Below are positions 1 through 64,000 of a stretch of 64,000 nt of DNA, piece after piece. The translations under genes were made by a program, and so were the position numbers. The notes under the pieces are model-generated. The model worked only from the letters and a program-made list of their open reading frames with translations. It did no database searches and was not told where the DNA came from. The stretch spans positions 1,240,001 through 1,304,000 of the forward strand of contig OX359190.1 in NCBI GenBank assembly GCA_947172415.1. The letters run 5' to 3'. This DNA is from Chondrosia reniformis (Eukaryota; Porifera; Demospongiae; Chondrillida; Chondrillidae). The number at the start of each line of letters is the position of its first letter. Within the stretch, counting starts at the first letter, position 1.

Positions 1-842
1 AGGAACATTATTGCACTAAACAATGAAGTCCTGCCTGTGGGACTGAAGTCCTATTAAATAAGAACCTTTAATTAAATAGTTTTCCTTAGTGGTTGATATA
101 TTCAATAAGTGAAATAGGCCCACAGACTTTTCAGTGACCTAATTTAGTTTCATGATATCAAAGTGGCACCCTTACAATTTGAAGGGTGACTGGTCTAATG
201 TTTGAAATTCTTCACTTACACTGAGTAAATATATTGGTTGTCATGTCAGTGTAGAATTTGTTATTATGTCGGCATATTACTTTATCAAGGCGAGTAGTCA
301 TGAGCTCCCTCCCCCTTCCACTAACATTTCATTTTTGTGGGCAACAAGTACAAATATTGTATCTACTGTATAATCCATATCACTCTAACCATAGTATTTA
401 TACAGGTTTATGTGCATGTGTACGAATTGTATATACGTATACATTACTTTATATGACATATTCAATATGTATATGTGATTAGTGCAGACTTCTTTGCATG
501 TGTACATAACGACTAAGGTTTGTCACTCAAATACAAAACTGTTATTCCTAAATTGTGCAAAATAGATATAAATGAAGTGCTCCATTTAGTAAAATTAACT
601 TTAATCACTTCCAAAGTGGTTGGATTTCAGTACTAAGGCTAGTATAATAGAGGTTTAATAATAAGAACTTATATGCACTCTTTCCTCAGATAGTGCAAAG
701 GTTGATCTGTATTGAATAATTGAGGATCTAAAACTATACTACTTTAGTTTGCACTGTAATTAATATAAATGTATATAAGTATTTACTTTAATATGTATTT
801 GTGTACATACATATGTGTAGGTATACAATTGTATTTCTGCAG
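1..842 (+). other. upstream/intron region of semaphorin-like gene 1, no supported exon
   Basis: AT-rich DNA that matches 15951-16766 and 54186-55021. In unit 3 a block of about 650 bp of it is missing (around 38870). The exon at 843 opens in mid-codon and needs an upstream exon ending in phase 2, but I found no signal-peptide or first Sema-blade exon here. The open frame at 258-482 recurs in other units, but its peptide has no signal-sequence character and it has no convincing donor. Confidence 0.5.
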
Positions 843-3800
843 ATACAAACTGGTGGAGTATTCCTCGGATTTGTCACAAATAATTCAAGTGAGTTTCCTT
901 TTACTTTACATTTATTTGCATTTTATTATGTACATATATATACTGTGAATGTACGAGTATTGTCATGGCAACTGATAACTATGACAACGACTAGGCTAAG
1001 CTGGTATTTAAAAGGAAGTGGTTGGAATGTTCATGTATTGCACAGTACCAGAAGTCTCCTCAGTGACAATTGGAACCTATTACGACCAATCATAGGAATT
1101 TGACTTTGTTTCTCCATTAGAGGGTTTCAGGGAAAAAAGGCAAAAATTCTCTTTAAGATCTTGGGGGAAGTAAATTTTCCCAAATCATTTCCATTCCTTG
1201 AATACAGAATGTTAAATTATTTATCTTTAAGCCTCACACATCCACCCTGAAGACATTCTGTTAGATTTGTCCACATGCGTATGTACGTACATGTCCATGT
1301 TCTTCCATTTGCTATTCTGGTCCTTTTGTCTTTTCTACTTTCTTGTTTGTTGAGAGTTGAAGGTTGATCTGACTCTCTTTGTCATTGTTATTCCAGCAGC
1401 ACCTCCTCCCTCTGCACATAACAGAACTGACACCATTAGAGTACATTCTCCTGTGTTGTTAAAATAAGTGTAGAACTAAGGATTTGAAATCACCATGTTT
1501 CATGTGATCCTACGCATTCTAGTGACCACCTCTCTAGTGTGAACACCTCTCTAGTGTGACCACCTCTCTAATGTGACCACCTCTCTAGTGTGACCACCTC
1601 TCTAATGTGACCACCTCTCCATAGTGGCCACTTGTGAATAGTCTATCTTCTCTCAGTCTGTAGATTTACCAAACAATTTCACAGATACAGATAATAGAAA
1701 TTTTCACTTTTCCGATCAAATTGAAGAATGTAAGAAGAGTTTACGTTCTCAACCAGAGCTCGTGAGTCTATATATGGCAGTCTCATATATCTAGATCCAT
1801 TGTGGTTGGGAACAGTGCTAGATAGTTGTACCTGTTTCGGTCATCAAATTCATCAAATCATAAAGCAGCAAGGAGCTGCATGAGTACCCACCAAATACAA
1901 TACTTGTGGTTTGACTATCACACATGATAACCCACACACATGTTGGCTCCATATATGTAGATTCCCTCTTATTGTCATGTTGATGTGATGCTGGTACTGC
2001 TGCCCCAATCTGATTCGACTGGCATCACCGTGAAGAGTATCACTGGTCCTAGCGTTCCCATCAATGAGACCGTTCTGTATTGCACGGCTAATACACACCT
2101 CCCAATCTGTGGATACAGAAATGTAAGGATGTCACATGATTATCACATGATTAATACACAATTTCCTCCCCTGCTGCAATGATGCATATTTCAGTAGCTG
2201 CTACTCCACCAACTAGCCCTGAGGTATAGTAACACCTCCCCTCCCCCCACCCCTAGGGTAGGCAGTAGCAATGAAAATAGACAATTATTCGTTTTCTTCA
2301 ACTTCTTCTTGTTCTAATGTGTCTACAGCGTTCAAACCTCAATCAACTCATCCGAGAGAAGGTCGGAAGTGGGTTCTCTTCGTATTACAACTTCATTCCA
2401 GTGGAGACCTTTGTTGAAGGTACGGAGGTCAAAGGTCATACATTGAGTATATACAGTAATTATGTACCTGTTAAACTCACTTGTCTATGCAGTGCAATAG
2501 TTTTGTAACACGTAGGCCATGCTTACATGATATATATTTAATTTGGGATTATATATGTGATGCTGCCGATAGAAATCACACAGTTATTTATCGAAAAATG
2601 GCTGTCGTATATTTCAATATGGTAAAAAGATATTTTTAATCTACCGTATCTCCTTCATAAAGAAGAGACTTTCACTCAAACTTGTTGAGAAAGATGTTTA
2701 ACTAGGAAAAAAAATCAATTTTAGTTGATGTACCATTTTCTGCAATTTCTACTGGCAACACTGAATTATATTTTCTGCACAACTTATCTGTTCTTGTATG
2801 ATCTTTACTGTACCTGCAGGAGACAATGAGTTTTGGAGTGTTAGCATTAGTGAATCCGATATAGCCAATTCCATCTGGTTTGACAGAACAAACTTTGCTC
2901 TGGACCGCTCTAAAGTTCTTTGGCTGAACGCTGATCTGGAGAGGAGGTTCTGGTTCAATAACGCTGGTTTTGCCAACATTCTGGAAATGGGTGACTACAT
3001 GTACATCTTCTTTTGGGAGAAGGCCATCGAAAGGAAGTGGCAAGTGGTGTCCAGAGTTGGTAGAGTGTGTAAGGTAAGCCATCACTACCGCAGAGAAAGC
3101 CAGACAACAGTTACATGTGTTATGGTTGTTTCCTGTGGGCGGAGCCTACCAGACCCATTTCCTGTGGGCGGAGCCTACCAGATCCATTCCCTGTGGGCGG
3201 AGCCTACAAAGCCCATTTCCTGTGGGAGGAGCCTACAAAACCCATTTCCTGTGGGCAGAGCCTACCAGATTCATTTCCTGTGGGCGGAGCCTACCAGATC
3301 CATTTCCTGTGGGCGGAGCCTACTAAGCTAGTGACTCTGTTAGGTGCTGTGAGGGAACTGTTTCAACTTGTCTTCTGTTGTAGGATGACATTGGCATATA
3401 CGATGACAGGCTGACACTGAAGGTGTTCCGGTCCTTTGTGAAGACCACACTCGTTTGCAATGCCTCTTCTCCAGGGGACCTCAACCAGCACTACGTATTT
3501 CCTTATATAGGTAAGCCCTGGAAAAATAGGGAAACTTTAAGATTTAAAGTTGATCTACGTAAAAGCATTGATATCATCATCATTACAGTAATATCCAGAG
3601 TGTGGTAATGATGATATGGGGAAAGCCCTGCTCTGTATATCCAACTCACTACTCATTAGAGGATTCTCTAGATTCTCAGGAGACTAAAGATGAACCATCT
3701 CAAACATTATCTTTTATTTCTGTCTTCAGTTGATGCTGTTTATGTGGAGGAGGCAAGTTTGGATCAAAAGGTTATGAAGCCAATGATATACACTACATTC

Positions 3801-6800
3801 CAGATGTCCCATCCGCATGGAAAACAAGTTGTATCCTCTTCAGCTATTTGTGTGTTTGACGTGGAGAAGATTGTAACGGCTTTGGAGTCTGGAGAACTGC
3901 ACAACTTTAAAACTGGTGAATCAGTCAATGGACCATCTGTTACTGTAAGTTGTATTCACTGGACGCCTTAATTATCGCTCATCTAGAAATCCCATTAGTG
4001 ATATTCAAAGTCTATAATGTGTATAGTACTGTATGGCATGTCTTATTAGTATCACATTCAATTTACTTTTAGTGCGAGACTTCAGTCAATCGTACAATGG
4101 ACCAAATTACAGATGTAACTTTGTCTAAAGCAGTTGTTACTAACGAAGAGTCCATTCTAAAGTCTGCTACTCATTTGATAGCTGACGGAGAAAGGTGATT
4201 CATACTCTATATCACAGTAAACAGTGCCTTTAATTGTGTGTGTGTACAGCATATAAAACATTATTACTCTTAAAAGTCATCATCAGAATGTTTGTTGATT
4301 TAAATCTGTTAGGCTGAAACGTGTAGTGGTTGGCACGGCAACAGGTTTGGATTCAAAGAAGTACACAATTGTCTATGCTCTGAGTACACACAAATGTAAG
4401 TTGACTTGTCACAATAACTGCCCTTCACACTCAAAGCTCTGTTTACACCAAAATGAGTTGAAATGTGGAGTTTGGGAGAATACATTGGAAACAGTGAATT
4501 ATTGAGATCCACTGTACCTATGTAATACAATAGGGAGGTGTATATGATTCTCTGAATTTTTTTGTCATTGGAATACTGTCAGAGCTACTGGTTTACAAAG
4601 TGACACATTTTGTGACATTTCATCAGTTGAGATTGGTCTACTATACCAAATTACAAACCATTTTCCTATTCTAGTTGAGAAGAAGCTGTACTTGTACAAG
4701 CTGACTTATAGTACTGAGAGAGGGGAAGCAAAGGCCAGTCATGTCAGCTACAAGATGAACCTCCCTACTGGGGAGGAAGGAGGAAGTAATTATGACTCTT
4801 TTGAAGGAAAGAGAATGAAACTTGTTAATGTAAGTGTTTAGAGTAATACTGTAAAGGCTCATTTCTGCATAGAGGGTACTGATTATTGAGAGTTACTGAG
4901 CATAATTGCAGCAACTGGAATAACACAATGAGTGTTTAGAGTAATAATATATCGTTTGTAACTAAAAGATTTTGTGACCCTTAAATGTCAGCAGAAATGA
5001 ACATTTTAGTTAATAATATAAAAAATTGTCATACAATGCTTTTTGCTTCAATTGTTGCTCGCAAGGTTGACATTTATTTATCTTTTCCATGATCATTTGG
5101 AATATTCATGTTGCACACTCTACTAAGTACTATTTGAATGTACAAGTCTTCACTAAGTGTGACTGTCCTGTGGTTGTGGTACTTACAGGAGACCAAGATG
5201 TACATAACAGCGGAAGGTGGACTGTACCTCATTGACACTGATGACTGTACTCTTTACGATGGCTGCTCTTCTTGTGTGACTAGTCTAGATCCACACTGTG
5301 CGTACGACTTCAAACAGAATAAGTGTGTCTCCATCAGTAGGTCAGTACTTATGAGTAGCCATTTTGTTTTAATTATGTGTACATTTTAGTCTTACATACT
5401 TTATAGTTGGTACTGTATGTATGTATGCAAATAAACGGTTGATGAATATTCTTCTGCCAATTTTGTAATACACGAAGCCCCAGTGGAGAAGAAGAAGAAG
5501 GAGAAGACTCTTGTATCCTCATCCAGAGCTCTCACTAGATTTAGTCCCATATAGGCCTTTACTCAAACGTAGATGTAGCATGTAAGAAAAATGGTGTGCT
5601 AGAATATTTTACGTATATTGTATTTCTTTCATTTCTTTATGGATTAATTGGCAATGTTTTCTAAAGAATAATGTTGCAATTGACCTTCCTAGAGGTATAT
5701 AGAGTAACTTTATTTTTATTTTCAGCTCAACTGATCCTAGTTCCCTATTTCAAGATTTAATTAATGGATATGAAGGTATTTGTACAGGTAGGGAATCACA
5801 CTTGTGCTGTGTAATGCACCCTCTCTGCAGTCCCTCCATCTCAACCTCCCATTTCACCCTCTCTACCTCACCTCCCTACCTCACCTCTCCACATTCCAGT
5901 TCAGTCTAGTTCCATTGTCTAATCCACCCCTTCCCCTCTCTCTCTCTCTGTAGGTCGTGATGGCACTCCTCCTCCTCCTACTAGAACAGAACCTAACAGC
6001 CTCACAACAACAGCTAAATCAACAACAGTAATTCAAGCCACAGCTATTCCGACACCAAGTTAGTCAAATATCACATTACCTGTTTTGAGGGAACATTTAC
6101 TGTTAACTGTTTTATTCTACTAATACACTTGTATGTCTGTTGGGGGTACAGTAACACTGATGTTGTTACATGTAGTTTTATATTTTGGATGGAACATCTT
6201 TAGACTTGTTGAGCATCCGAAGATGTAGGTTTTGGTATTCTATGGTATCTCTCAGTCGCTGATGAAGACACTCGAGATCAAAATGCCAAAACTGTTAGAC
6301 ACTCAACAAGTTGAAAGATGTACCATCCAAAAGATATATTCGAGGCAGTAAGAAGGAATTATTATTTTAATGTAGTTTTATATATTAGTTATGATGGTAT
6401 GTTATCTGGATCTTGTAATATAGAGGTAACTGAGGAGCTTGTAGTAGCAGGAGATGGTGACGATGAGATTGATTGGTGGCCATTAGGTATTGGAGTGATC
6501 ATAGGACTTGTTGTTGGTGAGTATGTCATGTGATCAGTGTTCATTCAAAGGAAACATCAACTCCACAGTAACGTACAGTAATACATGAAATGTATAATCA
6601 TCAGATATAGTAATCGAGAAAATACCATTTACAATAAATTGGGACCTCTATTTTATGGCTGTTTTTAAGTGCTCACCTACTGGGTTGGTTATTTAGTGTG
6701 GCTTTCACTAAAGTAGACATTTGATACAATATTTTTTGTAGCAATGAAATTCTGAATATACCACTCATCATACACCATTTTAATGTGTTTCCAATCTTGT

Positions 6801-7730
6801 CCTTTTCAAGGTGTGTTAATTGGAATATTTGCCTGTTTCGTATGCAAATGGAGACAAAACAGAAATAGTAAGCAAGGTTTTGGAGATTCATACACTGGCT
6901 ACCATTCCTCGTCCAACGGAAACAACAAATCTGCAAATGGATCAGTTCCAAATGGTGTTCAAAAGCCCAACAATGCCTTTGATGATGGAGGGGAGAATGC
7001 CCCAATTAGTGTAAAAGGGAGTAACCAGACTATAGAAAACAAAGACGAAAAGCCTCCACTCTTAAATTTGAACCTAAAAACTGACAATGAGACTGGCTTG
7101 TTGAGGAAACCGGCAGATCTCCAAAACTCATCAGATAGTGCAGTGTCCCTCCCTACTGACCTCAACCTTGCAGAGAGCTCTTGTGGGACTCCTGAGACAC
7201 CCATCACCAACTGGGAGTACGACAAGTTTAAGGACAACCTTCAACAGTCACCAGATAAAAACTATAAAATGGGAGTTGCTCCAATGTCTCAAACTTCAGA
7301 CTATCCTGATATAGTCATTAGGAGGGAAAAGCCCTTCTCAAATCTGTCTCAAAACTCCTCTACTTTCAGTCCAGTACGAGATATTAAGAGGGAAAGTACC
7401 CTCTCCCAAGGCTCCACCCACTATATAAGATATTCATCACCTCGTGATCAGAGATGTGATAGTTATTTGTCTCAGCAATTACCTCCAACACCAGAAGGGT
7501 TTTCCCCCAGGGAAACTAAAAGAGACAGTAGACTGTCCCAAGGCTCTCTCAACTTTGTCCTGGGTTCCATCAATGAGAAGGATGCGAGACGTTCCAACAC
7601 TCCTTCCACCATCCGCAGCACCTCCTCCAAACCAGAGGTGTCAAGAAGATGGTCGACTACCTCTGGTCAACCCTTCATCATTGGGCACAGTCAGACCAGT
7701 TTGACTAAAACTGATAGTTTTGACTGCTAA
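843..7730 (+). CDS. semaphorin-like transmembrane protein, copy S1 (5'-incomplete, otherwise intact)
   Basis: Fourteen exons were placed by GT-AG sites and matching phases: 843-888, 1961-2122, 2329-2419, 2820-3073, 3384-3510, 3730-3944, 4073-4194, 4313-4395, 4675-4829, 5189-5340, 5726-5787, 5954-6058, 6424-6516, 6811-7730. They encode about 861 residues without the N-terminus. Exons to 4829 form a Sema propeller, with a VSRVGRVCK blade motif followed by an acidic strand and a conserved Cys. Exon 5189-5340 is a PSI/plexin cysteine repeat (C-x5-C-x2-C...DPHCAYDF...C). A Thr/Ser-rich stalk follows, then one membrane helix split by the last intron (WWPLGIGVIIG onward), then a ~290-residue cytoplasmic tail with four R-x-x-[KR]-x-x-S-x-LSQ-like repeats. 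No plexin RasGAP domain follows, so this is semaphorin-like rather than plexin. The frame of the first exon is supported because changes in S2 and S4 are synonymous only in that frame. Exon 1961-2122 has a weak acceptor. Likely a surface receptor or ligand; function not established. Confidence 0.8.
1519..1632. repeat. 17-bp minisatellite, about 7 units (S1 intron)
   Basis: Head-to-tail copies of a GTGACCACCTCTCTAGT-like unit in the intron between the first two supported Sema exons. Copy number differs sharply between units (about 7, 27, 10 and 17), so it mutates faster than its flanks. Confidence 0.9.
3126..3330. repeat. 29-bp minisatellite, about 7 units (S1 intron)
   Basis: Tandem 29-bp units containing GGGCGGAGCCTACCAGATCC between exons 2820-3073 and 3384-3510. 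The unit lacks stops and 29 is not a multiple of 3, so the array is open in all three forward frames. It is intronic, not coding. Confidence 0.9.
6183..6332. mobile_element. MITE-like foldback element, S1 intron
   Basis: The left end, TTTTGGATGGAACATCTTTA, is mirrored at the right end as TAAAGATGTACCATCC-type sequence with few mismatches. Arms are about 31 bp and total length is about 150 bp. It lies in the intron before the transmembrane exon and is present at the same site in all four units, so insertion predates the duplications. Confidence 0.55.
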
Positions 7731-8268
7731 AGGTCTCGCTCCATACATAGTAATGACACCATGTGAAATGTATATATTATACAGTATCTAGTGCCATATG
7801 TACCTATATATACATGTTGTATCAATTGTACTCTTTCTCATGTGAGATGTTTACAATATTATGTGTTTAATTGTAACATTTTCAATCCAGTTACATAACT
7901 TTATTAAAACCTATTATATGTACAATGTAATACAATGTCATGTATTTAAATTGATCGAAATGCAGAATGTATTGTGTTAGAATTTACAAATTAAAAGGTA
8001 GGAAATACCATATTGAATCATCAGATATTACAAGCACTACCGACTCCATGGTTACCATGGTTACTGTTCTGTCTCTTTCCCAGGATCCACTTGCATGATT
8101 TTCTCCTTTCTGACAGTTTTCTTTGTATCCAAACAAATATACAATTGCTCCAGTTTGACCATCTGTCCTTGTTGACCTATAGTTGGGAGATCATCATCAC
8201 AGTCATATTTACCAGTGGACCCAACACTGTTGTTATATAGCAAGTGATTCAGGAGTAGATGTCATCCT
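7731..8268. other. S1 3' untranslated/intergenic region
   Basis: Follows the S1 stop. A variant poly(A) signal, ATTAAA, lies at 7903-7908 and is conserved downstream of the other S copies. The distal part (about 8060-8268) is antisense-gene-derived sequence. No other gene is seen. Confidence 0.5.
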
Positions 8269-8583
8269 TTAATTGGCACCAGCCACACTTCGCCCTGCAG
8301 AGAAGGAGAACAAATGAATAATATGATACCAATGAATACAATTTAAGGGCTCTCATAATGTTATTCATTGGATTAGTACTTCCTCATTAAGATCCTGTGG
8401 AATGTATATAGACATCACAAAACAATACCAGACCCTATCAGATCAGTACATGTGACCTCCACTGGCTGGAGAGACTACTATGTACTTGTATGTAGGCCTA
8501 CCTACCTCACCTGATCCTTCAACCAAAGCAACACTAGAGGACCATGTGACTAGATAATACCGGAAGTGCATACGAACCGCCAT
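8269..8583 (-). pseudogene. divergent small cysteine-rich gene, unit 1 copy (probably broken)
   Basis: Exon 1 reads from an ATG at 8583 to a GTGAGG donor (8511-8583) and begins MAVRMHFRYY. The second exon (acceptor CTGCAG, exon from 8294) is homologous to the unit 2 and unit 3 copies but has a 2-nt deletion just after the acceptor. This destroys the CKCGWC motif and causes an early stop at 8269. The first exon is as good as in unit 3, so it may be a recently inactivated or truncated copy. Confidence 0.35.
8313..8374. repeat. hairpin repeat in antisense intron (degenerate copy)
   Basis: Degenerate version of a stem that is perfect in units 2 to 4: AATGAATAACATTATGA with its reverse complement about 30 bp downstream. 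Confidence 0.45.
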
Positions 8584-8734
8584 TTTTAAGTGCTACATCC
8601 GCTGAGATCAAAGAGATTACTGCAAATAGGCGTTGCTATAGTTGCAATCACAGTTGTGATAGAAATTCCAGTGACAAATTTCAGTTGTGTTCAGTTAGTT
8701 TTTCAGTTTAGTTTTTCGTTTCTTCGTTAGCTCC
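8584..8734. promoter_or_regulatory. putative bidirectional promoter of K1 and antisense gene
   Basis: About 150 bp separates the minus-strand ATG (8583) from the K1 ATG (8735). An ETS-like CCGGAAGT lies just to its left at 8560 and a YY1-like GCCATTTT at its edge, both typical of metazoan TATA-less divergent promoters. The block is conserved upstream of K2, K3 and K4. The YY1-like site overlaps the putative antisense start codon, which is a reason for caution about that gene. Confidence 0.4.
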
Positions 8735-11700
8735 ATGTCCAAAGATAAAGTGAGTTAATTCATTCATTCAGTTTCTCGTAGAAGTGGGCGTTACTATATA
8801 GACTCACAGTCGCTAACCTTTCACCGGTCAAAATGAGTTCAGTTTAATTTATAGGAAAAGGGCCCTTAGGGTGAATTTTCTGATTAGTAAGTAGGGGTCA
8901 AAATAGCAAAATGTTGAAAATTTTCAGTTTTTTGTTTTACGCATATAAAGAGACGTTGACCTATGCACGATTTATTCGTGCATTTTGAAATGTCAGAGAC
9001 ACCGTTAACAGCGGCCATTTTATAATAATTGGATGACGTCATTTAAATGGCTGCACATCTTAGAAGAATATTAAAAAATTATTACAATTATCTTGTCTCC
9101 TATAAAGATTAAGAGGTTAGAGGTAAGTTAAATGTTGTTGCTTAGTATATTATGATATGTTCATCTGTTTTAATGACTTAAGACCTACCAAGATAATAGT
9201 AACAAGGTTTTTTGTTAACTAATGATAAACTGTATTGTATTCTATTATCTATACGGATTAAAACCTCACTTTCACTTACAATCGCAATTGTTATGTACTA
9301 GACTGAGATAGACCCTGAAAATACTGGCTTACTTTTGCACAGAATACATGGCAGAGAGCATTAACCGCCGCTACAGTACTATTTTAACTCCCGCTGAACT
9401 ATTATTAGCATACAGAGAGGATGACATTATCAAACAGCAGCTAAACTTGTTACTACACTTACATATTTATATAATTGCATTTTTCAGTTTGTATTCTTTA
9501 AGTGCTGTTTCTCAAAATGCTGTTATTTGAACTTTTAATTTCTAGAGGATACTGTGGCTAGTATATTAATATTTAGTTGATGTTTGTGTATTGCACAGTC
9601 GGTAGGTTTCCTGAAGTATCAAAAAATGGCAAAAGAAGGATTTTTTAGTTTTCACCCTAAGGGCCCTTTTCCTATAAAACGGCCCATTTAGCAAACTACA
9701 TGTTCTGCCAGTATATATGAAACTCGTTACAGCAAATAGTACCATTCAGCGCAGGAAATATCTAGTCAGGTCTTGTAGCGGATAATAGAAACTAGTTCAG
9801 TGTTTGAAATGCGTCCAACTCGTCAGATTGAAATAGTGGTATTACCCGAGAATTCTCTAACAGTCAAACCTTTAGCTTTCAGAGACCCTTGCCCAAAGTC
9901 TCTTTGTTTAGAATACTGCGACAGAGTTGGGTTATGCAAAACCTCGCTCAAACTAGCTAGCGAAATGTAACCTTGAGATTCGTAGGCTTCTAAGGAACAC
10001 TTTAGAAATCAAAGTACGCCGCTCGTCCATATAGTGGCAGAATGTTTAACTGGTGCATGTTGAGGAGGTTCAGATTTAATAGATTATTAGACAGTAAACG
10101 CTGAAATGACTCTTTACATTCTGTTAAGTTGGACTTTGTACAAACAGACTGCATGATTTACAGACTGTAACTCAAAGGTTTCTTGTAATAAACTGCTACT
10201 GAAAACTTACATATCTGTGTGTGCTAATTTATAGAGAGTTACCAAGCAGACACGCTTCAATCAGTAAATGTTTCTTATCTCAATTAGATCTTTTGCAGTG
10301 ACCTCCTCAGAGCTGGAGGAGGTCATTTTCTCAACTCCACCAATATCCCCAAAATGTTGTTTGGAACATCCTTTGCTAGAGCACTTGCATATCTTCCAAG
10401 TGTTTTTGTCTATGGAGGATTATATGGAGGAACATCTGAACAGGTTCAGGTTTACAATGTTAATAACACTAAATGGTCAACACTGCCTCGACCTCCTCAT
10501 TCTGAGAGTGGAGCAGCCATCATAGGAAACCAGTTTACTTTAATAGGAGGTGAAAACACTCGTGGCATTCCTACAAACGATCTAGTGACGTGGACAGGCA
10601 AAGAATGGAAAATACTATATCCTCCAATGCACATCACCCGATCCTGGCCAGGTGTTCTTGCATTCGGAGACTTAGTAATTGTCTCTGGAGGAGGAGGAGG
10701 AACAGACACAATTGAATTCCTGGATGTTAACAAAAGAATATGGATACAGTCGAATCTGAAACTTCCTCTACCATTATCATCACACCACATGTCATTGTGT
10801 GGTGAATACATTTACATCTACTACTGGTTCAATGGATATTTTTGGAGAATGAATAAGAAGAATTTTATGGCTTCACTTACAACAAATGATGAACATCACT
10901 GGGAAGAGCTCGAGAATGCACCATTGTTCAGTTCACTATTACAATACAGCACGCTACCAGTCATAGTAGGCCCAGAAGGAATCTTCATTTTCGAGAAGAA
11001 GTGGACACGAATTAGTAAAGAAACGTCTTATCCCTACAATTGTACGGCTTCCCTCAACGGAACTACATTTCTCACATTTGGAGGAAGTGGAAGAGGAGGA
11101 GATCAGACAAGAGCTGTACAGTACGATATAGCAGTTAAGGTTAGTAAACTTGTTTAAGTATTACAAGTCTTGTTAACATTCGTTGCGTGCTTCGCGTACA
11201 CTTTCTCCTTCAAATAGAAACATTAGAAGGTTTTATTTCCTTCGTTAGAGTCACCTAACTTGTGCGCTCAGTGTATACACGAAGCGCGTGTCAATGTTAA
11301 CAAGACTTGTATTGCTTTAATGTTCTCGTACGAGTGTGTTCTACGAACGCTCTCACGAGTTTAAGTGTTAACTTGTTTCCACTAACGAAGACTGTTAAGT
11401 CTTCTTGTTCTTTGCATTTGAAGTGAGAAAGTAGAGGAAAGCGTTTCAAGTATTATCCTCTGTAGTTAAACTGCTTATTATCGCGTACTACGTACGTATA
11501 TTAATTTCTCGTCCTGTGAACGTTCGTGTGATTAGTTATAAGATGTTGGTAGTACAGAAATGTTAGTTGTAGACACGTTTAATAAACTACTTTCTAACAC
11601 AACGAGAGTTAACTGCTAGGCACGGAAGCTTCCCAAGGCGAAGTCGGCCATTTTGTTTTAGTATTCAACAAGTTGTAGCCTAATTTTTGGGCGCCGTTGT

Positions 11701-14700
11701 TTTTGTCTGTTTTTAAAAAAGAAGAGAGTTGCCACGTTTTTAAATTATACAATCTGTCTTGTTCAAAGTAAATGAAAGGTAAACAGAAGTCAAATGAAGG
11801 TGTCAGTGAATGTTTAGAAGAGATGTCGGGTTAATGCTTGTGGTCCTGTGGCCATTTTTAATTAGCTTTATTGACCAGTTATATATTGATTTGGAGAAAG
11901 TATTATCATACGAGAGTATGTCATATGTACATTTACATCATACATAGGTAGCTGCTTTATTGTCTGTTTGTGATCTAACTGTGCTATAAGATAAAAGTTG
12001 TTATATGTTAATGTATGACATGCTTTCATGGAAAATGTATGAAACCTGTAGTATAATAAGTTCCTTCTCTGTGCTCTACCTGCAGGGGGATCCTAAATGG
12101 TATAAACAGGCCATAGATGAACATGGTTCAGTTGAAGTGAACATTATCTGCTGTTTCCTCACAGGAGGCTCGCGTGTTGGTAAAACCTCACTGAAGCACT
12201 ACCTGCTCCACAACACAGCAAGAGAAGACAAAACTAACACTGGAGTGCTGGAAGCTCCTGAAGTGGCCACCATTGCACAAGGCATTGCCATTGGGTCTTC
12301 TTGGGAAGTTTTGGATGATGACAAATTAGGTGAACTTATTTCCCAAATTGATATGGAGAAGACAAAGACCTTTCCCAGCAACACTCCACACATCACAGAA
12401 TACTCGCCTCGACAAGCTACAGCAGCAGGTAACACAAGAGTATTGACTTTGTGGGACAAAGTCAAAAAGCTGTTTCAAAGAAAGTCAACAACAGTGCAGT
12501 CTGATGTCTCTCCCAATCCAACTCTGACTGCTGCCACACAAGCCCTTCCCAGCAAATCTCGTCCTTCCCCAGAACACCAGGACCCTTTACTGTTACTACA
12601 CCAGGCCAGGGAGAGATTCTTACTGAAGCACAGTGTTCCTACTGGAGCCACTTTTGATGAGAAGGAATGTACGTTCATTTACCTCCTGGACACAGGAGGC
12701 CAGCCCTCCTTTCAGAATGTCCTACCACTCCTACTGGACTTTCCCTGCAACTTTCTGCACGTCTTTAAAGCTTCCGAGAGGTTGACAGATCCGTACATCA
12801 ATGCTTACTGTCAAGATGGAATCACTGAAGAGAAGAGAGCCAACAGCCATTCAACCTGGGAATTGATGAAGGAGTCCGTTACAGCTGCCTACACAATGTC
12901 CATGAAGAGCAAGCGGCAGTTGGAAGCATTCAATGTTGCCACTGAGCCCCAATTGCGCATTTTCCTAGTTGGCACTCACCTTTCCCTTCTTCCTGAAGAT
13001 CCTGAAGCCAAGAGAGCTCTACTGGACCACAATGAGAAGGTTTTAGAAGAAATGGACAACAGACCATATGACAGCAACAGGGTATTTCCCCCAAAACAGG
13101 TTGTCTACAAAGGTGCTGGTAGCTACTTTGTAGTGGACAGTCAGCTACAGGGAGACAGCAAACTGAAGGAGCACACTCGTAAAGCTGTAAATGTTCTTCG
13201 CTCTCTACTTTCAGATGGCAAGAATCGGTTAACACTGAAAGTTCCCAAAGCTTGGTACTGCCTGCAACTAATCACATCTATTGCGAAAAAGAAGATGTGG
13301 AAGTTCACAGAACTGAAAGAGTTCTGCATCCAATGCCAATTTATCCAAGGTGTGGATGCTGATGGACAGCTCCTTGCACTGCTGAACCTTTTTCATTGCC
13401 TTGGGTTCTATGTGTACTTTGATCTGGGTGAGTACAAAGAGCAGTGGATCTGTACAGATGCAACCTTTCTGTACAAGGAAATGTCCAAAGTGCTATCAGT
13501 CCAGTATGGCCCAAATGAATCTCCAAGTCCAGAGCTACGCAAATTCATTGAAAAAGGTGTGATTTCTGAAGCAACTTCTGAAGATTTGTTCCAACAGCTA
13601 GGCATTGATGCTGACATCCCAACAAGATGGCTCCTGGAAGTCCTAGTAAATGTCGGTATTGCAGCCAAAGTGAGAGAGAAGGAGACATACTACTTCATTC
13701 CAGCAGTCCTTCCTGAGAGGCAGATCCACCTACCTGAAGCATCTGTGGCCACTTTGGGATTCACTTTCTCATTCCAATCTGACGAATATGAGAGATACAG
13801 CTGTGTACCAACTGGTCTATTCCACAGACTGGCTGTGGATATTGCAAGTGGCAGACAGGTTTTAAACGAGGAGGAAGTAAGGCCATTGCAGTTGAGACGA
13901 AAGCAGTGGAGATACTACCACAAGCAGTCTGACAGTAGACAGTTCATTTTCACACAAGAAAATGCCCACATTGCTCTTTCCCAAAAGGAAGACCTGATTC
14001 AACTTCAACTGTTGGTTCCTGAGGACTTTCCAAACACAGAGCCGTCCTTGTCTGAGCTCTGCAGGCACATCAGAAGGGAGATGTACGAGCGCATTTGTTA
14101 CGTGAGTGAGGTAGTATTTGGTGCAGAGTTTCTTGAAGAGAAAGCCACTCTAGAGGACGGGGTCATTTGCAGTCACCAGAATTGTAAGGGATCCAGTTTG
14201 CATCTTCTGCGATTTGAAGTCGGCAACCAGAGAAAGGGTCTGTGTACCAGACTGAACAAGATGACTGGACTAACTCCAAGAGAGTTGGTTTGGGTTGCTA
14301 AGGAACAGGACAGCAACACCAATGTAAGTTTGCATAATATTATGTATTCAACACAATAGACGTTATCACGAATGTAGCAATTATTGACTGTATATTTTAC
14401 ATTCTAATGTTGCTGCTACCGACGCTATATAATATGTTATTATTGTTATTATTTGGACACAAGTAATTTATTGATTTTATATCTTCTTCTGTATAGTTGA
14501 GCGTAGCTGGTAAAGTGAAATTTGACAGAGACCAGTTCCTTCTCTATAAAGACCAGTCTACCTGTACAGGAGGATCTGAAGTTGTTAGACAGCCAACATC
14601 ATCTGCCAACTCGGGAGAGTGTGATGGTGAGGGAGGCAGTTGGAAGCAGACCTTACGGGCCAAACACTGGGTTTACCTTGTTGAAAACCTCGCCACTGGT

Positions 14701-14961
14701 AACATAGTCAATGAACTATACCAGGGAGTGGGTGGAAAGCCACTAATTACAGACAAGGTGTATGATGAAATCAAAGCAGCAAAGAGCAGAGAAGAATCCA
14801 ATGTAATCTTTCTCCGTCACCTCCTGAGTACTGGTACAGAGGAGACATTGAGGCTGTTTTGTAAAGTGCTTCAAGATACATCTGTAAAGTATCCGGTACA
14901 TGAAGAGATTCTCCAGAAACTGCAAGAGGACAAGCAACTTTCACTTGTTTTTCATTTATAA
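8735..14961 (+). CDS. kelch-Roc-COR-CARD protein K1
   Basis: Four exons: 8735-8749, 10288-11139, 12086-14323 and 14497-14961, all joined in phase 0, giving about 1189 residues. Exon 1 encodes only MSKDK before a GTGAGT donor. Exon 2 is a kelch propeller (residues about 6-289). Exon 3 holds a Roc GTPase with P-loop GGSRVGKT (about 316-323) and switch DTGGQ (about 491-495), a GTHLS segment (about 585) in the G4 position, then COR (about 670-1000). Exon 4 ends in a CARD-like death fold (about 1087-1180). Roc-COR proteins are GTP-dependent dimeric switches and CARDs recruit other CARD proteins, so a cytosolic sensor-switch-adaptor role is inferred. No membrane segment is seen. Exon 2 cannot extend upstream because an in-frame TAG lies in the acceptor. 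The exon 1 join is the least certain step. Confidence 0.8.
8852..9685. mobile_element. 0.83-kb non-autonomous element inserted in K1 intron 1
   Basis: Units 2 and 3 read straight through this site (TTTAATTTAGCAAAC), whereas unit 1 is interrupted. The ends are inverted repeats containing TAGGAAAAGGGCCCTTAGGG (8852 rightwards and about 9676 leftwards). ATTTA flanks both sides as a probable 5-bp target duplication. The right end carries about 9 extra bases outside the inverted repeat, so the left tip may be truncated. No transposase is present; the small ORF at 9348-9530 has no recognisable domain. Confidence 0.65.
9809..9970 (+). other. small ORF in K1 intron 1, conserved in units 1-3
   Basis: A 53-codon ORF beginning MRPTRQIEIVVLPENS recurs at 24715-24882 and 47289-47456 with 53-55 codons. 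It could be an alternative first exon or an upstream ORF of the K transcript. The few differences between copies are mostly non-synonymous, so coding constraint is not demonstrated. Confidence 0.25.
10288..11139 (+). other. K1 exon 2: kelch propeller
   Basis: 284 codons. Repeated kelch signatures are visible: VYGG, then ...VYN...W; IGG...TWTGKEW; VSGG...DTIEFLDV...IW; and a final FGG near the C-end. The exon lies between acceptor TCAATTAG and donor GTTAGT. Compared with K2 and K3 the strands are near-identical, while inter-blade loops at about 10420-10445, 10640-10655, 10687-10705, 10762-10785, 10817-10835, 10912-10932 and 11085-11105 differ in sequence and often in length. Confidence 0.85.
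11164..11309. repeat. intronic inverted repeat (about 146 bp) after kelch exon, K1
   Basis: Arms beginning CAAGTCTTGTTAACATT and ending in its reverse complement extend imperfectly to about 38 bp, around a ~65-bp loop. It starts about 25 bp after the kelch donor and is found at the same place in K2 and K3. It could be an old MITE or a structured intronic RNA. Confidence 0.6.
12086..14323 (+). other. K1 exon 3: Roc GTPase and COR domain
   Basis: 746 codons from acceptor CTACCTGCAG to donor GTAAGT. Order: short linker, P-loop at exon residues 27-34, an insert of about 150 residues of low complexity between P-loop and DTGGQ (residue 202), GTHLS at about 296, COR from about 381 (W-x2-LQLI... then LLALLNLFHCLG). 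The C-terminal COR half has the PTGLFHRL motif. The insert is much longer than the P-loop-to-switch spacing of ordinary Roc domains. Confidence 0.85.
14497..14961 (+). other. K1 exon 4: C-terminal CARD-like domain
   Basis: 154 codons plus stop, acceptor TCTGTATAG. After a disordered Ser/Gly-rich linker the segment from LRAKHWVYLVENL to about HEEILQKLQ matches the CARD pattern of six helices: basic residue and LV-x2-L in helix 1, a G-x-ITDKVYDEI-like helix 3, then FLRHLLSTG and FCKVLQD. The same exon is 95% or more alike in K2 and K3. A generic death fold is the alternative. Confidence 0.75.
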
Positions 14962-15230
14962 TTAAGTCTTTAGTTTACTATTTAGTACATCATTTATCAA
15001 TTTATACATTATTTTATGTATATATACATATGTATGTATTGTATTCATGTCGCAATATTTTATGGTACAAAATGGCTGTCAATCGATCAGGATTCTGAGC
15101 CATGGTCAAGACCTGCCACGACCACGATTTGAGATTTGATTGGGCAAGTATTATACAGTCTCGAAATGTTATCGTGTGAGAATTGAAAAAGTATACATCA
15201 AGACATTTGCGATCTGCTATAGAAGTACAG
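14962..15230. other. K1 3' flank
   Basis: AT-rich sequence after the K1 stop, shared with the flank of K3 and partly with K2. No ORF or RNA gene is seen. It ends where S-gene-derived sequence begins. Confidence 0.4.
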
Positions 15231-15726
15231 TCAAAGAAGTACACAATTGTCTATGCTCTGAGTACACACAAATGTAAGTTGACTTGTCACAATAACTGCC
15301 CTTCACACTCAAAGCTCTGTTTATACCAAAATGAGTTGAAATGTGGAGTTTGGGAGAACACATTGGAAACAGTGAATTATTGAGATCCACTGTACATATA
15401 TGTAATACATTAGGGAGGTGTAAATGATTCTCTGAATTTTGTGTCATTGGAATACTGTCAGAGCTACTGGTTTACAAAGTGACACATTTTGTGACATTTC
15501 ATCAGTTGAGATTGGTCTACTAAACCAAATTACAACCATCTTCCTACTGCTTTCTCATCGCTTTATAAATGTTTGTTGTTTTGTAGTTGAGAAGAAGCTG
15601 TACTTGTACAAGCTGACTTATAGTACTGAGAGAGGGGAAGCAAAGGCCAGTCATGTCAGCTACAAGATGAACCTCCCTACTGGGGAGGAAGGAGGGAATA
15701 ATTATTACTCTCTTTGAAGGAAAGAG
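15231..15726 (+). pseudogene. semaphorin-like exon fragment downstream of K1
   Basis: Begins in mid-exon with sequence equal to S1 4356-4395 (KKYTIVYALSTHK), keeps its donor and the following intron, and continues through the next Sema exon (15587 onward). It then diverges at a changed, stop-containing end (NNYYSL then stop). No other S exon is attached. It recurs after K2 and K3 and looks like the scar of an unequal crossover or segmental duplication. Confidence 0.8.
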
Positions 15727-16766
15727 TAAAGAAAAGAAGGAAGGTAACTTACTTATGTACTTAAAGGAAAGAGTCTTGCCTGTGGGACTGATCCATGTAA
15801 ATATAGCATGTAAGAAAATATTTATTACTCATATACATTAGGTTTCAAAATTGACTAGATGCAACCCATCACTGCATGACAAGTGATAATCAAACCACAA
15901 GTGCTTATAATCATCCTCGTATGAAGAAGAAAGAAACAGAAAAGGAACATTATTGCACTAAACAATGAAGTCTTGCCTGTGGGACTGAAGTCCTATTAAA
16001 TAAGAACCTTTTAATTAAATAGTTTTCCTTAGTGGTTGATATATTCAATAAGTGAAATAGGCCCACAGACTTTTCAGTGACCTAATTTAGTTTCATGATA
16101 TCAAAGTGGCACCCTTACAATTTGAAGGGTGACTGGTCTAATGTTTGAAATTCTTCACTTACACAGTGTAACCATGTCAGTGTAGAATTTGTTATTATGT
16201 CAGCATATTACATCATCAAGGCGAGCAGTCATGAGCTCCCTCCCCCTTCCACTACCATTTCATTTTTGTGGGCAACAAGTACAAATATTGTATCTACTGT
16301 ATAATCCATATCACTCTAACCATAGTATTTATACAGGTTTATGTGCATGTGTACGTAATGTATATACGTATACATTACTTTATATGACATATTCAATATG
16401 TATATGTGATTAGTGCAGACTTCCTTGCATGTGTACATAACGACTTAGGTTTGTCACTCAAATACAAAACTGTTATTCCTAAATTGTGCAAAATAGATAT
16501 AAATAAAGTGCTCCATTTAGTAAAACTATAATCACTTCCAAAGTGGTTGGATTTCAGTACTAAGGCTAGTATAGTAGAGGTTTAATAATAAGAACTTGTA
16601 TGCACTGTTTCCTCAGATAATGCAAAGGTTGATCTGTATTGAGTTGAGGATCTAAAACTATACTACTTTAATTTGCACTGTAATTAATATAAATGTATAT
16701 ACGTATTTACTTTAATATGTATTTGTGTACGTACATATGTGTATGTATACAATTGTATTTCTGCAG
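15727..16766. other. spacer between K1 scar and S2
   Basis: Matches window positions 1-842 from about 15941. It should contain any S2 promoter and first exon, but no signal-peptide exon is recognisable. Confidence 0.4.
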
Positions 16767-17450
16767 ATACAAACTGGTAGAGTATTCCTCGGATTTGTCA
16801 CAAATAATTCAAGTGAGTTTCCTTTTACTTTACATTTATTTGCATTTTATTATGTACATACGTATATATACTGTGAATGTACGAGTATTGTCATGGCAAC
16901 TGATCACTATGACAACGACTAGGCTAAGCTGGTATTTAAAAGGAAGTGGTTGGAATGTTCATGTATTGCACAGTACCAGAAGTCTCCTCAGTGAGAATTG
17001 GAACCTATTACGACCAATCATAGGAATTTGACTTTGTTTCTCCATTAGAGGGTTTCAGGGAAAAAAGGCAAAAATTCTCTTAAAGATCTTGGGGGGAAGT
17101 AAATTTTCCCAAATCATTTCCATTCCTTGAATACAGAATGTTAAATTATTTATCTTTAAGCCTCACACATCTACCCTGAAGACATTCTGTTAGATTTGTC
17201 CACATGCGTACGTACGTATGTACATGTCCATGTTCTTCCATTTGCTATTCTGGTCCTTTGTCTTTTCTACTTTCTTGTTTGTTGAGAGTTGAAGGTTGAT
17301 CTGACTCTCTTTGTCATTGTTATTCCAGCAGCACCTCCTCCCTCTGCACATAACAGAACTGTCACCAGTAGAGTACATTCTCCTGTGTTGTTAAAATAAG
17401 TGTAGAACTAAGGATTTGAAATCACCATGTTCCATGTGATCCTACGCATT

Positions 17451-17920
17451 CTAGTGACCGCCTCTCTAGTGTGACCACCTCTCTAGTGTGACCACCTCTC
17501 TAGTGTGACCACCTCTCTAGTGTGACCACCTCTCTAGTGTGACCACCTCTCTAGTGTGACCACCTCTCTAGTGTGACCGCCTCTCTAGTGTGACCGCCTC
17601 TCTAGTGTGACCGCCTCTCTAGTGTGACCGCCTCTCTAGTGTGACCGCCTCTCTAGTGTGACCGCCTCTCTAGTGTGACCGCCTCTCTAGTGTGACCGCC
17701 TCTCTAGTGTGACCACCTCTCTAGTGTGACCACCTCTCTAGTGTGACCACCTCTCTAGTGTGACCACCTCTCTAGTGTGACCACCTCTCTAGTGTGACCA
17801 CCTCTCTAGTGTGACCACCTCTCTAATGTGACCACCTCTCTAGTGTGACCACCTCTCTAATGTGACCACCTCTCTAGTGCGACCACCTCTCTAATGTGAC
17901 CACCTCTCCATAGTGGCCAC
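17451..17920. repeat. 17-bp minisatellite, about 27 units (S2 intron)
   Basis: The longest of the four arrays. A block of GACCGCC-type variants is nested inside GACCACC-type units, suggesting internal expansion of one variant. Confidence 0.95.
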
Positions 17921-20900
17921 TTGTGAATAGTCTATCTTCTCTCAGTCTGTAGATTTACCAAACAATTTCACAGATACAGATAATAGAAATTTTCACTTTT
18001 CCGATCAAATTGAAGAATGTAAGAAGAGTTTACGTTCTCAACCAGAGCTCGTGAGTCTATATATGGCAGTCTCATATATCTAGATCCATTGTGGTTGGGA
18101 ACAGTGCTAGATAGTTGTACCTGTTTCGGTCATCAAATTCATCAAATCATAAAGCAGCAAGGAGCTGCATGAGTACCCACCAAATACAATACTTGTGGTT
18201 TGACTATCACACATGATAACCCACACACATGTTGGCTCCATATATGTAGATTCCCTCTTATTGTCATGTTTATTAGTATATTAGTTTTCCTCAACTTCTT
18301 GTTGTTCTAATGTGTCTACAGCGTTCAAACCTCAATCAACTCATCCGAGAGAAGGTCGGAAGTGGGTTCTCTTCATATTACAACTTCATTCCAGTGGAGA
18401 CCTTTGTTGAAGGTACAGAGGTCAAAGGTCATACATTGACTATATACAGTAATTATGTACCTGTTAAACTCACTTGTCTATGCAGTGCAATAGTTTTGTA
18501 ACACGTAGGCCATGCTTACATGATATATATTTAATTTGGGATTATATATATGAGGTTGCTGATAGAAATCACACAGTTATTTATTGAAAAATGGCTGTCG
18601 TATATTTCAAGGTACATAGAGATGTTTACTAGAAGAAAAAAAAACGATTTTGGTTTATGCACCATTTTCTGCAATTTCTACTGACAACACTGAATTATAT
18701 TTTCTGCACAACTTATCTGTTCTTGTATGATCTTTACTGTACCTGCACCAGATCCATTTCCTGTGGGTGGAGCCTACTAAACTAGTGACTCTGTTAGGTG
18801 CTGTGAGGGAACTGTTTCAACTTTGTCTTCTGTTGTAGGATGACATTGGCATATACGATGACAGGCTGACACTGAAGGTGTTCCGGTCCTTTGTGAAGAC
18901 CACACTCGTTTGCAATGCCTCTTCTCCAGGGGACCTCAACCAGCACTACGTATTTCCTTATATAGGTAAGCCCTGGAAAAATAGGGAAACTTTAAGATTT
19001 AAAGTTGATCTACGTAAAAGCATTGATATCATCATCATTACAGTAATATCGAGAGTGTGGTAATGATGATATGGGGAAAGCCCTGCTCTGTATATCCAAC
19101 TCACTACTCATATAGAGGATTCTCTAGATTCTCAGGAGACTAAAGATGAACCACCTCAAACATTATCTTTTATTTCTGTCTTCAGTTGATGCTGTTTATG
19201 TGGAGGAGGCAAGTTTGGATCAAAAGGTTATGAAGCCAATGATATACACTACATTCCAGATGTCCCATCCGCATGGAAAACAAGTTGTATCCTCTTCAGC
19301 TATTTGTGTGTTTGACGTGGAGAAGATTGTAACGGCCTTGGAGTCTGAGGAACTGCACAACTTTAAAACTGGTGAATCAGTCAATGGACCATCTGTTACT
19401 GTAAGTTGTATTCACTGGACGCCTTAATTATCGCTCATCTAGAAATCCCATTAGTGATATTCAAAGTCTATAATGTGTATAGTACTGTATGGCATGTCTC
19501 ATTAGTATCACATTCAATTTACTTTTAGTGCGAGACTTCAGTCAATCGTACAATGGACCAAATTACAGATGTAACTTTGTCTAAAGCAGTTGTTACTAAC
19601 AAAGAGTCCATTCTAAAGTCTGCTACTCATTTGATAGCTGACGGAGAAAGGTGATTCATACTCTATATCACAGTAAACAGTGCCTTTAATTATGTCTATT
19701 GTACAGCATATTCAACATTATTACTCTTAAAAGTCATCATCAGAATGTTTGTTGATTTAAATCTGTTAGGTTGAAACGTGTAGTTGTTGGCACGGCAACA
19801 GGTTTGGATTCAAAGAAGTACACAATTGTCTATGCTCTGAGTACACACAAATGTAAGTTGACTTGTCACAATAACTGCCCTTCACACTCAAAGCTCTGTT
19901 TACACCAAAATGAGTTGAAATGTGGAGTTTGGGAGAACACATTGGAAACAGTGAATTATAGACATTCACTGTATCTATGTAATACATTAGGGAGGTGTGA
20001 ATGATTCTCTGAATTTTGTGTCATTGGAATACTGTCAGAGCTACTGGTTTACAAAGTGACACATTTTGTGACATTTCATCAGTTGAGATTGGTCTACTAT
20101 ACCAAATTACAACCATCTCCCTACTGCTTTCTCATCGCTTTATAAATGTTTGTTGTTTTGTAGTTGAGAAGAAGCTGTACTTGTACAAGCTGACTTATAG
20201 TACTGAGAGAGGGGAAGCAAAGGCCAGCCATGTCAGCTACAAGATGAACCTCCCTACTGGGGAGGAAGGAGGGAGTAATTATGACTCTTTTGAAGGAAAG
20301 AGAATGAAACTTGTTAATGTAAGTGTTTAGAGTAGTACTGTAAAGTCTCATTGCTGAGTAGAGGGTACTGATTATTGAGAGTTACTGAGCATAATCGCAG
20401 CAACTGGAATAACACAATGAGTGTTTAGAGTAATATTCTATCGTTTGTAACTAAAAGATTATGTGACCCTTAAATGTCAACAGAAATGAACATTTTAGTT
20501 AATAATGTAAAAAATTGTCATACAATGCTTTTTGCTTTAACTGTTACTCGCAAGGTTGACATTTATTTATCTTTTCCATGATCATTTGGAATATTCATGT
20601 TGCACACTCTACTAAGTACTATTTGAATGTACAAGTCTTCACTAAGTATGACTGTCCTGTGGTTGTGGTACTTACAGGAGACCAAGATGTACATAACAGC
20701 GGAAGGTGGACTGTACCTCATTGACACTAATAACTGTACTCTTTACGATGGCTGCTCTTCTTGTGTGACTAGTCTAGATCCACACTGTGCATACGACTTC
20801 AAACAGAATAAGTGTGTCTCCATCAGTAGGTCAGTACTTATGAGTAGCCATTTTGTTTTAATTATGTATACATTTTAGTCTTACATACTTTATAGTTGGT

Positions 20901-21656
20901 ACTGTATGTATTTGGTTAATAAATGGTTGATGAATATTCGTCTGCCAATTTTGCAATACACGAAGCCCCAGTGGAGAAGAAGGAGAAGGAGAAGACTCTT
21001 GTATCCTCATACAAAGCTCTCACTAGATTTAGTTCCCTATAGGCCTTTACTCAAATGTAGATGTAGCATGTAAGAAAAATGGTGTGCTAGAATATTATAC
21101 ATATATTGTATTTCTTTCATTTCTTTATGGATAAATTGGCATATTTTTTTTAAGAATAATGTTGACCTTCCTAGAGGTATATAGAGTAACTTTGTTTTTA
21201 TTTTCAGCTCAACTGATCCTAGTTCCCTATTTCAAGATTTAATTAATGGAGATGAAGGTATTTGTGCAGGTAGGGAATCATACTTGTGCTGTGTAATGCA
21301 CCCTCTCTGCAGTCCCTCCGTCTCAACCTCCCATTTCACCCTCTCCACCTCACCTCCCTACCTCACATCTCCACATTCCAGTTCAGTCTAGTTCCATTGT
21401 CTAATCCACCCCTTCCCCTCTCTGTAGGTCGTGATGGCACTCCTACTCCTCCTACTAGAACAGAACCTAACAGCCTCACAACAACAGCTAAATCAACAAC
21501 AGTAATTCAAGCCACAGCTATTCCGACACCAAGTTAGCCAAATATCACATTACCTGTTTTGAGGGAACATTTACTGTTAACTGTTTTATTCTACTAATAC
21601 ACTTGTATGTCTGTTGGGGGTACAGTAACACTGGTGTTGTTACAAGTAGTTTTATA

Positions 21657-21809
21657 TTTTGGATGGAACATGATGTTTAGACTTGTTGAGCATCTGAAGA
21701 CATAGTTTTTGGTATTCTATGTTATCTCTCAGTCGCTGATGAAGACACTCGAGATCAAAATGCCAAAACTGTTAGACACTCAACAAGTTGAAAGATGTAC
21801 CATCCAAAA
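21657..21809. mobile_element. MITE-like foldback element, S2 intron
   Basis: Orthologous to the S1 element at 6183, in the same intron with the same inverted ends. Confidence 0.5.
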
Positions 21810-23192
21810 GATACATTCAATTCTTACTTTAATGTAGTTTTATATATTAGTTATAATAGTATGTGATCTGTATCTTGTAATATAGAGGTAACCGAGAAGC
21901 TTGTAGTAGCAGGAGATGGTGACGATGAGATTGATTGGTGGCCATTAGGTATTGGAGTGATCATAGGACTTGTTGTTGGTGAGTATGTCATGTGATCAGT
22001 GTTCATTCAAAGGAAACATCAGCTCCACAGTAACGTACAGTAATGCATAAAATGTATAATCATCAGATATAGTAATCGAGAAAATACCATTTACAATAAA
22101 TTGGGACCTCAATTTTATGGCTGTTTTTAAGTGCTCACCTACTGGGTTGGTTATTTAGTGTGGCTTTCACTAAAGTAGACATTTGATACAAAATTTATTG
22201 TAACAATGAAATTCTGAATATACCACTCATCATACACCATTTTAATGTGTTTCCAATCTTGTCCTTTTCAAGGTGTGTTAATTGGAATATTTGCCTGTTT
22301 CATATGCAAATGGAGACAAAACAGAAATGACAAGCAAGGCTTTGGAGATTCATACACTGGCTACCATTCCTCGTCCAACGGAAACAACAAATCTGCAAAT
22401 GGATCAGTTCTAAATGGTGTTCAAAAGCCCAACAATGCCTTTGATGATGGAGGGGAGAATGCCCCAATTAGTGTAAAAGGGAGTAACCAGACTATAGAAA
22501 ACAAAGACGAAAAGCCTCCACTCTTAAATTTGAACCTAAAAACTGACAATGAGACTGGCTTGTTGAGGAAACCGGCAGATCTCCAAAACTCATCAGATAG
22601 TGCAGTGTCCCTCCCTACTGACCTCAACCTTGCAGAGAGCTCTTGTGGGACTCCTGAGACACCCATCACCAACTGGGAGTACGACAAGTTTAAGGACAAC
22701 CTTCAACAGTCACCAGATAAAAACTATAAAATGGGAGTTGCTCCAATGTCTCAAACTTCAGACTATCCTGATATAGTCATTAGGAGGGAAAAGCCCTTCT
22801 CAAATCTGTCTCAAAACTCCCCTACTTTCAGTCCAGTACGAGATATAAAGAGGGAAAGTACCCTCTCCCAAGGCTCCACCCACTATATAAGATATTCATC
22901 ACCTCGTGATCAGAGATGTGATAGTTATTTGTCTCAGCAATTACCTCCAACACCAGAAGGGTTTTCCCCTAGGGAAACTAAAAGAGACAGTAGACTGTCC
23001 CAAGGCTCTCTCAACTTTGTCCTGGGGTCCATCAATGAGAAGGATCCGAGACGTTCCAACACTCCTTCCACCATCCGCAGCACCTCCTCCAAACCAGAGG
23101 TGTCAAGAAGATGGTCGACTACCTCTGGTCAACCCTTCATCATTGGGCACAGTCAGACCAGTTTGACTAAAACTGATAGTTTTGACTGCTAA

Positions 23193-23914
23193 AGGTCTCG
23201 CTCCATACATAGTAATGACACCATGTGAAATGTATATATTATACAGTATCTAGTGCCATATGTACCTATATATACATGTTGTATCAATTGTACTCTTTCT
23301 CATGTGAGATGTTTACAATATTATGTGTTTAATTGTAACATTTTCAATCCAGTTACATAACTCATTAAAACCTATTATATTTACAATGTAATACAATGTC
23401 ATGTTTCTAAATTGATTGAAATATTACTGAAATAAAATTAAAAGGTAGGAGGTACCATATTGAATCATCAGATATAATGAGCATTACTGACTCTATGGTT
23501 GCCATGGTTACTGTTCTGTCTCTTTCCCAGGATCCACTTGCATGATTTTCTCCTTTCTGACAGTTTAGGACCTTTTCCATTTCCGCTGCTGAAACTGCCT
23601 GCATGCTCCGAACAGCGAGACTATAAGAAAATCGCAGCTGTATAGTCAAGGAATACATCACTGTTTTGCCATATGTACCTATATATACATGTTGTACTCT
23701 TTCTCATGTCAGATGTTTACAATATTATGTGTTTAATCGTAACATTTTCAATCCAGTTACATATATAATTTATTATACTATGTACAATGTAATATTTGAA
23801 TTTTAAATTGATTGAAATGCAGAGTGTACTGTTCTAAGCAACCTCTGGGTCCTCTTGCATGATTTTCTCCTTCTGATCAAGTTTTCCTTATCTTCATACA
23901 TCCAAACAAATATA
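23193..23914. other. S2 3' flank with internal duplication
   Basis: Post-stop sequence at about 23250-23560 is partly repeated at about 23668-23880 (CATATGTACCTATATATACA and the following ATTTTCTCC block). The repeats include remnants of the antisense gene. No independent gene is supported. Confidence 0.45.
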
Positions 23915-24337
23915 TTATAACCCTTCACAATTGCTCCAGGTGAACCTGGAGGACCATCTGACCTTGCTGGTACAGAAGTAGATGTCATCCTTTTGCAATT
24001 GGCACCAGCCACACTTGCACCCTGCAGGGAAGACAACAAATGAATAACATTATGATAACAATGAATACAATTTTAGGGTTCTCATAATGTTATTCATTGG
24101 ATTAGTACTTCCTCATTAAGGACCAATGGAATGTAGACCTCACAAAACAATTATACATATGTATAGGAAAGGACTATAACTACAAGACCTCCACTGGCTG
24201 GAGAGACGCGTACGTACTTGTATATAGCCTAATTCACCTGCAACACCAGCAGATCCAACTATTATAATTGTTTTTTTAAAGTGACAAATGCTATAAACTA
24301 ATATAGCTAAATACCGGAAGAGCATCCGAACCGCCAT
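23915..24337 (-). CDS. divergent small cysteine-rich protein, unit 2 copy
   Basis: Two-exon model on the minus strand: 24238-24337 (ATG in AAAATGGCG context, donor GTGAAT, phase 1) and 23915-24021 (acceptor CCTGCAG, stop TAA), giving about 68 residues. The N-terminus MAVRMLFRYLAILVYSI is hydrophobic and signal- or anchor-like. The second exon starts GCKCGWCQLQKDDIYFC and has six cysteines in all. The same phase-1 junction and the same CKCGWCQL motif occur in unit 3. I do not recognise the family. It points away from K2 across about 140 bp. The start overlaps a YY1-like promoter motif, so the model is tentative. Confidence 0.35.
24039..24098. repeat. perfect 17-bp-stem hairpin, unit 2
   Basis: AATGAATAACATTATGA at 24039-24055 and its exact reverse complement at 24082-24098, in the intron of the putative antisense gene. 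Confidence 0.8.
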
Positions 24338-24476
24338 TTTTGAATGCTACACGCTGAGATCAAAGAGATTACCGCCACTACATATAGGCGTTGCTATAGT
24401 TGCAATCGCAGTTATGATAGTGCAATACAAGTGAAGTTTCAGTTTTTCATCTCTTCTTTTGCTTCTTGAATTGTCA
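24338..24476. promoter_or_regulatory. putative bidirectional promoter of K2 and antisense gene
   Basis: Equivalent of 8584-8734, with GTTGCTATAGTTGCAATC and flanking ETS/YY1-like motifs kept. Confidence 0.35.
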
Positions 24477-27400
24477 ATGTCGGCCATAGATAAAGTGAGT
24501 TTATTCATTCTTTCAGTTTCTCGTAGAAGTGGGCGTTACTATATAGACTCACAGTCGCTAACCTTTCACCGGTCAAAATGAGTTCAGTTTAATTTAGCAA
24601 ACTACATGTTCTGCCAGTATATATGAAACTCGTTACAGCAAATAGTACCATTCAGCGCAGGAAATATCTAGTCAGGTCTTGTAGCGGATAATAGAAACTA
24701 GTTCAGTCTTTGAAATGCGTCCAACTCGTCAGATTGAAATTGTGGTATTACCCGAGAATTCTCTAACAGTCACACCTTTAGCTTTCAGAGACCCTTGCCC
24801 AAAGTCTCTTTGTTTAGAATACTGCGACACAGTTGGGTTATGCAAAACCTCGCTCAAACTAGCTAGCGAATTGCAACCTTGAAATTCGTAGGCTTCTAAG
24901 TAACAGTTTAGAAAGCGAAGTACGCCGCTCGTCCATATAGTGACAGAATGTTTAACTGGTGCGCGTTGAGGAGGTTAAGATTTAATAGACTATTAGTAGC
25001 GATAGCACGTAACTTTTTTATAGTCTAGAAAATGAGGTAAAATTTACATTTTTCAAAAGAATACGAACTAAACTTTTTTAGGTCTAAGTTTGGTAAAAAT
25101 CGGTCTTTCCGCTATTGAGAAACACTCCATGGAAAACATGAAATCAGAGATTTTTATATACGGGATTTCGTAATCTAAAAAATGGCACCACGCACCCCGT
25201 ATACTAAAAGAATATATTTATTTCAAAATATCGACCTAACAGTTATACCGACGGTTTCTACGGTAAACGATTGATGAAGAAACCATTTCAATAAGTGTCT
25301 AGTGAATGATTTCATGATCGTCACAAATGGGATACATCACTATTACGGTAGGTTTTATTTTATTCTCTGCAGCAGGAGTAATTTTTGCATCTTTTGCCCA
25401 AAATGAAATCTCCTATTACTGTATATATTCACTACTGATTGTACCTATCATCTTAACAAACTGTGGATCCTTGATAATTACTTGCCATGCCTTACTCAAT
25501 ACTGTCTATACACAGTTGAGCTGTAAAGTACCCTGCAACTGGAAGTGGTACTTAATTACCAAGGGTACTTATTATCCATTAAGGCAAACTTTTAATTAAT
25601 AATGAATTTAAATTTTGTATTATGTAATTGGATAAAGCAGTGCACAAAGGAATTACTATAGCACGATTATATGTTTTATTGAAAACCTCAGCTATAAAGG
25701 ACTACTGCATGCAGTTTGTTTGTCTGCCCTTCTACTTGTAGTAGAAACAATTTTTAACTCATCTTTAATTATGATTGAAGTTGCCATGTTTCATGTTATA
25801 AATGTTCAAAACACTTACCTTAGTCAGCAAATTTGTATGTAATATATAGCTGAGAAAACGTGTTATCTGTGTATGCAATGGTTAATTTTAGAATTGTAGA
25901 CTCTGAGTTATTTTTGTTCAAGTTGAAATAAGTTTAATCACTGAAGCCACTTATATAATACTTATTATCCCATGGACAGTACTAATAATTATAATATATG
26001 TGTGAGTCAATCCAACTGTATTTTTCTATAATAATACATTGTGCCAAACTTTAACACAATTACATGTAGTACTAAAGTTTCAAGCATGACAGTTGAATAT
26101 TAGAGTAACATGCATGCATATTTATATAGTTATTATAGATTAACAACTACAAGGTCACCATTATCATAGTCTTCCTTAAGATTAAGAGATAATATATCAT
26201 CCTCTTCATCATACTTTACATTGTACCAATGTTTTGTCCCTGGTACAACACTAACAATGTTTCCTTCATACCAAGTAAACTTTCCTGGTTCATCTTCCCA
26301 TCTGTGACGGATTTTACTGCCAGGAAATAGGTGAAATCCTTTTGACTGTATATGTGTTGCTGATGTAGACTGTTGGTCAACTATCTGAAAATTGACGATT
26401 TGGCTAAGTTGCTCAGTGACCTCTTCAACTGATAACTTTTTATGACCTCTTGACATAAAAAATAAATGTTTGGTGTTTGGTGTTTCTTGATCTAACACTT
26501 TCTTTCTAAAGTCTAATTGGGCTTTCAATGCCTTCAACTTCTCTCCTATTGTTACAAACGATTTAAGATGCTGCAAAATGTCTTCTCTTGTCTGCCAGAG
26601 TCCATATTTAATGATATTTTCTGTAAGATCTTCCTTTTCTTTCATTTTCTTCTGTCTAGCATTTTCTAGTGCTTCTTGCTTTTTCTTCAGGACCTGAGCT
26701 CTTTCCTGTATAATGGTCTGTCTCCTCTCCTTCAAGCATTTTCTAAACTCTGGTACCATTGCATGTGCCTTTTCCAGTATTGCTTTTTGCTCTTTTTCAG
26801 TCTTTTGCTTTAACCATTCTGATGTCTTATTGTTTGAGAATAATACCAAGCTTTCTAGTGCTAATGTACTAGCATTAGGCTTTTCCAATAAATATCTGTC
26901 CAACTTCGCAAAGTCTCTTTCACTGACAGTGTTACTTTTAGGAACTGACTTTGTTTCTTCAAGGAGAGAATCAGAAGGTTCACTAAGTGGGCCTTCACTA
27001 AGGAAATCATGCAAAAGTCTGCCTAAGAGAATGACAAATGACCTGAATATTAGCTGTAGCAATTCCTGGGTCAGAGCATCATTTTCACTTGGTCTGATTA
27101 ATGCATCCCATATGTGGTCAATCACTGGTGGTGAATCAATGTACAATGTAGCTTCACCAGATAGACATTCAGAAGCATCATTAGCCCAAATCTCCAGTTT
27201 TTCAACCAGTCTTCTATAATATGCTGTCATGTCTGTTATTGATATGTTACTGTTCTCTGTAATACGCCAAAGGGGACCAGTTACCAATTTTGACACAAGG
27301 CCTAGAGCACGAGCACCTGCCTGATATTCATTCACTTTTGCATCAGCCAATACAGCTTGCAACAACAGGTTGGGGGATTGCCAAACTTCAGTTAGAAATT

Positions 27401-30400
27401 GTAATATTAAATCAGAGATGTAGTAAACAGCTCCTCCATCATAAAATAAAATATTAAAACGATTCCCTCTGAAGGAGGCCAATGGATTACGAAGAATGCC
27501 TTTTGAACTTAAGAAGGAATTAAAGTACTGATGGACACTAACTTGCTGACTGCCATGTTTTTGAAATGCCTTGCAAGCTGTTCGTATAAATCTAACTGTT
27601 CCAGATTCCCCCTTTTGCACATTTAGACGAGGCAAAGAGGCTGCACCTCTTGGATCTTCAAAATTAGCTCTTTCCCACTGTAATAATGTTGATGCAGCTA
27701 CATCAGCCATTCCTATCAGAAGGTGCATGCCACAAAAAAAATTGTTCATTACAGTGATTTGATTTCTCTCAAATGGAGACAGGGAATCCCATCCCTCAAT
27801 AATTTCAGGTAATACCGAGGCCCTGTACTTCTCCAAAAGGCCATTGAAATTCTTTTCAACTATGTGCCTGTCTGACATGGTGTTTTTGATCTTCGTTACG
27901 ATTTTCTTTCCTTCACTTTCAGATATCATATCAAGCTGATTTACCAATGATTCAAAAGCTTCTAATGTTGCTGAAGCTGTGCCACTTGCCATATCAGATA
28001 GGCCCAAGGACAAAGACTTTGCTGATGTGGACAACTGGAATGAACCATAATGATGACTAAATTTTGTGGTTCCATCACTGTGCAATGTTATGTTTTCTTC
28101 ATTTTTCAATTCATCTATCAGTTGCAGGTATGCAATACCTTTCATTTCTACAAGCATATTTCTCAGTGCAGTATACTGAGGAAGGTCTGCTGCCTCTATT
28201 CCAACTAGGTGATGTAGAACACTCCGTATTATTGGTTCTACATTTCGTATTCCTACATTGAGACTTAGAAGTTGTATACAACACTGGCGAATGTTAGGAC
28301 AGTACTTTTGTTGATGCTCTTTTGTTGGCAATTTATTATGAGACAATTGAATAGTTGCAGATCCTTTTAGTTTGTCAATTAAATCATCCCTTTCAGCTTG
28401 AAGATCATTAATTTCCTGCTTTAGGTGACTAATTTCTGCTTTCATACCATTCACTTCCATTTCAAATTCTTCAATATCTCTCTCCATTCTTAGTATATGG
28501 TCTTCTTGTTTTTGCTGCTTTGTTTTACTGTAACCAACACGAGCACGAAATCTTTCACTCTTTTTATCTAATGAATATGTGGTCTTCTTGTTTTTAGATA
28601 ACTGTTTCTTTAGTTCTCTTATTGTATTTTTGTTGGAGATGATTATCTGATCTCTTCTCTTTATACGCTTGTTTATATTCCGTAAATTAAACATCTTCAG
28701 TTTCTGATGTAGCTGCTCTTTTGCAATGATTTCTTTCCTTAGCAGGTTTTGGAGGTCTTTAATTTCCTTGCATAGGTCAGCATTAGTCCTTAAAAGTTCT
28801 AAATCCTGTTGGTTTTCCTTAGGTGTGCTCAATACTTGGTTATCACTGCTACGAGACTGAGACACTCTTTGTGTTGTATTGTATGTGGATTTATCCACTT
28901 TCTCTTTGTTGCTCAAAAATGTCTCTCCCAGTAGCTCTTCTAACTCTTGAGCCTTTTTATTTTTTTTCATCTTTTTCTGTTTTGCAATAATTCTTGAAAT
29001 GGAGGAGCTCAAAGTAGATACAGGTGGAATAGTAACATTTAGATGACCAATTAGAAGTTCTATCCATTTACGGTAATTATCCCATGGAATGTTATAGGAT
29101 GTCCTAACTTGATTTAGTTCCAAAGCCACTTTTTTGGTTAAAGCACTTGCATCATCCAATGGTGGTATACTAGCTTGCATGCTTTCTTCACTCAAGTGAA
29201 GTAGAACAGATATTTGAATTCCAATACTCTCTAGTTCTGGAAAGCTAATAGATTTCGCCATGATAAACCTATAAGTAAAGTTAAATAAAAACATTCAAAA
29301 ATGAAGTTAAAAGTAGGGATGGCACTATAACAGTGATTGGCACATCTAGAAAAAGTAACGAAACAAGAAAGTGATCATATGGTAAGGCTAACATTGCAGA
29401 AGTGGCATACTGAAACTTAACTATACACATCACTTCTATGTTTGGGCGCATCATGGATATACTAGAAGTAGGGATCGATGCGCCCAAACATAGAAGTGAT
29501 GTGTATAGTTAAGTTTCAGTATGCCACTTCTGCAATGTTAGCCTTACCATATGATCACTTTCTTGTTTCGTTACTTTTTCTAGATGTGCCAATCACTGTT
29601 ATAGTGCCATCCCTACTTTTAACTTCATTTTTGAATGTTTTTATTTAACTTGTATTGCTCCTTTTTTCTTGTTAATATTTGTTTTAAAAGTTTTCTTGGC
29701 GAAAACTCGAAATAAAGTAGCAGAATAGACGATATAATAGAGAGCTCTAAATTAAAAAATGGCGTCCGAAAAGATCCCAAATTTGATAAGATGTTTTCTA
29801 CCGTTCTTTAACATTCAGTTTAGGATATTAAAGGGTCCATAATCGTTAAGAATACGACTGTATATAGGCCCTGCAAAGCGACTAAGAAATGCGATCGCGG
29901 GTAACGGCAGTACCACAAATATTACTCATTCGGGTTACTTATTTTATATACAGAGAATTTGAAACTTAATTAAAAAATGGCGTTCAAAGAGGCCCTAAAT
30001 TTGGCACTTTCAAAAGTAACACGCTTCGGTTGGAGCGCGTTGAAATCTAGGGTAGCCTATTCCCTAGTTCGGAAACATTCATGACGATTTAGTATTTGTA
30101 TGTACCTGCGTAAGTTCGCATGTTAGCGCTAGTTCATTTGAAAAAAGAAGAAGAAGAAGAAGAAGAAGAAGAAGAAGAAGAAGAAGAAGAAAAAATGAGG
30201 AATTGCAGAATTTGGCCTATTTCGGTTTAACCACTTTGCGAAGGTTGTAGAGCATCGTAACATGTTTTGGCGTTTAGAAAAGCATGCAAAAACGACTGCA
30301 AACACACAAATGCAACCGAAAATCTGAACGTTGTTGATTTATGAGGTGTTAATTGATAATACATTGAATAGGGCGGCCATGTTTTTTTTCGGCCATCCCT

Positions 30401-33400
30401 ACTTATAGAGTACTACCGTACTCTATGATATATAGCATATTAAGCTCAGGTGTGACAATTTAATTGACTTCATTATCATCTTAACAATAATTAAACTATG
30501 AAATATCCATACTTATAATGGTCTGTACATATATATATATATAAGACTTATATAATACATATATACAACTATACTATATATACATCATTATAAATGATGA
30601 TCAATTAAGCAGCACGGGTACATGCTTGAACAATTACATTGGGCATACCACCATGGAAGTAAACATCCTGTACCATATATATACACTATAATATATCAAT
30701 AAACATCAGTATGTGTAGATTGATGCATGTACATGTGTATTCCCTAGCTATATACCACCACTCATTAACGTATACATGATGCGTAGCCTCGATTAGTATT
30801 CTAGTCAACGCAAAATATACGTATATAGAAAACCCGTCATGCATATAACTGTAAAGACAATTCCGCTTCCACTCTCCCAATTTAAAAGCGCCAAATTAGG
30901 AAAAATACTATCTTGGAGATACGCTTAGTGTTTCTGTAGATGAAGAGAAGAATTTTAAGTTGCTAATCACCTTGTAAATGATCGCCAAAAATTCACTGTA
31001 GTCTGATTTACGCTTACTGAAGATAAATTGCGACAAACTACCATCATAATCAAGATTATCATCAAGACTTACCTTAGAAATGTACTGTTTTAAATTTAGT
31101 ATTTTGCTTTGCTGCGGAAAACTTAAAAACAAAAATACAATTTCGGTGCAGTTATTGCCTATTAGTGTTTCCGTATGTAAAATTGCGCAATTCTCCGGAA
31201 GTGTGCTATCACTACTATTAGACAGTGAACGCTGAAATGACTCTTTACATTCTGTTAAGTTGGACTTTGTACAAACAGACTGCATGATTTACAGACTGTA
31301 ACTCAAAGGTTTCTTGTAATAAACTGCTACTGAAAACTTACATATCCGTGTGTGCTAATTTATAGAGTTTCCAGGCAGACACGCTTCAATCAGTAAATGT
31401 TTCTTATCTCAATTAGATCTTTCGCAGTGACCTCCTCAGAGCTGGAGGAGGTCATTTTCTCCAATCCACTGCTATCCCCAAAATGTTAACTGCAACATCC
31501 TATGCTAAAGCACTTGCACATCTTCCAAGTGTATTCGTCTATGGTGGCATTGAGGAACAGGTTCAGGTTTACAATATTAAGAATACTAAATGGTCAACAC
31601 TGCCTCGACTTCCTCATCATGACAGTGGAGCAGCCATCATAGGAAACCAGTTTACTTTAATAGGAGGTGAAGACACTCGTCGCATTCCTACAAACGATCT
31701 AGTGACGTGGACAGGCAAAGAATGGAAAGTACTATATCCTCCAATGCACACCGCCCGAACCGATCCAGGTGTTCTTGCATTTGAAGACTTAGTAATTGTC
31801 TCTGGAGGAGAAGCAGATGGCAAAGCAGTAGACACAATTGAATTCTTGGATGTTAACAAAAGAATATGGATACAGTCGAATCTGAAACTTCCTCGACCAT
31901 TAGCCACACACCACATGTCATTGTGTGGTGAATACATTTACATCTACTACTACAATGGATATTTTTGTAGAATGAATAAGAAGAATTTTATGGCTTCACT
32001 TACAACAAATGATGAACATCACTGGGAACGGCTCGAGGATGCACCAAAGTACAGTTCACTATTACAATACAGCACACTACCAGTCCTAGTAGGTCCAAAA
32101 GGAATCTTCATTTTCGAGAAGAAGAAGTGGACACGAATTAGTGAAGAAACGTCTTATGCCTACAATTGTACGGCTTCCCTCAACGGAACTACATTTCTCA
32201 CATTTGGAGGAAGAGAATTATTAGGAAACTTCTCATTAGGAGAACATCAGACAAGAGCTGTACAGTACGATATTGCAGTTAAGGTTAGTAAACTTATTTA
32301 AGTATTACAAGTCTTGTTAACATTCGTTGCGCGCTTCGCGTGCACTTTCTCCTTCAAATAGAAACATTAGAAGGTTTTATTTCCTTCGTTAGAGTCATCT
32401 AACTTGTGCGCTCAGTGTACACGAAGCGCGTGTCAATGTTAACAAGACTTGTGTTGCTTTAATGTTCTCATACGAGTGTGTTCTACGAACGCTCTCACGA
32501 GTTTAAGTGTTAACTTGTTTCCACTAACAAAGACTGTTAAGTCTTCTTGTTCTTTGCATTTGAAGTGAGAAAGTAGAGGAAAGCGTTTCAAGTATTATCC
32601 GCTGTAGTTAAACTATTATCGCGTGCCACGTAGGTATGTTAGTTTCTCGTCCTGTGAACGTTCGTGTGATTAGTTATAAGATGTTAGTAGTACAGAAATG
32701 TTAGTTGTAGACACGTTTAATAAACTGCTTCCTAACACAACGAGAGTTAACTGCTAGGCACGGAAGCTTCCCAAGGCGAAGTCCGCCATTTTGTTTTAGT
32801 ATTTAATTAGTCTTAGCCTAATTTTTTGGGGCGCCGTTGTTTTTGTCTGTTATTAAAAAGGAAGAGAGTTGCCACGCTTTTAAATTATACAGTCTGTCTT
32901 GTTCAAAGTAAGTGAAAGGTAAACAGAAGTCAAATGAATGTGTCAGTGAATGTTTAGAAGAGATGTCGGATATTGACTGTATTATACTTGGCTGAATTGA
33001 CTGTTCTCTAAAGATGCTTCTTGCTAGTTTTCCTAAAGCTAAGCATCACCGACAGTACTGATCTATTGACTGAATTTAATCAAAACCCAATCCATCTTTT
33101 CCTGCTCTGTTTGGTGGAGCAAAGTCATCTGATCTGTTCATATACATGCATATGAACCTGTAAATGTTTTAATAAATAGTACAGCTACAGCCAAGTTGTG
33201 TTACATAACAAAGCTGTCTTGAAAGAGCCTTCAGAAGTTGTATCTAAATAGAATGTAATTCATACTTTGAATGGCTATCCCCTCCTTAGCTGATAAGGAA
33301 AACCACAAGCTTTACCTTGTAAGAGTACTTATTGGCCATCTGTAAGCAGCAAGGGGGATACTTTGGTTCAATTATTAGAATTCCTCCCGTTGTATCTCAT

Positions 33401-36400
33401 TGCATTCCTCAGGAGACATGAGCTGATAAGGGTAACTCTAAGTACATATAATAATGACTTTGAAGATGGAGGAAAGCTTTGAAGTTTATAATTTTGCAGA
33501 CATGTTTGTCTGCTCAGATGACAATTAAACACTCTATAGGTAGTGAGACATTAGCCCAAGTACCTGATTGTAAACTTCAAAAATACAGACCTATCCATGC
33601 AGAGTATTAAACTCCTGTCCATGTTTAGAATGTCTGCTAATTGGTTACCTACTTAGTTGTTGTTTTATAACACAACTTTCCCATTTTACGTAATAGAAAA
33701 ATGTATTCTTTCTGACTGAATAGACAGATATGCATAAGTAATACTGCATGGAGCAGGTATATACGTATATTTAGTAACTGCCACAGGACATACGTATACC
33801 CAAATGACTACGTAGCTATTCCTAATAGCATAAACCTCTAATTACATATATGTATATGTATATGATATATAATCCATAGACACCGTCACATCAGTAGTTT
33901 GCTTATAATATTATGTATTTGTAAATTAAATTCAATGCTGCTACATGGAGCAGGTATGACAGACCTAGCTGGAAGCTGCCATATCAATAATTTAAAATTT
34001 GACCTAATATAAAGTGCTTCTGCCATTCCAATAACAGTAAAGCCTGATATTTTAGATAGTAGCATCTCTCTGAGTGGCATTCTGCTACGTAATTATAAGA
34101 CTCTCTATAGTTGCATAATACTAGCATAGTAACTTCTCAGACATACGTATTAAAAGAGACTTCAAAAACTGTTTTTAGGTATGTAGGTTCCATATCTTGC
34201 ATGTCATTTCTGTGACAATGGCCTACCTCCGTATGATGGTAAAACTGGCATCAGTTTGAATATGGCGCATAACAGATAAGGTTGAACTGATAAAGAAAAC
34301 ACAAAACCATTTAGGACACTCCATAGAGGACGTTAAAGTAGTTTCTAGTTGATCACATGTGAACTGTAGCAGGCATTTGAGGAATAATAAACTGATAACC
34401 CTCAAATTAGGATAATGAAAAATTGAAACTGTTTATAATTTAATACACACTTAAACATATTTGAAGTGTTTGAAGTATTCACTATTCTCACCAATTAAGT
34501 TTATCACTTTTACGTTTGGATGCATTATTGCAGCTAACATGAAATATAGAAATGCAATGTTTTTGTTAGCCTTATCACATAATCACTGTCTCTTTATCTA
34601 GTCACTAGCTGTTTTATATGTACGTATATAAGAGTCCAAACAGTATAATCCACTGGTTTGAGCATACTTTTACTTTATATATTGCCATCCTAAATTATTG
34701 TGGTTTTGTATGTACATTGTACAGGGTCCTAAGTGGTATCAAGAAGCCATAGAAGGACATGGTTCAGTTGAAGTGAACATTAGCCGTGCAATCTTCACAG
34801 GAGGCTCGCGTGTTGGTAAAACCTCACTGAAGCACTACCTGCTCCACAACACAGTAAGAGAAGACAAAACTAGCACTGGAGTGCTGGAAGCTCCTGAAGT
34901 GGCCACCATTGCTGGGGACGGAGTAGGCACAACAGATCAGAGGCTAGAGGTAGGCCAGGGGAAGGTAGAGGAGTGTAGCTTCACAAAAGGTGTTGCTGCT
35001 GGGTCTCTTTGGAAAGTGATGGATGATGAAGAGATGGGACAGCTCATTTCATTGGCAGATATGAAAGTAAAGGAAAACTTTCCAATTATAGCTACTTCAG
35101 AACAAGAAGCAACAGCCACTGAAGTTGAAAGTCCATCCGAACCAAGTGAAGATCAAACCGTGACCCAACAACCGGAAGGCCTTCTCACGAGGATCATGAA
35201 AGGAGTGAAGAAACTGTTTCAAAGAAGACCAGCAAATGAAACAACTGAGCAGTCAGTTGCCAATTCACTTCAGCCTCCTAGTACCCAAGACCCTCCCAGT
35301 GACAATTCACTACAACAACATGAGGATCCTTTAGAATTGCTGGAGCAAGCCAGGGACAGCTTCTTGCAGAAGCACAAACTATCCACTGAGGCAGAATTTG
35401 ATGAGAAGCAGTGTACGTTCATTTACCTCCTGGACACTGGAGGCCAGCCCTCCTTTCAGAATGTCATTCCACTCCTACTGGACTTTCCCTGTACCTTTGT
35501 ACATGTTTTTAAAGCTTCAGAGAGGTTGACAGATCCGTACATCAATGCTTACTGTCAAGATGGAATCACTGAAGAGATAAGAGCCAACAGCCGTTCAACC
35601 TGGGAATTGATGAAGGAGTCCATTACAGCTGCCTACACAATGTCAATGAAGAGCAAGCGTCAGTTGGAAGAATTTGACATGCCTAATGAGCCCCAACTTC
35701 GCATTTTCTTTGTTGGCACTCACCTTTCCCATCTTCCTGAAGATCTTGAAGCTAAGAGAGCTCTACTGGACCATAACAAGAAGGTTCTAGAGGAAATGGA
35801 CAACAAGCCTTATGATGGCAACAGGGTTTTCCCCCCAAAAGAGGTTACCTACAAAGGTGCCAGTAGCTACTTTCTTGTCGACAGTCAGCTACAGGGAGAC
35901 AGCAACCTGAAGGATCACACTCACAAAGCTATTAATACCCTCCGCTCTCTACTTTCAGATGCCAATTTCCAGTTGACATTGAAGGTCCCCAAAATTTGGT
36001 TCTGCCTGCAACTAATCACATCTTGCGTGAAAAAGAAGATGTGGAAGTTCACAGAACTGAAAGAGTTCTGTATCCGATGCCAATTTATCCAAGGTGTAGA
36101 TGCTGATGGACAGCTCCTTGCACTGTTGAAGCTGTTTCATTGCCTTGGGTTCTATGTGTACTTTGACCTGAGTGAGTACAAAGAGCAGTGGATCAGTACA
36201 GATGCAACCTTTCTGTACAAGGAAATCTCCAAAGTGCTATCAGTCCAATATGGTCCGGAGAATGAATCCTTGACTCCAGAGTTACGCATCTTCAAAGAAA
36301 AAGGAGTAATTCCTGAAGCTGTTTCTGAAGCTTTGTTCCAACAGCTAGGTATTGATGCTGACATCCCAACAAGATGGCTCCTGGAGGTCCTGGTACATGT

Positions 36401-37695
36401 TGGTATTGCAGCCAAAGTGGTAGAGAAGACAAAGATGCACTTCTTCATCCCCACAGTCCTTCCTGAAAGGAATATCAGTTTGCCTACTGAATCAGTGGCC
36501 ACTTTGGGATTCACTTTCTTGTTCCACTCCGTCCAATATCAGAGGTACAGCTGTGTACCGACTGGTCTATTCCACAGACTGGCTGTGGATATGGCTAGTA
36601 GCAGACAAGTTCATAAGGTTAAGAAAGTGAGCCGAGCCTACATTGGTGGAAACCAGTGGAGGTACTGTCCCAGTCAATCTGACAGTACTCAATTTATTTT
36701 CTCCCAAGAGAATGCCCACATTGTCCTTTCCCAAAAGGAGGACCTCATTCAACTCCAACTGCTGGTTCCTAAGCATTTTTCAACTCTTGCCCTCTCTTTG
36801 ACTGAACTCTGCAAGCACATCAGGGAGGAAATGGAAGAACGCATTCACTACGTGAGCAAAAGAGTGTTTGATGCAGAGTTTCTTGAGGAGAAAGCTACTT
36901 TAGAAGTAGGTGTCATCTGCCATCACCAGAATTGCAGGACCTCCAGTTTGCATCTTCTGTGCTTTGAAGGTGACACTCAAAGAACAGGTCTATGTACCAG
37001 ACTGAACAAGATGACTGGACTAACTCCAAGAGAGTCTGTTTGGGTTGCTAAGGAACAGGACAGCAACACCAATGTAAGTTTGCATAATATTATATATTCA
37101 ACAAAATAGACCTTATCAATTACAATTATTGACTGTATATTTTACATTGCTACGGACTCTATTTAATATGCTATTGTTATTCTTTGGACACAAGTAATTT
37201 ATTGATTTTGTATCTTCTTCTGTATAGTTGAGCGTGGCTGGTGAAATGGAAGTTGATAGAGACCAGTTCCTTCTCTATAAAGACCAGTCTACCTGTACTG
37301 AAGAACCTGAAGTTGTTAGACAGCCAACACCATCTGCCAACTCGGGAGAGTGTGATGGTGAAGGAGGCAGTTGGAAGCAGACCTTACGGGCCAAACACTG
37401 GGTTTACCTTGTTGAAAACCTCGCCACTGGTAACATAGTCAATGAACTGTACCAGGGAGTGGGTGGAAAGCCACTAATTACAGACAAGGTGTACGATGAA
37501 ATCAAAGCAGCAAAGAGCAGAGAAGAATCGAATGTAATATTTCTCCGTCACCTCCTGAGTACTGGTACAGAGGAGATATTGAGGCTGTTTTGTAAAGTGC
37601 TTCAAGATACATCTGTAAAGTATCCGGTACATGAAGAGATTCTGCAGAAACTGCGAGAGGACAAGCAACTTTCACTTTTTTCCATTTATAATTAA
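24477..37695 (+). CDS. kelch-Roc-COR-CARD protein K2
   Basis: Exons 24477-24494 (MSAIDK), 31417-32283 (kelch, 289 codons), 34725-37073 (Roc-COR, 783 codons), 37228-37695 (CARD, 155 codons), all in phase 0, about 1233 residues. Same domain order and motifs as K1 (GGSRVGKT, DTGGQ, GTHLS, PTGLFHRL). It is the most divergent of the three complete copies, especially in the Roc insert, which includes a GVKKLFQRRP segment, and in the last 200 residues of COR. Intron 1 (6.9 kb) contains a whole DNA transposon. Intron 2 is 2.4 kb against 0.95 kb in K1. The reading frame is intact, so the gene tolerates the insertion if intron 1 is spliced. Confidence 0.78.
24715..24882 (+). other. small ORF in K2 intron 1 (paralogue of 9809-9970)
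   Basis: 55 codons starting MRPTRQIEIV. It is the unit 2 counterpart of the K1 intron ORF. Role unknown; may be non-coding. Confidence 0.2.
24989..24996. repeat. left target-site duplication
   Basis: ACTATTAG directly before the left terminal inverted repeat. It is matched at 31214-31221 and present once in units 1 and 3. Confidence 0.7.
25327..25599 (+). other. hydrophobic 90-codon ORF inside transposon, unsupported
   Basis: Encodes a short, largely apolar peptide beginning MGYITITVGFILFSAAG with two possible membrane segments. There is no paralogue in the window, no splice evidence and no recognised family. Chance ORF or passenger gene. Confidence 0.2.
26133..29261 (-). CDS. transposon-encoded protein, putative DDE/D-like transposase with coiled coil and Tudor-like end
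   Basis: A single uninterrupted ORF. I start at 29261 (MAKSISFPEL, ATGG context) rather than the ATG at 29294, which lies in the palindrome; the product is about 1042 residues. The N-terminal third is Lys/Glu-rich and forms long coiled coils (about residues 160-310). The core has LHSDGTTK (Asp near 396) and MSDRHIVEKNF (Asp near 464), followed by MNNFFCGMHLL. Such D...D spacing and motifs suggest an RNase H-fold transposase, but I cannot assign the third acidic residue. Another Lys/Glu-rich helix follows. The last 60 residues (RHRWEDEP...WYEGNIVS...DYDNGDLVVV) resemble a Tudor-like barrel. Position inside TIR-bounded, target-duplicated DNA supports a transposon role. Confidence 0.6.
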   Translation of the reverse strand: MAKSISFPELESIGIQISVLLHLSEESMQASIPPLDDASALTKKVALELNQVRTSYNIPWDNYRKWIELLIGHLNVTIPPVSTLSSSISRIIAKQKKMKKNKKAQELEELLGETFLSNKEKVDKSTYNTTQRVSQSRSSDNQVLSTPKENQQDLELLRTNADLCKEIKDLQNLLRKEIIAKEQLHQKLKMFNLRNINKRIKRRDQIIISNKNTIRELKKQLSKNKKTTYSLDKKSERFRARVGYSKTKQQKQEDHILRMERDIEEFEMEVNGMKAEISHLKQEINDLQAERDDLIDKLKGSATIQLSHNKLPTKEHQQKYCPNIRQCCIQLLSLNVGIRNVEPIIRSVLHHLVGIEAADLPQYTALRNMLVEMKGIAYLQLIDELKNEENITLHSDGTTKFSHHYGSFQLSTSAKSLSLGLSDMASGTASATLEAFESLVNQLDMISESEGKKIVTKIKNTMSDRHIVEKNFNGLLEKYRASVLPEIIEGWDSLSPFERNQITVMNNFFCGMHLLIGMADVAASTLLQWERANFEDPRGAASLPRLNVQKGESGTVRFIRTACKAFQKHGSQQVSVHQYFNSFLSSKGILRNPLASFRGNRFNILFYDGGAVYYISDLILQFLTEVWQSPNLLLQAVLADAKVNEYQAGARALGLVSKLVTGPLWRITENSNISITDMTAYYRRLVEKLEIWANDASECLSGEATLYIDSPPVIDHIWDALIRPSENDALTQELLQLIFRSFVILLGRLLHDFLSEGPLSEPSDSLLEETKSVPKSNTVSERDFAKLDRYLLEKPNASTLALESLVLFSNNKTSEWLKQKTEKEQKAILEKAHAMVPEFRKCLKERRQTIIQERAQVLKKKQEALENARQKKMKEKEDLTENIIKYGLWQTREDILQHLKSFVTIGEKLKALKAQLDFRKKVLDQETPNTKHLFFMSRGHKKLSVEEVTEQLSQIVNFQIVDQQSTSATHIQSKGFHLFPGSKIRHRWEDEPGKFTWYEGNIVSVVPGTKHWYNVKYDEEDDILSLNLKEDYDNGDLVVVNL
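29278..29651. repeat. perfect palindrome, 2 x 175 bp with 24-bp spacer
   Basis: 29278-29452 and 29477-29651 are exact reverse complements by direct reading. It lies immediately 5' of the transposase-like ORF, and its left arm contains the ORF's upstream ATG. A related AAGTAGGGATGGC tip recurs in inverted orientation near 30392-30404, so one or more nested elements may be present. Confidence 0.9.
29652..31202. other. transposon interior, no gene recognised
   Basis: AT-rich sequence with scattered short ORFs. It includes a (GAA)n tract and TA-rich stretches near 30530-30600. No domain is recognised. Confidence 0.4.
30148..30191. repeat. (GAA)n microsatellite
   Basis: Uninterrupted AAG/GAA trinucleotide tract, about 14 units. 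Confidence 0.9.
31214..31221. repeat. right target-site duplication
   Basis: ACTATTAG directly after the right terminal inverted repeat. The first A could belong to the repeat, in which case the duplication is 7 bp. Confidence 0.7.
31417..32283 (+). other. K2 exon 2: kelch propeller
   Basis: 289 codons between acceptor TCAATTAG and donor GTTAGT. Blade strands equal those of K1. Loops differ: IEEQ replaces the longer LYGGTSEQ loop, SGGEADGKAVDT replaces SGGGGGTDT, and FGGRELLGNFSLGEHQ replaces FGGSGRGGDQ. Confidence 0.85.
32308..32451. repeat. intronic inverted repeat after kelch exon, K2
   Basis: Same element as 11164-11309, with the outer 17-bp stem intact. Confidence 0.6.
32452..34724. 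other. K2 intron 2 remainder
   Basis: Shares blocks with the K3 intron (for example AGCTGATAAGGAAAACCACA) and has extra unique AT-rich DNA at about 33400-34180. Around 34500-34610 there is weak similarity to the transposon palindrome arm (GTTAGCCTTATCACATAATC), possibly a decayed relative. No exon is supported. Confidence 0.4.
34725..37073 (+). other. K2 exon 3: Roc GTPase and COR domain
   Basis: 783 codons. The P-loop is at exon residues about 27-34 and the DTGGQ switch about 237-241, so the intervening insert is about 35 residues longer than in K1. COR motifs (LLALLKLFHCLG, PTGLFHRL) are conserved. Confidence 0.85.
37228..37695 (+). other. K2 exon 4: C-terminal CARD-like domain
   Basis: 155 codons plus stop. 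The CARD body is near-identical to K1, and the last residues differ (LFSIYN end) through small indels. Confidence 0.75.
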
Positions 37696-37930
37696 GTCTT
37701 TAGTTTACTAAGTAGTACACCATTTATCTACAAGTTATAGTGTATTCATTTTTGCAACATTAATTTTTATGGAACAAAAAGGCTGTCAATCGATCAGGAT
37801 ACGCGATTCTAAACACGTGGTCAAGAACTGCCACGATCACGATTTAAGTTCGATGAACTGGAACGGCCTGAGAATTAGACAAGTATACATCGATAATTCA
37901 AGACATTTGCGATCTGCTATAGAAGTACAG

Positions 37931-38428
37931 TCAAAGAAGTACACAATTGTCTATGCTCTGAGTACACACAAATGTAAGTTGACTTGTCACAATAACTGCC
38001 CTTCACACTCAAAGCTCTGTTTATACCAAAATGAGTTAAAATGTGGAGTTTGGGAGAACACATTGGAAACAGTGAATTATTGAGATCCACTGTACATATA
38101 TGTAATACATTAGGGAGGTGTAAATGATTCTCTGAATTTTGTGTCATTGGAATACTGTCAGAGCTACTGGTTTACAAAGTGACACATTTTGTGACATTTC
38201 ATCAGTTTAGATTGGTCTAGTATACCAAATTGCAACCATCTCCCTATACTGCTTTCTCATCGCTTTATAAATGTTTGTTGTTTTGTAGTTGAGAAGAAGC
38301 TGTACTTGTACAAGCTGACTTATAGTACTGAGAGAGGGGAAGCAAAGGCCAGCCATGTCAGCTACAAGATGAACCTCCCTACTGGGGAGGAAGGAGGGAG
38401 TAATTATTACTCTCTTTGAAGGAAAGAG
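37931..38428 (+). pseudogene. semaphorin-like exon fragment downstream of K2
   Basis: Same two-exon scar as 15231-15726, with the same left junction (TCAAAGAAGTACAC after AGTACAG) and the same premature end. Confidence 0.8.
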
Positions 38429-39018
38429 TAAAGAAAAGAAGGAAGGTAACTTACTTATGTACTTAAAGGAAAGAGTCTTGCCTGTGGGACTGAAATCCTA
38501 TTAAATCCCATTAATTTAATCCATGTAAATATAGCATGTAAGAAAATATTTATTACTCATATACATTAGGTTTCAAAATTGACTAGATGCAAGCCATCAC
38601 TGCATGACAAGTGATAATCAAACCACAAGTGCTTATAATCATCCTCGTATGAAGAAGAAAGAAACAGAAAAGGAACATTATTGCACTAAACAATGAAGTC
38701 TTGCCTGTGGGACTGAAGTCCTATTAAATAAGAACCTTTTAATTAAATAGTTTTCTTTTGTAGTTGGTACATTCAATAAGTGATATAGGCCCACAGACTT
38801 TTCAGTGACCTAATTTAGTTTCATGATATCACATTGGCACCCTTACAATTTTAAGGGTGACTGGTCTAATAGTGCAAAGGTTGATCTGTATTGAGTTGAG
38901 GATCTAAAACTATACTACTTTAATTTGCACTGTAATTAATATAAATGTATATACGTATTTACTTTAATATGTATTTGTGTACGTACATATGTGTATGTAT
39001 ACAATTGTATTTCTGCAG
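38429..39018. other. spacer upstream of S3, shortened
   Basis: Matches 1-842 except for a ~650-bp deletion at about 38870 that joins GGTCTAAT to AGTGCAAAGG. No first exon is seen. Confidence 0.45.
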
Positions 39019-39701
39019 ATACAAACTGGTGGAGTATTCCTCGGATTTGTCACAAATAATTCAAGTGAGTTTCCTTTTACTTTACATTTATTTGCATTTT
39101 ATTATGTACATACGTATATATACTGTGAATGTGTGAGTATTGTCATGGCAACTGATCACTATGACAACGACTAGGCTAAGCTGGTATTTAAAAGGAAGTG
39201 GTTGGAATGCTCATGTATTGCACAGTATATACCAGAAGTCTCCTCAGTGAGAATTGGAACCTATTACAACCAATCATAGGAATTTGACTTTGTTTCTCCA
39301 TTAGAGGGTTTCAGGAAAAAAAGGCAAAATTTCTCTTTAAGATCTTGGGGGAAGTAAATTTTCCCAAAGCATTTCCATTCCTTGAATACAGAATGTTAAA
39401 TTATTTATCTTTAAGCCTCACACATCTACCCTGAAGACATTCTGTTAGATTTGTCCACATGCGTACGTACGTACATGTCCATGTTCTTCCATTTGCTATT
39501 CTGGTCCTTTGTCTCTTCTACTTTCTTGTTTGTTGAGAGTTGAAGGTTGATCTGACTCTATTTGTCATTGTTATTCCAGCAGCACCTCCTCCCTCTGCAC
39601 ATAACAGAACTGTCACCAGTAGAGTACATTCTCCTGTGTTGTTAAAATAAGTGTAGAACTAAGGATTTGAAATCACCATGTTTCATGTGATCCTACGCAT
39701 T

Positions 39702-39882
39702 CTAGTGACCACCTCTCTAGTGTGACCACCTCTCTAGTGTGACCACCTCTCTAGTGTGACCACCTCTCTAGTGTGACCACCTCTCTAGTGTGACCACCTC
39801 TCTAGTGTGACCATCTCTCTAATGTGACCACCTCTCTAGTGCGACCACCTCTCTAATGTGACCACCTCTCCATAGTGGCCAC
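39702..39882. repeat. 17-bp minisatellite, about 10 units (S3 intron)
   Basis: Same unit and place as the array at 1519. Confidence 0.9.
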
Positions 39883-41387
39883 TTGTAAATAGTCTATCTT
39901 CTCTCAGTCTGTAGATTTACCAAACAATTTCACAGATACAGATAATAGAAATTTTCACTTTTCCGATCAAATTGAAGAATGTAAGAAGAGTTTACGTTCT
40001 CAACCAGAGCTCGTGAGTCTATATATGGCAGTCTCATATATCTAGATCCATTGTGGTTGGGAACAGTGCTAGATAGTTGTACCTGTTTCGGTCATCAAAT
40101 TCATCAAATCATAAAGCACCAAGGAGCTGCATGAGTACCCACCAAATACAATACTTGTGGTTTGACTATCACACATGATAACCCACACACATGTTGGCTC
40201 CATATATGTAGATTCCCTCTTATTGTCATGTTGATGTGATGCTGGTACTGCTGCCCCAATCTGATTCGACTGGTATCACCGTGAAGAGTATCACTGGTGC
40301 TAGCGTTCCCATCAATGAGACCGTTCTGTATTGCACGGCTAATACACACCTCCCAATCTGTGGATACAGAAATGTAAGGATGTCACATGATTATCACATG
40401 ATTAGTACACAATGCTGCAATGATGCATATTTCAGTAGCTGCTACTCCACCAACTAGCCCTGAGGTATAGTAACACCTCCCCTCCCCCCACCCCTAGGGT
40501 AGGCAGTAGCAATGAAAAGAGACAATTATTCGTTTTTTTCAACTTCTTGTTGTTCTAATGTGTCTACAGCGTTCAAACCTCAATCAACTCATCCGAGAGA
40601 AGGTTGGAAGTGGGTTCTCTTCGTATTACAACTTCATTCCAGTGGAGACCTTTGTTGAAGGTACGGAGGTTAAAGGTCATACATTGAGTATATACAGTAA
40701 TTATGTACCTGTTAAATTCACTTGTCTATGCAGTGCAATAGTTTTGTAACACGTAGGCCATGCTTACATGATATATATTTAATTTGGGATTATATACATG
40801 ATGCTGCCGATAGAAATCACAGTTATTTATCGAAAAATGGCTGTCGTATATTTTATAAAAAAGGTAGGATATTTTTAATCTACCGTATCTCCTTCATAAA
40901 GAATAGACTTTCACTCAAACTTGGTACGCAAATTTCCTAAGGTCTGTTGAGAAAGATGTTTAACTAGGAAAAAAAATCAATTTTAGTTGATGTACCATTT
41001 TCTGCAATTTCTACTGGCAACACTGAATTATATTTTCTGCACAACTTATCTGTTCTTGTATGATCTTTACTGTACCTGCAGGAGACAATGAGTTTTGGAG
41101 TGTTAGCATAAGTGAATCCGATATAGCCAATTCCATCTGGTTTGACAGAACAAACTTTGCTCTGGACCGCTCTGAAGTTCTTTGGCTGAACGCTGATCTG
41201 GAGAGGAGGTTCTGGTTCAATAACGCTGGTTTTGCCAACATTCTGGAAATGGGTGACTACATGTACATCTTCTTTTGGGAGAAGGCCATCGAAAGGAAGT
41301 GGCAAGTGGTGTCCAGAGTTGGTAGAGTGTGTAAGGTAAGCCATCACTACCGCAGAGAATGCCAGACAACAGTTACATGTGTTATGG

Positions 41388-41645
41388 TTGTTTCCTGTGG
41401 GCGGAGCCTACCAGACCCATTTCCTGTGGGAGGAGCCTACCAGATCCATTTCCTGTGGGAGGAGCCTACCAGATCCATTTCCTGTGAGCGGAGCCTACCA
41501 GATCCATTTCCTGTGGGCAAAGCCTACTAGATCCATTTCCTTTGGGCGGAGCCTACAAGACCCATTTCCTGTGGGAGGAGCCTACCAGATCCATTTACTG
41601 TGGGCGGAGCCTACCAGATCCATTTCCTGTGGGCGGAGCCTACTA
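41388..41645. repeat. 29-bp minisatellite, about 9 units (S3 intron)
   Basis: Same unit as 3126-3330, with variants (GAGCGGAG, GGGCAAAG). Confidence 0.9.
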
Positions 41646-44527
41646 AACTAGTGACTCTGTTAGGTGCTGTGAGCGAACTGTTTCAACTTTGTCTTCTGTT
41701 TGTAGGATGACATTGGCATATACGATGACCGACTGACACTGAAGGTGTTCCGGTCCTTTGTGAAGACCACACTCGTTTGCAATGCCTCTTCTCCAGGGGA
41801 CCTCAACCAGCACTACGTATTTCCTTATATAGGTAAGCCCTGGAAAAATAGAGAAACTTTAAGATTTAAAGGTGATCTACGTAAAAGCATTGATATCATC
41901 ATCATTACAGTAATATCCAGAGTGTAGTAATGATGATATGGGGAAAGCCCTGCTCTGTATATCCAACTCACTACTCATATAGAGGATTCTCTAGATTCTC
42001 AGGAGACTGAAGATGAACCATCTCAAACATTATCTTTTATTTCTGTCTTCAGTTGATGCTGTTTATGTGGAGGAGGCAAGTTTGGATCAAAAGGTTATGA
42101 AGCCAATGATATACACTACATTCCAGATGTCCCATCCGCATGGAAAACAAGTTGTATCCTCTTCAGCTATTTGTGTGTTTGACGTGGAGAAGATTGTAAC
42201 GGCCTTGGAGTCTGGAGAACTGCACAACTTTAAAACTGGTGAATCAGTCAATGGACCATCTGTTACTGTAAGTTGTATTCACTGGACGCCTTAATTATCG
42301 CTCATCTAGCAATCCCATTAGTGATATTCAAAGTCTATAATGTGTATAGTACTGTATGGCATGTCTTATTAGTATCACATTCAATTTACTTCTAGTGCGA
42401 GACTTCAGTCAATCGTACAATGGACCAAATTACAGATGTAACTTTGTCTAAAGCAGTTGTTACTAACGAAGAGTCCATTCTAAAGTCTGCTACTCATTTG
42501 ATAGCTGACGGAGAAAGGTGATTCATACTCTATATCACAGTAAACAGTACCTTTAATTATGTCTATTGTACAGCATATTCAACATTATTACTCTTAAAAG
42601 TCATCATCAGAATGTTTGTTGATTTAAATCTGTTAGGTTGAAACGTGTAGTGGTTGGCACGGCAGCAGGTTTGGATTCAAAGAAGTACACAATTGTCTAT
42701 GCTCTGAATACACACAAATGTAAGTTGACTTGTCACAAAAACTGCCCTTCACACTCAAAGCTCTGTTTACACCAAAATGAGTTAAAATGTGGAGTTTGGG
42801 AAAACACATTGGAAACAATGAATTATTAAGATCCACTGTACATATATGTAATACATTAGGGAGGTGTGAATGATTCTCTGAATTTTGTGTCATTGGAATA
42901 CTGTCAGAGCTACTGATTTACAAAGTGGCACATTTTCAGTTCATCAGTTGAGATTGGTCTACTATACCAAATTACAACCATCTCCCTGTACTGCTTTCTC
43001 ATCGCTTTATAAATATTTGTTGTTTTGTAGTTGAGAAGAAGCTGTACTTGTACAAGCTGACTTATAGTACTGAGAGAGGGGAAGCAAAGGCCAGCCATGT
43101 CAGCTACAAGATGAACCTCCCTACTGGGGAGGAAGGAGGGAGTAATTATGACTCTTTTGAAGGAAAGAGAATGAAACTTGTTAATGTAAGTGTTTAGAGT
43201 AGTACTGTAAAGTCTCATTTCTGCATAGAGGGTACTGATTATTGAGAGTTACTGAGCATAATCGCAACAACTGGAATAACACAATGAGTATTTAGAGTAA
43301 TATTCTATCGTTTTGTAATTAAGAAATTATATGACCCTAAAATGTCAGCAGAAATGAACTCTTTTATAATTATTTTTAGTTAGTAATGTAAAACTTGTCA
43401 TACAATGCTTTTTACTTCAATTGTTGCTCGCAAGGTTGACATTTATTTATCTTTTCCATGATCATTTGGAATATTCATGTTGCACACTCTACTAAGTACT
43501 ATTTGAATGTACAAGTCTTCACTAAGTGTGACTGTCCTGTGGTTGTGGTACTTACAGGAGACCAAGATGTACATAACAGCGGAAGGTGGACTGTACCTCA
43601 TTGACACTGATGACTGTACTCTTTACGATGACTGCTCTTCTTGTGTGACTAGTCTAGATCCACACTGTGCATACGACTTCAAACAGAATAAGTGTGTCTC
43701 CATCAGTAGGTTAGTACTTATGAGTAGCCATTTTGTTTAATTATGTGTACATTTTAGTCTTACATACTTTGGTATTTGGTTAATAAACAGTTGATGAATA
43801 TTCGTCTGCCAATTTTGTAATACACGAAGCCCCAGTGGAGAAGAAGAAGAAGGAGAAGACTCTTGTATCCTCATCCAAAGCTCTCACTAGATTTAGTCCC
43901 ATATAGGCCTTTACTCAAACGTAGATGTAGCATGTAAGAAAAATGGTGTGCTAGAATTAATATTTTACGTATATTGTATTTCTTTCATTTCTTTATGGAT
44001 TAATTGGCAATGTTTTCTAAAGAATAATGTTGCAATTGACCTTCCTAGAGGTATATAGAGTAACTTTATTTTTATTTTCAGCTCAACTGATCCTAGTTCC
44101 CTATTTCAAGATTTAATTAATGGATATGAAGGTATCTGTACAGGTAGGGAATCACACTTGTGCTGTGTAATGCACCCTCTCTGCAGTCCCTCCATCTCAA
44201 CCTCCCATTTCACCCTCACCACCTCACCTCCCTACCTCACCTCTCCACATTCCAGTTCAGTCTAGTTCCATTGTCTAATCCACCCCTTCCCCTCTCTGTA
44301 GGTCGTGGTGGCACTCCTCCTCCTACTAGAACAGAACCTAACAGCCTCACAACAACAGCTAAATCAACAACAGTAATTCAAGCCACAGCTACTCCGACAC
44401 CAAGTTAGCCAAATATCACATTACCTGTTTTGAGGGAACATTTACTGTTTACTGTTTTATTCTACTAATACACTTGTATGTCTGTTGGGGGTACAGTAAC
44501 ACTGATGTTGTTACAAGTAGTTTTATA

Positions 44528-44695
44528 TTTTGGATGGAACATGATCTTTAGACTTGTTGAGCATCTGAAGACATAGGTTTTGTTATTCTATGGTATCTCT
44601 CAGTCGCTGATGAAGACACTCGAGATCAAAATGCCAAAACTGTATCTTTAGACACTCAACAAGTTGAAAGATGTACCATCCAAAAGATACATTCA
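44528..44695. mobile_element. MITE-like foldback element, S3 intron
   Basis: Orthologue of 6183-6332. Confidence 0.5.
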
Positions 44696-46067
44696 ATTCT
44701 TACTTTAATGTAGTTTTATATATTAGTTATAATAGTATGTTATCTGGATCTTGTAATATAGAGGTAACCGAGAAGCTTGTAGTAGCTGGAGATGGTGACG
44801 ATGAGATTGATTGGTGGCCATTAGGTATTGGAATGATCATAGGACTTGTTGTTGGTGAGTATGTCATGTGATCAGTGTTCATTCAAAGGAAACATCAGCT
44901 CCACAGTAACGTACAGTAATACATGAAATGTATAATCATCAGATATAGTAATCGAGAAAATACCATTTACAATAAATTGGGACCTCAATTTTATGGCTGT
45001 TTTTAAGTGCTCACCTACTGGGTTGGTTATTTAGTGTGGCTTTCACTATAGTAGACATTTGATACAAAATTTAATGTAACAATGGAATTCTGAATATACC
45101 ACTCATCATACACCATTTTAATGTGTTTCCAATCTTGTCCTTTTCAAGGTGTGTTAATTGGAATATTTGCCTGTTTCATATGCAAATGGAGACAAAACAG
45201 AAATGACAAGCAAGGCTTTGGAGATTCATACACTGGCTACCATTCCTCGTCCAACGGAAACAACAAATCTGCAAATGGATCAGTTCCAAATGGTGTTCAA
45301 AAGCCCAACAATGCCTTTGATGACAGTGGGGAGAATGCTCCAATTAGTGTAAAAGGGAGTAACCAGAGTACAGAAAACAAAGACGAAAAGCCTCCACTCT
45401 TAAATTTGAACCTAAAAACTGACAATGAGACTGGCTTGTTGAGGAAACCGGCAGATCTCCAAACTCATCAGATAGTGCAGTGTCCCTCCCTACTGACCTC
45501 AACCTTGCAGAAAGCTCTTGTGGGACTCCTGAGACACCCATCACCAACTGGGAGTACGACAAGTTTAAGGACAACCTTCAACAGTCACCAGATAAAAACT
45601 ATAAAATGGGAGTTGCTCCAATGTCTCAAACTTCAGACTATCCTGATATAGTCATTAGGAGGGAAAAGCCCTTCTCAAATCTGTCTCAAAACTCCCCTAC
45701 TTTTAGTCCAGTATGAGATATTAAGAGGGAAAGTACCCTCTCCCAAGGCTCCACCCACTATATAAGATATTCATCACCTCGTGATCAGAGATGTGATAGT
45801 TATTTGTCTCAGCAATTACCTCCAACACCAGAAGGGTTTTCCCCCAGGGAAACTAAAAGAGACAGTAGATTGTCCCAAGGCTCTCTCAACTTTGTCCTGG
45901 GGTCCATCAATGAGAAGGATCCGAGACGTTCCAACACACCTTCCACCATCCGCAGCACCTCCTCCAAACCAGAGGTGTCAAGAAGATGGTCGACTACCTC
46001 TGGTCAACCCTTCATCATTGGGCACAGTCAGACCAGTTTGACTAAAACTGATAGTTTTGACTGCTAA

Positions 46068-46488
46068 AGGTCTCGCTCCATACATAGTAATGACATCATG
46101 TGAAATGTATATATTATACAGTATCTAGTGCCATGTGTACCTATATATACATGTTGTATCAATTGTACTCTTTCTCATGTTTACAATATTATGTGTTTAT
46201 TCGTAACATTTTCAATCCAGTTACATAACTCATTAAAAACCTATTATATGTACAATGTAAAATACATGTATTTAAATTGATTGAAATACAGAACATGCAT
46301 ACTGTGAGAGAATTTACAAATTAAAAGGAAATACCATATTTAATCATCAGATATAACAAGCACAACTGATTTCATGGTTACCATGGTTACTGTTCTGTGT
46401 GTTTGTGTGTGCTCTTTCTCGTGATCCATAAAGTTTTGAAACATATAAATACACAATTGCTCCAGTTGGACCATCTGTCCTTGTTGAC
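46068..46488. other. S3 3' flank
   Basis: Contains the conserved ATTAAAAAC poly(A)-like region near 46231, then antisense-gene-derived sequence. Nothing else is seen. Confidence 0.4.
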
Positions 46489-46905
46489 CTATAGTTGGGA
46501 GATTATCATCACAGTCATATTTACCAGTGGATCCAACACTAGTACTGTTGCTGTATAGCAAGTGATACAGAAGTAGGTGTCATCCTTTAATTGGCACCAG
46601 CCACACTTGCACCCTGCAGGGAAGGAGAACAAATGAATAACATTATGACACCAATGAATACAATTTAAGGGCTCTCATAATGTTATTCATTGGATTAGTA
46701 CTTCCTCATTAAGATCCTGTGGAATGTATATAGACATCACAAAACAATACCAGACCCTATCAGATCAGTACATGTGACCTCCACTGGCTGGAGAGACTAC
46801 TATGTACTTGTATGTAGGCCTACCTACCTCACCTGATCCTTCAACCAAAGAAACACTAGAGGACCACGTGACTAGATAATACCGGAAGTGCATACGAACC
46901 GCCAT
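46489..46905 (-). CDS. divergent small cysteine-rich protein, unit 3 copy
   Basis: Exon 1 46833-46905 (MAVRMHFRYY, donor GTGAGG, phase 1) and exon 2 46489-46613 (acceptor CCTGCAG, stop TAG), giving about 65 residues. Exon 2 begins GCKCGWCQLKDDTYFCITC, sharing the unit 2 motif. The C-terminal halves differ because of rearrangement after the sixth cysteine region. Exon 1 is less clearly a signal sequence than in unit 2. Family unknown; model tentative. Confidence 0.35.
46632..46691. repeat. perfect 17-bp-stem hairpin, unit 3
   Basis: AATGAATAACATTATGA and its reverse complement, as at 24039. Confidence 0.8.
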
Positions 46906-47056
46906 TTTTAAGTGCTACATCCGCTGAGATCAAAGAGATTACTGCAAATAGGCGTTGCTATAGTTGCAATCACAGTTGTGATAGAAATTCCAGTCACAAG
47001 TTTCAGTTGTGTTCAGTTAGTTTTTCAGTTCAGTTTTTCGTTTCTTCGTTAGCTCC
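46906..47056. promoter_or_regulatory. putative bidirectional promoter of K3 and antisense gene
   Basis: Equivalent to 8584-8734. About 150 bp between opposing ATGs. Confidence 0.35.
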
Positions 47057-50000
47057 ATGTCCAATCCAGTGAGTTAATTCATTCATTCAGTTTCTCGTAG
47101 AAGTGGGCGTTACTATATAGACTCACAGTCGCTAACCTTTCACCGGTCAAAATGAGTTCAGTTTAATTTAGCAAACTACATGTTCTGCCAGTATATATGA
47201 AACTCGTTACAGCAAGTAGTACCATTCAGCGCAGGAAATATCTAGTCAGGTCTTGTAGCGGATAATAGAAACTAGTTCAGTCTTTGAAATGCGTCCAACT
47301 CGTCAGATTGAAATAGTGGTATTACCCGAGAATTCTCTAACAGTCACACCTTTAGCTTTCAGAGACCCTTGCCCAAAGTCTCTTTGTTTAGAATACTGCG
47401 ACAGAGTTGGGTTATGCAAAACCTCGCTCAAACTAGCTAGCGAAATGCAACTTTGAAATTCGTAGGCTTCTAAGGAACACTTTAGAAAGCTAAGTACGTC
47501 GCTCATCCATATAGTGGCAGAATGTTTAACTGGTGCACGTTGAGGAGGTTCAGATTTATTAGACTATTAGACAGTAAACGCTGAAATGACTCTTTACATT
47601 CTGTTAAGTTGGACTTTGTACAAACAGACTGCATGATTTACAGACTGTAACTCAAAGGTTTCTTGTAATAAACTGCTACTGAAAACTTACATATCCGTGT
47701 GTGCTAATTTATAGAGAGTTTCCAAGCAGACACGCTTCAATCAGTAAATGTTTCTTATATCAATTAGATCCTTCGCAGTGACCTCCTCAAAGCTGGAGGT
47801 CATTTTCTGAAAACCACCAATATCCCGGAAATGTTAAATATAACATCCTTTGCTAAAGCACTTACACATCTCCAAAGTGTATTCGTCTATGGTGGCATTG
47901 AGAAACAGGTTCAGGTTTACAATATTAAGAACACTAAATGGTCAACACTGCCTCGACCTCCTCATTCTCAGAGTGGAGCAGCCATCATTGGGAACCAGTT
48001 TACTTTAATAGGAGGTAGAGACACTCGTGGCATTCCTACAAACGATCTAGTGACATGGACAGGCAAAGAATGGAAAGTACTATATCCTCCAATGCACACC
48101 GCCCGAGCCTTTCCAAGTGTTCTTGCATTTGAAGACTTAGTAATTGTCTCTGGAGGAGGAGAAGGAGGAGCAGACACAATTGAATTCCTGGATATTAACA
48201 AAAGAATATGGATACAGTCGAATCTGAAACTTCCTGGATCATCATTCGATCACTACATGTCATTGTGTGGTGAATACATTTACTACTACTTGGAAGGATA
48301 TTTTTGGAGAATGAATAAGAAGAATTTTATGGCTTCACTTACAACAAATGATGAACATCATTGGGAACGGCTCGAGAAAGCACCAAGGGGCAGTTCACTA
48401 TTACAATACAGCACACTACCAGTCGTAGTAGGTCCAAGAGGAATCTTCATTTTCGAGAAGAAGAAGTGGACACAAATTAGTGAAGAATCGTCTTATCCCT
48501 ACAATTGTACGGCTTCCCTCAACGGAACAACATTTCTCACATTTGGAGGAAGAAAAGGATTTGGAGGAGGATATGAGACAAGAGCTGTACAGTACGATAT
48601 TGCAGTTAAGGTTAGTAAACTTGTTTAAGTATTACAAGTCTTGTCAACATTCGTTGCGCGCTTCGCGTACACTTTCTCCTTCAAATAGAAACATTAGAAG
48701 GTTTTATTTCCTTCGTTAGAGTCACCTAACTTGTGCGCTCAGTGTACACGAAGCGCGTGTCAATGTTAACAAGACTTGTATTGCTTTAATGTTCTCGTAC
48801 GAGTGTGTTCTACGAACGCTCTCACGAGTTTAAGTGTTAACTTGTTTCCACTAACAAAGACTGTTAAGTCTTCTTGTTCTTTGCTTTTGAAGTGAGAAAG
48901 TAGAGGAAAGCGTTTCAAGTATTATCCGCTGTAGTTAAACTGTTTATTATCGCGTGCTACGTACGTATATTAATTTATCGTCCTGTGAACGTTCGTGTGA
49001 TTAGTTATAATATGTTGGTAGTACAGAAATGTTGGTTGTAGACACGTTTAATAAACTGCTTCCTAACACAACGAGAGTTAACTGCTAGGCACGGAAGCTT
49101 CCCAAGGCGAAGTCCGCCATTTTGTTTTAGTATTCAATTAGTCTTAGCCTAATTTTTGGGGCGCTGTTGTTTTTGTCTGTTTTTAAAAAGGAAGAGAGTT
49201 GCTACGTTTTTAAATTATACAATCTGTCTTGTTCAAAGTAAGTGAAAGGTAAACAGAAGTCAAATAAATGTGTCAGTGAATGTTTAAAAGAGATGTCGGG
49301 TATTGACTGTATTACTTGGCTGAATTGACTGTTCTCTAAAGATGCTTCTTGCTAGTTTTCCTAAAGCTAAGCATCACCAATAATATTGACCTACTGACTA
49401 AATTGTCAAAAGAATGTTTGTTTATAAACACAGACTGTCCCTTTGTGGGTAGACTATTGAAAAGTAATTAATGTGTAAAGTTAGGCAATGACAATACTCA
49501 ATGTGTAGCATTCACATGTAGCAATGGATCATCTAATTAATCAAGACCCCATTCTACTCTTATTGATAAGAGTGTGATGAAAGATAAAGATCTGTATTTA
49601 TGAACCTGTAAATGTTTTAATAAATAGTACAGCTACAGCCAAGTTGTGTTACATAACAAAGCTGTCTTGAAAGAGCCTTCAGAAGTTGTATATACGTAAA
49701 TGGAATGTAATTCACACTTTGGATGGCTATCCCCTCCTTAGCTGATAAGGAAAACCACAAGCTTTACCCTGTAAGAGTACTTATTGGTCGTCTTTAAGTG
49801 GCAAGGGGATAGTTTGGTTCAATTATTGGACTTCAATTCCTCCCGTTGTATCTCATTGTATTCCTCAGGAGACATGAGCTGATAATGGTAACTCTAAAGT
49901 ATAATAATGTCATTTGGATTAAAATCTTCCTATTTCTGTAACAATGGCCTACCTCCAAACGATAGTAAATCTGGCGTGTTTGAATACAGCGAATAGCAGG

Positions 50001-53000
50001 TCGAACTGATAAAGAAAACACCATTTAGGACACTCCATAGAGGACGTTAAAGTAGTTTCTAGTTGATCACATGTGAACTGTAGCATGCAGGCATTTGAGG
50101 AATAATAAACTGATTACCCTCAAATTAGGATAATGAAAAATTGAAAACTGCTTATTCATAGAATGACTTATTGGTGAGAATAGTCAATACTTCAAATATG
50201 TGAAGTGTGTATTACATTGTAAACACATGCATATTAATCTCAATTGTCTATGATAGTTACGTATCTCTTCTTGGTATACTATGCAGGGGCCAAAGTGGTA
50301 TGCTGAAGCCATAGAAGGACATGGTTCAGTTGAAGTGAGCATTAGTCGTGCAATCTTCACAGGAGGCTCGCGTGTTGGTAAAACCTCACTGAAGCACTAC
50401 CTGCTCCACAACACAGCAAGAGAAGCCAAAACTAGCACTGGAGTGCTGGAAGCTCCTGAAGTGGCCACCATTGCTGGGGAGCAAGCTATTAGGACAGGAT
50501 TTGAGGAGGAAGGCCAGGGGAAGGAAGAGGAGTATGATTTCATTAAATGTTTTGCAGCCGGTTCTTCCTGGAAAGTTTTAACAGATGAAAAGCTAGGTCA
50601 GCTTATTTCAAAGATTAAAATGGAGGAAAGGGAGGTCTTTCCAGGCAGCACCCTGGAAACCCCGCCTGTCTCTCTTCCACAGGCTTCATCTGATGATACC
50701 ACTTTAGCCGGTGATATTGCCAAGACAACCGAGATAGCCGGTAAGACGACCAAGCTACCAACCAACACCTCCATAACCCCTCCTCCTCCTAGCCATGATA
50801 CCACTGAGGCTTTAGCAGTACAAGACCCACTGGAGCTGCTACAGAAAGCCAGGGACAGTTTCCTGCAGAAATACAATCTCTCCACTGAAGCAGAATTTGA
50901 TGAAAAGCAGTGCACGTTCATTTACCTCCTGGACACAGGAGGCCAGCCCTCCTTTCAGAATGTCATTCCACTCCTACTGGACTTTCCCTGCAACTTCTTG
51001 CACGTCTTTAAAGCTTCAGAGAGGTTGACAGATCCGTACATTAATGCATACTGTCAAGATGGAGTCACTGAAGTGGAGAGTGCCAACAGCCGTTCAACCT
51101 GGGAATTGATGAAGGAGTCCATTACAGCTGCCTACACAATGTCAATGAAGAGCAAGCGCCAGTTGGAAGAATTTGACATGCCTAATGAGCCCCAACTTCG
51201 CATTTTCCTTGTTGGCACTCACCTTTCCCTTCTTCCCAAAGATCCTGAAGCCGAGAGAGCTCTACTGGACCACAATGAGAAGGTTTTAGAAGAAATGGAC
51301 AACAGACCATATGACAGCAACAGGGTATTTCCCCCAAAAGAGGTTGCCTACAAAGGTGCTGGTAGCTACTTTGTAGTGGACAGTCAGCTACAAGGAGACA
51401 GCAAACTGAAGGAGCACACTCGTAAAGCAATCAATGTTCTTCGCTCTCTACTTTCAGATGCCAAGAATCGATTAACATTGAAAGTCCCCAAAGTTTGGTT
51501 CTGCCTGCAACTAATCACATCTAGCGTGAAAAAGAAGATGTGGAAGTTCACAGAACTGAAAGAGTTCTGCATCCAATGCAACTACATCCAAGGTGTAGAT
51601 GCTGATGGACAGTTCCTTGCACTGCTGAACCTGTTTCATTGCCTTGGGTTCTATGTGTACTTTGATCTGAGTGAGTACAAAGAGCAGTGGATCTGTACAG
51701 ATGCAACCTTTCTGTACAAGGAAATGTCCAAAGTGCTATCGGTCCAGTATGGCCCAAGAAAATCCTCAAGTCCTGAGCTACGCAAATTCATTAAAAAAGG
51801 TGTGATTTCTGAAGCAACTTCTGAAGATTTGTTCCAACAGCTAGACATTGATGCTGACATCCCAACAAGATGGCTCCTGGAGGTCCTAGTAAATGTTGGT
51901 ATTGCAGCCAAAGTGAGTGGTAATGAGACACGCCACTTCATTCCAGCAGTCCTTCCTGAGAGGCAGATCCACCTACCTGAAGCATCTGTGGCCACTTTGG
52001 GATTCACTTTCTCATTCCAATCTGACGAATATGAGAGATACAGCTGTGTACCGACTGGTCTATTACACAGACTGGCTGTAGATATTGCAAGTGGCAGACA
52101 GGTTTTAAACGAGGAGGAAGTAAGGCCATTGCAGTTGAGACAAAAGCAGTGGAGATACTACCACAAGCAGTCTGACAGTAGACAGTTCATTTTCACACAA
52201 GAAAATGCCCACATTGCTCTTTCCCAAAAGGAAGACCTCATTCAACTTCAACTGTTGGTTCCTGAGGACTTTCCAAACACAGAGCCGTCCTTGTCTGAGC
52301 TCTGCAGGCACATCAGAGAAGAGATGTACGAGCGCATTTGTTACGTGAGTGAGGTAGTATTTGGTGCAGAGTTTCTTGAAGAGAAAGCCACTCTAGAGGA
52401 CGGGGTCATTTGCAGTCACCAGAATTGTAAGGGATCCAGTTTGCATCTTCTGCGATTTGAAGTCGGCAACCAGAGAAAGGGTCTGTGTACCAGACTGAAC
52501 AAGGTGACTGGACTAACTCCAAGAGAGTTGGTTTGGGTTGCTAAGGAACAGGACAGCAACACCAATGTAAGTTTGCATAATATTATGTATTCAACAAAAT
52601 AGACGTTATCACGAATGTAGCAATTATTGACTGTATATTTTACATTCTAATGTTGCTGCTACCGATGCTATATAATATGTTATTATTTGGACACAAGTAA
52701 TTTATTGATTTTATATTTTCTTCTGTATAGTTGAGCGTGGCTGGTAAAGTGAAATTTGACAGAGACCAGTTCCTTCTCTATAAAGACCAGTCTACCTGTA
52801 CTGGAGGATCTGAAGTTGTTAGACAGCCAACATCATCTGCCAACTCGGGAGAGTGTGATGGTGAGGGAGGCAGTTGGAAGCAGACCTTACGGGCCAAACA
52901 CTGGGTTTACCTTTTAGAAAACCTCGCCATTGGCAACATAGTTAACGATCTGTACCAGGGAGTGGGTGGAAAGCCACTAATTACAGACAAGGTGTACGAT

Positions 53001-53195
53001 GAAATCAAAGCAGCAAAGAGCAGAGAAGAATCCAATGTAATCTTTCTCTGTCACCTCCTGAGTACTGGTACAGAGGAGACATTGAGGCTGTTTTGTAAAG
53101 TGCTTCAAGATACATCTGTAAAGTATCCGGTACATGAAGAGATTCTCCAGAAACTGCAAGAGGACAAGCAACTTTCACTTGTTTTTCATTTATAA
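47057..53195 (+). CDS. kelch-Roc-COR-CARD protein K3
   Basis: Exons 47057-47068 (MSNP), 47768-48610 (kelch, 281 codons), 50287-52566 (Roc-COR, 760 codons), 52731-53195 (CARD, 154 codons), about 1199 residues, all phase 0. The second half of COR and the CARD are almost the same as K1. The segment around DTGGQ and the following G-domain share K2-specific residues (TEAEFDEKQ, NVIPLLL), so the gene looks mosaic. The Roc insert is unique, with a Pro-rich ITPPPPSH stretch. Intact. Confidence 0.8.
47289..47456 (+). other. small ORF in K3 intron 1 (paralogue of 9809-9970)
   Basis: 55 codons starting MRPTRQIEIV. See unit 1. Confidence 0.2.
47768..48610 (+). other. K3 exon 2: kelch propeller
   Basis: 281 codons. 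Loops differ again from K1 and K2: PGSSFDHYMS, YYLEGYFW, KAPRGSS and FGGRKGFGGGYE replace the corresponding loops while strands between them are unchanged. Confidence 0.85.
48635..48778. repeat. intronic inverted repeat after kelch exon, K3
   Basis: Same element as 11164-11309, with one mismatch (TTGTCAACAT) in the outer stem. Confidence 0.55.
48779..50286. other. K3 intron 2 remainder
   Basis: Shares blocks with K2 intron 2. No exon is supported. Confidence 0.4.
50287..52566 (+). other. K3 exon 3: Roc GTPase and COR domain
   Basis: 760 codons from acceptor ACTATGCAG. P-loop, DTGGQ, GTHLS and COR motifs as in K1. Confidence 0.85.
52731..53195 (+). other. K3 exon 4: C-terminal CARD-like domain
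   Basis: 154 codons plus stop. Differs from K1 at a handful of residues (LLENLAIGNIVNDL, FLCHLL). Confidence 0.75.
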
Positions 53196-53472
53196 TTAAG
53201 TCTTTAGTTTACTATTTAGTACATCATTTATCAATTTATACATTATTTTATGTATATATACATATGTATGTATTGTATTCATGTCGCAATATTTTATGGT
53301 ACAAAATGGCTGTCAATCGATCAGGATTCTGAGCCATGGTCAAGAACTGCCACGACCACGATTTGAGATTTGATTGGGCAAGTATTATACAGTCTCGAAA
53401 TGTTATCGTGTGAGAATTGAAAAAGTATACATCGATAATTCAAGACATTTGCGATCTGCTATAGAAGTACAG

Positions 53473-53968
53473 TCAAAGAAGTACACAATTGTCTATGCTC
53501 TGAGCACACACAAATGTAAGTTGACTTGTCACAATAACTGCCCTTCACACTCAAAGCTCTGTTTATACCAAAATGAGTTGAAATGTGGAGTTTGGGAGAA
53601 CACATTGGAAACAGTGAATTATTGAGATCCACTGTACATATATGTAATACATTAGGGAGGTGTAAATGATTCTCTGAATTTTGTGTCATTGGAATACTGT
53701 CAGAGCTACTGGTTTACAAAGTGACACATTTTGTGACATTTCATCAGTTGAGATTGGTCTACTATACCAAATTACAACCATCTCCCTACTGCTTTCTCAT
53801 CGCTTTATAAATGTTTGTTGTTTTGTAGTTGAGAAGAAGCTGTACTTGTACAAGCTGACTTATAGTACTGAGAGAGGGGAAGCAAAGGCCAGCCATGTCA
53901 GCTACAAGATGAACCTCCCGACTGGGGAGGAAGGAGGGAATAATTATTACTCTCTTTGAAGGAAAGAG
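53473..53968 (+). pseudogene. semaphorin-like exon fragment downstream of K3
   Basis: Third copy of the two-exon scar, with identical junctions. Confidence 0.8.
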
Positions 53969-55021
53969 TAAAGAAAAGAAGGAAGGTAACTTACTTATGT
54001 ACTTAAAGGAAAGAGTCTTGCCTGTGGGACTGATCCATGTAAATATAGCATGTAAGAAAATATTTATTACTCATATACATTAGGTTTCAAAATTGACTAG
54101 ATGCAACCCATCACTGCATGACAAGTGATAATCAAACCACAAGTGCTTATAATCATCCTCGTATGAAGAAGAAAGAAACAGAAAAGGAACATTATTGCAC
54201 TAAACAATGAAGTCTTGCCTGTGGGACTGAAGTCCTATTAAATAAGAACCTTTTAATTAAATAGTTTTCCTTAGTGGTTGGTACATTCAATAAGTGAAAT
54301 AGGCCCACAGACTTTTCAGTGACCTAATTTAGTTTCATGATATCACAGTCACCCTTACAATTTGAAGGGTGACTGGTCTAATGTTTGAAATTCTTCACTT
54401 ACACTGTGTAAATATATTGGTTGTCATGCCAGTGTAGAATTTGTTATTATGTCAGCATATTACTTTATCAAGGCGAGTAGTCATGAGCTCCCTCCCCCTT
54501 CCACTAACATTTCATTTTTGTGGGCAACAAGTACAAATGTTGTATCTACTGTATAATCCATATCACTCTAACCATAGTATTTATACAGGTTTATGTGCAT
54601 GTGTACGAATTGTATATACGTATACATTACTTTATATGACATATTCAATATGTATATGTGATTAGTGCAGACTTCCTTGCATGTGTACATAACGACTAAG
54701 GTTTGTCACTCAAATACAAAACTGTTATTCCTAAATTGTGCAAAATAGATATAAAGAAGTGCTCCATTTAATAAAATTAACTATAATCACTTCCAAAGTG
54801 GTTGGATTTCAGTACTAAGGCTAGTATAGTAGAGGTTTAATAATAAGAACTTGTATGCACTCTTTCCTCAGATAGTGCAAAGGTTGATCTGTATTGAGTT
54901 GAGGATCTAAAACTATACTACTTTAGTTTGCACTGTAATTAATATAAATGTATATACGTATTTACTTTAATATGTATTTGTGTACGTACATATGTGTATG
55001 TATACAATTGTATTTCTGCAG
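53969..55021. other. spacer upstream of S4
   Basis: Matches 15727-16766. No first exon is recognised. Confidence 0.4.
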
Positions 55022-58000
55022 ATACAAACTGGTGGAGTATTCCTCGGATTTGTCGCAAATAATTCAAGTGAGTTTCCTTTTACTTTACATTTATTTGCAT
55101 TTTAATATTTTCATGAATAAATGTACATACGTATATACTGTGAATGTGTGAGTATTGTCATGGCAACTGATAACTATGACAACGACTAGGCTAAGCTGGT
55201 ATTTAAAAGGAAGTGGTTGGAATGCTCATGTATTGCACAGCACCAGAAGTCTCCTCAGTGAGAATTGGAACCTATTACGACCAATCATAGGAATTTGACT
55301 TTGTTTCTCCATTAGAGGGTTTCAGGGAAAAAAGGCAAAAATTCTCTTTAAGATCTTGGGGGAAGTAAATTTTCCCAAATCATTTCCATTCCTTGAATAC
55401 AGAATGTTAAATTATTTATCTTTAAGCCTCACACATCCACCCTGAAGACATTCTGTTAGATTTGTCCACATGCGTACGTGCGTACATGTCCATGTTCTTC
55501 CATTTGCTATTCTGGTCCTTTGTCTCTTCTACTTTCTTGTTTGTTGAGAGTTGAAGGTTGATCTGACTCTCTTTGTCATTGTTATTCCAGCAGCACCTCC
55601 TCCCTCTGCACATAACAGAACTGTCACCAGTAGAGTACATTCTCCTGTGTTGTTAAAATAAGTGTAGAACTAAGGATTTGAAATCACCATGTTTCATGTG
55701 ATCCTACGCATTCTAGTGACCGCCTCTCTAGTGTGACCACCTCTCTAGTGTGACCACCTCTCTAGTGTGACCACCTCTCTAGTGTGACCACCTCTCTAGT
55801 GTGACCACCTCTCTAGTGTGACCACCTCTCTAGTGTGACCACCTCTCTAGTGTGACCACCTCTCTAGTGTGACCACCTCTCTAGTGTGACCACCTCTCTA
55901 GTGTGGCCACCTCTCTAATGTGACCACCTCTCTAGTGTGACCACCTCTCTAATGTGACCACCTCTCTAGTGCGACCACCTCTCTAATGTGACCACCTCTC
56001 CATAGTGGCCACTTGTGAATAGTCTATCTTCTCTCAGTCTGTAGATTTACCAAACAATTTCACAGATACAGATAATAGAAATTTTCACTTTTCCGATCAA
56101 ATTGAAGAATGTAAGAAGAGTTTACGTTCTCAACCAGAGCTCGTGAGTCTATATATGGCAGTCTCATATATCTAGATCCATTGTGGTTGGGAACAGTGCT
56201 AGATGTTGTACCTGTTTCGGTCATCAAATTCATCAAATCATAAAGCAGCAAGGAGCTGCATGAGTACCCACCAAATACAATACTTGTGGTTTGACTATCA
56301 CACATGCTAACCCACACACATGTTGGCTCCATATATGTAGATTCCCTCTTATTGTCATGTTGATGTGATGCTGGTACTGCTGCCCCAATCTGATTCGACT
56401 GGCATCACCGTGAAGAGTATCACTGGTCCTAGCATTCCCATCAATGAGACCGTTCTGTATTGCACAGCTAATACACACCTCCCTATCTGTGGATACAGAA
56501 ATGTAAGGATGTCACATGATTATCACATGATTAGTACACAATTTCCTCCCCTGCTACAATGATGCATATATTTCAGTAGTTGCTACTCCACCAACTAGCC
56601 CTGAGGTATAGTAACACCTCCCCTCCCCCCACCCCTAGGGTAGGCAGTAGCAATGAAAATAGACTATTATTCGTTTTCTTCAACTTCTTCTTGTTCTAAT
56701 GTGTCTACAGCGTTCAAACCTCAATCAACTCATCCGAGAGAAGGTCGGAAGTGGGTTCTCTTCGTATTACAACTTCATTCCAGTGGAGACCTTTGTTGAA
56801 GGTACGGAGGTCAAAGGTCATACATTGAGTATATACAGTAATTATATACCTGTTAAACTCACTTGTCTATGCAGTGCAATAGTTTTGTAACACGTAGGCC
56901 ATGCTTACATGATATATATTTAATTTGGGATTATATACATGATGCTGCCGATAGAAATCACAGTTATTTATCGAAAAATGGCTGTCGTATATTTCAATAT
57001 GGTAAAAAGATATTTTTAATTGACCGTATCTCCTTCATAAAGAAGAGACTTTCACTCAAACTTGGTACACAAATTCCCTAAGGTACATAGAGATGTTTAC
57101 TAGAAGAAAGAAAAAATTTGGGTTTATGCACCATTTTCTGCAATTTCTACTGGCACCACTGAATTATATTTTCTGCACAACTTATCTGTTCTTGTATGAT
57201 CTTTTACTGTACCTGCAGGAGACAATGAGTTTTGGAGTGTTAGCATAAGTGAATCTGATATAGCCAATTCCATCTGGTTTGACAGAACAAACTTTGCTCT
57301 GGACCGCTCTAAAGTTCTTTGGCTGAACGCTGATCTGGAGAGGAGGTTCTGGTTCAATAACGCTGGTTTTGCCAACATTCTGGAAATGGGTGACTACATG
57401 TACATCTTCTTTTGGGAGAAGGCCATCGAAAGGAAGTGGCAAGTGGTGTCCAGAGTTGGTAGAGTGTGTAAGGTAAGCCATCACTACCGCAGAGAAAGCC
57501 AGACAACAGTTACATGTGTTATGGTTGTTTCCTGTGGGTGGAGCCTACCAGACCCATTTCCTGTGGGCGGAGCCTACCAGATCCATTTCCTGTGGGCAAA
57601 GCCTACCAGATCCATTTCCTTTGGGCGGAGCCTACAAGACCCATTTCCTGTGGGAGGAGCCTACCAGATCCATTTCCTGTGGGCGGAGCCTACCAGATCC
57701 ATTTCCTGTGGGCGGAGCCTACCAGATCCATTTCCTGTGGGCGGAGCCTACCAGATCTAATTCCTTTGGGCGGAGCCTACCAGGTCCATTTCCTGTGGGC
57801 GGAGCCTACCAGATCCATTTCCTGTGGGCGGAGCCTACTAAACTAGTGACTCTGTTAGGTGCTGTGAGGGAACTGTTTCAACTTGTCTTCTGTTGTAGGA
57901 TGACATTGGCATATACGATGACAGGCTGACACTGAAGGTGTTCCGGTCCTTTGTGAAGACCACACTCGTTTGCAATGCCTCTTCTCCAGGGGACCTCAAC

Positions 58001-61000
58001 CAGCACTACGTATTTCCTTATATAGGTAAGCCCTGGAAAAATAGGGAAACTTTAAGATTTAAAGTTGATCTACGTAAAAGCATTGATATCATCATCATTA
58101 CAGTAATATCGAGAGTGTAGTAATGATGATATGGGGAAAGCCCTGCTCTGTATATCCAACTCACTACTCATATAGAGGATTCTCTAGATTCTCAGGAGAC
58201 TAAAGATGAACCATCTCAAACATTATCTTTTATTTCTGTCTTCAGTTGACGCTGTTTATGTGGAGGAGGCAAGTTTGGATCAAAAGGTTATGAAGCCAAT
58301 GATATACACTACATTCCAGATGTCCCATCCGCATGGAAAACAAGTTGTATCCTCTTCAGCTATTTGTGTGTTTGACGTGGAGAAGATTGTAACGGCCTTG
58401 GAGTCTGGAGAACTGCACAACTTTAAAACTGGTGAATCAGTCAATGGACCATCTGTTACTGTAAGTTGTATTCACTGGACGCCTTAATTATCGCTCATCT
58501 AGAAATCCCATTAGTGATATTCAAAGTCTATAATGTGTATAGTACTGTATGGCATGTCTTATTAATATCACATTCAATTTACTTTTAGTGTGAGACTTCA
58601 GTCAATCGTACAATGGACCAAATTACAGATGTAACTTTGTCTAAAGCAGTTGTTACTAATGAAGAATCCATTCTAAAGTCTGCTACTCATTTGATAGCCG
58701 ACGGAGAAAGGTGATTCATACTCTATATCACAGTAAACAGTGCCTTTAATTGTGTGTGTGTACAGCATATAAAACATTATTACTCTTAAAAGTCATCATC
58801 AGAATGTTTGTTGATTTAAATCTGTTAGGTTGAAACGTGTAGTGGTTGGCACGGCAACAGGTTTGGATTTAAAGAAGTACACAATTGTCTATGCTCTGAG
58901 CACACACAAATGTAAGTTGACTTGTCACAATAACTGCCCTTCACACTCAAAGCTCTGTTTACACCAAAATGAGTTGAAATGTGGAGTTTGGGAAAACACA
59001 TTGGAAACAGTGAATTATTAAGATCCACTGTACCTATGTAATACATTAGGGAGGTGTAAATGATTCTCTGAATTTTTTGTCATTGGAATACTGTCAGAGC
59101 TACTGGTTTACAAAGTGACACATTTTGTGACATTTCATCAGTTGAGATTGGTCTACTATACCAAATTACAAACCATTTTCCTATTCTAGTTGAGAAGAAT
59201 AGGAATGTTTGTTGTTTTGTAGTTGAGAAGAAGCTGTACTTGTACAAACTGACTTATAGTACTGAGAGAGGGGAAGCAAAGGCCAGTCATGTCAGCTACA
59301 AGATGAACCTCCCTACTGGGGAGGAAGGAGGAAGTAATTATGACTCTTTTGAAGGAAAGAGAATGAAACTTGTTAATGTAAGTGTTTAGAGTAGTACTGT
59401 AAAGTCTCATTGCTGTGTAGAGGGTACTGATTATTGAGAGTTACTGAGCATAATTGCAGCAACTGGAATAACACAATGAGTGTTTAGAGTAATATTCTAT
59501 CGTTTGTAACTAAAAGATTTTGTGACCCTTAAATGTCAGCAGAAAGAACATTTTAGTTAATAATATAAAAAATTGTCATACAATGCTTTTTGCTTCAATT
59601 GTTACTCGCAAAGTTGACATTTATTTATCTTTTCCATAATCATTTGGAATATTCATGTTGCACACTCTACTAAGTACTATTTGAATGTACAAGTCTTCAC
59701 TAAGTGTGACTGTCCTGTGGTTGTGGTACTTACAGGAGACCAAGATGTACATAACAGCGGAAGGTGGACTGTACCTCATTGACACTGATGACTGTACTCT
59801 TTACGATGACTGCTCTTCTTGTGTGACTAGTCTAGATCCACACTGTGCATACGACTTCAAACAGAATAAGTGTGTCTCCATCAGTAGGTTAGTACTTATG
59901 AGTAGCCATTTTGTTTTAATTATGTGTACATTTTAGTCTTACATACTTTGGTATTTGGTTAATAAACAGTTGATGAATATTCTTCTGCCAATTTTGTAAT
60001 ACACGAAGCCCCAGTGGAGAAGAAGAAGAAGGAGAAGACTCTTGTATCCTCATCCAAAGCTCTCACTAGATTTAGTCCCATATAGGCCTTTACTCAAACG
60101 TAGATGTAGCATGTAAGTGTGCTAGAATATTTTACGTATATTGTATTTCTTTCATTTCTTTATGGATTAATTGGCAATGTTTTCTAAAGAATAATGTTGC
60201 AATTGACCTTCCTAGAGGTATATAGAGTAACTTTGTTTTTATTTTCAGCTCAACTGATCCTACTTCCCTATTTCAAGATTTAATTAATGGAGATGAAGGT
60301 ATTTGTGCAGGTAGGGAATCACACTTGTGTTTTGTAATGCACCCTCTCTGCAGTCCCTCCATCTCAACCTCCCATTTCACCCTCTCCACCTCACCTCCCT
60401 ACCTCACCTCTCCACATTCCAGTTCAGTCTAGTTCCATTGTCTAATCCACCCCTTCCCCTCTCTGTAGGTCGTGGTGGCACTCCTCCTCCTCCTACTAGA
60501 ACAGAACCTAACAGCCTCACAACAACAGCTAAATCAACAACAGTAATTCAAGCCACAGCTACTCCGACACCAAGTTAGCCAAATATCACATTACCTGTTT
60601 TGAGGGAACATTTACTGTTTACTGTTTTATTCTACTAATACACTTGTATGTCTGTTGGGGGTACAGTAACACTGATGTTGCTACAAGTAGTTTTATATTT
60701 TGGATGGAACATCTTTAGACTTGTTGAGCATCTGAAGACATAGGTTTTGGTATTCTATGGTATCTCTCAGTCGCTGATGAAGACACTCGAGATCAAAATG
60801 CCAAAACTGTATCTTTAGACACTCAACAAGTTGAAAGATGTACCATCCAAAAGATACATTCAATTCTTACTTTAATGTAGTTTTATATATTAGTTATAAT
60901 AGTATGTGATCTGTATCTTGTAATATAGAGGTAACCGAGAAGCTTGTAGTAGCAGGAGATGGTGACGATGAGATTGATTGGTGGCCATTAGGTATTGGAG

Positions 61001-62187
61001 TGATCATAGGACTTGTTGTTGGTGAGTATGTCATGTGATCAGTGTTCATTCAAAGGAAACATCAGCTCCACAGTAACGTACAGTAATACATAAAATGTAT
61101 AATCATCAGATATAGTAATCGAGAAAATACCATTTACAATAAATTGGGACCTCAATTTTATGGCTGTTTTTAAGTGCTCACCTACTGGGTTGGTTATTTA
61201 GTGTGGCTTTCACTAAAGTAGACATTTGATACAATATTTCTTGTAGCAATGAAATTCTGAATATACCACTCATCATACACCATTTTAATGTGTTTCCAAT
61301 CTTGTCCTTTTCAAGGTGTGTTAATTGGAATATTTGCCTGTTTCATATGCAAATGGAGACAAAACAGAAATGACAAGCAAGGCTTTGGAGATTCATACAC
61401 TGGCTACCATTCCTCCTCCAACGGAAACAACAAATCTGCAAATGGATCAGTTCCAAATGGTGTTCAAAAGCCCAACAATGCCTTTGATGATGGAGGGGAG
61501 AATGCCCCAATTAGTGTAAAAGGGTGTAACCAGAGTATGGAAAACAAAGATGAAAAGCCTCCACTCTTAAATTTGAACCTAAAAACTGACAATGAGACTG
61601 GCTTGTTGAGGAAACCGGCAGATCTCCAAAACTCATCAGATAGTGCAGTGTCCCTCCCTACTGACCTCAACCTTGCAGAGAGCTCTTGTGGGACTCCTGA
61701 GACACCCATCACCAACTGGGAGTACGACAAGTTTAAGGACAACCTTCAACAGTCACCAGATAAAAACTATAAAATGGGAGTTGCTCCAATGTCTCAAACT
61801 TCAGACTATCCTGATATAGTCATTAGGAGGGAAAAGCCCTTCTCAAATCTGTCTCAAAACTCCCCTACTTTCAGTCCAGTACGAGATATTAAGAGGGAAA
61901 GTACCCTCTCCCAAGGCTCCACCCACTATATAAGATATTCATCACCTCGTGATCAGAGATGTGATAGTTATTTGTCTCAGCAATTACCTCCAACACCAGA
62001 AGGGTTTTCCCCAAGGGAAACCAAAAGAGACAGTAGACTGTCCCAAGGCTCTCTCAACTTTGTCCTGGGGTCCATCAATGAGAAGGATGCGAGACGTTCC
62101 AACACACCTTCCACCATCCGCAGCACCTCCTCCAAACCAGAGGTGTCAAGAAGATGGTCATCATTGGGCACAGTCAGACCAGTTTGA
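55022..62187 (+). CDS. semaphorin-like transmembrane protein, copy S4 (altered C-terminus)
   Basis: Exons: 55022-55067, 56341-56502, 56711-56801, 57219-57472, 57899-58025, 58246-58460, 58589-58710, 58829-58911, 59223-59377, 59736-59887, 60249-60310, 60469-60573, 60929-61021, 61316-62187. Sema, PSI (DCTLYDDCSSC variant), stalk and membrane helix are intact. Near 62158 a 22-bp deletion relative to S1 shifts the frame, so the last ~26 residues are replaced by SSLGTVRPV. All four LSQ repeats remain. Exon 59223 has a duplicated acceptor-plus-exon start just upstream (about 59190). It could be functional. The 5' end is unresolved as in the other copies. Confidence 0.72.
55712..56012. repeat. 17-bp minisatellite, about 17 units (S4 intron)
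   Basis: Same unit and place as the array at 1519. Confidence 0.9.
57526..57840. repeat. 29-bp minisatellite, about 11 units (S4 intron)
   Basis: The longest array of this unit in the window, open in all three forward frames but intronic. Confidence 0.9.
60698..60852. mobile_element. MITE-like foldback element, S4 intron
   Basis: Orthologue of 6183-6332. Confidence 0.5.
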
Positions 62188-62822
62188 CTAAAACTGATAG
62201 TTTTGACTGCTAAAGGTCTCACTCCATACATAGTAATGACACCATGTGAAATGTATATATTATACAGTATCTAGTGCCATATGTACCTATATATACATGT
62301 TGTATCAATTGTACTCTTTCTCATGCGAGATGTTTACAATATTATGTGTTTAATTGTAACATTTTCAATCCAGTTACATAACTTCATTAAAACCTATTAT
62401 ATGTACAATGTAATACAATGTCATGTATTTAAATTGATTGAAATGCAGAATGTACTGTGAGAGAATTTACAAATTAAAAGGTAGGAAATACCATATTGAA
62501 TCATCATATATAACAAGTACCATGGACTCCATGGTTACCATGGTTACTGTTCTGTCTCTTTCTCAGGATCCACTTGCATGATTTTCTCCTTTCTGACAGT
62601 TTTCTTTAACAAACATACACAATTGCTCCAGTTGGACCACCTGTCCTTGTTGACCTTGTTGGGAGAACATCATCACAGTCATATTTACCAGTGGACCCAA
62701 CACTGTTGCTATATAGCAAGTGATTCATAAGTAGGTGTCATCCTTTAACTTTAATTGGCACCAGCCACACTTGCACCCTGCAGGGGAGAGCAAATTATGA
62801 TATGATGCAGGGAAGGAGAACA

Positions 62823-62882
62823 AATGAATAACATTATGACACCAATGAATACAATTTAAGGGCTCTCATAATGTTATTCATT
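62823..62882. repeat. 17-bp-stem hairpin, unit 4 first copy
   Basis: AATGAATAACATTATGA with reverse complement, as at 24039. Confidence 0.75.
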
Positions 62883-63325
62883 GGATCAGTACTTCCTCAT
62901 TAAGGTCCAATGGAATGTAGACCTCACAAAACAATACCAGACCCTATCAGATCAGTACATGTGATCTCCACTGGCTGGAGAGACTATGTACTTGTATTTA
63001 TAGGCTACCTATTTCACCTGTGTAATATATATGAGATATTAAAATTCACACAACAAAGTATATATAATAATATGAGATACATCACATCTATTACATGAAA
63101 ATCACTTATATTACATCGAAACTAATATATGTAGAACCATTCACAATTGTTTCTTGTTGACCTGGTTAGGAGATCAGCATCATATTATGTACGTTATCAG
63201 AATCATCTTATTAATACTTACCAGCAGATCCTATTGTAATGTGATTCAGAAGATTATATACAGTGCAGTTGAAAATAATTCAGAAGGTCTACAATAGGCA
63301 CCAGCCACACTTGACCTACAGGGAA

Positions 63326-63385
63326 AATGAATAACATTATGATACCAATGAATACAATTTTAGGGTTCTCATAATGTTATTCATT
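63326..63385. repeat. 17-bp-stem hairpin, unit 4 second copy
   Basis: Same hairpin beside the second antisense remnant. Confidence 0.75.
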
Positions 63386-63661
63386 GGATTAGTAATTCCT
63401 CATTCAGGTCCTATGGAATGTAGACCTCCCAAAATCAGCTGTATACATAATTATACAACTACCTGAACATGTGACCTCCACTGGCTGGAAAAACTAGTAC
63501 TGTATGTATATACTTCACTGAAATACCATCTTTGTGTAAAGATCCTTCAGTATACCATGGCAGGTCCAACTAATACATTACAATACCTCACTAAAGCAAC
63601 ACTAATCCAAAGGCATATATGTGTGACTAGCTAAATACTGGAAGAGCATAAGACCCGCCAT

Positions 63662-63814
63662 TTTTGAGTGCTACACGCTGAGATCAAAGATTACCGCCAC
63701 TGCGTAACAGGCGTTGCTATAGTTGCAGTCACAGTTGTGATAGTAGAAATAGCAGTGACACGATTCAGTTGTGCAGTTAGTTTTTTGTCTCTCTCTTTGT
63801 TTTCTCAATTCTAA
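63662..63814. promoter_or_regulatory. putative promoter of K4
   Basis: Homologous to the K1-K3 promoter blocks. The antisense partner is broken here. Confidence 0.35.
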
Positions 63815-64000
63815 ATGTCAAAAGATAAAGTGAGTTTATTGATTCATTCAGTTTCTCGTAGAAGTGGGTGTTACTATATAGACTCGCAGTCGCTAACCTT
63901 TCACCGGTCAAAATGAATTCAGATTAATTTAGCGAACTACATGTTCTGCCAGTATATATGAAACTCGTTACAGCAAATAGTCCAATTCAGCGAAATATAT
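63815..64000 (+). CDS. kelch-Roc-COR-CARD gene K4, first exon only (runs off window)
   Basis: Exon 1 63815-63829 encodes MSKDK before a GTGAGT donor, as in K1. The following intron matches K1-K3. The rest lies beyond the window edge, so the array continues. Confidence 0.6.

Follow-up and report, generated by a model that had tools for sequence, protein, structure and literature searches.

In Apaf-1, CED-4 and the NLRC proteins an NTPase module lies between the CARD and the sensing repeats, which in Apaf-1 form a beta-propeller; the propeller is also the fold of tachylectin-2. Plants and fungi have been reported to possess intracellular receptors whose binding surfaces are hypervariable and under positive selection (PMC2873952, PMC8226289, PMC4986451). 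In the HNWD proteins of Podospora anserina the loops of the interaction surface are described as being under diversifying selection and as exchanged among family members (PMC2873952, PMC4986451), and the definition given for plant hvNLRs is at least 10 positions above 1.5 bits (PMC8226289). For the brown-algal LRR-ROCO proteins, in which ROC-COR is joined to repeats that are shuffled and subject to diversifying selection, a role as immune receptors has been proposed; their LRR exons are reported to be shuffled and alternatively spliced, and LRR-ROC-COR is given as the only brown-algal architecture (PMC11378527). Since WD40 or kelch motifs are described next to Roc-COR in Dictyostelium ROCO proteins, and a death domain after it in DAPK1 (PMC6320773), both halves of the sponge layout reported here have precedents. 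Tachylectin-2 of Oculina, a marine invertebrate lectin whose alleles at one gene were studied, was reported to show positive selection and assigned a putative immune role (PMC2880987), and the sponge literature describes NACHT-LRR NLRs (PMC12909245) and SRCR genes. In the titles and abstract beginnings of the open-licence papers listed, in lists of up to 8-20 papers with subscription papers mostly outside this scope, we found no protein that joins kelch to ROC-COR and a CARD, and no hypervariable tandem family of this composition.

The window, i.e. the whole 64,000-nucleotide stretch of DNA analysed, belongs to chromosome 2 of Chondrosia reniformis. Its kelch genes, all on the forward strand, are laid out as a tiny exon 1 followed by a kelch propeller, a ROC GTPase with a putative COR domain (ROC-COR) and a CARD. 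Unit 1 consists of a predicted exon 1 (8735-8749, MSKDK, donor gtgagt), the six-blade kelch exon (10288-11139; open frame, splice sites and Pfam kelch models), the ROC-COR exon (12086-14323) and the exon carrying the CARD and the stop (14497-14961), the latter assigned through homologous exons above the Pfam CARD cut-off. In unit 2 the kelch exon (31417-32283, open frame) has a 6.2-kb insert in its intron and is followed by the ROC-COR exon (34725-37073) and the CARD exon with the stop (37228-37695); exon 1 was not identified in this unit. Unit 3 comprises a predicted exon 1 (47057-47068, MSNP), the kelch exon (47768-48610, open frame, AlphaFold model), the ROC-COR exon (50287-52566) and the CARD exon with the stop (52731-53195, predicted structure). 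Exon 1 of a fourth unit is found at 63815-63829, its kelch exon beginning just past the window end. Each kelch exon of the window has its own ROC and CARD exons downstream, thus a Dscam-like gene with alternative cassettes was rejected. When the 22 listed plus-strand kelch exons of the same family at C2:0.77-1.51 Mb were inspected by eye, a listed ROC exon started within 4 kb downstream in 21 cases, the exon at C2 1335846 being the sole one lacking it. A semaphorin-like membrane gene is co-duplicated with the family. It is nearly invariant (tails 97-100% identical, in 11 of 23 matched places) and was rejected as a player in the variation, since its tail exons are 98% identical in three of the four window copies.

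Genome-wide, at least 39 close full-length kelch copies (family A) and 59 further copies of 52-71% identity (subfamily B) were detected, both mostly on chromosome 2. Family A counts were made on 38 of the 39 copies, L025 being dropped because of an internal stop; the near-identical L042 and L044 were also omitted from the loop-linkage, leave-one-out and pN/pS counts, which left 36 copies. From subfamily B, L086, L087, L097 and L100 (truncated or with an unrecognised end) as well as L094, L098, L099, L101, L102 and L103 (judged divergent) were dropped, leaving 49 loci.

The AlphaFold model of the unit 3 kelch exon (pLDDT 89.7) is a six-blade kelch fold, and the PDB fold matches listed for it are kelch-type propellers, including the KEAP1-Nrf2, KLHL12-peptide and KLHDC2 complexes. 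The loops were divided into DA/BC and the rest from this model, independently of variability, apart from columns that are insertions with respect to unit 3, which inherit the class of the preceding residue. The DA/BC face is described as the partner-binding side of the KEAP1 and KLHL kelch domains (PMC6650413). In unit 1 the DA loops are situated at 10345-10374 (blade 6 to 1), 10483-10509 (1 to 2), 10612-10650 (2 to 3), 10753-10785 (3 to 4), 10909-10959 (4 to 5) and 11017-11040 (5 to 6), and the BC loops at 10417-10446 (loop 1, GLYGGTSEQV), 10546-10581 (loop 2), 10687-10710 (loop 3, GGGGGTDT), 10819-10839 (loop 4) and 11080-11112 (loop 6). The eleven DA/BC loops of unit 2 span 31474-32256 (31474-31503, 31546-31563, 31600-31626, 31663-31698, 31729-31767, 31804-31836, 31879-31911, 31945-31962, 32032-32082, 32143-32166 and 32206-32256) and those of unit 3 span 47822-48583 (47822-47851, 47894-47911, 47948-47974, 48011-48046, 48077-48115, 48152-48178, 48221-48253, 48287-48301, 48371-48421, 48482-48505 and 48545-48583).

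The initial annotation had described three kelch exons with long, nearly identical DNA stretches interrupted by loops that differ in sequence and, by multiples of three, in length. This observation is confirmed: all three exons are open and contain the segments quoted there, the copies are 91-93% identical in DNA over exon and flanks, and the length changes are whole codons. Protein identity to the third copy is 81-82%. The loops do differ between the copies, but not in nearly every residue of every loop as had been claimed, since PLPLSSHH and PRPLATHH share five of eight. Summed over the three pairs of window exons, 130 nonsynonymous and 14 synonymous differences were counted in the DA and BC loops (pN 0.177, pS 0.058), against 61 and 32 outside them (pN 0.051, pS 0.098). 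In the alignment of 38 copies 84 columns are gapped, 52 of them in BC loops and 27 classed as strand, 24 of the latter being insertions that border BC loop 4 or BC loop 1.

Across the 36 close copies pN/pS was 1.86 in the DA and BC loops (bootstrap 1.69-2.07) and 0.55 in the strands and opposite loops (0.49-0.62), and pN exceeded pS in 98.9% of the 630 pairs for DA+BC versus 6.2% elsewhere. The DA loops alone, which are almost without length change, still gave 1.59 (1.39-1.80), thus the loop ratio, one of the two tests named in the initial annotation, lies well above 1. The scaffold, described earlier as frozen, is constrained, as its ratio of 0.55 indicates, yet it is not frozen. The 13 residues at the N-terminus, which are not part of the propeller, had a pN/pS of 1.36-1.5 and no site passing. 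The site model assigned 51 of 282 sites in family A to positive selection at P>0.95; with four block trees 38 sites were called, 36 of them common to the single-tree set, and false positives amounted to 0/400 in neutral simulation and 1/400 with omega 0.2-1. The selected sites cluster on the DA/BC face of the predicted propeller (36 of 110 columns, versus 15 of 155 strand and opposite-loop columns; Fisher 3e-6, the 17 terminal columns, with no selected site, being excluded), which bears out the earlier proposal of diversifying selection on one face, with 15 of the 51 called sites on strands or the AB/CD face. Against the opposite loops alone the enrichment is less marked, at p 0.0065, at 0.037 when block trees are used and at 0.055 in subfamily B. 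In the 49 copies of subfamily B 36 of 279 sites were selected, 19 positions being common with family A (Fisher 4e-9). All these comparisons are between paralogues, therefore divergence of subfunction is mixed with selection for variety.

The ROC-COR exon served as a control and gave omega 0.46 with none of 761 sites positively selected in 14 copies, whereas five kelch subsamples of 14 copies each gave 22-39 of 282. The control consisted of 14 of at least 58 ROC exons (the 12 best matches to unit 3, unit 3 included, plus units 1 and 2); its gene set differs from the kelch set and its alignment extends three codons into the intron.

The loops change independently of flank divergence and are nearly unlinked within the kelch exon, which indicates that the paralogues exchange pieces. 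The flanks of a pair diverge by a median of 0.031 (mean 0.077), while the median loop pN is 0.163; in 83.8% of 703 pairs loop pN lies above the flank divergence, with which it is not correlated (rho -0.06). Since the silent divergence of the exon (median 0.091) is also above the flank median, and scaffold pN is above the flank in 66% of the pairs, the flanks have been homogenised and are an imperfect neutral yardstick. When free recombination without positive selection was simulated, 2-20 false sites per 280 were obtained at P>0.95 (12 runs), thus recombination inflates the site calls, part of the 51 sites is spurious and the case rests on the tree-free pN/pS counts. At BF>500, 19 real sites stood against 0-2 simulated ones in the eight runs scored so.

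In the ROC exons of the control GGSRVGKTSLK was present in 14/14, DTGGQ in 13/14 and VGTHLS in 13/14 copies, with IGTHLS (V-to-I) in the remaining one; we take these to be the GTPase motifs G1, G3 and G4. By these motifs the exon counts as a ROC GTPase, the window copies lying under the Pfam Roc cut-off; 17 of 39 alignment members matched Pfam Roc at E<=0.01 (best 2.6e-7). For the putative COR domain directly after ROC, Pfam COR-A gave E values of 3.5e-4 to 5.4e-3 in the window copies, under the cut-off, and E<=0.01 in 17 of 39 alignment members (best 1.3e-5). Among PDB sequences no match to a profile built from the ROC-COR exon reached E<=1. The CARD of the window copies scored 15.9-17.2 bits against a Pfam cut-off of 23.9, and homologous exons near family ROC exons (C2:1130693, 1310437, 1424669 and 1828874) scored 24.0-24.5, above it. 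The predicted structure of the CARD exon has six helices at residues 49-152 (overall pLDDT 66, residues 51-150 mostly 70-92), and 46 of the 50 nearest PDB chains listed are CARD proteins, with TMt up to 0.79 and Foldseek E 0.07 or worse; the profile of this region gave one weak, unrelated match to PDB sequences. The Pfam scan gave no match to a NACHT or NB-ARC NTPase or to BTB in the scanned exons, nor to LRR in the kelch, ROC-COR and CARD exons; before the kelch exon only an exon of 4-5 codons is present in units 1 and 3. As the exons found contain no long hydrophobic stretch, the protein looks cytosolic from its sequence, which speaks more for a sensor inside the cell than for an allorecognition receptor at its surface.

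We consider it likely that these genes are a tandem family of cytosolic, NLR-like but ROCO-based receptors under recognition-type diversifying selection. The DA/BC face is diversified by selection, probably for new binding specificities, and the GTPase module is conserved; the swapping of exon pieces between paralogues brings loop variants into new combinations, and duplication with conversion would keep most flanks similar. The ligand of the variable face may be a product of microbes or viruses, a guarded protein or a self protein; its binding would make the ROC-COR module switch state or dimerise, and the clustered CARDs would recruit a CARD-bearing effector. The interpretation of the initial annotation, diversifying selection as in immune or allorecognition receptors, is supported by both tests named there, its immune or allorecognition part being suggested by selection and architecture together. 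Allorecognition itself, in which the variable face would separate self from non-self sponge tissue by haplotype-specific loop sets, is favoured by the diversifying selection in the loops. It is also favoured by the unique loop combination of each of the 36 family A copies compared (in a loop table, used for the combination, linkage and leave-one-out counts, that was drawn around variable columns), and by kelch proteins encoded on other public contigs: 19 of near full length are no more than 91% identical to any family A exon of the 38 compared, and add members to the family. These 19 are the near full-length family A proteins without a close match in the assembly among the 120 protein matches listed, shorter ones being excluded and 19 further matches lying beyond the listing. 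However, the reconstructed gene has no long hydrophobic stretch and the co-duplicated membrane gene hardly varies, and we regard this explanation as unlikely.

It is similarly improbable that the proteins are substrate adaptors in protein turnover or signalling, each copy serving another endogenous partner. KLHL kelch domains are reported to bind substrates through the DA/BC face (PMC6650413) and the listed fold matches include the KLHDC2 and KLHL12 complexes, but the scanned exons have ROC-COR and CARD instead of BTB, and the pocket on this face is described as holding the most conserved sites in K13, KEAP1, KLHL2, KLHL3 and KLHL12 (PMC6650413), which is contrary to the sponge pattern. Relaxed constraint, alignment error or a recombination artefact without any selection is very improbable, in spite of the strong recombination, the inflated site calls and the indels in the BC loops. 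Relaxed constraint was rejected on the tree-free loop ratio of 1.86, the control without a selected site and loop pN mostly above the flank; alignment error does not agree with the ratio of the hardly length-variable DA loops. Targeted hypermutation of the loops would fit the restriction of change to short segments, but pS is 0.091 in DA and 0.080 in BC loops compared with 0.113 in the strands; since silent change is not raised in the loops, we give this mechanism hardly any credit.

For the receptor reading, the kelch face, ROC-COR switch and CARD would be another solution to recognition, in an animal group that branched off among the earliest, and sponges gain a concrete candidate locus for the recognition of pathogens, symbionts or individuals. 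Copy-to-copy divergence restricted to loops is known elsewhere from proteins of immunity and of self/non-self recognition, and for structural biology the family is a naturally occurring set of variants in the ligand-face loops of a fold already studied in depth.

KEAP1 and the KLHL proteins share the fold of the sponge kelch domain, with DA/BC as their ligand face, but they carry BTB and the pocket on that face is reported as conserved (PMC6650413). Like the plant hvNLRs, the sponge kelch has more than 10 hypervariable columns (31 of 282 above 1.5 bits), although these are counted across paralogues of one genome and not alleles, and the family has no NB-ARC or LRR match in Pfam. To our knowledge Oculina tachylectin-2 contains neither a GTPase nor a CARD. 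Compared with Apaf-1, CED-4 and NLRC the domain order is reversed and the NTPase class is different; compared with the brown-algal LRR-ROCO genes, every sponge copy is a complete kelch gene. With HNWD (HET-D, HET-E and HET-R; STAND NTPase and WD40) the sponge family shares the combination of an NTPase switch and a beta-propeller, but here the propeller is a single-exon, six-bladed, N-terminal kelch, the switch is ROC-COR, the output domain is CARD, and the variation is in the loops and not in the repeat number. Tentatively, and with somewhat less than even confidence, we suggest that a large germline repertoire of intracellular receptors arose independently within an animal lineage, its CDR-like loops, about a dozen and for the most part on a single kelch face, being diversified by selection, reassorted by recombination and coupled through a ROCO GTPase to a CARD, in haplotype-specific sets: a ROCO counterpart of the hvNLRs and HNWD, possibly also an individuality locus.

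In the initial annotation three kelch exons had been placed at 10288-11139 (unit 1), 31417-32283 (unit 2) and 47768-48610 (unit 3), and open frames were indeed present at all three positions, with acceptor and donor splice sites all in the same phase. Each kelch exon is followed downstream by a ROC-COR exon and then by a CARD exon. A tiny exon 1 was predicted for unit 1 (MSKDK) and for unit 3 (MSNP), giving predicted proteins of 1189 and 1199 residues, respectively; exon 1 of unit 2 was looked for and not found. The maximum 19-residue hydropathy of these two proteins was 1.59, inside the ROC-COR exon, thus neither has an evident membrane helix. A fourth unit begins at the far end of the window, at 63815.

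Intron 1 of unit 2 holds a 6.2-kb transposon-like insert (24996-31214), which has inverted ends TAGCGATAGCAC / GTGCTATCACTA, CTATTAG flanking either side and, on the minus strand, a 1053-residue open frame that weakly matches Spin/Ssty. Copies of a semaphorin-like gene (2281-7730, about 18.2-23.2 kb, 41.0-45.7 kb and 57.2-62.2 kb) were co-duplicated with the units; matches to the Pfam models Sema and PSI, both scoring above cut-off, are followed by a cytoplasmic-tail exon. This tail was uninterrupted and 97-100% identical at 11 of 23 matched genome places, fewer than the 39 kelch copies, and the copy at 45094 is interrupted. An exon of this gene is adjoined on the 3' side by a 29-base tandem repeat (3129-3323, 6.7 copies, three plus-strand frames open), and similar peptides occur near 41.4 and 57.5 kb. 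A dispersed 500-base repeat was found seven times in the window (4353, 15231, 19810, 37931, 42677, 53473 and 58871; 88-97% identical).

Searching the genome (117,379,552 bases, 15 contigs) gave at least 139 matches to the unit-3 kelch exon. The close copies, family A, are 39 full-length exons with 76-100% identity to that of unit 3; 35 lie at 0.77-1.51 Mb of C2, the contig whose positions 1240001-1304000 make up the window, three at C2:8.18-8.29 Mb and one on C13. The more distant family B, 59 further copies fetched at 52-71% identity, is located mainly at C2:1.7-4.0 Mb, with three copies on C5 and one on C7. At least 58 genome places matched the ROC-COR exon across at least 683 of 771 residues, a single one of them outside C2. 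Kelch arrays of more distant kinship, with identities of about 35%, were seen at C7:6.02-6.12 Mb, C14:0.60-1.09 Mb and C9:5.03-5.28 Mb; in the C7 array, Pfam CARD matches 3-5 kb after the kelch exons hint at kelch-CARD genes without a ROC-COR of the window type.

The 38 intact kelch exons of family A were aligned by codons. Over the whole exon pN was 0.087 and pS 0.095 (all pairs, tree-free, 269 near-ungapped columns). When the exon was partitioned by the DSSP strands of an AlphaFold model, pN/pS was 1.53 in the DA and 2.37 in the BC loops, which form one face of the six-blade propeller, 0.87 in the AB and 0.65 in the CD loops of the opposite face, and 0.46 in the strands; the short ends that lie beyond the propeller gave 1.5. 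The ratio was 1.86 (1.69-2.07) for DA and BC together and 1.59 (1.39-1.80) for the DA loops alone, which are almost without length change, against 0.55 (0.49-0.62) for the strands, AB and CD, all by bootstrap over 36 sequences. In 98.9% of 630 pairs pN exceeded pS on the DA/BC face, versus 6.2% elsewhere. The variable loops beside a conserved scaffold described initially were confirmed, the check by codon alignment giving a loop pN/pS above 1.

A FUBAR-type site model of our own implementation (calls at P>0.95) found 51 positive and 25 purifying sites among 282 in family A; with four block-specific trees 38 positive sites were called, 36 of them common to the single-tree set. False positives in simulation were 0/400 under neutrality and 1/400 for a mixture with omega up to 1. 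When free exchange between 10-codon blocks was simulated without positive selection, 12 runs through this pipeline yielded between 2 and 20 positive sites out of 280, therefore part of the 51 sites is spurious; a Bayes factor above 500 was obtained for 19 sites in the real data versus 0-2 in the 8 recombination runs scored thus. Since the pairwise counts need no tree, pairwise pN/pS is taken as the main evidence. The ROC-COR exon, the control, gave in 14 copies an omega of 0.46, no positive site in 761 columns and 135 purifying ones, and five random 14-copy subsets of the kelch exon gave omega values of 0.95-1.00 with 22-39 positive sites each. In family B (49 copies) 36 of 279 sites were positive; in unit-3 numbering, 19 positive positions were common to both families, 27 occurred only in A and 13 only in B (Fisher 4.5e-9).

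With the AlphaFold-based classes, the claim that selection acts on one propeller face is supported in the form "mainly". Positive columns in family A were 36/110 in DA+BC versus 15/155 in strands, AB and CD (Fisher 3e-6), or 26/110 versus 11/155 with block trees (1.4e-4), and in family B 24/108 versus 11/154 elsewhere (4e-4). The contrast was weaker when only the loops of the opposite face were taken for comparison: 36/110 vs 5/42 (0.0065) in family A, 26/110 vs 4/42 (0.037) there with block trees, and 24/108 vs 4/42 (0.055) in family B. Three of the strongest "strand" hits are held by position 175, at the edge of BC loop 4 with insertions. The closest folds among the matches listed for the kelch model were kelch domains of LZTR1, NS1-BP, KLHDC3, KEAP1 and KLHL12, alongside the likewise kelch-type plant specifier proteins and YjhT. 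According to PMC6650413, the bottom face of kelch propellers, with the substrate pocket, is built from the DA and BC loops, and this pocket holds the most conserved sites of K13, KEAP1, KLHL2, KLHL3 and KLHL12; in the sponge family, in contrast, variability is highest on this face.

The variety of the loops could also come from mutation targeted to them, but silent change in the loops was not raised, which makes this unlikely. Loop pN was about 0.16 both at 1-2% and at >8% flank divergence (rank correlation -0.06), the flank divergence between copies having a median of 3.1% and a mean of 7.7% and exceeding 8% in 204 of 703 pairs. The median silent divergence of the exon (0.091) was higher than the median divergence of the flanks, and in 66% of pairs scaffold pN exceeded flank divergence, therefore either the flanks were homogenised or older variants feed into the exon. 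Linkage between exon sites was near chance level (mean r2 0.03-0.08, 36 sequences) and the loop combination was unique in each of the 36 exons compared, thus the copies exchange pieces. In a PHI-like test none of 2000 permutations was as low as observed. BC3, BC4, the DA loop of blades 4-5 and BC6 were nearly always unique. New loop combinations arise by exchange between copies and are kept by selection, fresh variants being supplied by point change and codon-sized indels.

Public proteins of other contigs were compared with the kelch exons of this genome. The best matches were identical on the 10.53-Mb and 260-kb contigs and 99.3% identical on the 540-kb contig, therefore these three belong to the same species; the 800-kb contig, with one copy at 96.1%, and the 728-kb contig, with none so close, are likely to do so. 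The contigs may represent the alternate haplotype, a longer assembly of this chromosome or another individual. For 19 family-A proteins of nearly full length (10 on the 800-kb, 4 on the 540-kb, 1 on the 728-kb and 4 on the 10.53-Mb contig), identity to any of the 38 exons was at most 91%, and for two of them a direct genome search gave at most 90%. They share loop variants with the genome's copies (95/228) at the same rate as these do among themselves (190/432).

In the ROC exons the G1 motif was intact in 14 of 14 copies and G3 and G4 in 13 each, the remaining G4 carrying one V-to-I change. Roc and COR-A Pfam scores were below the curated cut-offs in the window copies; at E<=0.01, 17 of the 39 members of the alignment were matched by each model. 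The last exon of the window copies gave a weak Pfam CARD match (15.9-17.2 bits, cut-off 23.9), and four homologous exons (43-46% identity) passed at 24.0-24.5 bits. Family-A ROC exons lie upstream of three of these four, at a distance of at most 4 kb, and in two of the three cases another CARD-type exon stands nearer to the ROC exon, therefore some genes may carry two CARDs. At C2:1309556-1310709 and C2:1421293-1424938 one ROC exon is followed by two CARD-type exons. The AlphaFold model of the CARD exon shows six helices; among the 50 nearest chains listed, 46 were CARD proteins, with E-values of 0.07 or worse; the other four were three designed proteins and one transferase. The window CARD exon had 160 genome matches over many chromosomes, some being split pieces of one exon.

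Immune-type recognition is the likely role of the family, and a putative role in allorecognition is possible. A weak hint from outside comes from work on two other sponges, in which exposure to microbial patterns led to a strong drop of two "Kelch motif containing" transcripts (log2 changes of -5.7, and of -12.6 to -13.5; PMC6208332), characterised in the cited passages by this motif. A ligand would meet the variable kelch face, the ROC-COR would then switch state, and the CARDs would cluster and recruit an effector. Apaf-1 is similar to this proposed mechanism, with the domain order reversed. Precedents exist for each half of the layout, namely kelch adjacent to Roc-COR in Dictyostelium and, in DAPK1, a death domain that follows Roc-COR (PMC6320773). 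The proposed mechanism also resembles the fungal HNWD system (PMC2873952, PMC4986451) and the algal LRR-ROCO system (PMC11378527).
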